Assembly: GCA_025617375.2 (NCBI GenBank)
Contig: JAMYGW020000003.1
Span: 2,728,001-2,792,000 of the forward strand
DNA length: 64,000 nucleotides
Direction of reading: 5' to 3'
Origin: Acarospora socialis
Lineage: Eukaryota; Ascomycota; Lecanoromycetes; Acarosporales; Acarosporaceae
The stretch's first letter is position 1, and every line of letters starts with the position of its first letter. Below the pieces are notes generated by a model. That model searched no databases. It was not told the origin of the DNA and saw only the letters and a program-made list of their open reading frames with translations. A program made the position numbers and the translations under genes. Shown in pieces: positions 1 to 64,000 of the stretch.

Positions 1-2894
1 AGAAGTCTGAAAGTCTTTTGCTAAAGTAGTCAGCAAATGTGATGAAAGATTTGATGTGATGTGTGTTAAATGTCATAATATCATGAATTATTCAACATCA
101 GATAATGATGAAACAACAATCATAAAATGTTATCTGAAGAGCAACAGTTATCAAAATGCAAGAAAATCATCAGAAAAACAGATTTCAATCTTTGCAGCAC
201 TGAATATTACTGTATGCTATGTTTTTCAATTATAATGTTTTAATATAACACTCACATCTGTGCAGACAGCTCAAAAAATCATTGTTAAATCACTTAACTT
301 TACTTCTGAAGTCTTTGATCAGCAGATTTTTCAGTTCATTATAGTACTTAATCTGTTCTTTTGTGCTGTTGAGCATCTAAAGTTTTGAAAGCTCATTTAA
401 ATATGTTGTGCTGAAATTAAGATTTCAGATTGAACAAAAGTTACATAACTTTTTAAACATCATGTTGTCAAAATTTAAAAAGAAATTCTTGCAGCACTTG
501 AGTCACAGACTAAAGTCTTTATTGTACTTGATGAATGAATCAGTTTTAATCATCTTGCATTTTTAAACATCACTGCATACTTCATTGATACTGAGTAAAA
601 ATACAAAGAGATTCTTTTAGTGTTCAGAGAATTAAAGAATCAATATAGTGATGAAAATTTAGCTGAATATGTTCTTAAGATGTTGAAGAAGTGAAATTTG
701 ACACATCAGTTGTTAGTGATTACAGCAGACAATGCTTTCAACAATTATACTTTAAGACATCATCTCATTCAACTTTTGAGTACAAAGAATATAATTTGAA
801 GTGATGAAACTGAAATCATGAATTGTATGATGCATGTTATTCAGTTTGTAGTTAATCAGCTATTTACATATTTGAAAGCTGATGTCAAAAATGATCACTT
901 TACAACTACATTTGATGACAGTGAGCTACAAAAGTTCACATTTGAAAAGAACTACTTCTTTAATATTATACTGAAAAAGATCAGTAAATCTTTTGTAATA
1001 CTTCATTATAATGTTTTATTTCAGTTCATCATTATGTTAACAACATATTGATGAAGATTTATATACTTTCTATTGCAATCATAACATCATTACAGTAACT
1101 TAAACTGTTCAAAGAATTGCAGAAGACAAATTCTTGAGATATGATTGAGAATGTGAAAACTCAGTGAAACTCATTCTATGATATACTGAACAAAACATAT
1201 AAATTATGAACTGAACTCTCTCAGTAAATAAAGTATCTGACTAGAACAATAAACAGAATAAAGTTTCTCAAATATAATACAAGAGAGTGACAGCATATCA
1301 AGTACATACTGCATTTTTTAAAACACTTCAAAAACTGAACAGAAATCATAAGTGTTATCAGTAAATTAATAATTCACAAGCTGTAATTCACATACAACAA
1401 TCTGTTTAATCATCTCAAAAATTAGAACAAAGTAATTGAGAAGTTTAAATTATTCTTCAATTCTGAGTTGCTGAATGCTATTGATGCATGTAAAAAAAAC
1501 TGACTCAATACTATGAAAAGACAGAAGTCAATCATGAATTGTTCTGTAATCTTAAAACAATATTGAATTTATGTAACAAGCTTGACATGTATAATGTAGA
1601 CATTCTTCAATCTTCAATTCAAACAATATATCAAGACTGACATGATTTGATACAGAAAGATGACTGAGAAAATTTATGTGTAATTTCTTAACTTAAGTTT
1701 TGAAAATACTACAGCATCAATTATCAGCATCTGAAAAATGAATTATTAGATTAAGTTTTGATCATATTTGATCTCAAAGAGAAGAAGACAATAACTATGA
1801 TGAGTTGCATGAAGAATATAAAAAAATATCAAGATACATCTGTGAAGAAAGAACTTGCAGATTATTTGCAAAAATCTTCAGTATTTGATGTGAATATTTC
1901 AATTCTCAAGTTCTGAAAGTTGATGAAGAAGTTAAAATTAGTAATGATTCAATTTGCAAAGAATATATTTGTGATTTCTGCAGTAGATGTTGATGTTGAA
2001 TGTTTATTCAACATGATTTAAGATGTCATCACATATTGTTGAAATCAATTAAATTCAGAAATCATCAAGAAAATCATACTGATCAAATATCATAACATGT
2101 TTACATTTATGACAGAATTAATAAAAGATCTTGAGAAGAGATCTACATTAACAATGATTGTCAACAATAATGAAGAAAAATCTTCAGCAGATAAACTAAA
2201 TTGAAAAGTAATCAAATTTTGTACAGAGCTTTTATCAAATCAACTCTTCACTGATGATAATTTTTATGATGACAGTGATCAAGAGAATAACAACAACTTC
2301 AGACTTTTCAACAGTGATTAAGATGAAAACATTGACTTTAAATTTTATGACAGTAATTAAAATCAAAATCTAAACACTGAAGTGATACATCTGAATGTTA
2401 TAAATATTACAAATTATGCAACATCAAGACACACAATCTTCAACAACAACTATAGTCATGAGTCAATAAACATCAGTTCAGAAGAAGAGCACAGAGCTTC
2501 TTCATTGAATATGTTATTTACAGCAATTAATGTCTCAATCATTAACTTCATCTTTAATGACTTTACTATTATCAGTTTCATTGTTCAAAATATCAGTTTC
2601 AACAACTCTGTTCAGAGCATCTTTACTGTCATTATATATACAATCTTAAATACAACATCATGTCAGTCAAGAAAAAGAAATCTTCTTTATAAATAAAGTA
2701 AACAACTGTCAAAAACATCACTCTCACATATAAAAGTACAGACACTGCACTTTAAGATCATCACTGCTTCAATATTAAGATTATATAAGACACTTGATCT
2801 TTCACATATTAGTCACATCAGTGATTTTTTAAAGTCAAAAGAAATACATTCATTTTCATCTGAAGATAATGTTGATGTTTATAGATGTAAGTAA
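1..2894 (+). mobile_element. hAT-family transposase fossil, open at the left edge
   Basis: Decayed transposase of a fungal hAT DNA transposon. The reading frame is open from the first bases, so the 5' end and left terminal repeat lie outside. Seen in order: a Cys-containing N-terminal stretch (CVKCHN near 70-85) that may be the BED finger remnant; an RNase H-like core near 510-780 (NHLAFLNITAYFID, then ADNAFNN, equivalent to the DNAxNN acidic motif); the H-V-I-x-L-V-V segment near 830; and a C-terminal hAT dimerisation domain near 1850-2080 (ELADYL, ISAVDVDVECLF, NQLNSEII). The frame changes by one near 1050-1110, which could be an indel or an intron. The second frame runs to a TAA at 2892-2894 through an acidic and Ser/Lys-rich tail. 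About two dozen in-frame stops. The family is clear; the exact clade is not. No terminal inverted repeat was found downstream. Confidence 0.85.
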
Positions 2895-3398
2895 TATTGA
2901 TCTTAGTAAACTCTTGTCTCACATTTTTTTAAAATATAGAGCAACATCACAAACAGAAAGTCTTGTTGTTGAGTACATCATAAAATTGTTGTGAATTTAA
3001 GACAGAATACATGCACAGTGTTTTTATAAATTTACAGTGATTTCATTCTTATATTTACTATCTTAATAATTTTATCTCTTTATCACAGTCTGATCACAAC
3101 TCTCATTGTTGCTACATTCTTTAGATTAGTTCATGACTTCATACTTTTCATGCTTGATAGACTAAGTCATATACATGCATGTAGATATACTCTCATATTC
3201 TGCAATTCTGAGAAGTTCATTGTTGTTGAGTTGTTTATAGTGAACAACAATTACATTTTGAATCAACAGTATTGTACATACAAAGAGAAAAAATACACTT
3301 ATGAAAGTGACTTTGAGTAGAGTATTAGACTTAAACTTACTTACACATCAACAACAATGATATTAAAGATCTTTGATCTTCACTCAGAACATTGTAGT
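2895..3398. other. No gene assigned
   Basis: AT-rich interval after the hAT frame. No frame stays open long enough to support a gene on either strand, and no terminal inverted repeat of the hAT element is visible. Confidence 0.4.
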
Positions 3399-4180
3399 TC
3401 AGTTTAGTTTTATATCTTCATTATTTTCATCATTATCATCATCATCATGATCTTTCTTCTTCTTCTTCTTCTCATCATCATTCTGTATATTTTCTTTCAT
3501 TTTTAAGATTTTTATTTTTTTATCAGCATCATCTGCAACAGACAGAATCTACTTTGTTGATGATTGAATTTTAAATTCTGTTTTAGTTTACAGATATATT
3601 GAATTAGCAAGAACTTTATAAATGATTGTAAAAGCATTATAATTGAGTAATATAAACATATTTGATCATTGTGTACATCAATCTTCTGACTCTTTGACTT
3701 TAAAGATGTAATCTGTGAAAAACATTATTTAGTGAGAGTTCTGATATTAAAACAGTACAGAATTGATATATCTTGTTTTTTTCTAAAACTGTCTTCTTGA
3801 TGTTTGCTAATGCAACTTTGCTGAGTTTAAGAAAAATGTGTTCATCATCAGTATTTTTATTTAACACAATTTACTCAGAAACAACTACTGTAACTATTTT
3901 CTCATTCTCACTCAACACTACTTTCACTTCTGCATTTTCATCTACAGATGCATTGAAAATCACTGATAGCTGATATTTAAAAATAAAACAGCATCAGTTG
4001 CTGTCTTAAGAAGCATTATAAATGAATATTAAAAATAGAATACATACTGATGAGCTTCATTATCTGTTATATGTTCTGAATTAAATACAATACTATTGAA
4101 AACTTGCATAACAAGATCTAAGTTCTCATCTTTCACAGCAGTAAGCTCTTCATAGTTGCAGAACTGAATGATTCACTCTT
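3399..4180 (-). pseudogene. Decayed gene of unknown function with Lys/Asp-rich tail
   Basis: Minus-strand reading frame with few stops. It contains a hydrophobic, beta-rich-looking part near 3990-3850 (YQLSVIFNASVDENAEVKVV). After a likely frameshift near 3720 it continues into a tail ending in alternating Lys and Asp runs (KKKKKKDHDDDDND) and a stop at 3399-3401. The tail corresponds to the (ATC)n/(TTC)n microsatellite near 3420-3475. I do not recognise a family. Its codon decay matches the rest of the window. The start is not fixed; the frame can be followed back to about 4180. Confidence 0.4.
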
Positions 4181-4486
4181 AATATTTAACTATTATATGT
4201 AAAGATTCTGTTCAGCAGTCTTGAATATTTTGATGAGCTTTTACAATCTAATCACATCAGCACAATTTAGAATTCAAACAAATAAGACATATTTCTTCAT
4301 CAAAAACTGCAGAAAAACTCTTTACTTCAAGAAGTTTATACAGAGTTTGAATTTCTTCAACTTGTATAATGAAGTTACTGTGCTTGACAGTATCATTTTT
4401 CTTTTTTTACTGAGTTATTGCATTCTGATTTATGAGAAAGATTGTTACATATTAAGTTAAAGACTATGTAAAACTAAAACAGTAAA

Positions 4487-5400
4487 TTAATACTCATCAT
4501 GTTCACTCTCTACATATCTTTGAATCATAATTTTCTCTTTAATTTTAACTGCATACTTCATCTTTTAAACAGCATCTTTGAGCTTTCTATAATCTGAATC
4601 ATGCTTGAGATTCTGATTCACTTTATTCAGTGCTTTGTTATTTTTATTGTGAGTCTCTTCAATTTTATCATCTCTGAAGACATTGACTACTGAGAATTGT
4701 GATAGTGTGACTCTCTGAGTTGTATTAAACAGTGAAGAACTTAATTTAAAAAGAGATGAAGAACTTTTTAATTCATGAATACAATTTAGTTTCTGATTTA
4801 ATACACTATTTGTGCATTATAATTGAGCATTATAATTATAGAAGTTACTTATAAGATTTCACAGTAAAAGAACTGCTGAGTACATCTGAAGTATTTTTGA
4901 AAAATACAGCATTGAATGTTGATTCAGAATAATTAATAGATACTTTCATTCTTTTTTATTAATCAGCAAAGTTTTCTTTCTTCAGATATGCAGCAATGTC
5001 TGAGATAAATATGTTGATTTTGTTGATCTGTTTCTTTTTTTTCTTTTTGTTAAGTTAAGATGATATGAATATATCAGTTTTGTTAATCTGTTTTTTCTTT
5101 TTCTTCTTGTTAGATTGAGATAATGAGTTTAGTGTATTGATAAAGTGAGTTCTTTTATAAATAGCTGTGTCTGATGTTGTGTTAAATGAGTTTGATACTT
5201 GTAATTTTGCTACATTTATAAAAATAATCTTAACATTCTTTCTGCACTGTTCTGATGATGTATTTTTAGAATAAAAGTCAGCATTTTATCTCTTCATAAT
5301 TAACTTCACTTATATGACAACTGATTGAGCTCTTTAAAACATATTTAAGTGATATCTGATGACTTTCTTCAATCTCTTGATCTGATAGTGTTATATTGTT
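4487..5400 (-). pseudogene. Decayed Lys-rich gene with a duplicated basic segment
   Basis: Minus-strand frame ending at a TAA (4487-4489) after the sequence YVESEHDEY. Upstream lie a charged helical stretch (near 4560-4660) and a Ser-rich stretch (near 4740). At about 5010-5120 there is a tandem duplication of a roughly 60-bp unit coding NKKKKKKQINK followed by DIFIS-like residues; the two copies differ slightly. Stops are mainly TGA and TAA. The function is not recognised. The basic duplication suggests a nuclear or nucleic-acid-binding protein, but that is only an inference from charge. The 5' end is unclear beyond about 5400. Confidence 0.4.
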
Positions 5401-5795
5401 GCATTATAAAAGAAATGCAAGTACATTGATGACTGTATGATAATTTAAAAAAAGAATTTATAAAAAACTGAAGATTCAGAAAGAAAAGATCAGAGATTTT
5501 GTGAAAGTAAAAAAGTAAACTTGATTAAGCACTCATAGTACAGTTTGTTTACATGAATGTTGTTGTTTGTTGTAAGTGAATCTGTAGATAACTTCAAAAC
5601 AAACTATGCAATTATTCAGAAATTTTATTTCATGATCATTCTATCTCAGACAATTACAAATATACTTGATTTTAAGACATATTACATACTGTTTGTAAAG
5701 TGTAGTAAAAGAAATCACATTAATATCAATTTCATTTTTTAATATAAACATTATAAAAGTAGAGAAACTGACATTTAAGTTATGTATTTAGCATC

Positions 5796-6540
5796 ATGAC
5801 ATCAAAACAAAAACTAAAGTCAAGAAAGAAAGTCAAACTGACAATAGAGATGACTGAAGAAATTAAGAAGAAATTTTCAATGAGAACTGTCTTTAAAAAA
5901 AAATGAAGATATATAATGCAGAAATGACATCATAATTAGAGAGCAAAGAAGCTGCAGTTAAATGTAGCATCTTTTAAGAAGATGACTGAATTCTTGATAA
6001 TTTTTCTTCATTTAAATTAATTGCTACAAAAAAAGAATTTAATGAGTTACATAGTTTCTACAATCATATTATATTATAATGCTCAATTTTAACATTCTCT
6101 GACAAGATTCTGCTATATAGCAGCAACAATATTAACAAGAGCTGTATTCTTTCAAGATCAATTAAACAGCATTCTCTCTTCTGATTGAAGAAATAATCAC
6201 TCAGTATAATTAGAATTTAAAGTGACATTAATCAGCAATCACAAGTCTGTAGAAGACAAGTGAAGTATTTCTTTGTACTTATTTTGAAAGTATAAATTCT
6301 CATATATCAAAATCTCTCTTCTATGACTTATATATTATATAGTTGTGAAGTTACATAAAAAAAAGAATCTGATTATGACAGCAGAGTTGTGAAAGACAAA
6401 GATGATGTTTGATACTTTTCAGCTCTACTAAGAAAATGAACTTCTTACTAGTTAATGTACTTTAGCTCTGTATTAAATATGTGATGTAATGAACAGCTTA
6501 TAATGTTCACATATAATGCTCACAAAGCATGCTGCAAACA
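5796..6540 (+). pseudogene. Decayed basic protein, function unknown
   Basis: Starts with an ATG at 5796 followed by a Lys-rich stretch (MTSKQKLKSRKKVKLTIEM). At least one frame change occurs within the first 200 bp. Later readable parts include KKMTEF and KKEFNELHSFYNH. No domain is recognised. I report it because one frame or its neighbour stays readable with similar composition over several hundred bases; the 3' limit is soft. Confidence 0.3.
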
Positions 6541-6639
6541 CATAGTCAAACAAAAAGTGCTTTGTGAAACTATCATCAAATAGTTTTGTGTTAGTAACAT
6601 TTATCAATTAAACTCTGCTTAGTTATCATGTGCTAATTA

Positions 6640-6795
6640 ATTTTAATTTAGTTTGAGCTGTCAAGAAAAACTTAATCTAACTCTGTCTGAAATCTGATTC
6701 TGTTCAGAACTGAGTTGAGTTGCAAAGTTAAGCTCAGTGAGTCAGATCTGATTTCAAAATCTGAGTCTGACTCAGCTCAGTGATCATTCTATTAA
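6640..6795. repeat. Possible diverged MITE fragment
   Basis: Contains TCAGAT/CTGAGT-rich sequence and a GAGCTGTCAAGA segment resembling the reverse complement of the left arm of the MITE at 22104. It ends in GTGATCATTCTA, similar to the MITE terminus. No matching left end or target duplication was found, so this may be only a fragment or a compositional look-alike. Confidence 0.3.
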
Positions 6796-7611
6796 AAATA
6801 AATATCAAGATCTTATTTCTAACACATAATACTGTTTCAAGCTTGCTATATATGATTCTCTAATTCTTTAAATAGTATCTGACTATGACATATTGAGCTG
6901 AGTTTTGAAAGAGATTTCAAGTGATTTTCAGACTGACAAAATTCTTTCTATTTTACTTTTGACTATTAACTGAAGACTGTATCTAAAGATGCACAGTGCT
7001 ATGTTTTCTTCAAAAACAATTTCTTAAAGTTCTCTTAATTTTCTTGCTGTCTTCTGATCAATATAATTGAAAGTTTAGCTTCTTTAAGTGAATTTGCTAA
7101 TTTAATATGTGTTTTACAACTTTGTGAATTTTATTCATCATCTTGTGATTTACACATACTTGTCAAAAAACTATTAGTCTTAACTTACACTGCAGAGAGA
7201 TCACACTTACAAGACATAACAGTTTGATCTCTTCAGTTCTTGATCTCTGATCTGATTAAGTTGTCTGTATTAAGATTTTCATAGATTACTTTGATGTGTC
7301 TGTGATCTTTCATGTAAACAATGCTTTTATGAGTTGTGTCTTTAAATATAAAGTTAGTTAGAACAAAAAGTTAAATATTAAGTATCTTATGATCTGCAGT
7401 CAGCTTTGTTTCTAGTATGTTATTAAAGCAAACTCACATAATTCTTATTTATCAAGAGAAGATCATTTATTCAATCTTGTATTAGATAAAATTCAGTATA
7501 AATATTCTTTTAAAGCATTTTAGAATGTGCTCTCATGAAATTAAATATCTACTTACACTTAAAACTTATTTCTCAGAAGAGTGTAATTCTTCTGATTTTA
7601 ATCTTATAATT

Positions 7612-7860
7612 TTAATATTCATCAAGTAACTGTTTAATGTAGAATAACTGATCAGCTATTTCAGCATCAGTAGCAAATAATAGAACTTTGTCATAAAATT
7701 TGAGATGTAATTTCTTTTCATACAGTTCTTTAATGAAAGTCTTCATTGCAGTAAACTGTTTAAGATCACTTGAGAAATGCAGATGAAGAACTCTGATGAA
7801 TTTTTCTAAAACTATATAATGAAAATTATAACATCATGATTATTCAGATTGCAATATTAT
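7612..7860 (-). pseudogene. Decayed gene fragment, function unknown
   Basis: About 80 codons on the minus strand with almost no stops, unusual for this window. The readable part includes EKLHLKFYDKVLLFATDAE-like sequence and ends with a TAA at 7612-7614 after LLDEY. The upstream continuation is weak. I do not recognise the family. The low stop density suggests either a younger copy or real coding ancestry. Confidence 0.35.
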
Positions 7861-7869
7861 CACAAGATT

Positions 7870-9968
7870 ATGAAGAGATAAAATTGAGCAAATGCAATGT
7901 AACTCACTCATAATATGCAGAGATAGATGAATTAATCAGCTTGAAACTTTCAAAATTACAAGACTTTAATATGAATCTGAATAACATCTGACATGTATAT
8001 AATCATGACTTGACTGAGTGATTTGTCAAGTTTGATGTTTCAGTAAAAAAAATACTCAACTTAAAGAATGTATGTGAATGCTCAGAGACAAGTTGTCACA
8101 AGTAAATATAAAATTGAAGAGATGAGACATTTTTCTGAGAAACTGTATATTTATATTGCTGTAATGATCATTGCAGTTAGCATTAAGTGCAATCAGAAAA
8201 ACATCTCATAGAACTATCAACAAATAATAAGAGAAGCAAATATTAAAATGATAGTTATTGCACAGACTGTTTCAGAGTAAAAGTCAGTTTAAGCTTGTGC
8301 AAAATAAATGAAAATCATATCATTAGTGCTGTTATCTGAGATGAGATATGTAGATCAAGTTTTTGTGAAGTAACAGTTATGATTAAATGCACAAGATCTT
8401 TCATTATAATTACTCATTTTAATTATCAATGCATTCATTGATAGTTCTCAGATCTGATGTTATATAGATTGATAATGATGTTTATGTGTTCATTTAAAGT
8501 CAACAGTATAAGATTAATGATTGACATTTAATTCATTTTCTTACTCAGAGTTATTGCATTCTTCACATCTATAATGACACAAACAATGTTACTAGTCAGT
8601 AACACAACAATTAATGTTGCATCAAAGCAAGTCATCTTGCTGAATTCTCTGAAATATCTCTGAATCTATGAGTAAAACACATATTTGAGAAAATAAAAGA
8701 TTGCATATGTATGAACAACTTTAATCAATGATCACATCAGAAAAAATACAATGAAGAAAGCTGTTAGAACTTTAAGAGCAACTGTATATCATTGAGTAGT
8801 ATTCATTGTTTTGAACTTTTGATTTGCAAAGAGTTATAAGTACTTTAAGAGATTTTAATCATATACTTTATATAGATACACTTGAAACATCAGTGACAAT
8901 ATTAAAAATATTAAATTTAAAGCAAAGTTCTGAGCAAAGTAGAAGTCTAAATGAGCATCTTCTTGCTTGAAAGATATAAAATTAGTATTTCTGATAAACA
9001 ACACATAAAATCTTCTATCATAAGAAATTGTACAATAATTAACAAAGAAAAAAAAAAACAAACTGCTCAGAAGCTAAAAAGAAGAAGAGAGGTGTTCTGT
9101 AAGAGTCATTAACTTAAAAAGTTATGTGATTTAAATGTAACTGTGATAGTTCATGATCTGAATGAAAAACAATATTATGTGTATTGATTCACAAATCAAG
9201 AGTCATGATCATCAGTGCTCAAAGAAATTGTTAGTTTGTTCTGTTCTCTTCACTTATATGATTAAAATACTTAATTTACAGCAGTGACTTGTGATCTTTA
9301 GACTCATATTTATTCTTTTTAGTAATATTGAGAAGTCAGACAATTATACAGACAATAGAAATGAAAGAAACAAAAGAAAAAACATACACTTCATCATAAA
9401 TAAAGATATAATCAGACAGCATGAATCAACAATATCTGCAAGACAGAGTTTTTAGTTATCAAAGTCATCAATATTTAACTTCTGTTCTAGTGATGAGATT
9501 GATTAATGATGATTATACAGTTTTAACTTTGTGAAGAAGAGAGAAGATGCTTAAATATATTTACAATAATAATAAGAATAGTGAAACATCAATGATTAAT
9601 GTTCAGTCATATGTCTTTTATTTACTTCAGAATTTCTATGTCATAGATTATTGTTGTGTTGTTGACATAAAAAATTATTTGAGCAATGTACAGTTCATAT
9701 AATACTTTTTAATGTGTTTATACACAACTGATACTATCTTTATGTGTTAGTGAAATCTATTTTAATTGAACTTTCACTGTAAATGCTTGTTTAAACTCTT
9801 AACTTCTTGAAATGATGTCTGCAGCTTTGTGAAGTAGAATTTAATTATAAAATGATGAAGTGATTTTGAAGTTCACAGATCTAAAATTAACTAATCTCTT
9901 AATATAAATTCTATCTGAATCTTCTAGTGCTTTTTTTAACTTTGAAATGACTGAGTTATTACTTAACA
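7870..9968. other. Decayed AT-rich interval without an assignable gene
   Basis: Several short frames on both strands look partly coding, for example a plus-strand stretch near 8100-8290 reading SKYKIEEMRHFSEKLYIYIA, but none can be followed far enough to name. No LTR, terminal inverted repeat or tandem repeat was seen. Confidence 0.3.
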
Positions 9969-11552
9969 ATGAAGTGTTGTGATCACAGTCAATAATTAAC
10001 TTTATTCAGTCAGAACATTAAAACTGTCTTATATGAATCAAATAGACTTCAAATTCTTATTGATCAAATTCTCAATTCAGACAGTCAACACTTCAGTCTG
10101 TCTGATCTCATTGAAAGTACAGTAAAATTTGTTGTACTTTACAAACTAGTTCTCTTCACAAAGACTACAAAGATTAAAAATCAAAAACATCATAATGATG
10201 TTCATTTTTATCTAAAAATCTCTATAATCTTTCATGATAAATCAGTGCTTTATATGAAGAGTGATTTGTTATTTCATGACTCAAGAAACAAGATCTTCTC
10301 AGCTGAGAAATGTCACAAAATCATCAAGCAAATTCTTTTCAAACTTTAAGAAAACATCTCAGAAGTTCATCAGAACACAATTGTGAATAATTTATATTTT
10401 TATCTTTTATATTTTTTTGCAAATGTGATCTGCATTTTTGCTGCTGACTTTGCTGATTTCAGATTTATTATTCATCACTTGAGTTTCTGACTCAAGAAAG
10501 ATCTGCTGTTAACTTTATTAAAATTGACACATTCATGATTGATAATTATGACAGAGATAACAATGCTGAGAGAAACAGTCAAGAAAGAAATTAAAAAGCT
10601 TTTTTTGTCAATGCTTAAAGATAAGACAATGCAAGATATCTTTACATTGTTCTTTACAGTTAAAGTGCTTTGTATATTGTCAGATGATTAAGTCTTAATG
10701 AAAGCTTGATTCAGATTATTGAGAAAATGTTTTATGAATATGTCAATTTAAGTACAGCTGAATAAGATAAACACAAGAACACTTTTCTCAGCAAAACACT
10801 TTGCTGTGTTTTTTAAGTTGACTTGTGATTATTTTGCTATAACATGCAACAAGTCATTTGATTTTATAAGAATTTCTCAATGTCAAAATCTGATATCACT
10901 GAACTTGAACAATCATTTGTTCAATTTTCTCTTGAATATTCAGTTCTTACACAAGCTTACAGAGTTTGCAGTTTCTATGATGACTTTCAGCTTTTTGCTT
11001 GATAACTATTTTTTAAATATGTATAACAAATTGATATTCATTCTGATCAAAACATAAAGATTAATATTGCAGCAGTTTTCAGCTTAACTGAGATATTCAA
11101 GACTTTTTATATAGAAATCTACTATAAGATGAGCAGAATCTCATTGCTAGTTCATAAAGATTTTATTGAACTGATTTTACTGTCTGATTTTCTCAGAATA
11201 ATCAAATGTCAATTAATGATGTACTTTAAAAAATTCATTCAAAATGACAACTTCATATCTGTGAAACTTCATTGTAAAATTTTTAAAAAAGATTCAATCA
11301 CATTGAAGAAGAATATGCAGTGATGATATGTGTCTTGTCTATTTGAGAAGATAGTCTCAATATAACTTATAATGTGAATATTTGATCTGTAAAACTTGTG
11401 TTTAAATTTTTGATGACTGCTACAATACTGACTCATGAATATTCAAGATCAATTTGTGCTTTTTATGTGAGTTGAAGTTCTCTGAGATTTCTGTGAAGAT
11501 AAAGTTTGATACTGTGAAAGTGAGAATCTTGCTTATAAATGAAGATAAAATG
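9969..11552 (+). pseudogene. Patatin-like phospholipase fossil, N-terminal part, cut by an LTR
   Basis: One frame from the ATG at 9969 runs about 528 codons to the insertion point at 11552, with about two dozen stops. It resembles the large fungal patatin-like phospholipases that carry a long N-terminal region, a Cys-rich RING-like linker and then the catalytic domain. Seen: hydrophobic YFFANVICIFAADF-type segment (near 10400), AKHFAVFF (near 10790), LLDNYFLNMY (near 11000), then Cys pairs CLVY, ICKTCV and CFLCEL (11330-11480). It closes with VKIKFDTVKVRILLIN, which matches the residues just before the family's GGGxRG oxyanion motif. The 5' LTR of element D begins a few codons later, so the catalytic patatin domain itself is not seen. 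The family identification rests on this ordered set of motifs; a database comparison would settle it. Confidence 0.6.
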
Positions 11553-11929
11553 TATTATGATCAAGTCAAAACAGACTTGAGACAAACTAATGCATACATA
11601 CAAGAGATGTATATTCAAAGAATATTTAAACAGCAGTTATGTGACATCTTAATATGCTTGATGATGAGCTTGATGAACAAACTTAATGAGTTACATAAAC
11701 AAGTCATCTTAATGAACTTAACAGCAAGATCAACAAGTGAATTCAGTATATAGTAGAGTCAATTTTCTTATGAAATCAATCATGTTCAACTTACTCAGTT
11801 AATTACAATAAAGTGTTTACTCAACATCACTGTATTGAAGAACTCTTATATTTACAAGATTAAACATCTTAGTTCTAACATATTTGAGAAATTTCAGATT
11901 GAATATCACACTTTAGTTAGAATATAACA
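11553..11929 (+). repeat. 5' LTR of element D (377 bp)
   Basis: Starts TATTATGATCAAG, aligned with TGTTATGATCAAG of element B's LTR, and ends ATAACA. Shares a TATA-like TATATAG followed about 35 bases later by TGTTCAA with the other LTRs of this family. It is followed by CTTTGAACAC, the leader common to A, B and D. Confidence 0.8.
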
Positions 11930-13720
11930 CTTTGAACACACTTACAGTATAAAAATGATCACTTTTACAGCACAGAAGTCAGCTTCAATAAGTTAAATTT
12001 ATTTTTAAAATCTTTCACAAATGATTAATACATCAAGATTTCATCATCTGATGTGTTTATCAACAAGAGAAAAAAGCTGCAAGCATTCTTGATCAAGCTT
12101 AAATTATATATTGAATTCAATCAAAACAAGTTTAAGTTCAAGATGAACAAGAATTTATTCACTGTGTCATATATGAAGAATGCAGTCTTCAATTGAGTTA
12201 ACTTTAAGCTGCATAAATTTCTCAAAATGACAACAGTAAAACAATAAACAGATAGAAAATTCATTTTTTCTGACTACAAGAGATTTAAGAAAGAGCTTAA
12301 AGAAGTTTTTAAAATAATTAATGAAAAGTAAACAGTAAAAAGATGACTGCAAGTAATCTGTATGAAGAAATCAGCAGTTAAGTATGTGATGAAGTTTCAG
12401 AGAATTGTAATTTTAATAAATTGAAATGACAATTTTCTCACATTACACTATTACTAAAGACTTTACAAGTCTATTAAGAATAAAATAGCTCAAATGAATT
12501 GACTCAAAACTCTACAAAAAATGATTAATGTATTCATCAGTATAAACAATCAACAATAAAAACAATGAATGAAATGTACAGAACAACAAGTATCATCTAG
12601 AATGAGATGAGAAAGAAAGTTTGCTCAAATATGTTGAAGAAACAATTCAATGAATCTTGATATGATTGAGAAGTGTCATCAAAAGTTATAAAAAACTAAA
12701 TAAGTGATGTCTGAACATCAGAAAAAACAATTCTATGAGTTTTAAACAATGCAGAATAAAACACAAACATGTTATAATTGTTAGAAATTTAAACACATAG
12801 CAAAGAACTGCAAAAACTTTCAGACTGAGAGAAAAGAAACAGCAGTGACAGTTAAAAAGAATATATGCATAATGCATGATGCTCTCAGCTAAACAGTCTG
12901 TTACAATGATATATGCTGAACACATATAAACAGTAAAAATGAAGTCAGATAATATCTGAAGAGACTGTACAAAGATATTTAAGATGAATATGATATAACA
13001 GATCAATTAATTTATGAAAAAGAATTAATTACTCTTACAAAAAAATATATCAAGAAAGATGATCTTGATGCTAAGAATAAAAACAGTATTTTTGATGATG
13101 ACATTGAAGAAATCAATGATTATGAATTACAAATTAATGAATCATGAATATTCTCAAACAGTGACACACTCACAGAAGAAAGTTTGAACAATACTGAGAC
13201 AAAATTCTTAAAGAAATATTAAATTAAAATTGATAAACATCTATATAATTAAAAAAGAACAGCATAACACAGCAAAACAATGCTGACAGAGAAGCTTGAG
13301 AAGTTACAAGCTCAAGAACAAGAAGTAAATATGTACTTTGAATTAAATAAATTAATGAAAGAAATATAACTGATAACTAAAGAAAAATCAGACAAGACAG
13401 TATTAAAACAACTTATATAACAGATAAAAAGTCATAAAATCAAAATACTCTTATCAACAAAATATGATCTGAAGAATGAAGATCAATGAATTTTCAATGA
13501 AGAATATATACTTTCTGAATATCTGCAAAAAGTTAAAGTCTTTGAGAGTTAATTGCAGACAAAATATAATCAGTATAAATTTAGATTACACTCTCAACAA
13601 CACATTGAATAGTACAAAGAAGAATACATGAACTTACTCTTAAAGAAGAAATCTGAGTGATTTACAAGTTTATGAAGAAGAATCAAGAGTGTAGTAACAA
13701 TAAAAAATTATGAGCTTTCT

Positions 13721-13906
13721 TGTTAGAATCAATTTATATGATTGATTTCTAAGTCTATGATAATGTGTTGATTGTTAAGAAAACTATCTAGAAAGTGATG
13801 TTTTACATAGATGCAGCTCTTTAAAAACTAGTATTAAGTACTTTCACAGAGTCTCATCTTATTGCAAAGTCTTAATCTCACTGAGCTCTATAACAAATTC
13901 ATAACA
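13721..13906 (-). repeat. LTR of element E, left copy (186 bp)
   Basis: TGTTAGAATC...CATAACA. Same length as, and closely similar to, the right copy at 16506. TG...CA ends and the adjacent TTTCT duplication define the boundary. Confidence 0.85.
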
Positions 13907-14061
13907 ACTATTCACAAAAAACAGAAAAGACAACATTCTCATTGTGTATGCTAGTTATACTAGTATGAGACAAGACAACAACAAGATTTTCTGCTAGTAT
14001 TCTGCATCAAAATGTCTCTTGTAGCTCTATTCATTATAGTTTTTTCATCAATCTTTTTTCT

Positions 14062-14919
14062 TCATGATTTATCTGCACAATTAAACTGATGATGACAAGA
14101 ATAACAAGATAAAATGTAATTAGTGATGCAAAGATGCTCATGAAGATCATTTGATGACAGAAAGACTTGATAACATGTGTGACATGTCTGAAAATGTAAT
14201 TTCATCATTGATTTGTTGTGTGTTTCAGAATGTAATTTGATGTTCAAAATCACTGAAATTTGCATGTTTTTAGAGATCATCTTGTGATAACATTGTGTAG
14301 ACATTTTGACTGTGATTTCATAGTGAAATGCAACAGCTTGTGTCTTCAAGTCATTTGTTGTCTTTGAGGATCTAATGAAGAAAGTCATAAATTTATGATG
14401 ACTATTCATGATTAATTTGTCATTTTCATAATTTAAAATCATCTCTTCTGTCTGCATGACATTCATGTTAATAAGAATGTCAGTATTGAGTTCATTCACT
14501 ATATGAGTCTTGCATCTCACATAGATCTTGTCATTGTTGTTATTGATGTCATGAATGTATAAATATAAATTGATGTGCTTAGAGAAGATGAATTCACTGA
14601 TGATATTATCAATTTATAAAGTTGTTTCACTAAATTGCAGAAGATTTTCAACAGCTAAACTGTGATCAATAAGTGTATGAATGACATCAAAGTCTAGACA
14701 TACAGACTAAAATTCAATGATAAAACTGTTGATGCTGATCTTCATGATGATGTAGTTGATAGAGATGATGATATTAATATGATATAATGAGACAAGATAG
14801 TTGTAGTGAATGTCTGTAATGTGATATTTAAGATGTATGATCAAAGAAAAGATCTTTTTGCATGTCAGACATGAATAGATACACTGTGTAATTGCTTGAT
14901 TCACATAGCTGTGATTCAC
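14062..14919 (-). pseudogene. C2H2 zinc-finger coding region of element E
   Basis: Two minus-strand readable stretches (14062-14520 and 14707-14919) each carry a C-X2-C ... H zinc-finger pattern of the fungal retroelement-associated type, with Phe and Leu at the expected core positions and a Ser-Asn-Asp-Leu-His-like helix start. It may bind nucleic acid as a gag-like or regulatory protein; that role is inferred from the motif only. It belongs to a virus-like fossil and is broken. Confidence 0.5.
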
Positions 14920-16505
14920 TGTATCATCTTGACTAAAATCTTAATTAAAATACTCATCATTTTGTTGATCTGCATAGTAAATTGTGAGATGTGCTTCAAC
15001 ATTGTTGTCAGAGTTTGTATTGATTTGATAGGCTGACTGTGAACATGCTTGATTTTTGTGTGCATGAAATTTATGCTCATGAGATTCATGCTCATGAGAT
15101 GCTCACTGTGAACAAAGTGATTGTTGTGATAAAGATTGTGATCTATTGTCTTAATGTGAATTATAGTCACAGTTTTTGTAAAAATGAGATAAGTGTGTCA
15201 TAGTGTAACTGCTGCAATTTAAAGATTTATATCAACAGAAGTCATGTGACAATGAGAATCTCATAAAGTGTTATATTCACATCTCTTTCTTTTTCAGTAA
15301 AAGATTGATGAATTGAGTCTTGAAGATCTCAATTGTAGATCACAAAATGTGCAATTGCAGCATTGAATTGAGGTTTTGTCAGACAAAAAGCACACAATTG
15401 TATAGTAATAATTTCATCAATTTTCTGTATCAAACAACAGTCTGTACATAGATCATAAGATCTTGATCATTGTGAACATTCTTCACTGTATACTTTTTCT
15501 TTAGTAAAATGTTCATAGTCTGTGACAGCAAGATTTTAAATTGAGTTGTGAGTTTGCAAGTTCAGTTGTCTAGTTCATGCTCATTGAATAAACTCATTTG
15601 TTCAAGTAATAATTTTACTGCATATCAGGTGAGTGTGATGCTGCAGAGATATGTGTAAAGATTTGTTTAAATTATTTCATTGTCATGAATCTTAACTAAA
15701 ATCTGACATTGTAATACAAACAGATAAATATTACAGTAGTACACTGTTTTGTTCACACTAACAATGTCACTGTTGTTGTACTTAATAGAAAGATGTGAGT
15801 CAAAAAGATCAATTTTTTTCACACAGAATGCTGTCATACAGAACTTGTTGACATAAGCTTGAAATTTAAGCTCTGTATAAAGTTCATTGACATGAGTTTG
15901 AAATTCAAGCTTTTTATTCTTTTATGCACCAGCAACATGACTCTTGCTCAATTTTCTTAAGTCATAGTCATTATTATTTTTCACTAATTACTCTGTCAAA
16001 GATCATTTAACTGTGATCTTTAATGAGATTGATGAACTGACAGAATGATAAGATCATGAGTAAAAGATTTGTTGTTGAAGAAGAAGATCTAATTTGATGT
16101 TCAAATTGATGTTTGATTTTTCAATGATGTTATACATCTCATTGATATTCATTAGAATAAGATTGTTTTGATGCTTTTCATCTTCTGAAAGATGAATATT
16201 CTTTATTTGATTGATAAGAACATTTATGAAGTTTCATGTAAAATAATGATGAAATTCAGAACTTGTTTCATCAGAATGTGCAGTTGCTGTCTTGTCTTCT
16301 GAAGATTTAATCATTGTAGTGATTTAATTTTGATGTTGAAAACAGGTTGATTTGATGCAGTAAACATTTTGTTTTTTGTTCAATTTTGTGAGCTACTGTG
16401 AAGAACATTTTTTAATGCAGTGTTTTTGAGCTCACTGACATCTAGACACTGGTGTTTAGATATGAAGATTTTGACTGAATACTTAAATCAGTTGGTGCTA
16501 TCAAT

Positions 16506-16691
16506 TGTTAAAATCAATTTATATGATTGATTTCTAAGTCTATGATAATGTGTTGATTGTTAAGAAAACTATCTAGAAAGTGATGATTTATATAGATGCA
16601 GTTCTTTAAAAACTAGCATCAAGTACTTCTGCAGAGTTTTATCTTATTGTAGAGTTTCAATTTCATCAAGCTCTATGACAAATTCATAACA
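16506..16691 (-). repeat. LTR of element E, right copy (186 bp)
   Basis: TGTTAAAATC...CATAACA. Differences from the left copy appear to be transitions. Followed by the TTTCT duplication and then the resumed sequence of element D. Confidence 0.85.
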
Positions 16692-17518
16692 TTTCTCAAC
16701 AAGATTAGAGAATAAGAAGCTTTACACATTTCATAAAGTAGATGAAAGAAATAGATTTATAATTCAAATGAACATTGATTTAAAAAATTAATTGCTAAAA
16801 ATCATTAATGCTCTGATAGACTCAGAAGTCATGAACAACTATATTTTGAAGAGACTAGTCTGAGAGTTAAAACTCAAGATTATATGAGCACTGTACTCAG
16901 TAAAGATACATATGACAAATAAAACTGTTGAGTTTATCAACAAGAAAATACACATCATAATGAATATCAGTGAACAACATCAAGAAATAATACTAGATGT
17001 ACTCAAAACAGATAAGTACAACATCATATTAGAAATGTCATGTTTAAAAAATTAAAACTTACAAATTGACTGAAGTAAAGAAAAAATATAGACAATGAAG
17101 CACACATATAAGATTATAAAAATATCAAAAATATACTTATCAAAACATAAGTCATGAGATCACAAGATATCACTATTGAAAGAAGAACAATCTAAGTAAA
17201 TATTAATATACTCAATGAGCAAAAGTCAACTTTAAATAGTTCAGAACTATCTGAATGAGAATTTAAAGAAAAAGTTCATTAAATCATTGAAATCATCAGC
17301 AGAATATCTGATTCTGTTTGTGTCAAAGAAAGATAATAGTAAAAAATTGTGTTTTAACTACTGATAACTAAACAGCATAATTCAACAAGACAGTTATCTT
17401 TTGTCATTGATAAAAGAGCTGCAAGATTAACTAAGCAAGATTAAGTAATTCACAAACTTAAATCTCAAGAATTTCTATTATCAAGTAAGAATGAAGAGAG
17501 AAGAAAAATGAAAGATGA

Positions 17519-17833
17519 TGTCAAAAGTAAACATTACACTTTAGTCATGCTAATCTTGAGTTATATTTTTAAACACTCTTTCTAATCTGTGATCATCAAC
17601 AATGTACTTATGTCACTGAGATTCAACTTTGCATAAACAGAATTTGTGTATGCAACATGTATTGAATCTGCAATCTTTGAACTTACTCTCTGCATCTTGA
17701 GTGATCAATAAATGTATGAAATTAACTGCATTTTTTGTGAGATTTTTTTTTCAATGCACTAACTCAAGCTCATAATCTGTCAAAAGTGAACACCACACTT
17801 TAGTCATGCTAATCATGAGTTATATTTCTAACA
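17519..17833 (+). mobile_element. TRIM-like mini-LTR element, copy 1 (315 bp)
   Basis: Direct terminal repeats of 57 and 56 bp (17519-17575 and 17778-17833), each starting TGTCAAAAGT and ending in ACA, flank a non-coding interior of about 200 bp. The interior matches the reverse complement of the interior at 61000-61198. The size fits terminal-repeat retrotransposons in miniature. The 5-bp flanks (GATGA and AGACA) do not match, unlike copy 2. The copy sits at the point where element D stops, so it may mark a rearrangement junction. Confidence 0.7.
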
Positions 17834-18539
17834 AGACATGTATTTTACTGAGAATATTTCTCAGTTTCTGACTCAGAAAGATGATGTAGCTTCTAATTAG
17901 AGTTCAATCTTTTTTTGCAATTCTGTGAGTGTGATCTCTTCTCATGAGTTAAATTATATAAGTTTTGTCAATAACAGTGTGTAGTTCTCAAGACAGTGTT
18001 CTATATAGTAATTTAAACATGCAGTATTTTCTGAGAATACAATATTGAAAGTGATAGATCAACACACATAATAAAAGATCAGTCAATCTTTAAACTTGAA
18101 ATTCAATTCAATCTTTGAACAAGTCATTTCATCAACTTTTGTCTTGAGTACTTCTTGATTTGAAAGTTACATCTTGCAAAACTTCAATAACTGTTTCTGA
18201 TCAGCAAAAACAAAACTGATAACTTAATCTTAATGTATCATAAAGAGTAGATGACTGTTCAACATCACTCTACAGTATATTAATACATGATAAGTATTGA
18301 ACATAGTAAATTTACAACTCTTTCTCTTTCATGTCAATCATTTTCATACATGTAAACAGTATTTCTGTAAGAGAAATTTCTAAGAACAGATTGCTTTGAC
18401 TTGTTTAAGATGATACTCAATGTAATTCTTTACAAAAGACATCTTGAGATTCTGAACTTCATATTTAAATCATAAGAACTTTACAGTTGATGTCTTTGAA
18501 AGTTAAAAAGCAGTTTATGTGAATTGAGTCTTTCATAAA
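17834..18539 (+). pseudogene. Left part of a decayed gene split by element C
   Basis: One plus-strand frame of about 235 codons with roughly 20 stops, entered at the TRIM-like element and left at the 5' LTR of element C. The readable part is hydrophobic and Cys/Phe-rich in its first half. The frame appears to resume after C and the MITE at about 30566 and continues to about 30905. No family recognised. It could be a remnant of the patatin gene left of element D, but I saw no patatin motif to support that. Confidence 0.4.
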
Positions 18540-18882
18540 TGTTATGATCATATCTCAAAGAAAGTAACATGCTAAAGTATACATCAAAAAAAGCATAGCT
18601 CAGAGTACAGAACAATGAAATATCAAATATTTTCTTGTAAATATGTGCTCAGAACACATCAAAATACTGAAATGCTGAGTGTGTCAGTGTGTCTAGAATC
18701 TATATAGTAGAATTGATTTTCTTATGAAATTGATTGTGTTTAACTCATTCAATAATTACAATAAAATATTTATTCAACATTACTGTATCAGAAAATCCTT
18801 ATATCAACAAGTTCAAATATCTTAGTTCTAATATACTCAAGAAATCTTAAATTAAATATCACACTCTGATTAGAACATAACA
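18540..18882 (+). repeat. 5' LTR of element C (343 bp)
   Basis: TGTTATGATCA...CATAACA. Equal in length to the copy at 29823. Contains the shared TATATAG then TGTTTAA layout. Followed by CTTTAAACAT, the C version of the family leader. Confidence 0.85.
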
Positions 18883-21800
18883 CTTTAAACATTCTTACAA
18901 TATAAAAATGATCACATCTACAGTACAGAAATCAACTTTAATTAGTCAGATTAATTTTCAGAATTTTTCACAGATGGTTGATGCAACAAAGATTTCATTA
19001 CTCAATGCATTCATTGATGAAAGAAAAAAGCTGTAAGCATTCTTGATTAAGCTTGAGTTATATATTGAATTCAATCAAAACAAGTTCAAGTCTGAGATGA
19101 ATAAAAATTTATTCATCATTTTATACATGAAGAATGTAGTCTTTAACTGAGTTGATCTCAAGCTACACAAATTTCTTGCAATAATGATGACAGAACAACA
19201 GACAGATAGAAAATTTATATTTTTTAATTACAAAAGATTCAAGAAAGAACTCAGAAAAGTCTTCAAAGTAATTAATGAAAAGTAAGCAACAAAAAGATAA
19301 CTGCAAGTAATTCAGATAAAAAGATCAACAATTAAGTATGTAACAGAGTTTCAGAGAATTGTGATCTTAATAAATTGAAATGATGATTTTCTCACATTAT
19401 ATTATTACTGAAGACTTCACAAGTCTATTAAGAATGAAATAGCTTGAATAAATCAATTTGAGACTCTACAAAAGATAACTGATGTATTTATCAATATAAA
19501 TAATTGACAATAAAAACAACAAATAAAATGCACAGAGTAATGAGTGTTATTAAAAGTTAAATGAAAAAGAAAGTTTGCTCAATCATACTGAAAAATCAAT
19601 TCAATGAATCTCAATGCAATCAAGAAGCATCATTAAAAATCATAAAAAACTAAATAAATGAAGTCTGAATATCAGAAGAAATGATTTTATGAGTTTTAAA
19701 CATTGTGAAATGAGATGTGAACATGTTATAACTGTCAAAAATTTAAACATATAACAATCAACTGCAAAAATTCTCAAGCTGAGAGAAAAAAAGCAGCAGT
19801 AATGATTAAAAAGAATACATACATAGTGTATGATATTCTCAGTTAAACAGTCTGTTACAATGATATGTGCTGAACACATATGAGCAGTAAAGATAAAGTT
19901 GAATGATATCTGAAGAAATTGCACAAAGATGTTAAAAATAAATATAACACAACAGATTAATTAACTCACAGAAAAGAATTAATTATTTTTACAAAGAAAG
20001 ATATTAAGAAAAAGATTCTTGATGTTGAGAATGAGAACAATATTCTTAATGACAATATTGATGAAACTGATGATTGTGAATTTCAAATTGATAAATCTTG
20101 AATATTTTCTGATGATAATACATTTGCAGAAGAAAGTTTGAATGATATTGAAATTGAGTTCTCAAAGAAATACTGAATTGAGATTGAGAAAAATCTAAAT
20201 ACTCAAAAAAAAGCAGCACAGTACAGCAAAACAATGCTAAAAGAAGAACTTAAGAAGTTGCAAGCTCAAGAATGAGAAATAAAGATATGCTTTGAATTAA
20301 ACAAGCTAATGAAAGAAATATAATTGATAATTGAAGAAAAATCAAACAAGACAGTATTAAAACAACTTATATAACAAAGAAGAAGTTATAGGATCAGAAT
20401 ACTCTTATCAATGAAATATGATCTAAGAAATAAAAATCAATGAATCTTCAATGAAGAATATATATCATCTGAATATCTGCAAAAAGTAAAAACTCTTGAG
20501 AGTCAGTTGTAGATGAAGTATGATCAGTATGAATTAAGATTACATTTTGAAAAATACATTGAGCAGTATGAAAAAGAATACATGAATTTACTCTTAAAAA
20601 AGAAATCTGAGTGATTCACAAGTCTATGAAAAAGAGTTAAAAACATAATTATGACAAAAAACTACAAGCTTTCTTGATAAGACTAGAGAATAAAAAGCTT
20701 TATACATTTCATGAAGTAAACAAAAAAAACAGACTCATGATTCAAATGAACATTGATTAAAAAAATCAATTATTAAAAATCATTGATGTTTTGATAAATT
20801 CAGAAGTCATAAACAATTATATTTTAAAGAAATTAGTTAGAGAACTAAAACTCACAATGATATGAGCATTATACTCAGTGAGAGTACATATAATCAATGA
20901 AGTCATCAAATATGTTGATGAAGAAGTACATGTAACAATGAATGTTAGTGAACAACACTGAGAGATGACACTGAATGTACTCAAAATAGACAAACACAAT
21001 ATAATATTTGAAATATCATACTTAAAAAACTGAAACTCACAAATTGATTGAAGCACAGAAAGAATATGCACTATGAAGCACACATATGAGATTTTAAAGA
21101 TGTCAAAAATGTGCTTACTGAAATATAAGTCATAAAATCACAAGATATTGTTATTGAAAGAAGAGCAGTTTAAGTGAATGTCAATATACTCAATGAGTGA
21201 AGATCAACTCAAGATAGTTTAAAACTATCTTGATGAAAATTTAAAGAAAGAATTCATCAAATCATCAAAATCATCAGCAGAATATTTAATTCTGTTTATA
21301 TTAAAGAAAAATGACAGCAAAAGATTATATGTCAATTATTAACAGCTGAATAACATAATCAAACAAGACAGTTATTCTTTGTCATTGATAAAAGAACTAC
21401 AAGATTAACTAGACAGAACTAAGTAGTTTATGAGCTTAAATCTTAAGAATGTCTACTACTGAGTAAGAATGAAGAAAGAAAAAAAGTGAAAGACAGTGTT
21501 CAGAACAAGATATGAACATTATGAATATATTGTTATGTTATTTAAGCTCAAAAATGCATCAGCAATTTTTCAGAGATTGAGTCATCAGAATGATTGCTGT
21601 GTGCAATTCATGTTGAAGAAATAAAATCAATCAAGATAAACAATATGATGAAGTAATACAACTAGATGCACTGAATATATCATGAAAGTCAGTTACTATA
21701 AACTTCATTATAAAGTTATCATCATTGAAATTTACAACATGAAAGATAAAATTTAACAGTATATTGATCATAGTGAACAGATTGATCAAGTATATAATGT

Positions 21801-22410
21801 TTATTTCATTTAAAGAAATCATGACAGCATCAATATTAATATACACAATACTGCAAGAACTGATTATCAATTATAAGCTGTCAAGAGAGTTCATCATCAA
21901 TAGAGATAAGTTATTTATGAATAAGTTTTAACTGCTCATAGTGAAACTCAAAATAAAACATAAGATGTCAATAGCATATCACTTACAGATAAATGAACAA
22001 TGAATAAATGAATTAAACAGTGAAAATATACTTAAAATACTATGTCAACAAGAATCAGAATGACTGAGTATGACTGTTGTTAATGATATAGTTTGTATAC
22101 AACTAAAGTGATCATCAGATCAGATCTAGATTTGAGACTTTAATCTGACTTGTGAGCTGAGTCAGAGTTGAGTTGAGTCAGTCTTGACAACTCACACATA
22201 CTAAATATAGTAGATCTAACACATATTTCTAACAAAAACTTCAGATTGAAACTCAAAATGAGACTCAAAATGAAACTCAAAATGAGACTCAAAATGAGAC
22301 TCTAGAACTAAATATAGTATATATATTGATTTGTGAGTCAATTCAGGTCAGAAGTTCTGACTTAACTTGTGAGTCAGATTAAGTCAGTCTTGAAATTTTA
22401 ATCTGATCTG

Positions 22411-22762
22411 TGTTATGATCAAGTCAGAATGAGCTTGAAACAAACTGATGTATGTGCATAGAGAGTGTATATCTCAGAGATATCTAGACAGCAGTCATGT
22501 GACATCTTAACATGCTTGATGGTGAGCTTGACAAGCAAGCTTGATGAGTTGCATGAACAAGTCACCTCAATGAGCTCAGTGGCAAGGCTGGCAAGTAGAC
22601 TCAGTATATAGTCACAGTCATTTTCTCTATGAAAAGAATTGTGTTCAACTTAAGTAATCATTGAAGAATTGAAGACCAGAACCATTTCAAACCAGTTGTT
22701 ATATCAATAAGCACAAACTCTTAGTTCTACATATCTGAGAAATCTCAGATTAGAATGTTATA
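22411..22762 (+). repeat. 5' LTR of element B (352 bp)
   Basis: Starts TGTTATGATCAAG, ends GAATGTTATA. Same length as the 3' copy; the differences I compared are transitions. Confidence 0.9.
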
Positions 22763-22772
22763 CTTTGAACAC
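22605..22772 (+). promoter_or_regulatory. TATA box, inferred transcript start and primer-site region of element B
   Basis: TATATA at 22605-22610 lies 36 bases before GTGTTCAA (22641-22648). The sequence just after the LTR, CTTTGAACAC (22763-22772), is complementary to GTGTTCAA over eight bases, and no tRNA-like TGG primer site follows the LTR. This layout is what is known for self-priming chromoviruses of the Tf1/sushi type. It is inferred from spacing and complementarity only. Confidence 0.45.
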
Positions 22773-25700
22773 TCTTACAATATAATGAGTATGATGTCTG
22801 ACACACAGAAGAATGTCTCAATCTTGTTCTTGAGACAAGCTCAAGTAAACTCATCTTTATCATCTACTTCAGATAGAATGGTGACACAATTAGCAATGTC
22901 AGCTTAGATGATACAATTATCTGTGAATGCATTGAAGATTCAGATACTCAACATCTTTGATGAAGAATGAGAAAAGCTGTGAATCTTTGTGACTAAGCTC
23001 AACCTGTATATTGAATTCAATCAACTGAAGTTTCAAATTGATCAAGAGAAAACATTGTTTGCAATGATCTATCTAGTGAACACAGTCTTCAACTAAATTG
23101 ATCTCAAGCTGCATGAGTTTCTAGAAAAGAATTACAATGAGTGCAATGTCAATGAGAAGTCTATGTTCAATGACTTCAGCAAGTTCAAGAAAGAACTCAG
23201 AAAAGTCTTTGAAGTGATTGATGAGAAAAGAGCAGCAGAGAAATGAATTCATGTCTTGTGACAGAGTGAATTGACAACAATATATGTTACAGAGTTTCAG
23301 CAGTTAGCAGCACTTATCAGATGAGACAATGAAGCACTCATTTATCAGTATTATTGTGAATTGAGAAAGTTCATCAAAGACAAGATAGTCTGAGCAGAAT
23401 GACCAGACAATCTTCAAAAAATGATTGATCTGAGTATTAATATTGACAGTTGTCAATGAAAATGACAAATGAAACAAAAAGAATATCAAATGCCACCTAT
23501 GATAGAAGATCAAGAAGAAAGCTTCTAATTGTGAACAAAGTGATATGTTTTATCAACAAGACATAGAAAAACAGATTCTATAAATCTTAATATGATTAAG
23601 AAGTGTCATCAGAAGTCATAAAAAACTAGATAAGTGAAGTTTGAATATCAGATGAAGTGATTCATTAAGTCTCAGATAACACTGTGAAATGAGATGTGAA
23701 TATGTTACAACTGTGAAAAACTCAAACACCTTGTTCAAGAATGTAACAGACCTCAAATAAAAAGAAAAAATATTGCAGCAGTAATGACAGAAACAAAAAC
23801 AAAGAAATTAAGTGTAGTGCATGACACTCTGAGTTGAACAGCCTGTTATGACAATATGTGCTGAGCACATATGAGCACAAAAAATAAAGTCAGATGATAT
23901 TCTCAGAAACTGTGCAAGAATGTGAGAAACAGATATGATGTGATGAGTTGATCAATTCATGAGAAAGAATTAGCTATTCTTATCAAGAAAAAAGTTCTTG
24001 ATGCTGAGAAAAAAAAAGATGTTCTTGAGAATGACATTGAAGAAACTGATGATCATGAATTTTAGATTGATGAATCATAAATATTTTCTGACAGTGATAC
24101 ACTCACAGAAGAAAGTTTGAATGATGCTGAGACAGAACTCTCAAGAAAATATTAAACAAAGATTGAAAAAGATCTAAGTGCTCAAGAGAAGATGACATCA
24201 GACTGCAATATGATGCAGAAGAAAAAGCAAAAGACTTAAAATCAGAAAGCAGAAATATGCAAAGAATTTGATGATCTAATGAGAGATGTACAAATAATCA
24301 TGAAAGAGCTGATATCAAAATTTCTTGTGTAAAAAACCAAGAGTCACAAGATCAAGATACACTTACCTGAAGAATATATTACACAGAATGAAGACAGATG
24401 AATCTTCAGTGAAGAGTATATATCATCTGAATTTCTGCAAAGAGTAAAAGTCTTGAAGAGTCAGTTGCAGATGAAGTATGATCAGTATGAATTCTGACTA
24501 CACTCAGAAAAACACATTGAGTGATATAGTCTAAAGCATGTGAATCTTATGATCAAAAGAGAATCTCAATGATTTCAAGAACTTTGAAGATGAGTCAAAC
24601 AACTGAGAGAGTCAAAAAATAAAAAGCTTTCTTGACAAGACTAGAGAACAAGAAGCTAGCAGCATTTCAAAGACAAAACAATGATCATTAAGTATGAATC
24701 AAGATTACAATTAATGAACATCAGATCAACACATTGATGAATTTTGAAGTGAACAGTAATGTCATGAGCTGCAAGACAGTCAAAAAGTTGAGATTAGTGA
24801 CACAGTGAGTGCACTATTCATTCAATGTACAAATGACAAATGAAGTCATCAAAAGAATTAATGAGAAAACCTGTGTGAAAGTCTTGATTCTTGAAAACTC
24901 ACAAGAGATTATGTTTGACATCATGAAATCAATTGAATATGACACAATGCTAAAAATGTCTTGACTGTGCAAAAAGAATTTCTGAATTGATTGAATAACA
25001 AGAAAGATATGTACAATTGAGAACACATATAAAATTTCTGAACAATCAGAAATGAGCTTATCAGAGCATAAGTCATGAAATCATAAAATATTGCTATTGA
25101 ACAGAAAGCAACTCAAGTGAATATCACTATACTCAATGAGTGAAAATCAACTCAAGAAAGTGAGAACTTACCTTGATAAGAATCTGAAGAAAGAATTCAT
25201 AAAATCATCAAACTCATTGACAGAATACTCAATTCTGTTTGTACTGAAAAAAGATGAAAAGAAATGACTATGTGTCAATTATAGACAACTCAATGAGATA
25301 ACTCATCAAGATAGTTATTTTCTATCATTGATAAAAGAGTTGCAGAATCAGTTAGACAAGATCAGATGATTTATGAGCTTGAATCTTAGAAATATCTATT
25401 ACTGAGTTAGAATGAAGAAAGAAGAAGAATGAAAGATGGCATTTTAAACAAGATATAAGCATTATAAGTACATCATTATGTCATTTGAGCTAAAGAATGC
25501 CTCAGTCACCTTTTAAAGATTGATTAATGACACATTGAAAGAATATCTCAATGATTTTGTGATCACATACCTTAACAATATTCTGATATATTCAGAAAGT
25601 CTTGAGAAGCATTGCAAGCATGTGTGAAAGATATTGACAAAGCTCAATGAGAGAGCTTTGTACATGAAAAGATCAAAGAGCAGGTTCAAAATCAAGAAAG

Positions 25701-27761
25701 TTGAGTTTCTAGACTATGTGATTTGATCTGAACAAATCAAGAAGAATTTAAAGAAGATAAAAGCAGTCAGAAACTGATCAACATCAAAAAGAATTAAGGA
25801 AGTACAGGTCTTTCTAGAATTAATGAACTATTATTGAAAGTTTGTGTCAAACTACACAAGAATTACAAAATCACTAACACATCTGACACACAAAAGCAAA
25901 GAATAACATTGAAATAAAGAACAGAAGAATGCATTTCACATATTAAAGAAAAGTCTTAGCAGAATAACACATCTGAGAATATTCAATTCAACATATAAGA
26001 AGACACTGAAAATCAATGCTTCAGATTTTGCAGTAAAAGCATGCTTGTATCAGATTGAGAATGAACAACAGAAACTCATAACATATCAATTTAGAAAATT
26101 ATCAGAACTCAAGAAAAGATATGAGATTCATGACAAGAAACTTCTTGCAATAGTGAAAGCACTACAAGACTGAAGATCTTATCTTGCAAAAACAAACAAA
26201 TCAATTCAGATCTATACAGATCACAAGAATCTGAGAAACTTTGCAACAACAAAGTAACTCAATCAACAACAGATTCATTGAACAGAGCAGTTGACAGACT
26301 ATGAATTTCAGATTCATTACAAGAAGAGTAAGAAGAATGATAAAGTGAATGTCTTGAGTAGATGATCTGATCATGAAGATGTACAAATGGTACACACTGA
26401 AATTCTAAGTGAAGATGACAACAAAGTTCTCACAAAGAACTTAGCAGCAATGTACAAGATAAAACAAGCTTTCTTGATAGATAAAGAACTCATAAAAATG
26501 TGTCATTACAGTAGAACTGAAGAACACTTAAAAGTTAAATGCATTAAAGATCTAGTGTGAAGAAGATGCAATATTGACAATTTTAGAAATTGAGTCATCA
26601 GAATGATTGCTGTGTGCAACTCATGCTGAAGAAATCAGATCAATTAAGATAAATGATACAACAAAGTAACACAACTGAATGCATCAGACACATCATGAAA
26701 GTCAGTTACTATGAACTTCATTATGAAGTTATCACTGTCAAAGAATTCAACATGAAAAGTGAAATTCAATAGTATATTGATCATAGTGAACAGATTGACC
26801 AAGTACACAATGTTCATTTCATTCAAGAAAACTGCAACAGCACCAGTATTGATGTACATTATACTGAGAGAATTGATTAGCAATCATGAGCTATTAAAAG
26901 AATTTATCACCAACAGAGACAAGCTGTTTACAAGCAGATTTTGAAAAATGCTCACAGCAGAACTTGAAATAAAGCACAAAATGTTGATGGTGTATCACTC
27001 ACAAATAAATGAGCAAAGTGAATGAATGAATCAGACAGTGAAAACATACTTGAAACACTATGTCAACAGAAACCAGAATGACTGAGTACAGCTGTTGTTG
27101 ACAGCACAGTTTGTGTACAACAACACAAAGAATGAAATCATGAGAGAAACATCTTTCTATGTGAACTATGACTACAACTCAAAGATATGATGAGATTCTA
27201 AAGAACATGAATCACAGAGTCAAAAAGTGATTCTGAATATCACACAGATAAAAAAACTGCACTGAGATCTGACAAAGTGAATTGAACAGCAGACAGAACA
27301 AACAACAGAGACAAAATCATTTGAAAAAGAAGAGAAGATATACTTAAGAATGAACAACATAAAAATAAAGCAAAGAAGCAAGAAGCTAGAGAACAAGAGC
27401 ATTGAATCATTCAAGATCATATGAAACATCAAAGAACTAAGCTATGAACTAGATCTACCTAAGAAAATGAGAATACACTCAGTATTTCATGCATTCATGT
27501 TACAGCATTGTGATCAGTTCATACCACTTCAAATCAGTGAAATGTCTGTTGAACTCAACAAAGAATATGAAGTTGAGAACATTTTAGAGAAGAGAATGAT
27601 TAGTGAAAAAGCCCACTATCTCATCAAGTAAAAAGATTATGATACTTCAGAAAATACCTGAGAACTCAAGAAAAATCTCAAGAACTGTGCAAGAACACTT
27701 CAACATTTTAAAAAAAGAAGTCAATATTAGCTCAGAAGAATGATGACATTGAATTAATAAG

Positions 27762-28180
27762 TTATGACATTGTTTGAGAATCTTCATTCTCAATCTCATC
27801 ATTATCACTATCAAGTTCAGCAGCAAGACAGTCAGTCTTCTGTGAAGCATGGCAGTTCATTTGATTCAATGTTCTTTGAAGATGTACAACTTTTGAGAAA
27901 AGTGCAGCAAGCTCAGTGTGCTTGACTGTCAATTTGCTGTTTGCTTTACTTATTTTCTTTTGAAGCAAGAGACAAGTTCTATTGAGAGACTTTCACAATA
28001 CACTGACACATGAGTGACCACAATGAGTACACTTATTGCATTTTGATCAAGATTTCATTACAAAACAGTTGATGTCACAACAGACACAATAGTCACAAGA
28101 AAAAGAGACAGACACATCATCAATTTGAATTTTCTTTGCAATTCTTAGACAATTTGAGTTTTTAGAAAGCATCATTGCTG
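27762..28180 (-). pseudogene. Antisense coiled-coil gene of element B
   Basis: Minus-strand coding fossil between the chromodomain and the 3' LTR. The longest clean stretch (27762-27968) is a helical, probably coiled-coil C-terminal part ending in an acidic tail (DSDNDEIENED). Upstream on the same strand lies the Cys-rich part. The same arrangement recurs in A and C. Broken fossil of a virus-like element; function unknown. Confidence 0.6.
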
Positions 28181-28250
28181 ACAAAGAACAATGTGAATAT
28201 TCTCACTTATATAGACTCTAAAGAACTAGTGTCTGAGAAGAAAAGAATAG

Positions 28251-28602
28251 TGTTATGATCAAGTTGAAACAGACTTGAAACAGACTGATGTGTGTACATA
28301 GAGAGCATATATCTCAGAGATATCTAGGCAGCAGTCATGTGACATCTTGACATGCTTGATGACAAGCTTGACAAGCAAGCTCAACAGATTGCATGAGCAA
28401 GTCATCTCAACAGACTTAACAACAAGGTTGATGAGCAAGCTCAGTATATAGTCACAATCATTTTTTCTATGAAAAGAATCATATTCAACTTAAGTAATCA
28501 TTGAAGAGTTAAAGACCAGAATCATTTCAGACCAGTCATTATATCAATAAGCACAAACTCTTAGTTCTACATACTCAAGAAATCTCAGATTAGAACATTA
28601 CA
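28251..28602 (+). repeat. 3' LTR of element B (352 bp)
   Basis: Starts TGTTATGATCAAG, ends GAACATTACA, followed directly by the ATCTG duplication and then the right arm of MITE 1. Confidence 0.9.
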
Positions 28603-29329
28603 ATCTGCAAGTCAAATCAGAGTTGAGTCAGATCAAATCAGGGTCAGACTGATCTGATGATCACTTTACATACAACAATACAAAGAATGAGATCACAAAA
28701 AAGATATCTTTCTATATGAACTATGACTACAACTCAAAGATATAACAAGATCTCAAAAAGCACAAATCACAAAGTCAGAAAACAATTCTGAATATTGTTC
28801 AGATGAAAAAACTGCATTAAGATTTAACAAAATGAATTGAACAGCAAACAGAATGAATAATAAAGACAAAATTATTTGAAGAAGAAGAAAAGATATATTT
28901 AAAAATAAATAATATATAAACTAAAGAAAAAAGTAAGAAGCTGAGAAACAAGAGTATTGAATCATTCAAGATTATATAAAACATCAAGAAATTGAGCTAT
29001 GAGTTAAATCTACTCAAGAAAAAAAAGATATACTCATTGTTTCATGCATTCATGCTACAGCACTGTGATCAGTTCATATCACTTTAAATCATTAAAATGT
29101 CTGTCAAACTTAACAAAGAATACAAAATTGAGAACATTTTAAAAGAAAGAATGATTAAAGAAGAAGTTCACTATCTTGTAAAATGAAAGAGTTACAATAT
29201 CTCAGAAAATATCTGAAAACTCAAGAAAAATCTCAAGAACTGCACAAGAACACTTCAGCATTTTGAGAAAAGAAGTCAATTCTAATTTAGAAGAATGAAG
29301 ATATTGTATTAATTGATTGTAACAATAAT

Positions 29330-29790
29330 TGAGAATTTTCATTCTCTGTTTCATCATTATCATAAGTAAGTTTCTGAGTGAGACACTTTGCTTTGATGTT
29401 TATGTGAGCTTCTGATTATTTTAACATTTTTTGTAAATGAACAATTTTGATCAGAAGTACAGAAAGTTGTTTATTGAAAATTTGAAAGAGTTCATTCTCA
29501 GTTTTAAAATGAACAAACTCAAGAAAGTCAAGAGAGAAACTGATACAGAGACAGTTTTAATACATATATTTGACACACTTCACTGACTTTGAGAAGTCAG
29601 ATGATGTCAAACAATCAAATAATATCATTATACAAAAGAACTCAATGTTCAAACAATAATCACAGAAAATAAATGCAGAATCTTCTTTACAGAATATGAT
29701 ATCAGTAAGACAAAGTTGATTTTTAAATTTCAGATGCATTGTTAATGAATGATTAACATAATGAATATATACTCTCACTTAAATAAGCTC
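29330..29790 (-). pseudogene. Antisense Cys-rich gene of element C
   Basis: Minus-strand fossil in the same position as in A and B. The part at 29557-29778 contains the conserved N-terminal segment (MHLKFKNQL, FCKEDSAFIFCDYC, then KSVKCVKY). The helical C-terminal half follows with breaks. The Cys spacing suggests zinc binding, an inference from the motif. Confidence 0.6.
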
Positions 29791-29822
29791 TAGAGAACTA
29801 GCATCTAAAAAAGAAAAAATAA

Positions 29823-30165
29823 TGTTACAATCATACTTCAGAGAGAGTAGCATGCTAAAGTATGCATAAAAAAAAGCATAGCTCAGAGCATAAAACAATG
29901 AAATATTAAACATTCTCTCATAAATATGTGATCAAAACACATCAGAACACTGAAACACTAAGTATGTCAGTGTGTTTAGAATCTATATAGTAAAATCAAT
30001 TTTCTTATAAAATTGATCATGTTCAATTCATTCAATAGTTACAATAAAATATTTACTCAACATCACTGTATCAAAGAATTCTTATATCAACAAGTTCAAA
30101 TATCTTAGTTCTAATATACTCAAGAAATCTCAGATCAGACATTACACTTCAGTTAAAATGTAACA
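29823..30165 (+). repeat. 3' LTR of element C (343 bp)
   Basis: TGTTACAATCA...ATGTAACA. MITE 2 inserted so close to its end that the MITE's 8-bp target duplication (GTAACAAT) includes the last six LTR bases. Confidence 0.85.
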
Positions 30166-30167
30166 AT

Positions 30168-30557
30168 TAAAGTGATCATTAAGTCAGATCAGACCAAGAA
30201 TTTCTGATCTGATCTGACTTACAGATTAAGTCAGATTTAGATTTCTGACTTTGATCTGATCTGTAAACTGAGTCAGAATTAAGTCAGATCAGTCTTGATG
30301 ATCTGTACATACTAAATATAGTAGATTTAATGCATATTTCTAATGAAAACTTTAGATTGAAACTCATAATAAGACTTAAAATGAGACTTTAAAGCTAAAT
30401 ATAGTATATATATTGATTTGTGAATCAATTCAGATCAGAAGTTCTGATCTGATCTGATCTGTAAGTTAAGTCAGTCTTGAAATTTTGATCTGATCTACAG
30501 ATCAGATCAAAATCAGATTAGATAAGTTAAGATCAGACTGATTCAACAGTCACTTTA
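30168..30557. mobile_element. hAT-like MITE 2 (390 bp)
   Basis: Complete non-coding element with TAAAGTGA...TCACTTTA ends and perfect 8-bp GTAACAAT duplications (30160-30167 and 30558-30565). Similar along its length to MITE 1, including the TACTAAATATAGTAGAT and ATATAGTATATATATTGATT segments. Inserted at the junction between the 3' LTR of element C and its flank, so younger than C. Confidence 0.85.
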
Positions 30558-30565
30558 GTAACAAT

Positions 30566-30905
30566 AGATTTGATACAACTTAAAACTGTATAATAAGAAC
30601 ATAAACTTAAGCATTTGAGTAACTTGCTGTCAGATAGTTTAGTCAAAGTGTAAAATTGAGAAATAAATCTTACTCACAAAATCATTCAGTGTGTTGATTT
30701 TACAGAAGTTTAAGTTCTTTATAGTCTTGAATGAGAATTTCTTTGATTCAAACTCTGCAAACTTTGAGTCAAATACTCTCTCTGATAAACAGAAAAAACT
30801 GTGTTTGTTTAAAACAGCTTTGATTTGTTGTTATGTGAAGAATACTGCAGATATTATGTTTTTGTTAAGACTATTGATGATGATAAGAGAATATGAGAAC
30901 TGATG
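30566..30905 (+). pseudogene. Right part of the decayed gene split by element C
   Basis: If the C insertion, MITE 2 and one target duplication are removed, the plus-strand frame of 17834-18539 continues here without a shift. It runs through a clean 70-codon stretch (30691-30903) and ends in TGA TGA. The clean stretch holds a Cys-Cys pair (LICCYVKNTAD) and charged segments. No domain recognised. The frame continuity is the main evidence; it could be chance in one of three frames. Confidence 0.4.
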
Positions 30906-31490
30906 ATTGCACTTAAATATAACATGACATTAACAAAATAAATACACTGTTTAGATAATCTGAAGCAAATTAACAGTAGTGTTTTGAAAGAATATAGAAG
31001 ATATTATTGATTCTAGAGCAAGATATAACAATTGATGATGTATAACAGTTATAGCTTTTGAACAGCTCATTTATTGATACTGATCTGAGCAGTAAGCAAG
31101 TAATTTTGAAGATAATGACTTCATAATCATTTTATAGCAAATATTTCACTACAATATAGAACAGATAGTACTGTCAGAAACTAAAGACAATGAGTGTAGC
31201 TGTCTGATAATATTAAAAGTATTTAAATATGATTGTTTGAGTAAAGAGAATGCAGCAAAGACTATAAGTTTGAAAATTCACTATTCTAAACATTGAAATG
31301 ACATTGATTATTGATCTTTATATGAAGATATTCTTGAGAGAGACAACATAACAGCAGTCACACTTCAGTTTGTAGATTGCAAGATAGTATCAAATATTGC
31401 AACACTGATTCTTTCAAGATGTCATTGACTCAGCTCAGACATGAATTAAGAAAATCAAGAAAACATACTATCTTTAAGAAAAAACACAAA
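30906..31490 (+). other. Weak decayed coding, unassigned
   Basis: A plus-strand frame near 31320-31430 reads LYEDILERDNITAVTLQF and continues with few stops, but neighbouring parts need frame changes and no family is recognised. No repeats or terminal inverted repeats seen. Confidence 0.25.
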
Positions 31491-31499
31491 TTTAATTGT

Positions 31500-32159
31500 C
31501 TGATCTCTTCAGATCTAAAGTGACTCAATTTAATTGCTGAAATTTTTTCAGTTTTCAATTTAGATGTTAAGCTGCTCACTTAATTCAGAAAAACTTATGC
31601 AGAATTGAATGCTAACATTTATTTATTTATTTATCAAATGAATTCTATTCTGATCATAAAAACATATTTTTACAGCTGAAAACATGATTCATCATTCTCA
31701 ATAGAATAGTCAAGTAGTATACTTCTACTACAGTTATAACTCAAGTTATTCAAAGATCTAGCTGTCTCAATCTCTCAACACAATCTCTTATGTGAAAATG
31801 TCAACAAAAGATGAGCATTTCAAGCTGAAGTGTTCTATTTACTCAGTAGTTATAATTGAATGATCAAGAAAGACATAGTGATTCAATGTTATTAAACTAA
31901 ATATTGTATTATAAACAATCAACTTATCAGCTCAGCAGAAGAACAGCTAAAATTATATTAATTAAGTGATCAGAGAAAAGCAGTAAAGCAAGTAACTTCA
32001 AAACAAAAACACTTGTGTATTAAAATATAATGAAAATCATCAAGAAAAAAAAGAGTGATCAAAAAGCAGAATAAAATAAGAACACAATAGTGCAAAGTAT
32101 AGAAACAGAAACTTTTCATGATCAATTTTACTTTTGCTTGCTCAAAAGCTCTGTTATAA
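31500..32159 (+). pseudogene. Decayed gene with a basic C-terminus, function unknown
   Basis: Plus-strand frame ending at a TAA (32157-32159), overlapping the end of the converging J-domain fossil by about 30 bp. The last 120 codons are Gln/Lys-rich and finish with a strongly basic stretch (KSSRKKRVIKKQNKIRT). I considered the C-terminal region of a pogo-type transposase but saw no DDE core to support it. About a dozen stops in the readable part. Confidence 0.35.
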
Positions 32160-34190
32160 GTTTATATAACTTGTCTTGTTCACTTTGCAGATCTGTCAGT
32201 TTACTTTCAAGCTTATTCATCTTTAATTTTTGATTTTTCACAATCTCATTTTCTAACTTTTCATTTTATAGTTTTCACTCTTCAAAAATTCATATTCTAA
32301 AGCTTTTTCACTGCTTAGAGTATGTTTTGCTGCAGTTTTTTGATGTTTTTTTTCTTTTTTAGAAAGTTGTATCTTAATGTGAACTATTTGTCAAGAAGAT
32401 GTTATTTTGCATTCTTTATAATACTCTTTGATTTTCTTATCAACATCTGTTTTTCTCAGCATTCTTTTTAGAGTTTGTTAAAACACAAAATCTCATCACT
32501 TCTTAACATTATCTTTAGTGATTCTTCTACAGAGAATATAAACAGCAGTAACTGAGTACTGAAATTCAGTTTCAATAGTCTTGATCTTTATTGACTTAAA
32601 GACAACATCAAGTATTTTTTAAAAGATATCTTCATTCTTTCTTGAGTACTTCTTATCAGTCTTTTCAAGACAAACAGTTTTGTTTTTGTTCATATTGCAA
32701 TATTCATTCACTGCTTTACATTCAATTTCTTTATTTAATTGAAGATCATATAAGAGATTGTTCTTGATGTCAATTTAAATAACAAATTAATAATTTCTGA
32801 AGTTGCTGTGATCATTACTTTCAATAATTCTATACATTAAGATTGATTTGTTCTTTCTGATTAGATTTAATCTTCATATTATAGTTTTAATTTTTAAAGA
32901 AGAAGAGATTATGATTCATGAGACAGAATAGTCATATTGTTTGTTTAGTTTTGTTAGAAACTTAATGATTTATTCAATCTTTTTTTATGTTTCTTCATTC
33001 TGAGAATCTTTTCTTAAGATATCAACATATTTTCTTGTTATCTTGAAATGCTCAATGAATTTTGAGTATTTAATTGAAAGATCATTTTTCAACTCATCAT
33101 ACATGTTATTTTGTTTATTCTGCTTTATCTGCTTGTTAATATTATTTAATGCATTTATTGCATCAGCATCATCAGAATTCTTCATGAGTTTCTTAACATA
33201 AGATTCAGCTTGCTTATAGATACTTTTGCTGAAATCATTAAATAAAAATAAAAAACTCTTCTCTATATTCTTAACTTCAGTCTCATCAGAATTAGACTTT
33301 TCTTTGTAAGCATTGTTGAAGAATTTCTCAGTAAAAACATCAAGTCTACTTGCTGTATTTCTAACTTCTAACTTACAGTGTTATATTAGTTTTAATGTAC
33401 AAAGAAGAAAAGAGTTTAAGTTTTATTTTATGTTCTGCTGAGAAAGTGATCATAATTACTTACTTTTAAAAGTATCTTAAGTATCTGAGTACTTGTTTGT
33501 ATCTGAATTTAGTAAACTGCTTAACTTTTTGTACACTGTAACAACTTCTTCATCATTACAATCTTTAGACATATCAAGAATCTGATGATAGTGTGTTGAA
33601 TTACAGTTCATGATTTAATCAGTAATTTCTTTATCATTAACAGAATATTAAGTCTTCTGTTGCTCTTTTGACTGACTTTTTGTTATATTGAGAGATGTAG
33701 ATATAGAGCTGTCATCAAAAAATAATTTTAATTAAATTAAAAGTGCATCACTCTGATCTGAATAAGCTGTGCTTTTTAAGTCTAAAATCTGTTATTATGT
33801 CTTTTTTTAAGCTGAATCTGATTCAGAAGTAAACTCAGATATTGTTATCTCAAAAGCTTGAGAAGCTGCATTCTCAGAGTTTGTAGTCTGTTGTTGTACT
33901 TTATTCAATTTGTTATAACTCTCATCTGATTCAGAAGTAAACTCAGAGATTGTAGTGTTAAAAGTTGATTGAGTGATATTTGTTTTTTGTTGTTTTTTCT
34001 CTGTTTATTGTCATTTCTTGTTTATTCTGTTACAAGCAACATCTAATTCAAAAATTAATTCAGAAGTTGAAAGACTAGAAGCTTGTGAAGCTGCATTTAT
34101 CTTTTACTTTTACTTATTCACTGTACTGAAGTTCAAATTCACATCAGAAACAGTCTTTACACTGAGTTGAAGAGTATCATCAAAGAACAT
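32128..34190 (-). pseudogene. J-domain (DnaJ/Hsp40-type) protein fossil with acidic repeats
   Basis: Starts at a minus-strand ATG (34188-34190, MFFDDTLQLSVKTV) and ends at a TAA (32128-32130), roughly 690 codons. In order: an N-terminal part with repeated blocks built on AASQA and SEFTSESDES (two clear copies near 33800-33960 and one diverged near 34060); a J-domain near 33460-33600 (THYHQILDMSKDCNDEEVV, YKKLSSLL, NSDTNKYSDT); a Lys-rich middle (NTASRLDVFTEKFF near 33350); and a leucine-zipper-like C-terminus (near 32130-32290). J-domains stimulate Hsp70 ATPase through an HPD motif; here the HPD position reads NSD, so the copy would be inactive even without its stops. At least one frame change lies before the C-terminal coil. 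The J-domain spacing resembles fungal Hlj1-type proteins, but the remaining parts do not identify a known member. Confidence 0.6.
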
Positions 34191-34207
34191 TATAAACTGA
34201 TTGTTGC

Positions 34208-34561
34208 TTAAGAAATCAATAAACTCTTTACTTTAAAATTAGATCAACTGAATTATGAAAATTCAGATTTGATGTTTTCAGCAGTTCAAACTTTTTAGAT
34301 AACTGTTGAACAGATAAGTCATAGTTTTTATAATTTTTTCTGATAACTGCTCATCTTTTTGACTTTGATTTCAAATATAGTGAGTTAAAATATCAATCTC
34401 AATTCAGACACTTTGCTAAAGATAGAAACAGAGTTAATATTATTTAAGTTTTTTAAAGCTGCTTGAGCAAATTTAGCTTCATGCAAAGTAGTGCTGCATA
34501 TGTCTTCTTTATGTCAACTTAAAATAGTCTGAATTACTTCACTTTGTGTTTTTTTCTTCAT
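34208..34561 (-). pseudogene. Small decayed helical protein, function unknown
   Basis: Minus-strand frame of 118 codons from ATG (34559-34561) to TAA (34208-34210) with about nine stops. Starts MKKKTQSEVIQTILS and contains EAKFAQAALKNLNNINS and KKMSSYQKKL, suggesting an alpha-helical, charged protein. It lies just upstream of, and in the same direction as, the J-domain fossil. No family recognised. Confidence 0.45.
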
Positions 34562-34723
34562 TTTTTCACTTTTTGTGAGCTGAAATCAATATCTCAAGCA
34601 ATTAAGATGATATCAATCACTCTTTTAACTCTTGTAACAATGTATTTCATTGTTTTTGCTTTTCTTGTCTCTGCTGACTATAATTTCTGTTAAAAGAACT
34701 GCTCATAAAACAATTTATAAATC

Positions 34724-35206
34724 ATGACAACAACAACTGATCTGTCTGCAATCTCAGCTTATACTTCATACTTCATGAAGAATAGCTTCAATTAAGTAAC
34801 TATAAAGATTCAATTAAACAAACTACATAATTCAGCAGTCATTGATCTGACTTTTGCAACAGATTTTAGTGATATCAGTTTGACTAACTTAAACATGTTC
34901 TTTGATTAACATTATTCTTCAGACATTGATTTGACTTTAAGATTAAAATAGAGTGTATATCAGACTGAGTGCTTTTCTTTATTAACTGATATGAACATTT
35001 CATCTCAGAACATTTCAGCATTGTTTACTCAAAAAGTCAATTTTTCTGAATTCTTCAGTGCAAAGTTGACTTTCTTGTCATTTTAACTTTCAACTGTTAC
35101 AAATATAGAAATTTTCACTGACTCAGAAGTGTCATCAATTGTCTTTGATTTCTTTAATCTCTTATTGTCTGAAAGTTTGTCAACAGCTATGATTTTGATT
35201 TTCTAA
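34724..35206 (+). pseudogene. Decayed Ser/Thr/Leu-rich protein of about 160 codons
   Basis: Plus-strand frame from ATG at 34724 to TAA at 35204-35206 with four internal stops, one of the best-preserved frames in the window. Starts MTTTTDLSAISAYTSYF and contains DLTFATDFSDISLTN and TDSEVSSIVFDFFNLL. Divergent from the minus-strand fossil at 34208-34561; the two ATGs are about 160 bp apart, so they may have shared a promoter region. Function unknown. Confidence 0.45.
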
Positions 35207-35400
35207 ATAGTCAACTGCATGCTCTTTAAACATAGCTGTACAAGAATCTTATATTTAATCATAATTAGTAATGAAACAAAGAATTAAGCATAGCTTCTTC
35301 AATAGTAATGTCTTATTGCATGACAAACAAGTGACTACTTAAAATTATTCACATTCTTTGAAGTCAACAAAGAAACTTTTCTTATTATATCTGATCAAAC

Positions 35401-35706
35401 TGTTACATTCTAACAGAAGATTTCTCTCAGATTAGAACTAAAGATTTTGACTTATTGATATAAAGATTGCTTTACACAGTTCAAGTAACTTTTAAATAGT
35501 AATAAACAAGTTAAACATAATTGTTTTCATAGCAAAAACAATCTCACTATATAGAAGCTTGCTCATGATCTTGCTGATGCACTGTTGAGTTCTGTTTATG
35601 CTCTTGATATTAAGCTGTTAAGTTTATGTCTGAGTGTACACTGTGTTCACAAACTCAGAAACTCAGACTCTGTAGTTTTTAAGTTTATTTAAACTTAATT
35701 GTAACA
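35401..35706 (-). repeat. Solo LTR of the gypsy A-D family (306 bp)
   Basis: TGTTACATTC...TTGTAACA. Its reverse complement aligns with the LTRs of B and D, including the TATATAG segment and the CTTATTGATATAA block. Flanked by CAAAC (35396-35400) and TAAAC (35707-35711), one transition apart, so it is a genuine insertion that recombined to a solo LTR. No internal sequence remains. Confidence 0.75.
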
Positions 35707-36446
35707 TAAACTGAATTACTCTTTAACTTTCTTCTTGATATCAGAACATAAAGAATTTCTTTTTTTTAAAGTTTTTGTTGAAGATGTTCTAGATCTTTTG
35801 TCTTAAAATTCATCTGTGATTTTAATTAAGTTAAATACATATTTCTCAGTCACATATCTGATCATAGAATATTCAGAAAGATCTTCAGTTATGTGAAAAG
35901 ATTCATTACTCTTTTCAGTATTTTTTACATGTGTTTTCTTCTTAAGTCACTCAAGCATCATATCACATTTACACAGCATATTTATGACAGTCAACAGTAT
36001 CAAGTTCTGCAAGATAATCTTTTATTGTTAAAATGAATTAAAAAGAAGTAAAAGTTTCAGATGAAGCTATACAAAAGATTAAATATAAATATTTATAAGT
36101 AAAAAGTAAAGAGTCAAAAATAAAAGATGATTATGTTTAACTGAATCATACTGTTACTATTTTAAAAAAGATCAACAGAAGTTGAACTAAGAGCTAAATT
36201 TAAGTCAAAATATTATTATAAAATGTGTTATTAATTGTATATCAATGCATATCTCTCTATCAAACAATAATATTATTTCTCATTACAGAACTTGTAGCAA
36301 GATCTTTCACAACAACATATGAGTAACTGTCATTATTGTTTACTTCTATTATAATGCACATCAAATAATTAGATATGAATGACAATCATGATAAAGAGTT
36401 TAAACAACACAATACTGTCAGTAAATGACTCAAAACATTATATTCA
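35707..36446. other. No gene assigned
   Basis: AT-rich interval between the solo LTR and the coiled-coil gene. Short frames only; no repeats or structured signals recognised. Confidence 0.35.
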
Positions 36447-36773
36447 ATGTTGTCTAAGAGAGATCTAAGTATTGAGAATTTACTACAACAAATAAATGAG
36501 TTTCAAAGAGCAGAGAAAGAAAAGATCATTGAGAAATTAATAAAAAAAAACATCTTGCTGCAACAGCAAATTGTGTGCTATACAACAAGTCACTATATCA
36601 CAATGAAGTTATTATTAGAAGTTTTTGAAGCAACAATATTGATCAAGACAGTGCTGAAAGAAAGTCATTATAAGAATTTTGCAGCAAAAACTGACTGATT
36701 AAAGTTCTAAAACATTTATCAAGAGATTGCAGAGACATTTGAATATCACTTTATGACATGAATATAAGATTAA
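36447..36773 (+). pseudogene. Small coiled-coil family, copy 1
   Basis: Frame of 109 codons from ATG 36447 to TAA 36771-36773, with its first 83 codons clean. Reads as a coiled coil (IENLLQQINEFQRAEKEKI), then LIKKNILLQQQIVCY, a 30-residue helix, and DxLKFxNIYQE, where stops fall at two expected Trp positions. The pattern K-x-N-x-L-x-Q-Q-I-x-x-Y recurs at 62602-62988, 63330-63685 and 44985-45416, so this is one dispersed gene family. The family is common among uncharacterised fungal proteins as far as I recall; the function is unknown. Confidence 0.55.
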
Positions 36774-36879
36774 AATGTAGTATTGCTGCAAATATCAAAT
36801 AAAAGAGACTTCACTATTCACTTATACTGCAGAAAACTTCATGAAAGATGATTAAATGATCTTTAATTAATGACAGATC

Positions 36880-38460
36880 TTTGACTGATAACAGTTGCTC
36901 ATGTAAGCTGTTCTTAAATCTTTCTCTTCATATTCAAGAAATCACACTTTATCATTGAGCTCTACAGTAAGACTCTCAATTACTTTCTTGAATTCAACAA
37001 ATCAGTTTTCAAGTCTTTTCACATAATTGTCAATCTGCATGCAATATCTATACTTATGTAAAAAAGATAACAGATGTAAAAAACAGACTCTATTATCTCT
37101 TTAGATTTTCAGTCACTCTGTAGATGTTAGTTTAAGATTTATGAAAATTGTATAATGAGATATTATTCATTTTGAAGATTTTGAAGTAGCTATTTAAACA
37201 TTGCAATTTTGATCTCAAGAATCAACAGAGCTTTCTTGAGCTTCTGCAATTTATATACAGTTGTTATAGCTTCTGTTTGTTTATCTGCTTGAGATAGTAA
37301 AGAAAGTTGTGTCAATCAGTTTTCTAAAATTGTCACAAATAACTCAGTGCAGTATGTTGATTAAATCACTTAAGATCAGTTAAACACAAGTTAAGCAAAC
37401 AGTTTCAACTTTACATAAGTTTCTGTCAGTTTTGATAGTCTGAAGTGTGTGAAATAGAAAGATTTAGCTTGTTGTTAAAAGAAAAACTTGTGAGTTGTTG
37501 ATATATCTTTAATTGAATCACACTCAGTGAAGTGTGACTGACAAAAGAGTCATCAAGTTGCTTCAAATATAAGTCTAGTATTGCTGCAGTGTTTTATTGT
37601 AATTGATGAACTTGATAGCTCTGTAAAATTAAACACTGTATATGAGCATTTTTTTGTGCACTAAATATGATTTAAATTTCATTGATGTCTTTTAGAATCA
37701 ACACACTACACAAAGTTAATGCTTGTAAGACTGAAATAACAATGATATATAATCTCAATGAGCAGTCTATTCTTAGTTGTCACTCAGAGTTTAAGTTTAA
37801 TCATGAAGTTTTGCTTTGTGAAACTTTAAACATAAAATGATCACAATGATGATGAACTTCATCACTTAGCTAATTGAGTTTTTTCTAATCTGAAAATACA
37901 AATATATCTATTTATTTATGAGTTATTCTCTCATCACTTCTTTATAATTGTATCACAGTGATTGAACACATTGAGAATTTTGATTTGCAACAAAGTACAT
38001 GATAAATTATCTCATCAGACTAATTCTGCAAAGCAATCTGTATCAAAATGTGTGAAGAATAATATCTGAAAATGAGTCTCAATGTCTTCAATATTGCATG
38101 TCATTCAACAGTTAATCAAGCAGTTTTCTCTTTAATTACACATTTAATTGCAAGTGAATTCTTAGAAAAATCTTAATTCATATCATTTAATAGTGACTGA
38201 AGTTGTTTCAGAAGTCTTAAATGATCAACAGTTTTTCTAAGATTTACTGTGTTTCAAGAAAGCTTGATCTCAATACACTGTTGAAGATACAGTCACTGTG
38301 TATTAAATATATATTATCTTGTGTCAAAAGAAAAGTTACTTTGTAACAAAGATTCTACACTCAATTTTCTTACTAAAGTACAAAGATCATTTGCTTATCT
38401 AAACTTCTCAAACTATAATTAAATCTCTCATTTTTGTTTCATCTGATCTCTAATTTTAAA
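36880..38460 (-). pseudogene. Long Gln/Leu-rich coiled-coil gene fossil
   Basis: Minus-strand frame that can be followed for most of 1.5 kb. It is made of helical, Gln/Leu/Lys-rich segments such as NLRKTVDHLRLLKQLQSLLN (near 38240) and KKVIESLTVELNDKV (near 36970). In-frame stops are frequent but spaced as in the other fossils. The composition suggests a long rod-like coiled-coil protein of the myosin-tail or SMC-arm kind, without any motor or ATPase motif visible. Both ends are soft; an alternative frame reads well at 38390-38480. Function not recognised. Confidence 0.45.
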
Positions 38461-39119
38461 GTTTCATCAGTTGAAGTAGAATATTTAATTTTAGTCTCTC
38501 ATGAACAATACAAACTGACTCAGTTGTGCAGTGTCATATTGAAGAACAAAGATATGTTATTTTGATAGTTAAAACTCTGTACAAGATAAATGAAAAGAAG
38601 TTCTTGCAGAAGATACACAAGATTTTATACATTTAACTGTGTTGACTTCTGTTCATCAACTTTGCATTTTAGAAGTTTTAGATTTAAAAGTTTAACACTG
38701 TTTTATCAGTTTTAAGCTATGCAGATTGTGAATTCTTGCATAAGATAGATGAGATTTGTGTTATTGACATAGTTTTTTAATTTTGTCTCAAAGTTAAAGC
38801 ACTCTTGAGCTTGAGTCATCATCATTATGTTTATGACATTGTGTGATGCAAAGAACTATATAATTCAATAGAAACTGCTTGATTCACACAAAAATCTAAG
38901 CATATCAGTTCATAATATCATGATCTCTTTGCAATATCACAGAAATAATAAAAAGTTTTATATAAGTAAAATAATCAGAGTATTGTTTTCAGCAAAATTA
39001 ACTAACTTTTATAAAATCTTTCTGAAGCACTTTTGAGACAACTCATTTTTAATCTCAATATTCAATATAATCAAAAGTTACTCAAGAATATTTGTGTTTA
39101 ATTGCAGTTAACAGATCAA
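38461..39119. other. Decayed interval, no gene assigned
   Basis: Partly readable on the minus strand as a possible upstream part of the 36880-38460 coiled-coil fossil, but the frame is not continuous. No other feature seen. Confidence 0.25.
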
Positions 39120-39692
39120 AAAGTCACTACTTTTAAAGTCTCACACAAAAAACTGCACAATCTTCTGATGATCTTGATCAAAATCAATGTTAATTGCTAT
39201 AATGTGCTTGTGAATGAGCAAAATGAGTGACTGAAATAAAGTTGAACATATGAATACATTTATAAAAAGTATGAAAAGCTTGTTAATCATATACAAAAAC
39301 TACTTACAATAAAGTTGTTCTTACAACAGAAACTTAATGCAGTTTATGAGATCATTCAGAGTTATCAAACTAAAATCATCAATCTTAAAAAACTGTTGAA
39401 TCACATCATTTTTTCAATAAATTTAGAATCTGACAATTTCTGTAATAACACAGAAAAACAAGTAAATTTATTGATGTCAAAGCAATTTGAAACTAAAATT
39501 GATAAACTTAAAGAAGAAAACATACTGATGAAGAAGAAGTGTGAAATTATACTGTTTAATGCTTTTAATTGTATTCTCTCTGCTGAGAAGCAGACTCAAA
39601 ATTTTAACAAAATGCATCAGAGATCAAAATTTCTCAAGATGAGTTTGATAGTTTCATTAAAAATTGATGAAGATAGTTACAGCAAACACTAA
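39120..39692 (+). pseudogene. Coiled-coil gene fossil
   Basis: Plus-strand frame of 191 codons ending at TAA 39690-39692. Only three stops, all in the first third; codons from about 39249 onward are clean. Predominantly helical with heptad-like Leu/Ile spacing (SYQTKIINLKKLLNHI, ETKIDKLKEENILMKKKCE). A further readable basic stretch follows to about 39800. Function unknown. Its low stop number makes it one of the least damaged host-type genes here. Confidence 0.5.
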
Positions 39693-40229
39693 CAAGTTAA
39701 AAAAAAAGAGAGAGTTTTACAGTGCTTGAGAATGCACAAGTTAAGACAGTTGAAGAAAAGAAATTCAGATATTAAAATTAAGAACAATTAAAATTAAAAT
39801 ACTACTGTAAATCTGCTTGTGTTATCTGCAATAGTTTGTTTGTCTTTTTTAAAGATTTTGTACTTCATTTTTGTGACTTCTCTTGCATCACTTGTTTTTT
39901 ATCTTGAAAGTTTACTTTAAAGTAAATGTGAGTAAGTATTTAACTTGACTATGAATGAAGCTGAATGATATTCACAAATCATATGCAACATAAGCTCTCA
40001 AAGACTTCAGACAAGAATATAAAACACTGCTCAATGTGTTTTTAAAGATAGTGTTCTCAATGATCATAGTATTGACTATTCACTTTAAACATTAACTTCA
40101 TAGAATGCACACAGTAAAGTTTGCTCATGTTATGATCTCAGTACAGAGTAGTCAATCTTATCAATTCTTTCTCAAGTATATCAGTAATCAATACTTTCAT
40201 AATTAATACAACATTCTTCATCTCAGTAT

Positions 40230-40980
40230 CAGACTTAAAGTTATTAAAAATTTAATTCTTCACTGACAGATGGTTCATGAGCTTTTAAAAGAAGAAGATG
40301 TCAAGTTTTTTGATGAAAATTGTTCATCACTTTCTATTGAATTCATCTCAGAGATAGTTTCTTGACTCTTTATTTTCAGATTGTGATCAAAGTCTTTGTC
40401 ACTTAAATTTAAATCAAAATATAGTAGAGATGCTCTGACAGAGTGATGCAATATTTCTTTGATGATACTAAATTTTCACTTGACAAATAATGTATTGATG
40501 TATTTGCTGATCATAAATCTTGATGAATTAATGAACTCATGAAAGTATCTCTTTTAAATTCAAATTATATCATTTAGAATTGCTTTTTCAGAATTATCTT
40601 TCTTTTCAAACATCTTTGTTGTCAGCATTTGATCTTTTATCAGCACTACAGCTAAGTTCACTCATTTACAATGATTAATTAGTGATTGAACATTACTGTC
40701 TGAGTTTTCTCTTCTTGTCATTACTGCATGCATCTTGCTCTCAATATGAACTTGATTAAGCATGAATTTCTCAAAAATAAAAATGATACATCACTGATAA
40801 ATGTCAGAAAGCTGATACAGTTATGTGTTAATTTTGTAAACAGTCTGTGTATGATTCTTCAGACTTTTTTTACACATTTTTAGTTAAATAATCTTTTCAT
40901 TGACAACATAAAAAATTTGTTTGTAGTCTTTGAGCAGTTTGTCTCTCAAGAACTCTTCAAATATCATCTTCTACTCATAT
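40230..40980 (-). pseudogene. Decayed helical protein with acidic C-terminal half
   Basis: One minus-strand frame of about 245 codons with about ten stops. Readable parts include EEFLRDKLLKDYKQIFYVV (near 40950), MLNQVHIESKMHAVMTRREN (near 40760), EILHHSVRASLLYFDLNLSD (near 40440) and an acidic/Ser-rich end (NSIESDEQFSSKNLTSSSFK, near 40300). May join, after a frame change, a helical stretch at 40990-41090. No family recognised. Confidence 0.45.
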
Positions 40981-41768
40981 ACATAAACTATTATGCTTAA
41001 ATTTTTAAGAATTTGATTTCAATAATTCTCTACTTTGACTCTGACATTCTTAAGATTGTCAATAAATTTGTTGAGATTCATATCTGATTAATTTACTGTC
41101 TCACAATATATAAAGATTGCAGATTGCAGATGCTCTTGAAGATGAGAGATTAAGATATAATGAGTCATTACAGTTTGTTAATCTGTGATTATGTTAACTA
41201 TATACTTAAGAATGAGTTAATTCTTCATCATTAAGTTCAGACTGAGTTTTTAAAATAGTGTAATTCAAGCTTGAAAGTTTCTAACACAGTGAGAATGCAA
41301 TATTCAAGATTCATTAAACATAAATAATACTCAAATGCTTAATAATCAGCACAAAAGCAACATCATAATGAAGTGAGAACATAAAATTTCTTAGTGTCTT
41401 AAAAAAAAGCATTTCTCACATACAAAGTGCTACAGAGCAAAGTAATGATAAAGAACTTCACAAGTTGTAGAACTTATTTTGACTGTCATTGTTTGAGTGC
41501 TTGTAAGACTTCAATACAAAAACTCAACTATTATATACATCTCAATAAGCAGTTCAGACTTCTACAAGCATTGCTGAAGAAACTATGTTCTTTGATGTTT
41601 TCTTGTTAGATTTATTGAGCTGTAAGCTATTTTATTGTTCTTTAAGATCTGTACTACATTGTAAAACATAGACATTGAAATGAGCATATATGTTAATAAG
41701 CATTCTTTATATTTCTATCATCAATCTTGCTATATTACTTTAGATCTTGTCTATTCACTGTCAACAGA

Positions 41769-42020
41769 TCAACAAATTCTCATCAGAATGTTCTGCAGTC
41801 TCTTGTTCTTTGAAATATAATTAAGTTTGATTAAGTTTTTTATGAAAATGCTCATTGCATGCTCTACTCTTGTTTCACTCAGCTGAATTTTCTTTTCAGT
41901 GAGTCTTTGATCATTTAGATGTGAATGATCTCTAGTCAGATAAGTAATGATAAAAGTAGTCTTGAAGTAGTTATAAGTCTTAACTGCAAACATGACAATA
42001 TTAACTGCTTTAAACATCAT
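41769..42020 (-). pseudogene. Small decayed helical protein
   Basis: Clean 83-codon frame on the minus strand (DHSHLNDQRLTEKKIQLSET, then helical RVEHAMSIFIKNLIKL) ending at 41769. It may be the N-terminal part of the fossil downstream at 40230-40980, since the interval between them is partly readable in the same direction, but the frame is not continuous. Function unknown. Confidence 0.35.
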
Positions 42021-42239
42021 ATCAATAATAATTTATACAAAGACAATGTTATTCTGAGTGTCAAAAGCAACTCAGACTGTTAAATTTGACATAATGTTCT
42101 AAGTCTGAACAAATATTGATCATTAGTATGTATTAGTATTTTCATCTAAGAATTTCACTGACAAAATATGAAAAAACACAACTGAGACTATGATGTTCTA
42201 AAATATCAAAAGTGCTGTAGATACATTAAAGAAAACAGA

Positions 42240-42720
42240 TAAATATTGTAACAATTGAAGATGAAAGTTCAGAACATCACACTGTGCTTTTTTTTAAAAA
42301 GTATCATTAAAACTCTTTACAACAATACATAAATTTCTTGTCAGTACTTTAATCTAAGTACTGATGACAAAATAGACAGATTAAGAAGCTGAAGTCAAAG
42401 TTACTTAAGTGAAGTTTATGAAATCAGTCTTGAGCTTGCATCAAAAATGCATATATCAAGAGAAGAAGCTATCAAATAGAGTACACAGCACATTTAGAGT
42501 CAAAGATCTCTTGTAAGACATGTTTTGCTTTTGTTAAATTGCTTTTTAAATCATGAAAAGTCTTCTGTATTGAAGAAAATATTAATAATATTGTGTATAA
42601 CTGTTTCATTTGTATCTACAGTGAATATGAGCAGTAAATAAAAAGAATGACTTCATTATAGTGACATGAGTATTCACTATTTTAATAAAGTGATAAGATA
42701 ACAGTACACTGTGTGACTTG
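42240..42720 (+). pseudogene. Decayed gene with CxxC pairs
   Basis: Plus-strand frame with readable ESKISCKTCFAFVKLLFKS, a later VFCIEENINN and YNCFICIYSEYEQ near 42490-42630. The C-x2-C ... C ... C-x2-C arrangement resembles small zinc-binding modules found in uncharacterised fungal proteins. Stops are frequent downstream. Zinc binding is an inference from Cys spacing. Confidence 0.35.
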
Positions 42721-43314
42721 ATCTCATGCTATAAATCACTCTTTATTATTATTATATACTGAGAAAATGCTTCTGATAGATTAACAGATTAAAAAGAATG
42801 AAGTTTAAATTGTTTAGCTCACACTGAAAAGATAAATGAGTTGTTATGTGTGTGATCTCATTTATTACTCAAAAGCATTCATTCACTGATATCTTCACTC
42901 ACACACAACATTGTAACAATATAAGAAGATCTTCACTGTATCATTTCTTATGTATTTACTATACTTGAATACATCTGTAGATTTTTCACTTAATTGTGTA
43001 ATAACTGATGACTGCTCTTATGTCTGTATTTTGACATATTATGTATGCTTTAATTTAAAATTTTAATTGAAGCTGTGATTATCTAATCAATTAATATTGT
43101 CATAGATTGAGTAAGTATCTATTTATTAAAATTCAATCATCATTTTGCTGAACATTTTCTTTTATCTTACATCTTTTACTGCTACACAACTCTTTACAAG
43201 AGCACTTGTATGTTATTTTATCAAGTTAAAGAAACTCTAACTATTTACAGATATACAGCACTGAAAGAGATGGTCTGTTAAACTCATGTGCAATTGTAAA
43301 CATTATTGAATTAA

Positions 43315-43362
43315 CTAAACTGAAACTTCATTCTCAACTGACTTATAATTATCATCATTCTT

Positions 43363-43403
<41 letters not shown>

Positions 43404-44265
43404 TCTTGTCATTCTCATCATTCTTGTCATTCTTGTCATTCTTGTTGTTTTTGTTGTTCTTGTTATTCTTGTTGTTCTTGTTATTCTTGTTGCTCTTGTT
43501 GTTCTTGTTGCTCTTGTTGTTCTTGTTATTCTTATTATTCTTGTTATTCTCATTATTTTTATCATTCTCATCATTCTTGTCATTCTTAAACTTCTTAAAC
43601 TTTTTATACTTCTTGATTTTGTATTCATTCTTTACATTAATATTCATCAAGTCTTTATTGTCAGAATTCTCAGAATCATTCTTGATCTCATTATTGCTGT
43701 GATCAACTCTACTCTCAAGATTGAGATTCTTCATAATCTTGATTACTTACTTATGTTCTTCTTGTTTACTGCATTCAATATGTATATCTTCACTGTATGT
43801 TTCTTGTTTCAACAGTCTCTTGATCTCAGTCTGAAGAATCTTTTCAAATTTGTCTTAATAAATAATTAATCTTCTCTTTTCTATTTCATTCAGCACTACT
43901 TCTGACTCATTAACTTGATCAAGAAGTGAATTTAATGCTTTGATTAACTCTGCTGAAGACATCTTGCAGTGAAGACTGATGAGAGAATTCTTAAAATTAA
44001 GTGAGAAAAAACTCACTAGAGAAATTGATGTTTGCACAATGTCTTTATCTTCAATGAACTTACATTTTTTTATCTTTTCTTCTTCTAAAATACAATCAAG
44101 TTGATTGAACAAAACAGAATGCTTTTATTTGTCTGTCAGCACATGATTGAAAATATGTAAATAATTTACTTGATGATATTTATAGATGAATTTAAACTTT
44201 GATAATTCATTAAAACATAAGTTATTAAGTTTTCTCTTTGTGCTGAAAACACTTAACTGATTCAT
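43315..44265 (-). pseudogene. Gene fossil with Lys/Asn/Asp low-complexity tail
   Basis: Single minus-strand frame of 317 codons from ATG 44263-44265 (MNQLSVFSTKRKLNN) to TAG 43315-43317, with only three internal stops, so it is the best-preserved host-type gene in the window. The N-terminal two thirds are helical and charged (MSSAELIKALNSLLDQVNES near 43960, KIKKCKFIEDKD near 44060). The last third is an extended Lys/Asn tract (KNNKNNKSN repeats) and a run of 13 Asp, coded by a microsatellite at 43361-43560. No enzymatic motif seen. The plus-strand Leu/Phe-rich frames over the tail are shadows. Confidence 0.55.
43361..43560. repeat. Trinucleotide microsatellite tract
   Basis: (ATC)n followed by TTCTTG/TTATTC/TTGTTG-type triplets. 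It keeps the frame of the minus-strand gene, coding Asp and then Lys/Asn runs. Confidence 0.85.
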
Positions 44266-44984
44266 TATGACTGTTGTGCTTTAATGTAGTGTATCTATGA
44301 ACTGTAAATCACTGAGTATCAATGTGATGCTTTTTATTGTTTATGAATATCTTGCTGCTGAATCTCTTGCAAATATATGCTTCTGTGAAATAATTGAAGC
44401 AATTACTTTTTTTTGATATCTTGAGACAGTTCTTTTAACTGAAAGTCAGCTTCAATCATGCTGCTGTATGAAGTAAGAATGATTTACTTTGATTTTTAAC
44501 TGTTGCAATTTGTTGTTCATTTCATTTAATATTACTATTTGATTCACTTCAGATCATATTGAAAAGTAAAGAGAAAGAAAAGATAATTTTTAATGTTGCT
44601 GTTGAAAAAAGAATATCTGAGTGAGAAAAGTTTGCAACTAGCATAGCAGCAGACTAAAAATTTAATTCATTGAATCTGTCATCAGAGACTGACACTGACT
44701 TGCTACATACATACTATATGTAGATACTTTCTGTACATGAACTTACTGTTTTTTTATAATTTTATGATTTAAGTGTTTTTCAGAAATGACTCATGTATTA
44801 ATAAGAGAGTTTTGATATATCATTTCACATCATTCTTATACTGAGTAATTTCATAATCAGAATTTTCTTTTAACTCATGATACAAACAGATCTGTCTTTG
44901 CTAAATATAGTTAACAAGCTAAAATTGAATTATAGTTCTTAGAGTGACTTCTTCACATGACTTCATATTCTTAGAAATTTCAAC

Positions 44985-45416
44985 TTGAATCTTAAACAAG
45001 CAGTAATTCACTGTAGAGAAAATACTCATCAACAAAAACAGTCAGAATCAGATCAAACAAATATGTTAAATGATAAATTATTCAAATTTATCTTTATAAA
45101 TATTGTAATTAAATGCAATCTGAGTTTCACTGTTGCACTTAAGATTACTTTGATTCAATTGCAAATATTGAAATGAGCATCAAAGCTGAATCAATCACAA
45201 AAAATAGAGTGACTAATCAGAGAAAATGACTGACTGAGACAAGAACTCATATATTAACACAAAATACATAATACTAGTAGAAGTCTTGTGAGAGAGACAA
45301 AGAACATTGTGAAAAAACTGCAGTAAGTGATTTTCAAATTTCAAAAAGCACAAAAGAAGATCAATTATGATTTTGACAAGAAAGTTACTTCTATGTAAAG
45401 TGTGTCAGATGAGTAA
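44985..45416 (+). pseudogene. Small coiled-coil family, copy 2
   Basis: Frame of 144 codons from ATG 44985 to TAA 45414-45416. The first 63 codons are clean; a C-terminal coil follows with six stops. The segment IRENDxLRQELIY, then LVRETKNIVKKLQ, matches the pattern of the copies at 36447, 62602 and 63330. Begins MNLKQAVIHCRENTHQQKQS. Function unknown; grouped by the shared coil signature. Confidence 0.5.
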
Positions 45417-46490
45417 GAAAAATCACAATAAATATTAATTAATTTATGAATCTTTTTTAGCAGTATCTTCAAGACTACACTTAATTTTCATATAGTTTGT
45501 CATGTACTGAAAGCAGTAAAAGTTCTTAGTATTTATCTTCAACTTCTTGTTTAAACTAAAACTTTCTCTGACTAACAATCATAACAACAATAAACTCAAG
45601 CAGAAATCAAAGAATCTCATTACAAAACATCAGACAATATTCATTTCAAGATTTTTCAGAATGTTTTTTTTCTTTTTATACAATATAAAAGCTTAACTGC
45701 TTGCATATCAACATATAAAAAATGTAATCAGTCACAAGCTGAATAAAGTCATGTCAGTGACAGCTCTGCACACAATGTTTACATTAATGCTGAACATCAC
45801 TTAATGAAGTTAATGCAACAAGCAAAGATAATATTTATACATTCAAAAGCATCTTCTGAGATGAATGTTACTATAGTTCAAAAACTACAAGATATATTCT
45901 GTAAACTTAAAATTGAGAATAAAGTAAAAGATTGACACAGAGAAAGTAAGTGATGATAAAAAGAGAAAGAATATTTAAACAAAGTTAATTTAGCAAAAAT
46001 CTCAGTAAGAACTGTCAAAAAATACTGTTCATACTTTAATTAGAATGATCAGTTATAAAGTTTAAGAAATTACAAAAGAATTATTTTTTTACTCTTAATT
46101 CTTACAGTTCTATATCAGATATCTAGTGAAGAAACTCAGTTGTATGACTATATTTTTAGATTTTATTCAGTCTAAAAATACTTCAATATCATAATTGTCT
46201 CAAAGATAGTTTATTGCAGATAGTCTTAAGAGTTATAAGTGCAGCTATGAACTACAGACTGTTCTATGAATTCAGTATATTGTGTATGATGTTTAAATTA
46301 AAAAGTATAAAACTGTTAACTTTGATCAGTCATGAACAGAAGATGATGATTGTTTCTTGAGTACTATAAATAAACTGTACAAATAATAAATTCTTGAAGC
46401 AGAAGCAAGTCTTTAACTTTTGAACAACTATAATTGAAAATGTGAAATTTCTGTGTCAAAGAGCTTCACTGAGCTCTTATTCTTTAATGT
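45417..46490. other. Decayed interval, no gene assigned
   Basis: Plus-strand stretches near 45780-45930 read as possible coding (HHLMKLMQQAKIIFIHSK, then EMNVTIVQKLQDIFCKLKIE) but cannot be joined to a gene. No repeats noted. Confidence 0.25.
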
Positions 46491-46766
46491 TTACATGATA
46501 ATCTGATAAGAGTAGACATGATGATAATGATAAATTTCATAAACAACTTTTATCTGAAATGAGTGTTTCAGCAGAGTAAAACAAGCTGATTTCACACATT
46601 TTAAGCAAATATCTGAATCAAAATTCTCTTCAAAAATGAGAAAATGATGTTTCTGATAGCTTAATAATTGAACTTTATTACAGATTAAGCAGATGTACTT
46701 AGAAATGAACTGATCTTCATATAAATTTTGTTCAATATTAGGTGATCTTGCTTTTAGAAAACTCAA
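46491..46766 (-). pseudogene. Decayed Cys-rich protein, possible zinc ribbon
   Basis: Clean 91-codon minus-strand frame with YICLICNK (C-x2-C) followed about 28 residues later by DICLKCVKSAC (C-x2-C-x3-C). The two Cys pairs suggest a zinc-binding fold. The end is His/Tyr-rich. Family unknown. The clean frame in this AT-rich, stop-laden region supports real coding ancestry. Confidence 0.4.
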
Positions 46767-46819
46767 TATTTGATGTTTAATTGAAGTCTGTCAAATGAGT
46801 GAATAAAATTTAGTAAAAA

Positions 46820-47300
46820 TGACTGTCAGTGAAGAAGATTCACTGTCTGATGAGAAAACAGAATTACTTGCTCATTTTTTCAGTTATAGCTTGTACACTC
46901 TTTGTGATCTTTCTTATTCATTTTGAGCAAATTATTGATGCAAGAAACAATGAGTTCTTTTGATGACAGAGCTTCTAGAAACATATATATAAAGTTTTAT
47001 ATTAGATAAACATTACACAAGTAAAAGAGACAGACAAAAATAGTCAGTGATCAACATAACAAATGGTTTTCAAATATAGATCTTGACAGCTAATATTAAG
47101 TCAAAGTTACTCAGTCTATGTTTATCTCTAACATGCTGATATCTAAATGTCTTATTAAGTTCTCAGAGTTTCTTTATCTTCATGAAGTATGTAGTTGCTA
47201 AAAAACTATCTAAGAAAAAACTCTGCATATATGTCTCTATCTCTCAGATGTGCATTTTTTATCTGAGTATTAAGTTTATAAGCACATAACAACAATAAAA
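46820..47300 (+). pseudogene. Decayed gene, function unknown
   Basis: Plus-strand frame starting MTVSEEDSLSDEKTELLAHF and readable for about 160 codons with around ten stops, including LDKHYTSKRDRQK and KYVVAKKLSKKKLC. It starts about 50 bp from the divergent minus-strand Cys-rich fossil. No domain recognised. Confidence 0.35.
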
Positions 47301-47949
47301 ATGCAAAGTAATTCAATAAAACACATCAGAGAGTGAGATCAAGATTTATGCTCTATTCATATTAATTTTTTCACTGTCAAGCAAAGCTGACAATTACATC
47401 AGTGCAGTATGAAGTGCTGTAAACAATTTGATGTAGACTTTGCTGAATAGTAATGTAAGTGTCATGTGATAAATAGAGTGACTTTGTTTTTAATTTTATA
47501 CTGTAAGCAGCAACAGTCAGATGATGTAGTTCTTGTAAACAGTAATTTTTCAAAAATGTCTGATAAAGTTCTCAATGAAATGAGACAAGCAGAATGTGAT
47601 TGATAGAATGAAATAAATAACATTTAATAAAGTTATAAGAAGCTTAGAGCTCAATCTGAATGATAATGATTTGATATTGTTAATGATTAAATAGTATTGT
47701 TTCTTTTATAGTCTTCTATCAGCTTCTTGCATCTTTAAGATTCTTTATGTAATAGTTAATGAGTGAGTAATCAATCAGCTTAAGATTTTATTGATTATGA
47801 TTGCATATGACTAACTTATACTTAATAGATGATCAAAATGCAGTTGCAGTCTTTACATCTAGTCTAATTAAGATCAAGTACTGTTACTAATGTTAATCTG
47901 ATTGTTCTCTTTTAAATGCTTTGAAAATTTAATCTAAAAGATAAGAAGT

Positions 47950-48113
47950 TGTTTTGAATCATATTTTGTGTCAAGTCTTTCTTAAACATTCATGAGTGTT
48001 CTGCATTGATCTTTTTCAGTCTGCTTCACAAAACTGTTCTGTTTTACATATTTCTTGTATTGATGCTTAATCTGTTTATACTTTTTCTCTTGATTTAACT
48101 CTTCATGTGACAT
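47950..48113 (-). pseudogene. Small decayed basic protein
   Basis: Minus-strand frame from ATG 48111-48113 reading MSHEELNQEKKYKQIKHQYK and KQTEKDQCRTL, highly basic and helical. Stops begin after about 43 codons. Function unknown; too short to assign. Confidence 0.3.
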
Positions 48114-48492
48114 TGTTATTGTATTGAATGCAGTGTTGTTTTAATGACACTGATTCAAATTCAGAGTAAAGAGTTGCATTAAAAGTTTAGAGTTAGCTGC
48201 TGCTCATGATGATAGTTAGTATAAGAGTGTAGATGTAAAGTAAGATTAATATGATTACATGTTATATAAGAAGTAACTCATTTTACATTTCACAAATCAC
48301 AAAACAAATCACAATTAAGCAAGCAGACTTAAGTGATATTCACAGAGCTGCTTAAGCTCATTATCAGTTCATTACAAACAGTTTTTGATAGACAAAATAT
48401 CAGATATTCTCAATCAAGCAATTAAGTCTTTACTGCAGCAAAATTATTCACACAGTAAAATACAGACAATACTGCATCAGAAGTGAAAGATA

Positions 48493-51250
48493 ATGATTTT
48501 ACTTGCTGTTGTCTGACTGCATTTCTCAGTCACAGTTCATTTGCATTCAACAATCAACACTTTTACTGTCAAATTCTCATCTCTTAAAACTATAACAGTG
48601 ATCTTCACTCTACTCAGATCTTTTAAAGATCTTTGTTTTTTAGATTTGTATTAGATTGAATAAGATTATGATTTTCTCTTTAATGAATACTTAGTAATAT
48701 GTGTAGAATCTTTTTACACAGATGTTGAAGATTGTAAAATTTATTGAGACAATATTTAGCAGCAACAGTTTCAGAATAAAGAGAATTTAGTGTATTTAAA
48801 AGAGATTGATGAAGTACTGAGAAAACTATTTGATGATGTGACATCATTTACTATGTTTTCTCTTGAAAACATATTGAGCAACTATGTGACTGCAAAACTT
48901 AAGCAAGTAATGAAAAATGAACTAACAACATGTTCAAATCTTAAAACTTCTCAAGATTATCTTGTTGCTGTGACACATACTATTGAGAGTCAAAAACAAC
49001 TAAATCTTTTCAAGTTATTCTTAAAGACAGATACTTGTCTCTTGAGTACTTGCAAACATTATTTTGATATTCATTTGTCATATGTTTATATCTCAATAAA
49101 TCATATCAAGTTTGCATTTCATGTCAAAAACTTCTATCTAAAATCTGCAAATCTGCTGCATGTCAGAGCTCTTAAATTATGAGTTTTCATTAATTCACAA
49201 TGCATTCACAAGCTGAAAGAACATTTAGCAAAATTGTTGAATATTTTATCAAAATACAGTCAATTTCTTCATCACAAGAAGCTTCTTTCATCACTCTCAG
49301 TTTTTTATTCATAACAAATTCAGTTCTCTCTGATTATTTAATAATCAGATGATCTGATTTTTATTGATTCAAATGTATATTATTATGATGTCAATCTTGA
49401 TTCAAATATTGTGAAGACAATAAATTATTTCAATTCAGATTAAATTGTATCATTTACTTACAGAGATTGTGCAAAGAATAAAAGTTGTGAGAATACTAAA
49501 CACATGTTAAGTGTTCAGATGAAAATAAAAAGTACTTAAGTTTTAAATATTGAGAATTATCAGAAAATAGAGTTCAAAATAAGTTACTCTAAGCAATATA
49601 GTTATTCACAGACATCAACATCAACATAGACTAATATGATGCTAAGATTATAAAGCAATGATGTTTCAATAAAGAAGTATTTTGAATCAATACTCATTTC
49701 AAAACACATAACTACTCAATCAGCTCAAAGTCTCAAACAAAGTTTGAAAGATAAAACAGAGAAAGATGAGAAACAGAAAAAACAAAAAGACAAGAACAAT
49801 GAAATAAAGATAAAGAAGAAAGAAGAGAGTGAGAAGAATAAGAAGAGTGAGATAAAAAAGAATGAAAAAAGTAAGAATGAAGTAAGCAAGAAGAATAAGA
49901 AAAGAAAGATCAAAAATAATAATAATAATGAGATCAGAAAGAATGAAGAGAGTAAGAGTGAAGTAAGTAAGAAAAATGAGAAAAGCAAGATCAAAAATAA
50001 TGATAATGATGAGATCAGAAAGAATGAAGAGAGTGAGAGTGAAGTAAGTAAGAAGAATGAGAAAAACAAAATTAAAAATAATGATAATGATAAGATCAGA
50101 AAGAAAGAAAAGAGTGAGAATAAAGTGAGTAAGAAAAATGAGAAAAACAAGATCAAGAATGATGATAATGATGAGATCAGAAAGAATGAAGAAAGTGTGA
50201 GTGAAGTAAGTAAGAAGAATGAGAAAAGTCAGAACAAGAATGACAATAATGATGAAGAAAGTGTGACTGAGAAGAATAAGAAGATTAAGATAAGAATAAA
50301 TCAGATAAATAAATCAGATAAAGATAAATGATGTAGTGCAGATGCTGAGAATGCTGAAATAAATAATGTAAAAAAAATTGATGAAATGTGAACAGAGACT
50401 CTGAAAAGACACAGCAATGAGTAAGAAGATGCAAGAATATTCAAGTTTAATGAACTGAAAAACACTGAGCTGAACAAGACAAATAACTCTGATGTCAATC
50501 TTGAAAAAGTTAAAAAAATATTTGAAGACATACAGAAGCAAAAGAGCACAGAGAGTATAGAGAGTGGTGAATTTTGCAAAATCATCAATTTTACTTTAAA
50601 AAAAATGATGATGATGAAGAAGAAAAAAAGAAAAACTTTAATGCTGATAAAAAATCATCAGCATATGAAGCAGATAATAGTGTTAATGAAATACAGTGAT
50701 GAATATGATATGCAATTCATCATCATAAAAAATTTACTTGATCTTTATTCTCAAGTACTATGCAAAGTACAAAGCAACTTCAATATGATTTCTCTTGCTT
50801 TAACTTTACTTAATAGTTTGCTCAGAAGATCTGATTGAATGATCATGTTATACTTTATATATTTAAAGATTTATTTCTGTTTAACAACAAGACACAGATT
50901 CTGAATTTCATCAATTTTATGAAAGTCTTGAAGAAGAAAAATACTATGTTTCTTCATCTTAAATCTAATATGACACATCTTATTGCATCATATTATTGAA
51001 GTGATCACTGATGTCTTTTCATCATTAATCTTTCAGATAAAACACTTAAGATATATAACACTATTAAAGAGATGAACTTTGCTGCATAATTTCTTGAGAA
51101 TTTTCTTTTGATATCTGTTTGATAAACTATGACACACAAACAAATATGTTCAACTTTATGTCAGATTTTCAAAATGCTGATATTGTATTTAAACTCTTTC
51201 TTAAGACTGTTGATCAGATCAATTACAGTGTTTTTATTATTACTCATAGT
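48493..51250 (+). pseudogene. Ulp1-like (C48) cysteine protease gene fossil with repeat linker
   Basis: One frame runs from ATG 48493 for about 700 codons with around 17 stops. It covers an N-terminal helical region (with a clean 130-codon stretch at 48790-49182), then a Lys/Glu/Asn/Ser linker (49744-50331) with 27-residue tandem repeats, and an acidic region. After a frame change at the poly-A run near 50598-50605, the C-terminal part matches Ulp1/SENP proteases: LNDHVILYIFKDLF near 50832 (family WLND), SDH at 51003-51008 (catalytic His, followed by a stop where Trp is expected), and CLFIINLSDKTLKIYN to 51059 (family YD, here Asn). The catalytic Cys region is not clearly readable. Ulp1 proteases remove SUMO from proteins; in fungi such domains also occur in KDZ- and CACTA-type transposon proteins, and this sequence does not decide between the two. 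Confidence 0.55.
49891..50250 (+). repeat. 81-bp in-frame minisatellite, about 4.5 copies
   Basis: Tandem units of 27 codons reading KNEKxKIKNNDNDEIRKNEE followed by SxSEVSK. Copies start at 49891, 49972, 50053 and 50134, with a partial copy from 50215. The unit length keeps the reading frame. It forms the linker of the Ulp1-like fossil. Confidence 0.85.
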
Positions 51251-51779
51251 AAAGCATTTTTGAGCTCTAGTTAACTTTTAAGTATTTTCTCAACAGAACT
51301 ATGATTATAATATATTCAATGATTTGTGAAGTCACTTTACAATGAGTTTAAAAGTGCAAGACATCTTAAACAAAATCAGACAAAGCAAAAAAGCAGCTTT
51401 TCTTATATTAGCACTGTGAAATATTAAATTAAAAGAGTGAAGCATCTTCTCTTTGCATTAAGTATTTCAGTTGTAGACAGAGTTTTTGTGCTCAATAAAG
51501 ATACAATTACTGAAAAATTCTCAAGATTCAGCACAGAGTGAACTCAGTTTTATTAAAATCAGATTGATTTTCAACTTAGAACTCTGAAAGATGTGTATTT
51601 TATATTTACACTTATATTAACTGTTAACTGTTCTCAAATTATGACTGATCTGATAGATATGCTGTGAGACACATGAATACATTTTTCAAGCAATAATTGA
51701 ACACAGACTGCATTGAATCTTTATATAAATATGAAAAAGAGTCTTCTTTGAAGCAAGATATGAATGTAATACACTTCTA

Positions 51780-52460
51780 TTTATATATATCTCACTTTTA
51801 AAGATATCAAGATGTTCATTAAGTCTAGACAAAAGTCATGAAAGACTGTAAAATGTAAAAATGTTTGTTAAAAAAAGAAAATCATAGAGTCTGAAGTCTT
51901 AAGTAAAGTTATTTTTTCAATAACTGTAAGAAACAAGACAGTATTTTATGCTTTGAAGCAACTTACAGCTGATGCACTTGAAGTTTTTGTTGAAGAGTTA
52001 TGTCAGCATAAATAATGCAAAATCTATAAACAAAAGATACAGAAAATTAAAGATAAAAATAAAGAAGTACATAGTTTCAATGAGATTTATCAACAAAAAG
52101 TGTGAATTTTGCTATCTGCACAGAACATGACAAGCTTTTTTGATCACAGTATTGTTGTGAAGTTTAATATGTAAAGTTTATTGAGTTACAAAACTGCTCA
52201 TATGCTTACATGTTAATAGATATCTTTAACTTTCACAAAATCACATGCAACTTTTTATCAATGCTCTACAAAAATTACATTCAAAATTTAAATATCTCAT
52301 CAGTTGTGCAGTAGAGCTTGACAGTATACTTTACAATTCTTTTCAAAATTGTAGAATGATTTATTGACTGAAAGATTTAAATGCTGAGATGATTTTTAGA
52401 AAAAAACTTGATTCTTATGATTTGCTTCATTGTCTTGATGAGAAATCTTTTTCAGTTTAA
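51780..52460 (+). pseudogene. Decayed gene, function unknown
   Basis: Plus-strand frame readable for about 220 codons. A clean stretch near 51880-52000 reads ESEVLSKVIFSITVRNKTVF then LTADALEVFVEELCQHK, followed by KIQKIKDKNKEVHSFNEIY and SFFDHSIVVKF, then many stops. Follows the Ulp1-like fossil in the same direction and may have been its neighbour or its 3' part. No motif recognised. Confidence 0.4.
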
Positions 52461-53317
52461 AGTAATGAAAGTACATGACATCTTTTATCATGTATAAGAA
52501 ATAAATCATTGATGAACACATTTGAGATAGTGTTAAAACAGTATTTAATACAAATTTTATAATTACAATAATAAAAGAACAATAGTTACACTTTAAGCAT
52601 AAGTTTTTTCAGAATTTTGTCTATTTGTCATCAGAAAAATCTCTTGTACTATCAGTTTTTTCAGTTAAAATTCACAGAAGTGTCACTGAATAGTTTAGCA
52701 TAACATTTTTTTCTCAAAATGTCACTCAATTCTTTCTTCTTGAAAGTGTTTTTAAACTTATATTTTACAAGTTTTTTTGTCTTCTTTTACTTCTTCATTA
52801 TCTTAAATCATTGTTTTTACATCTTATCAATTAAGACTTTATATCTTGAATTGTCTGAAGTTTTTTGTGTCTGCTAATCTGAACTAACTATTTTTAATTG
52901 TTACTCAAGATGATATGTGCATTCTGTGTTGCTCACTGAAATAAAATCACTTCACTTTGATAAGTCTGTAAGAAAAGAGTTCAATTGATTATAGTTTTCA
53001 GATTCACAGTTATGTGTGTTGAGAACTCAGTTTTGAGAAAAAAACAGCATAAACTCTACACAGTAATGAATGTAAACTGTCAAAATATTATATATGAACT
53101 CAGCTGTGTACAGATGCAGATAGTTACTGAGAAACTTTCATTGTTTGTTTAATGTCTTGAGTAAAGAAAGAAAGAACTGAGAAAAAATTCAGATAGAGTT
53201 TTTCTCAGATTGCATCTCTTTTTTAAATCTGTTGATGATTTGATTGACTGAAATGTTAAAAACAACATATTGATTTAAGAAACTGACAATATCTGCAGAG
53301 TTAATCTAATATAGTGA
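52461..53317. other. No gene assigned
   Basis: Decayed AT-rich interval; possible minus-strand continuation of the 53318-53860 frame to about 53100, otherwise nothing recognised. Confidence 0.25.
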
Positions 53318-53860
53318 TTAATATACATCTGTGATTTTTCTACACTTATTATCATTCAAGTTTTTAAGAGTTGCAGTAGAAATCAGATCTGCAACAATTG
53401 CAGAAAATATGTTTTTGATTATTTCAAAGAAAATTTTGTTCAACTGAAAGTAGTCAAAAAGATAAGTAGCAAATTCAAGAACAAAATCAGTGTTGTGTAT
53501 ATTGCATGTTACTGAAAACAACATTCTTAATCAGCAGATATAATCAGTGTTCATCAACATCATAGTAAGAGTTTATAGATCAAACTGACTTTGCAAAAAT
53601 TCACTTAACTTCATATTAAATACTAACTCAAATAACTGTTTCTGCATCTGCAGAGTATAAAGTAGCTTTAAAAAGAAAGTTTTTGATTTCTTGCTGTGTT
53701 TATATTTCAATATCATTAAGATTTTATTCATTAATAAATGTATAATAATAACTGATATAATCAAGAACTTCTTGAAGCTAATGCATCTTGTTCAATGAAT
53801 AAATATTATATTTAAGTTTAAACTGATCAGCTGCTGAATGTGTAACTTTTTAAAAAGACT
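53318..53860 (-). pseudogene. Decayed gene, function unknown
   Basis: Single minus-strand frame of about 180 codons with few stops (two clean stretches, 53573-53764 and 53318-53524, in the same frame). Parts: a hydrophobic start (IISVIIIHLLMNKILMIL), a Lys/Gln-rich helix, then FVLEFATYLFDYFQLNK and a Thr/Asn/Asp-rich end. The hydrophobic segment could be a membrane anchor or an artefact of decay. No family recognised. Confidence 0.4.
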
Positions 53861-54244
53861 TATTCTTGCTGAATTGCTGAAAGCTCAAATTGTTGAATAA
53901 TCTACACTATGATTTTTTAAGAAAACTTTTTTTAAATTAAACTTACAGTGTATCTACACAGAACTGAATTTTTTAGATGTACACTTATTTACACAATCAT
54001 TCTCAGTAAAACATCAGAAAAGAATGTTTTTGCAATTTTATAATCATATTTAGAAATATTATGCTGTTCTTGTGTTTCTTTAATGATTAGATAATATATT
54101 TTTTTAAGTTTCTTTATAATATAGTCATTGAATCTCTGCTGAATGAGACTCTCTAATTAAGTGATCATATTAGTTTTGAAAGTTTTGTAAAATAAAAATA
54201 AAAAATAAATCTTGTAGACTATTGACATCAAAATCACAGTTTAA

Positions 54245-54560
54245 TGTTACAACCATACCCTAAAGAGAAACAGCAGGATCAGAAGTACACCTGAAGGTGT
54301 AGTTTCAAGCATGAAATGATGAAATAATGAGCATTCTCTCATGAACATATGCTCAAGAGACACATCAGAATGCTGAAACAACAGACATGTTAGTGTGTCT
54401 ATTTCTATATAGTAGGGTCAATTTTCTTATGAAATTGATCATGTTCAACTCATCTAGTTATGCAATACAAAGCTACTGTTTACCTAGAATCTTTGAATCT
54501 TTATATCAAAGAGCACAAACTCTAGCTCTATAATCAAGAAATCTCAGTTGAAACATAACA
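54245..54560 (+). repeat. 5' LTR of element A (316 bp)
   Basis: TGTTACAACC...AAACATAACA. Same length as the 3' LTR. By hand comparison about 11 percent of positions differ, all of them transitions. Confidence 0.93.
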
Positions 54561-54570
54561 CTTTGAACAC
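54406..54570 (+). promoter_or_regulatory. TATA box, inferred transcript start and primer-site region of element A
   Basis: TATATAG at 54406-54412 is followed 36 bases later by TGTTCAA (54442-54448). The leader just after the LTR, CTTTGAACAC (54561-54570), is complementary to TGTTCAA. The same spacing and complementarity hold in B and D, which supports a shared function. Interpreted as promoter plus self-primer of the Tf1/sushi kind; inference. Confidence 0.45.
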
Positions 54571-57500
54571 CCTTACAATATAAAGAATGTCATTCAAAGA
54601 ATCAATCTCAGATGATGTGTCACAGAGCATTGAATCAACAAAGATAATCAACATCAATTACAAAGTACCTAAAGTAAAGACTTCAGAGAACTTCACAGAA
54701 AATTGATGCAATCTGAGACAATTTCTTGCTCAAATCAACCTGTATGTCAACTTCAATCAGAAGAAGTTTGAAAGCAATATCAACAGAGTCTTATTCACAA
54801 CATTCTACATGAAGAACACAGCATTCAATTGAATTAAATCACAGCTCAACAAGTTCATGATCAAGAGTATTTCTGATCAAGAGCAAGACACATCTTGCAT
54901 AGAGAACTGAATGCAGTTCAAGAAAGAGCTGAGAAGAATCTTTGAAGTGGTTGATGAGAAACATGCAACAAAACAAAGAATTCACATGTTACAACAAGAA
55001 GAATTCACAGTCAAGTATGTGGCAGAGTTTCAACAGATTGCAGCACTCACACAATGAAATCTGAATCAGTTAGCATCAGCTTACTATTGAGGCTTGAAAG
55101 AATCTATCAAGAACAAGATTGCACAAAGTGACAGGTCAGATGACCTGCAAGAGCTTATTAACAAGACAATCATGATAGATGACTGTCAGTGAGAGTGACA
55201 GATGAAAAAAAGAGACTACTGACATCAAGGGTGAATGAGTCAAGTCAATAGAAAAAATCAAAGACAACATTACCTGAACCCCATGAATCTCAACATGATG
55301 AAATGAGATCAATCTTCAGTATGAAGATCAGAAGAAACATCACAAGAAAGAAAATGATTCTCAAGAGAAAAGTCTCTGAGCAACTGAAAAACACAGAAAT
55401 GCTACAATTGTGATATTATCAAACATCTTGCACAAGATTGCAAGAGACTCAAGAGGAAAAGAAAGGAAGCTGCAATCACAACTAAGAAAGTAGTGCATGA
55501 CAATCTTAGCTGAACAGCTTGCTATAATGACATGTGTTGAACTCACATGAGCAGCAAGAATGAAGCTGAATATTACTCAAAGAAGTCACACTTAAGACAA
55601 AAAGCTTACAATATCACAGAATGGTCTAGATCAGGTGACACTGTAAGAAAAGAACTATGTGTTCTAGAGACTGAGATTGAAGAGACTGATACTTGTAAAA
55701 CTCAGATAGAAGAAGACTACAGTGATAGCATCTGAATTGTCTTGAATTTGAATGCAGATCAAGAGAAAGTCAATCAGTGAAAAGTCAACATGAGACTGAA
55801 GACAGCATACCAGCACTCTGAGAATCAGCAACAAGCATTGAAAGAAGAAAAGCTTCAGTTCAAGAAACAAGAACTTGAACAAGAGATGCAAGTTTGAAAA
55901 TGAAAAGCACAACACAAAAGTTCAGAAGAACAAAAGACATGTAATCAGCTAAAAGAGTTGATGACAGCTGTTAAAGATGAATGTTTCAGCAGTGATGATG
56001 TGACATTGTCTAAATCTCTTGTGTGAAAAATGAAGAGTCACAAGATTGAGATACATTTATTCAAAGAATGTATCACACAGAATGAAGATCAATGAATCTT
56101 CAGCAGAGAATATATATCATCTGAATTTCTGCAAAGAATAAGAGTCTTTGAGAGTCAGTTGCAGATGAAATACAATCAATACAAATCTCAACTACACTCA
56201 GAACAACACATCAAGCAGCATAGCTTAGAGCATGTGAATCTTATGGTCAAAAGGGAACCAAGATGGTTTCAGGAACTTTGAAGACAAGTTAAATGATTAA
56301 GTAAGTCAAAAAACAAAGAGCTTTCTTGATGAGACTAGAGAATAAGAAGCTAGTGGTGTCTCAAAAACAAGACAATGATCATCAAATATGAATCAAGATA
56401 GTGATTGATGAACATCAGATCAATGCATTGATGGATTTTGAAGCAGACAGTAACATTATAAATCAAAAAACAGTCAACATGTTGAGATTAGAGACACAGC
56501 AAGCACACTGTCCATTCAATATAAGAATGGCAAATGAAGTCATTGAAAGGATTGATGAGAAAGTCTGTGTGGAAGTCTCAATTCTTGAAAATTCACAAGA
56601 GATAATCTTCAATGTTATGAAATCAATCAGATATAATGTGATACTAGAGATGCCCTGGTTATGCAGAAAGAATTCATAAATTGATTGAGTTACAAAAGAA
56701 ATATGTGCAGTCAAGAACACATACAAGGTCTCAGAACAATCAGAAATGAGCTTACTGAAGCATAAGTCATGAGATCATGAAATACTGCTATTGGACAGAA
56801 AGCAATCTAAGTGAATGTTGTTATACTCAATGAGCAAAGATCAACTCAAGAAAGTAAGAACTTACCTTGATGAGAATTTAAAGAGAGAATTCATTAAATC
56901 ATTCAAGTCACCAGCAGAATATCTGATCCTGTTTGTATCAAAGAAGAATGACAGAAAGTGACTATGTGTTGACTACAGACAACTCAACAAGATAACTCAT
57001 CAAGATAGTTATTCTCTACTGTTGATAGAAGAGTTGCAAGATCAATTAGATAAGACTAAGTAGTTCATGAGCTTAGATCTGAAAGATGCCTATTATCAAG
57101 TTAGAATGAAAGAAGAAAAAGAATGAAAAATGGCATTCTGAACATGATATGAACATTATGAATACACTGTTATGTCATTCAGACTAAAGAACATCTCAGT
57201 CATCTTTCAGAGATTAATCAATGACATATTGAGAGAATATCTCAATGATTTTGTAATCACATACCTTAACAATATTCTGATATACTCAGAAGACCTTGAA
57301 GAGCACTGCAAACACATGCAAAAGATATTGGCAAAACTCAATGAGAGAGCTCTGTACATGAAAAAGTCAAAAAGCAGGTTTGAGATCAAGAAAGTCAAGT
57401 TTCTAGACTATGTGATTCAACCTGAACAGATTGAGAAGAATTCAAAGAAGATGAAAGCAGTCAGAAACTGATCAACACCAAAAAGAATCAAGGAAGTACA

Positions 57501-59439
57501 GGTCTTTCTAGAATTGACAAACTACTATTAAAAGTTTGTATCAAACTACACAAGAATTGCAAAACCACTGATGTGTTTGACACACAAAAGCAAAAAATAG
57601 CATTGAAATAAAGAACAGAAGAATGCATTTCACATATTAAAGAAAAGTCTTAGTGGAACAGCACATCTGAGAATACTCAACTCAATATGCAAGAAAACAC
57701 TGAAAACTGATGCTTCAGATTTCACAGTAGAAGCATGTTTATATCAGATCAAGAAAGGACAGCAAAGATCTGTAGCATACTGATCTAGAAAACTAACAGA
57801 ACTTGAGAAAAGGTACAAGGTTCATGACAAGAAACTTCTTACAATAGTGAAGACACTACAAGATTGAAGATCTTACCTTGCAGAAACAAGCAAGTCAATT
57901 CAGATCTACACAGATCATAGAAACTTGAGAAACTTCACAATGACAAAGCAACTCAACTGATGACAAGTTCATTGGGCAGAGCAGTTAGCAGACTACAAAT
58001 TTCAAATTCATTACAAGAAAAGTAATGAGAACAGTGAAGCAGATGCCTTGAGCAGGTGATCTGATCATGAAGATGTACAAATGATGCACACTGAAATTCT
58101 GAGCAAAGACAACAACAAAATTCTTACAAAGAGCTTGACAACAACATACAAGATAGAGCAGAATTTCTTGACAGACAAAGAACTCATAAGAATGTGTCAC
58201 TACAGCAGAGCTGAAGAATATTCAGAAGTTAAACACATCAAAGACTTAGTGTGAAGAAGACACAATATCAGCAATCTTAGAAATTGAATCATCAGAATGA
58301 TTGCTGTGTGCAATTCATGCTGAAGAAACAAGATCAACCAAGATAGATGATATGATGAAGTAACACAACTGAATGCATCAGGTGCACTGTGAAAGTCAAT
58401 TATCATGAACTTCATTATGAAGCTATCATCATCAAAAGACTCAGCATGAAGAGTAAGATTCAACAGTATATTGATCATAGTGAACAGATTGACCAAGTAT
58501 ACAATGTTCATTTCATTCAAAGAAACTGCAACAACACCAGTATTGATGTACATGATACTGAGAGAGTTGATTAGCAATCATGAACTATCAAAAGAATTTA
58601 TCACTGACAGAGACAAGCTGTTTACAAGCAAGTTTTGGGAAACACTTACAGCAAAACTTGAAATAAAACACAAGATGTCAACAGCATATCACTCACAGAC
58701 AGATAAGCAAAGCAAATGAATGAACCAAACAGTAGAAACATACTTAAGACACTATGTCAACAAAAACCAGAATGACTGAGTATGGCTGTTGTCAACAGCA
58801 CAGTTTGCATACAACAACACAAAAAACAAAACCACAAGAGAAACACCTTTCTATGCAAACTATGACTACAACTCAGAAGTATGATGAGATCTCAGAGAAC
58901 ACAGATCATGAAGTCAGAAAGTAATTTTAGACATCACACAGATGAAAAAACTGCACCAAGATCTGACAAAATGAATTGAACAGCAGACAGAACAAGCAAC
59001 AAGAACAAAACCATTCAGAGAAGAAAAAAAAGTATATTTAAGAACAGATAATATACAAACAAAGAAAAGAAGCAAGAAGCTGAAAAACAAGAGCATTGAA
59101 CTGTTCAAGATCATATGAAACATCAAAGAATTAAGCTACAAGCTAGACTTACTCAGAGAGATGAGAATACATTCAGTATTTCATGTGTTCATGTTACAGC
59201 ATTGCAATCAGTTCATATCACTTCAGACCAATGAAACACCTGTTGAACTCAACAAAGAATATGAAGTTGAGAACATTCTAGAGAAGAAAATGATTAATGA
59301 AAAAGCTTACTATCTCATGAAATGAAAAGAATACAATACATCAGAGAACACCTGAAAACTCAAGGAAAATCTCAAGAACTGCATGAGAATGCTTCAATGC
59401 TTTGAGAAAGAAAGTCAAGATTAGCTCAGAAGAACAGAG

Positions 59440-59905
59440 ACATTGAGTCAACAAGTTGTGACAATGATTGAGAATTTTCATTCTCTGTTTCATCATTATC
59501 ATCTGCAAGCTCTTCAGCAAGACATTTCACTTTTGCATTGATCTGAGTTTCAGACTGTTTTAAGGTTTTCTGCAATCTAGCAATTTTTGTCAAAAGTGTG
59601 AAGAGTTGCTCATCAAGAGCTTGAGAAAGTTCATTTTCAGTTTTAAAATGAACAGACTCAAGAAAGTCAAGAGAGAGACTGACACAGAGATGACCTCAAT
59701 GCACACACTCAGCACACTTTGCAGACTTAGAGAAGTTGAACAATGCTGAAGAATCAAAGAACATTATAATACAAGAAAGACTGATGTCTAGACAGCAATT
59801 GCACAGAACAAGTGCAGGATTTTCTTTACAGAATATGGTATCAGTGAGATGAAGTCAATTTTTGAATTTCAAATGCATTGTCAGAATGTGATGAGCAAAT
59901 GCTGA
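59440..59905 (-). pseudogene. Antisense Cys-rich coiled-coil gene of element A
   Basis: Minus-strand coding fossil between the chromodomain and the 3' LTR, readable along most of its length. N-terminal part with Cys pairs and the motif SAKCAECV, then a helical stretch (ENELSQALDEQLFTLLTKIA) and an acidic tail. A TATATA lies just upstream on the minus strand near 59910. Homologous genes occupy the same place in B and C. Related proteins are, to my knowledge, annotated as hypothetical in many fungi. Fossil; function unknown. Confidence 0.65.
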
Positions 59906-59962
59906 TATATACTCTTGCTTAAATAGGTTCTAAAGAACTAGCATCTGAGAGAAAAGAGATGA

Positions 59963-60278
59963 TGTTACAATCATACTCTAAAGAGAAACAGCAGGATCAG
60001 GGATATGTCTGAGGGTGTAGTTTCAAGCATGAAATGATGAAATGATGAGCATTCTCTCATGAACATATGCTCAGAGAACACACCAGAATGCTGAAATGAT
60101 GAGTGTGTCAGTGTGTCTATTTCTATATAGTAGAGTTGATTCTCTTATGAAATCAATCATGTTCAACTCATCTAGTTATGCAATACAAAGCTACTGTTTA
60201 CCTAAAATCTTTGAACCTTTATATCAAAGAGCACAAACCCTAGCCCTATAACCAAGAAATCTCAGTTGAAACATAACA
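59963..60278 (+). repeat. 3' LTR of element A (316 bp)
   Basis: TGTTACAATC...AAACATAACA followed directly by the TTTAA duplication. Preceded by a purine-rich tract expected for plus-strand priming. Confidence 0.93.
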
Positions 60279-60283
60279 TTTAA

Positions 60284-60943
60284 CATACTTATGTTAGTGA
60301 TTCATTCTGTTCACAAATGACAACAGATAGTGATTAGATGTTTATACTTACAGTGAAACATCATATATGAGTAGTTCTTCATTTTTACAACTGTAAAAAA
60401 CTCAAATGATTCTTTTCATACAAATTATTTGCAAACAAATTCTTTTGCACAAGATAATACTCATTTAGCAGAACTTTGTAAAGTAACTGTAAACTCTTAA
60501 AATCAACAATCAGTCTTAGTTAAGCACTTTCTTGTTAACTTTATCAATTCACTGAAACTTAAACTCATATTCACATCAAAGTTCAAGATATGCTTCTTAA
60601 ACATTGTCTGACTCAATGCTGATGTAGTTTTTGCAGTTGTTCTCAAATTTATATTCAAGATCTACTAAAAGAATCAGAAAATCATTCTTTCTGCATATAT
60701 TCTTAAAATATTAAACTTTAAATTAATCATTTTCTTCTAGAACTTCTTTCTTCAGATTTTTAAACAAGTATCTCTAATTAAACAAATATACAAGTATATT
60801 TAAAGTAGCTGACTTGTGTCTTTTGTAAACAGTTTTTCATAACACAACAATTTTCTTTAACTTCTACATTTTATTGTTGAAATCTGCTGTCAGCTTTGAA
60901 GTCTCTGTGTTGATGTAAAGAAAATTATAAATAAGAATGAGTT
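60284..60943 (+). pseudogene. Decayed coding stretch, function unknown
   Basis: A plus-strand frame between element A and the TRIM-like copy 2 can be read for about 150 codons with few stops (HTNYLQTNSFAQDNTHLAEL, then VKHFLVNFINSLKLKLIF). Another frame also reads partly well, so the call is weak. Interrupted on the right by the TRIM-like element. Confidence 0.3.
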
Positions 60944-61254
60944 TGTTAGAAATATAACTCACAATTAGCATGACTAAAGTGTGAAGTCCACTTTTGACAG
61001 ATTATGAGCTCAAGTTAGTGCAGTGAAAAAATCTTGCAGAAAATACAGTTAATTCTGTATGTCTATTGACTGTTTAAAGTATGAAGAGTAAGCTCAAAGA
61101 TTGCAGATTTGATATACATTGTGTACACAAATTCTGTCTGTGTGAAGCTGAATCTCAGTGATATAAGTGCATTGTTGATGATCATGAGTTAGAAAGAGTG
61201 TTAGAAATATAACTTACAATTAGCATGACTAAAGTGTGATGCTCACTTTTGACA
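60944..61254 (-). mobile_element. TRIM-like mini-LTR element, copy 2 (311 bp)
   Basis: Two direct 56-bp terminal repeats (60944-60999 and 61199-61254, TGTTAGAAAT...TTTTGACA) and perfect 5-bp GAGTT duplications (60939-60943 and 61255-61259). The non-coding interior of 199 bp is homologous, in the opposite orientation, to copy 1 at 17519. A structurally complete miniature element. Confidence 0.85.
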
Positions 61255-61559
61255 GAGTTGATAATCTGAAGTTACTGATTTAACTTTATGAAATATATTT
61301 GAATATCTGAAATACAAAGATTAGTTAATGACAAGAGAGTGATGTCTGAAATTATACACATCATGCAAGATAGAAATAATTATACTATAATGAAATAACA
61401 GTATTGTGAATTATCTGCTGACTACTGTGTAACATATGAATTTCTTCATCTTCATACTTCAATGATAAGTAAATTATCAGTGTTTCAAACTTTCATGATG
61501 TTTCTTTGAATTTGAAGACTTGTGTCAGCAATCTTGACATTCTCTTAACTTATAGTTTG

Positions 61560-62262
61560 ATATACTTTTAATTTACTTCAGACATGATTTTTTTCTTGTA
61601 AAGTAACATCTTTTAAAATACTGTCTTGACACTGATCATCTCATCATATACTTCAAGCTCTGTTGTCACTTTCTTCTCAATTTTGTGAGTCATTTACTTT
61701 TATAATGAATTTTTCATCTTTCAGTCACTTGTGTTAAGTTTAAAAAATTTATTATCTTGTTGATCTGATATCTGATCATCTTCATTAATTATGATTTCAG
61801 TGTTACACATTAACAAAGAAAAACTGATGCTGTCAACATCAGTAATATAAATGCTAGTTATAACAGAGTTAATACAGATGTCATATGTGATGATAGATTT
61901 TGTGCAGTTAATGTGATTAAGATGACATTGAAAATTATACTTGATGTATATTGTCAGATCAATGAACAGATCATTTTGCTCATTTTTATTCTTTTTATAC
62001 TTATCTTTTTTTCTTTCTCATCTTCATCTTTCTCATCTTTCTTGTCTTTCTTATTCTCATTGTTCATGTTTTTTTCATCTTTGTTCTTAGTTTCTTTCTC
62101 ATGTTGTTCATTCTTTCTCTCATCATTCTTATTCATTTTCTTATACACTTTCAATTCAGAATACTTCTCTACAAAAGTACATGATTGAACTAAAGTAGAA
62201 TCAATTATCACAGATATACATGACTTTTTTATTTTTACTATCTCAAGTAAAATTGAAAACAA
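61560..62262 (-). pseudogene. Lys/Glu/Asp-rich gene fossil
   Basis: Minus-strand. A clean 102-codon part (61954-62262) has a short hydrophobic start (MFSILLEIVKIKK) and then a long charged tract (KKDKKDEKDEDEKEKK). After a frame change near 61955 it continues with YITDVDSISFSLLMCNTEII and a charged helix to about 61560. Resembles in style, not in sequence, the Lys/Asn/Asp-tailed gene at 43315. Function unknown. Confidence 0.4.
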
Positions 62263-62601
62263 GATATATGATCTTCATTGATAAGCTGCCACATATAGAA
62301 AGTGTAAACAGACAGTTGCATTGTCTGTTTGTTTATCAATACAAGTTTATGTTTTATTTCAAGTCACTCTGAATCAATAATTCACTATAACACTGCACTT
62401 AATTTTCAAGAATTCATTAAGATTGTTTTCTTTGACCAAAACAGATTAGAATGAGATTGACACTATAATTAAATCTATGCATACATATTGTATTCTGATA
62501 GTTATAGAAAATCAATGTTGATTATGCTGAAACATATCACAAGTGACATCACAGAAAATGTACAGCAAAATTAAATACTCTGTATATATTCAAAAGCTAT
62601 A

Positions 62602-62988
62602 TTATGTATCAATAGTCTTTTTAAAATGCAAGCATTCTGCCTCTGTTTCTATTTATATCTTGTTGAATGTAGTAAGAATTTGTTGAAGTTCAATAATTAC
62701 ACTCTCTGTTTTTTTCAATACAAATATTACAGCATTTCAGATGTTTTGATAGAATACAATTTTCTGTCTCAACTGTTCATTCTTTTAAGTTAACTGCTTG
62801 ATTTTTTCTGATAATAATGAAATGAACTGATTTATTGCAGCTTGCAGACATCTTAACTTTTCTTTAAGATTCACAGATGAGTTTTGCTTGTCATTGATTT
62901 CAGTTTTTGACTTGAAAAAAGCTAAGAAGTCATTAAAGTCAAAGACTGTTTTCTGAGCTTTGTGAAATCTTAAATATAGACAATTCAT
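62602..62988 (-). pseudogene. Small coiled-coil family, copy 3
   Basis: Frame of 129 codons from ATG 62986-62988 (MNCLYLRFHKAQKTVFDFND) to TAA 62602-62604 with three internal stops. The middle reads LKEKLRCLQAAINQFISLLS, then KNEQLRQKIVFYQNI, a helix, and LQQILTTFNKI. This is the K-x-x-x-LRQ-x-I-x-x-Y signature of the family seen at 36447, 44985 and 63330. Function unknown. Confidence 0.55.
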
Positions 62989-63329
62989 AATGTTTAATTT
63001 GTCTGATTTGTTTCTAAAATTTGAAAACTATTATTTTATAAGTTTTATTGTCTTAATCTACCTAGCTGCAGCTGAAACAGTTGAGTGATTGAGAAACAGC
63101 TAAATATAACTGCTGTTTGAGCTTCAATCTGAGAAATAGTTGCTATTAAATTAAGATTCATTATACTCTTTATTTATCTTTTATAACATCTTCATCATAC
63201 AATTCACACTTTCAATCATCACAGAACACTGACTATAGTCTGTAAAATAGAATGTTCATGATTACTGAAAGAAATTGTAAAGCATTTATAAGATAGACAT
63301 CATGTGCAAAATTTCTTTCTACTTTGTTT

Positions 63330-63685
63330 ACTCTCAGTGAAGATGATTCAACATCAAATGACAACAATAAGAGAGATATTCTTTCTGAAACATTGCATTC
63401 AATTATTAAGTAAGATTATATCAAGCAGAAAATAATTAAACTGAAAAGATAAAAAGATCTACAGAGTATTGAGTGACTTTTGAAAGAGAATGTTGCATTA
63501 AGACAGCAAATACTATTTTATGAAAGAGTTTAATACAGATTCATGAACATACTACATGAAATTTACAATGACATGATTTTAATTCAGTGAGCTCTTAAAG
63601 TAAATAAGAAAAAACAAGAAGCAGTAAAACAAGATTGATTAACATACTGAAAACTCTCTGATAATAAGTTTTGAGATATTATGTT
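63330..63685 (+). pseudogene. Small coiled-coil family, copy 4, cut by an LTR
   Basis: Plus-strand frame (EDDSTSNDNNKRDILSETLH, then LLKENVALRQQILFYERV, LHEIYNDMILIQ, VNKKKQEAVKQD) with about seven stops. The tail after QD matches the copy at 36447 (AAKTD), with stops at the same expected Trp positions. The frame is interrupted at about 63682 by LTR-like sequence, which supplies its final bases. Confidence 0.55.
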
Positions 63686-64000
63686 TTAAAGTAGTTAAAG
63701 ATTGATATTATGATAAAGAAATTTGACTTATTGATATAAAGATTGCAATGCACATAATAGTACTCTTAGCTGATATCTTGAAGTTTATGATCATTTTTGT
63801 AAGACAATGATTCTGTCTATATACTATAAGATTGTCTTGCTTTTCATACTCACTATAGAGTATATAGAGCTGTAGATCTACTATAAAACTATTGTTTCAC
63901 TGTGCTTGTCATTGAGTTTATTGAGTTCATAGAGCTTATTGTTTTTATATATATCTATTATGTTGACTTCTTAACAGATCTCTCATCAGTTCTAGATTAG
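63682..64000 (-). repeat. LTR of the gypsy A-D family, running off the right edge
   Basis: TGTTTTAAAG... with the blocks TTGACTTATTGATATAAAGATTGC and CTATATACTATAAG (each read as the reverse complement of the family LTR) in the same order as the solo LTR at 35401. The right end is outside the window, so it may be a solo LTR or the 3' end of a whole minus-strand element. Confidence 0.5.

Follow-up and report, generated by a model that had tools for sequence, protein, structure and literature searches.

The decay of this 64,000-nucleotide stretch of Acarospora socialis DNA (the window) is best explained by a RIP-like process acting on cytosines followed by C or G (CpS), a reading to which we give a probability of roughly two in three. 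Direct observation covers the type of substitution, the base that follows the target, changes on either strand, agreement with a single duplicated block and the failure of old copies to regain CpG. We rate this process as a new form of RIP. A more specific version is tentative: a RID-family enzyme may have come to prefer G/C over A/T as its +1 base, producing an ascomycete RIP with CpC as a main target, which would keep roughly one in four sampled 1-kb bins AT-rich and nearly free of CpG and CC, escape the standard RIP indices and force a transposon to retain CC/GG mainly where Pro, Gly and Trp are needed.

Dinucleotide composition of the window

An earlier note, made from the letters of the window, stated that CpG is absent and that CC/GG is nearly restricted to the younger insertions. 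Both statements hold: no CpG was found, where the numbers of C and G would predict about 1,275, and 152 of the 175 CC/GG (82 CC and 70 GG) lie within positions 22301-30200 and 54201-60300, i.e., in 22% of the window. Overall, CC was counted 90 times (observed/expected ratio, o/e, 0.07) and GG 85 times (0.06). CA and CT, described in the same note as still common, are present 5,058 (o/e 1.51) and 3,623 (1.23) times, and their complements TG and AG 4,676 (1.50) and 4,544 (1.28) times, with a combined excess of 1.50 for CA/TG and 1.25 for CT/AG. CA is thus not depleted as in classical RIP. TA was found 5,296 times (o/e 0.65), and the RIP indices proposed as a check, TA/AT (0.72) and (CA+TG)/(AC+GT) (1.53), both fall on the non-RIP side, so that standard indices would miss the region. 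CAG and CTG reach 1.20 and 1.21 of the first-order expectation and are not depleted, which excludes a CHG effect. The features of the window are reported in Table 1.

Table 1. Features of the analysed stretch (positions are those of the window)
Feature	Positions	Genomic position	Strand	Observations
AT-rich isochore stretch	1..64000	G000:C3:2728001-2792000	.	Zero CpG (dinucleotide counts)
Old part	1..14000		.	0 CC, 1 GG, 0 CG, GC 27% (counts)
LTR-like copy	18538..18860		+	Pairs with 29821-30149: 85.8% identical, 44 transitions versus 2 transversions
Intermediate insertion	22301..30200		.	Shares 75% identity over 4.9 kb with its relative, the 54-60 kb element; CC/GG o/e 0.13
Longest run without CC, GG and CG	30194..40273		.	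10,078 bases between CC at 30194 and GG at 40272
Youngest insertion of the window, decayed LTR retroelement	54244..60291		+	CpG already 0, CC/GG o/e still 0.29
Left LTR of the decayed retroelement	54244..54575		+	88.5% identical to the right LTR
Reverse transcriptase remnant (Pfam RVT_1)	56962..57411	G000:C3:2784962-2785411	+	In-frame 3 TGA and 1 TAG
Right LTR of the decayed retroelement	59962..60291		+	

The two LTRs of the youngest insertion differ by 37 transitions and one transversion, including six CA/TG doublets. Doublet mismatches of this kind exceeded those of shuffled sequences in all seven copy pairs (e.g., 130 versus 20.3), as expected under independent CpG decay. Sites at which a young copy reads T and an old window copy reads C were found before A or T in 839 of 5,130 cases, before C in 11 of 1,536 and before G in none of 1,518. 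The CpS context of substitutions is present in these LTR elements, less cleanly than in the LINE family and the duplicated block described below. For a 5-kb old CpG-free stretch of the window, relatives were found over about 240 bases only (40 of 259 candidates scored); continuing erasure there need therefore not be repeat-driven.

Mutation spectrum of a LINE family

Fifteen copies of a LINE family were compared to five young reference copies, 99.4-99.8% alike. C>T or G>A changes amounted to 259, versus 78 in the opposite direction and 15 transversions. The C>T rate per site and copy was 0.2185 at CpC (177 events; 47 of 54 sites hit) and 0.17 at CpG (10 events on 4 sites), versus 0.0083 at CpA (25 events on 201 sites) and 0.010 at CpT (20 on 140). 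Coherently with the CA/TG excess of the window, this agrees with the proposal of the earlier note that the process is unlike Neurospora-type RIP. In the CC doublets the changed base is the 5' C (135 versus 4). Among isolated changes, CC>TC was found 39 times versus 2 for CC>CT, and GG>GA 96 times versus 2 for GG>AG, hence both strands are affected; no clear strand blocks were seen within the 15 copies (lowest p 0.043). In the copy L041, 36 of 58 CpS sites (62%) and 6 of 341 CpW sites had changed, with no transversion in 1.15 kb. New stop codons arose mostly by TGG>TGA (21), followed by CAA>TAA (3), CGA>TGA (2), TGG>TAG (1) and two further TAA.

The active LINE is devoid of CpG and keeps CC/GG where its protein requires them, with avoidable CC/GG reduced by half (74 versus 149 expected). 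The coding sequence of a transposon thus appears to have been reshaped by a mutator of its host. The five young copies retain CC/GG despite being multi-copy; together with copy Y of the block and the rDNA spacer fragments (see below), they escape what a strict repeat-linked RIP would hit.

A duplicated block in gene-rich DNA

A 2.4-kb block is duplicated in gene-rich DNA. From copy Y to copy X, 63 of 99 CpG, 42 of 275 CC, 14 of 366 CA and 2 of 326 CT were lost, CpA loss (3.8%) exceeding CpT loss (0.6%); 34 of the lost CpG became TG and 29 CA, i.e., both strands were changed. From copy Y to copy Z, cytosines were lost at 39 of 78 CC, 20 of 49 CG, 4 of 105 CA and 4 of 91 CT. The CpG o/e is 0.35 in X (CC 0.92), between flanks at 0.87 and 0.80, and 0.22 in Z, between flanks at 1.08 and 0.71. 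No TpCpG bias was seen in the block comparison. No Pfam family was recognised in the open frames within and around copy Y, and the block carries no retroelement domains. The claim that the process acts on C before G or C is thus supported by the LINE family, by a domain-free duplicated block and, less cleanly, by the LTR elements of the window.

Neurospora RIP mutates both copies of a duplication, whereas copy Y keeps most of its CpG (o/e 0.71, flanks 0.96 and 0.67), an observation that runs against the RIP-like reading. Another CpG-poor region was likewise predicted to be duplicated, but its matches were no more than short and partial (82-262 bases).

The suggestion that gene-family members are hit as well is partly sustained by the duplicated block, located elsewhere; in the window, 6 of the 12 longest open frames were scanned, with no Pfam domain above the cut-off and one weak Clusterin match below it. 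P450 genes, used as a gene-family test, gave no usable decay signal, most of the 107 matches being without an internal stop.

The rest of the genome

Equal CpG and CC depletion in host genes was looked for and not found: in the gene-rich DNA of the 31-Mb genome CpG o/e is near 0.9, most bins falling at 0.8-1.1, CC/GG is likewise at about 0.8-1.1, and a few bins that are lower, mixed or duplicated have 0.41-0.72. The composition of the window is common to both its flanks and to other isochores, which have 26-31% GC. Of 150 1-kb bins sampled in stretches picked independently of the window and of the methyltransferases, 36 were AT-rich and nearly free of CpG and CC, and no CpG was present in any of 50 sampled 1-kb bins with GC below 0.32 outside the window. 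The rDNA search (primer pattern and DNA queries) returned, besides rDNA units, spacer fragments only, and the four fetched were GC-rich and unmutated. Tc1/mariner-type elements gave 19 matches; the four fetched loci had GC 0.47-0.49 and CpG o/e 0.69-0.85, and yielded no mutation spectrum.

DNA methyltransferases

The search for RID/DIM-2-type homologues proposed in the earlier note identified homologues of RID, DIM-2 and DNMT5, plus a Pre-SET gene. The RID candidate (L002) consists of two exon-like frames, with PCQ conserved in all 10 aligned sequences, ENT in 9 of them and GNAV present in the second frame; its best-scoring named relative is found in Pleopsidium flavum (51%). We take it to be RID on the basis of the PCQ/ENT/GNAV pattern and of the features of the RID/Masc1 family. 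We infer that the mutator is a methyltransferase of RID type, at about even odds.

Proposed process and alternatives

In the RIP-like process that we propose, duplicated DNA would be recognised, possibly before meiosis, and its cytosines converted to thymine on both strands, mainly at CpS: CpG fastest, CpC next, with CpA and CpT little hit. Transposons would undergo the process repeatedly, losing CpG first and CC/GG afterwards, and any new CpG or CC arising in old DNA would be erased again, holding isochores at or near zero. DIM-2 could perhaps contribute in heterochromatin. Applied in silico to gene-rich DNA, the CpS rule gives CG 0, CC 0, CA/TG 1.72, TA o/e 0.40 and GC 0.352, while CpA rules give TA of 1.7-1.9. 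In the old part of the window GC is 0.270 and TA o/e 0.68, against the CpS-only prediction of 0.352 and 0.40. The CpS rule alone misses these values, so another, slower loss must act; such a loss of other cytosines would bring isochores to 26-28% GC.

The earlier note left the choice between a RIP-like and a methylation-deamination system. Spontaneous deamination of heterochromatic 5mC, set at CpG and CpC by DIM-2 and/or DNMT5, without RIP-like mutagenesis, is the strongest alternative, to which we would give about one chance in five. Homologues of both enzymes are in the genome, the 3' base sets the target as with cytosine methyltransferases, and old DNA fails to regain CpG even where few relatives can be detected; moreover, CpG signatures have been argued to stem from methylation plus deamination (available extract of PMC4352252). 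However, CpG loss within gene-rich DNA largely tracks the duplicated block, and a copy with 62% of its targets changed and no transversion is probably the product of something faster than spontaneous deamination; on these two grounds we favour the RIP-like process. A decay by CpG methylation alone does not fit, CpC being a main target in both the LINE copies and the block.

It is unlikely that two processes act, CpG being lost via DNMT5-type methylation and deamination and CpC via a CpC-specific RIP-like mutator. The two losses are separable in block X, and the active LINE lacks CpG yet keeps required CC/GG, but both classes are found together in the LINE copies and in the block, the LINE has also lost half of its avoidable CC/GG, and one enzyme preferring CpG over CpC yields the same order.

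An APOBEC-type cytidine deaminase editing single-stranded or cDNA intermediates would account for C>T in the CC context. APOBEC3G hits the 3' C of CC. Here it is the 5' C that is changed, both strands are affected and so is a block without retroelement domains, making this explanation highly improbable. It is equally improbable that RIP of the usual CpA type, or simple AT-richness, was misread, since the AT-rich, transposon-filled isochores resemble RIP but the dinucleotide counts of the window refute both, composition alone being unable to yield zero CpG.

Comparison with known systems

Statements on other fungi follow the available extracts of the cited papers. RIP is usually recognised by CpA loss and TpA gain, and a genome decayed like this one would be filed as RIP-negative by such indices; a survey of 1,239 fungi published in 2025 concludes that a preference for CpA is common to RIP-like defences (PMC12543289). 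Should the preferred +1 base have changed naturally from A/T to G/C, this would offer a handle on which part of RID or DIM-2 reads the target, a point left open in the extract of the DIM-2 structure paper (PMC11315935).

Like RIP in Neurospora crassa and other Pezizomycotina, the process involves C:G to T:A changes on either strand, targets transposons and duplicated DNA, has sharp borders to gene space and is accompanied by a RID-type gene. The preference is CpA>CpT>CpG>CpC in N. crassa, and CpA~CpG, CpT>CpC in T. reesei (PMC5496416), whereas in our fungus CpG and CpC come first, with CpA and CpT almost untouched. Repeats of Stagonospora also lose CpC, but CpA is dominant (PMC2621366). In general, the ascomycete literature examined, in the extracts available, ranks CpC low, and the main texts of the Tolypocladium and Ophiocordyceps papers hold nothing on the CpC dinucleotide. 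Stop codons here are mostly TGA, unlike the TAA/TAG of classical RIP (PMC3828140).

Cladonia rangiformis, a lichen mycobiont as our fungus probably is, shares sharp isochores and homologues of RID and DIM-2, but the GC peak of its ripped DNA lies at about 16% (PMC12542154); the higher GC of the isochores described here is expected if CA and CT survive. Verticillium dahliae also has RID, DIM-2 and DNMT5 and shows transposon C>T changes in one context, but it loses CHG and not CG (PMC8091789), whereas CAG and CTG are undepleted here.

Removal of CpG from transposons is known as CpG-biased RIP-like mutation in basidiomycetes, namely Rhizoctonia solani AG8 and Microbotryum, the latter with a TpCpG context absent from our block comparison, and as CpG signatures in Tuber and Coccidioides (PMC4014442, PMC4352252). 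The joint excess of CpC and CpG is already in print for R. solani AG8: according to the authors' Table 2, heterozygous changes occur every 214 bp at CpC and every 370 bp at CpG (301 and 583 in repeats), and TGA is the commonest stop, though they emphasise CpG alone. Changes in R. solani are found between nuclei and hit genes and repeats, whereas here they are confined to isochores and repeats in the sampled DNA. Furthermore, CpA and CpT changes in R. solani are about 2-fold rarer than CpC changes, as distances unscaled by dinucleotide abundance, whereas here the difference is more than 20-fold per site.

Base composition of the window and of the genome

The window spans 2728001-2792000 of contig C3. 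No CpG was present among its 64,000 bases, with only 90 CC and 85 GG; CA, TG, CT, AG, GA and TC were over-represented and TA was under-represented. The loss of CpG, CC and GG with retention of CA, described in an earlier note from the sequence by eye, is thus confirmed by the counts, as is the near restriction of CC/GG to insertions (152 of 175 within 22301-30200 and 54201-60300). The note had also held the window to be unlike classical RIP, and both indices agree: TA/AT was 0.72 and (CA+TG)/(AC+GT) was 1.53, on the non-RIP side of the thresholds quoted in PMC3828140 (≥0.89 and ≤1.03).

We then considered 20 non-randomly chosen stretches of 10 kb from the assembly (31.1 Mb, 38 contigs): 17 on contig C3, among them both window flanks and the locus of DIM-2; one on C1; and two at the other methyltransferase loci. 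The gene-rich bins of these stretches, the comparison proposed in the earlier note, had a GC of ~0.5, a CpG observed/expected ratio (o/e) mostly of 0.8-1.1 and a CC/GG o/e of ~0.8-1.1. The AT-rich bins had a GC of 0.26-0.31 and a CpG o/e of 0.00, and a few bins were mixed. The isochore borders were sharp, spanning one to three 400-base bins. The pooled 1-kb bins with GC <0.36 (119 bins, 63 from the window, border bins included) held 19 CpG and 282 CC/GG, and the 50 sampled bins outside the window with GC <0.32 had zero CpG.

Coordinates of the features considered (window positions unless a contig or locus is named)
Feature	Location	Description
LTR element	54244-60291	LTRs 88.5% identical; 37 transitions, 1 transversion
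Tandem repeat	49848-50255	81-base unit x5, within a Lys- and Glu-rich open frame of 225 codons
Tandem arrays	43351-43614	ATC and 9-base unit ATTCTTGTT
CC/GG-rich stretch	L020:8001-9200	67-80 CC/GG per 400 bases; near isochore edge
Open LINE	L055:675-4661 (contig C8)	1,329 codons; endonuclease, reverse transcriptase and RNase H domains
Stop-free LINE clusters (among matches listed)	C1:2.65-2.80 Mb; C14:11-85 kb; C10:187-265 kb	
Block copy X	L010:4507-6928	2.4 kb within gene-rich DNA; low CpG, normal CC
Block copy Y	C14	92-93% identical to X
Block copy Z	C3:2.27 Mb	Partial; 88% identical
Second CpG-poor stretch	L013:401-2800	Short partial relatives only, 82-262 bases
rDNA spacer fragments	C20:66012; C10:99144; C20:32251; C6:337246	Diverged; in GC-rich DNA without decay of C before C or G

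Mutation spectrum of the LINE copies

The search of the genome for reverse transcriptases gave at least 151 matches (150 of 435 candidates scored), and the 20 copies fetched form a single LINE family. Five of them are 99.4-99.8% identical to each other and lack stops, and the other 15 are 94.6-98.6% identical to those five. Taking as reference the columns where the five young copies concur (1,143 of 1,153), the 15 copies carried 259 C>T or G>A changes, 78 reverse changes and 15 transversions. The changes fell mainly on C before C or G (hereafter CpS), with 124 CC hits remaining when CC sites changed in eight or more copies, possible subfamily marks, were removed. Where CC or GG stood isolated, the change fell on the 5' C 135 times and on the 3' C four times.

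Cytosine changes by following base
Comparison	CG	CC	CA	CT
15 LINE copies, events/sites (27 events adjoining an ambiguous column omitted)	10/4	177/54	25/201	20/140
15 LINE copies, sites changed at least once		47/54	16/201	15/140
Block copy X vs Y	63/99 CpG (34 to TG, 29 to CA, 0 to TA)	42/275	14/366	2/326
Block copy Z vs Y	20/49 cytosines	39/78	4/105	4/91
LTR element vs window relatives, site reads T (alignment of its two LTRs with one another counted in)		144/238	754/2,367	655/1,919

The stop codons agree with this spectrum: we found TGG>TGA 21 times and TGG>TAG once, beside CGA>TGA (2), CAA>TAA (3) and other TAA (2). RIP of the CpA type would convert TGG to TAG. The load ranged from 5 to 36 of the 58 CpS sites per copy, and the most mutated copy had no transversions, which reads as bursts of mutation rather than slow decay. 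Among the matches listed, many stop-free ones cluster at few places and the decayed ones are scattered.

The coding sequence of the open LINE avoids CpG and dispensable CC/GG. It has 6 CpG where its third-base composition predicts 114, and its avoidable CC/GG number 74 against 149 expected; CGN accounts for 4 of its 48 Arg codons, and no NCG codon is used for Pro, Ala, Ser or Thr. The 125 CC/GG forced by Pro, Gly and Trp are retained. Codons of this kind are struck by the new mutations in the 15 copies, with 35 changes of Gly to Glu and 18 to Asp, 20 of Pro to Ser and 22 of Trp to a stop.

A duplicated block in gene-rich DNA

A DNA search with a low-CpG block (copy X) identified two further copies, Y and Z; no Pfam family was found in the block. 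Copy Y, used as reference, retains most CpG, with an o/e of 0.71 inside the block and of 0.96 and 0.67 in the DNA on either side. The corresponding values were 0.35 against 0.87 and 0.80 for X, and 0.22 against 1.08 and 0.71 for Z, so that CpG loss largely tracks the duplicated part. In copy X, CpG was lost faster than CpC. The second CpG-poor stretch, on L013, was also expected to be duplicated, and its short partial relatives bear this out only in part.

Erasure in old DNA and simulation of the CpS rule

The LTR element had lost all CpG and its CC/GG o/e was 0.29. Mismatches between CA and TG doublets exceeded column shuffles in all seven window pairs (e.g., 130 vs 20.3), as expected if CG became TG in one copy and CA in the other. 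Where this young copy reads T, its older relatives read C at 839 of 5,130 sites when A or T follows, at 11 of 1,536 when C follows and at 0 of 1,518 when G follows. Together with zero CpG beside 9,734 CA and TG, these counts would put the rate of CpG removal at no less than ~3,000-fold that at which CpG arises from CpA or TpG (a Poisson bound), if the region is near equilibrium. In the old 5-kb stretch 31000-36000 relatives covered only ~240 bases (40 of 259 candidates scored), and the continuing erasure of CpG in old DNA may therefore need no repeats.

To simulate the rule, C>T before C or G was applied to gene-rich DNA until targets were exhausted, giving CG 0, CC 0, CA/TG 1.72, GA/TC 1.62, TA 0.40 and GC 0.352. 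A CpG-only rule left CC at 1.07, and CpA rules raised TA to 1.7-1.9. The old part of the window has CA/TG 1.46, GA/TC 1.33, TA 0.68 and GC 0.270; the CpS rule thus gives the right direction, but it has to be joined by slower removal of the cytosines left over or by mutation biased towards AT.

Candidate enzymes

Homologues of DIM-2 and DNMT5 and a RID-like gene are present; the earlier note had suggested a test for DNMT, RID and Dim-2 homologues. The DIM-2 homologue (L001) best matches PDB 9bap and 9baq, which we take to be N. crassa DIM-2, and it has relatives named Dim-2. The RID-like gene (L002) lies in two exon-like frames, with PCQ in 10 of 10 aligned sequences and ENT in 9 of 10. The DNMT5 homologue (L003/L023) carries a SNF2 domain and matches 7r76, listed as Rad8 and presumably Cryptococcus DNMT5. 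There is one match to Pre-SET, which we assume to be the DIM-5 domain.

The best-scoring named relative of both DIM-2 (62%) and RID (51%) is from Pleopsidium flavum, unnamed proteins being closer; the named DIM-2 relatives that follow are mostly from lichen-forming fungi, with some other ascomycetes. Pleopsidium is placed in Acarosporales, and by these protein matches the host is likely an Acarosporales-like lichen fungus. A target set by the 3' neighbour would be more in keeping with a cytosine methyltransferase than with a deaminase. The text available of PMC4352252 associates a CpT bias with a RID motif, which is a precedent for the choice of dinucleotide lying with this enzyme.

Comparison with known RIP

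The LINE copies and the X/Y/Z block support the earlier note's proposal of a process acting on C before G or C, and taken together the evidence favours a RIP-like process with a CpS preference, which would be a variant of RIP. In the portions available of the sources, the reported preference is CpA>CpT>CpG>CpC in N. crassa and CpA~CpG, CpT>CpC in T. reesei (PMC5496416); ten genomes show CpA, CpT and CpG signatures (PMC4352252); Stagonospora repeats are depleted in CpC, yet CpA is dominant (PMC2621366); and CpA is common to RIP-like defences (PMC12543289). Our searches of the accessible parts of the open-access literature turned up no ascomycete for which CpC is described as a main target of RIP. 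The ripped DNA of the lichen Cladonia differs, with ~16% GC (PMC12542154, as far as available).

An excess of CpC with CpG is not unprecedented. For Rhizoctonia solani AG8 the available text of PMC4014442 emphasises a CpG bias, and Table 2 gives heterozygous changes every 214 bp for CpC, 370 for CpG, 422 for CpA and 491 for CpT. This excess passes without comment in that text, and it differs from the present case in concerning a basidiomycete, changes between nuclei, and genes too; as far as that table goes, R. solani may be another fungus that prefers CpS.
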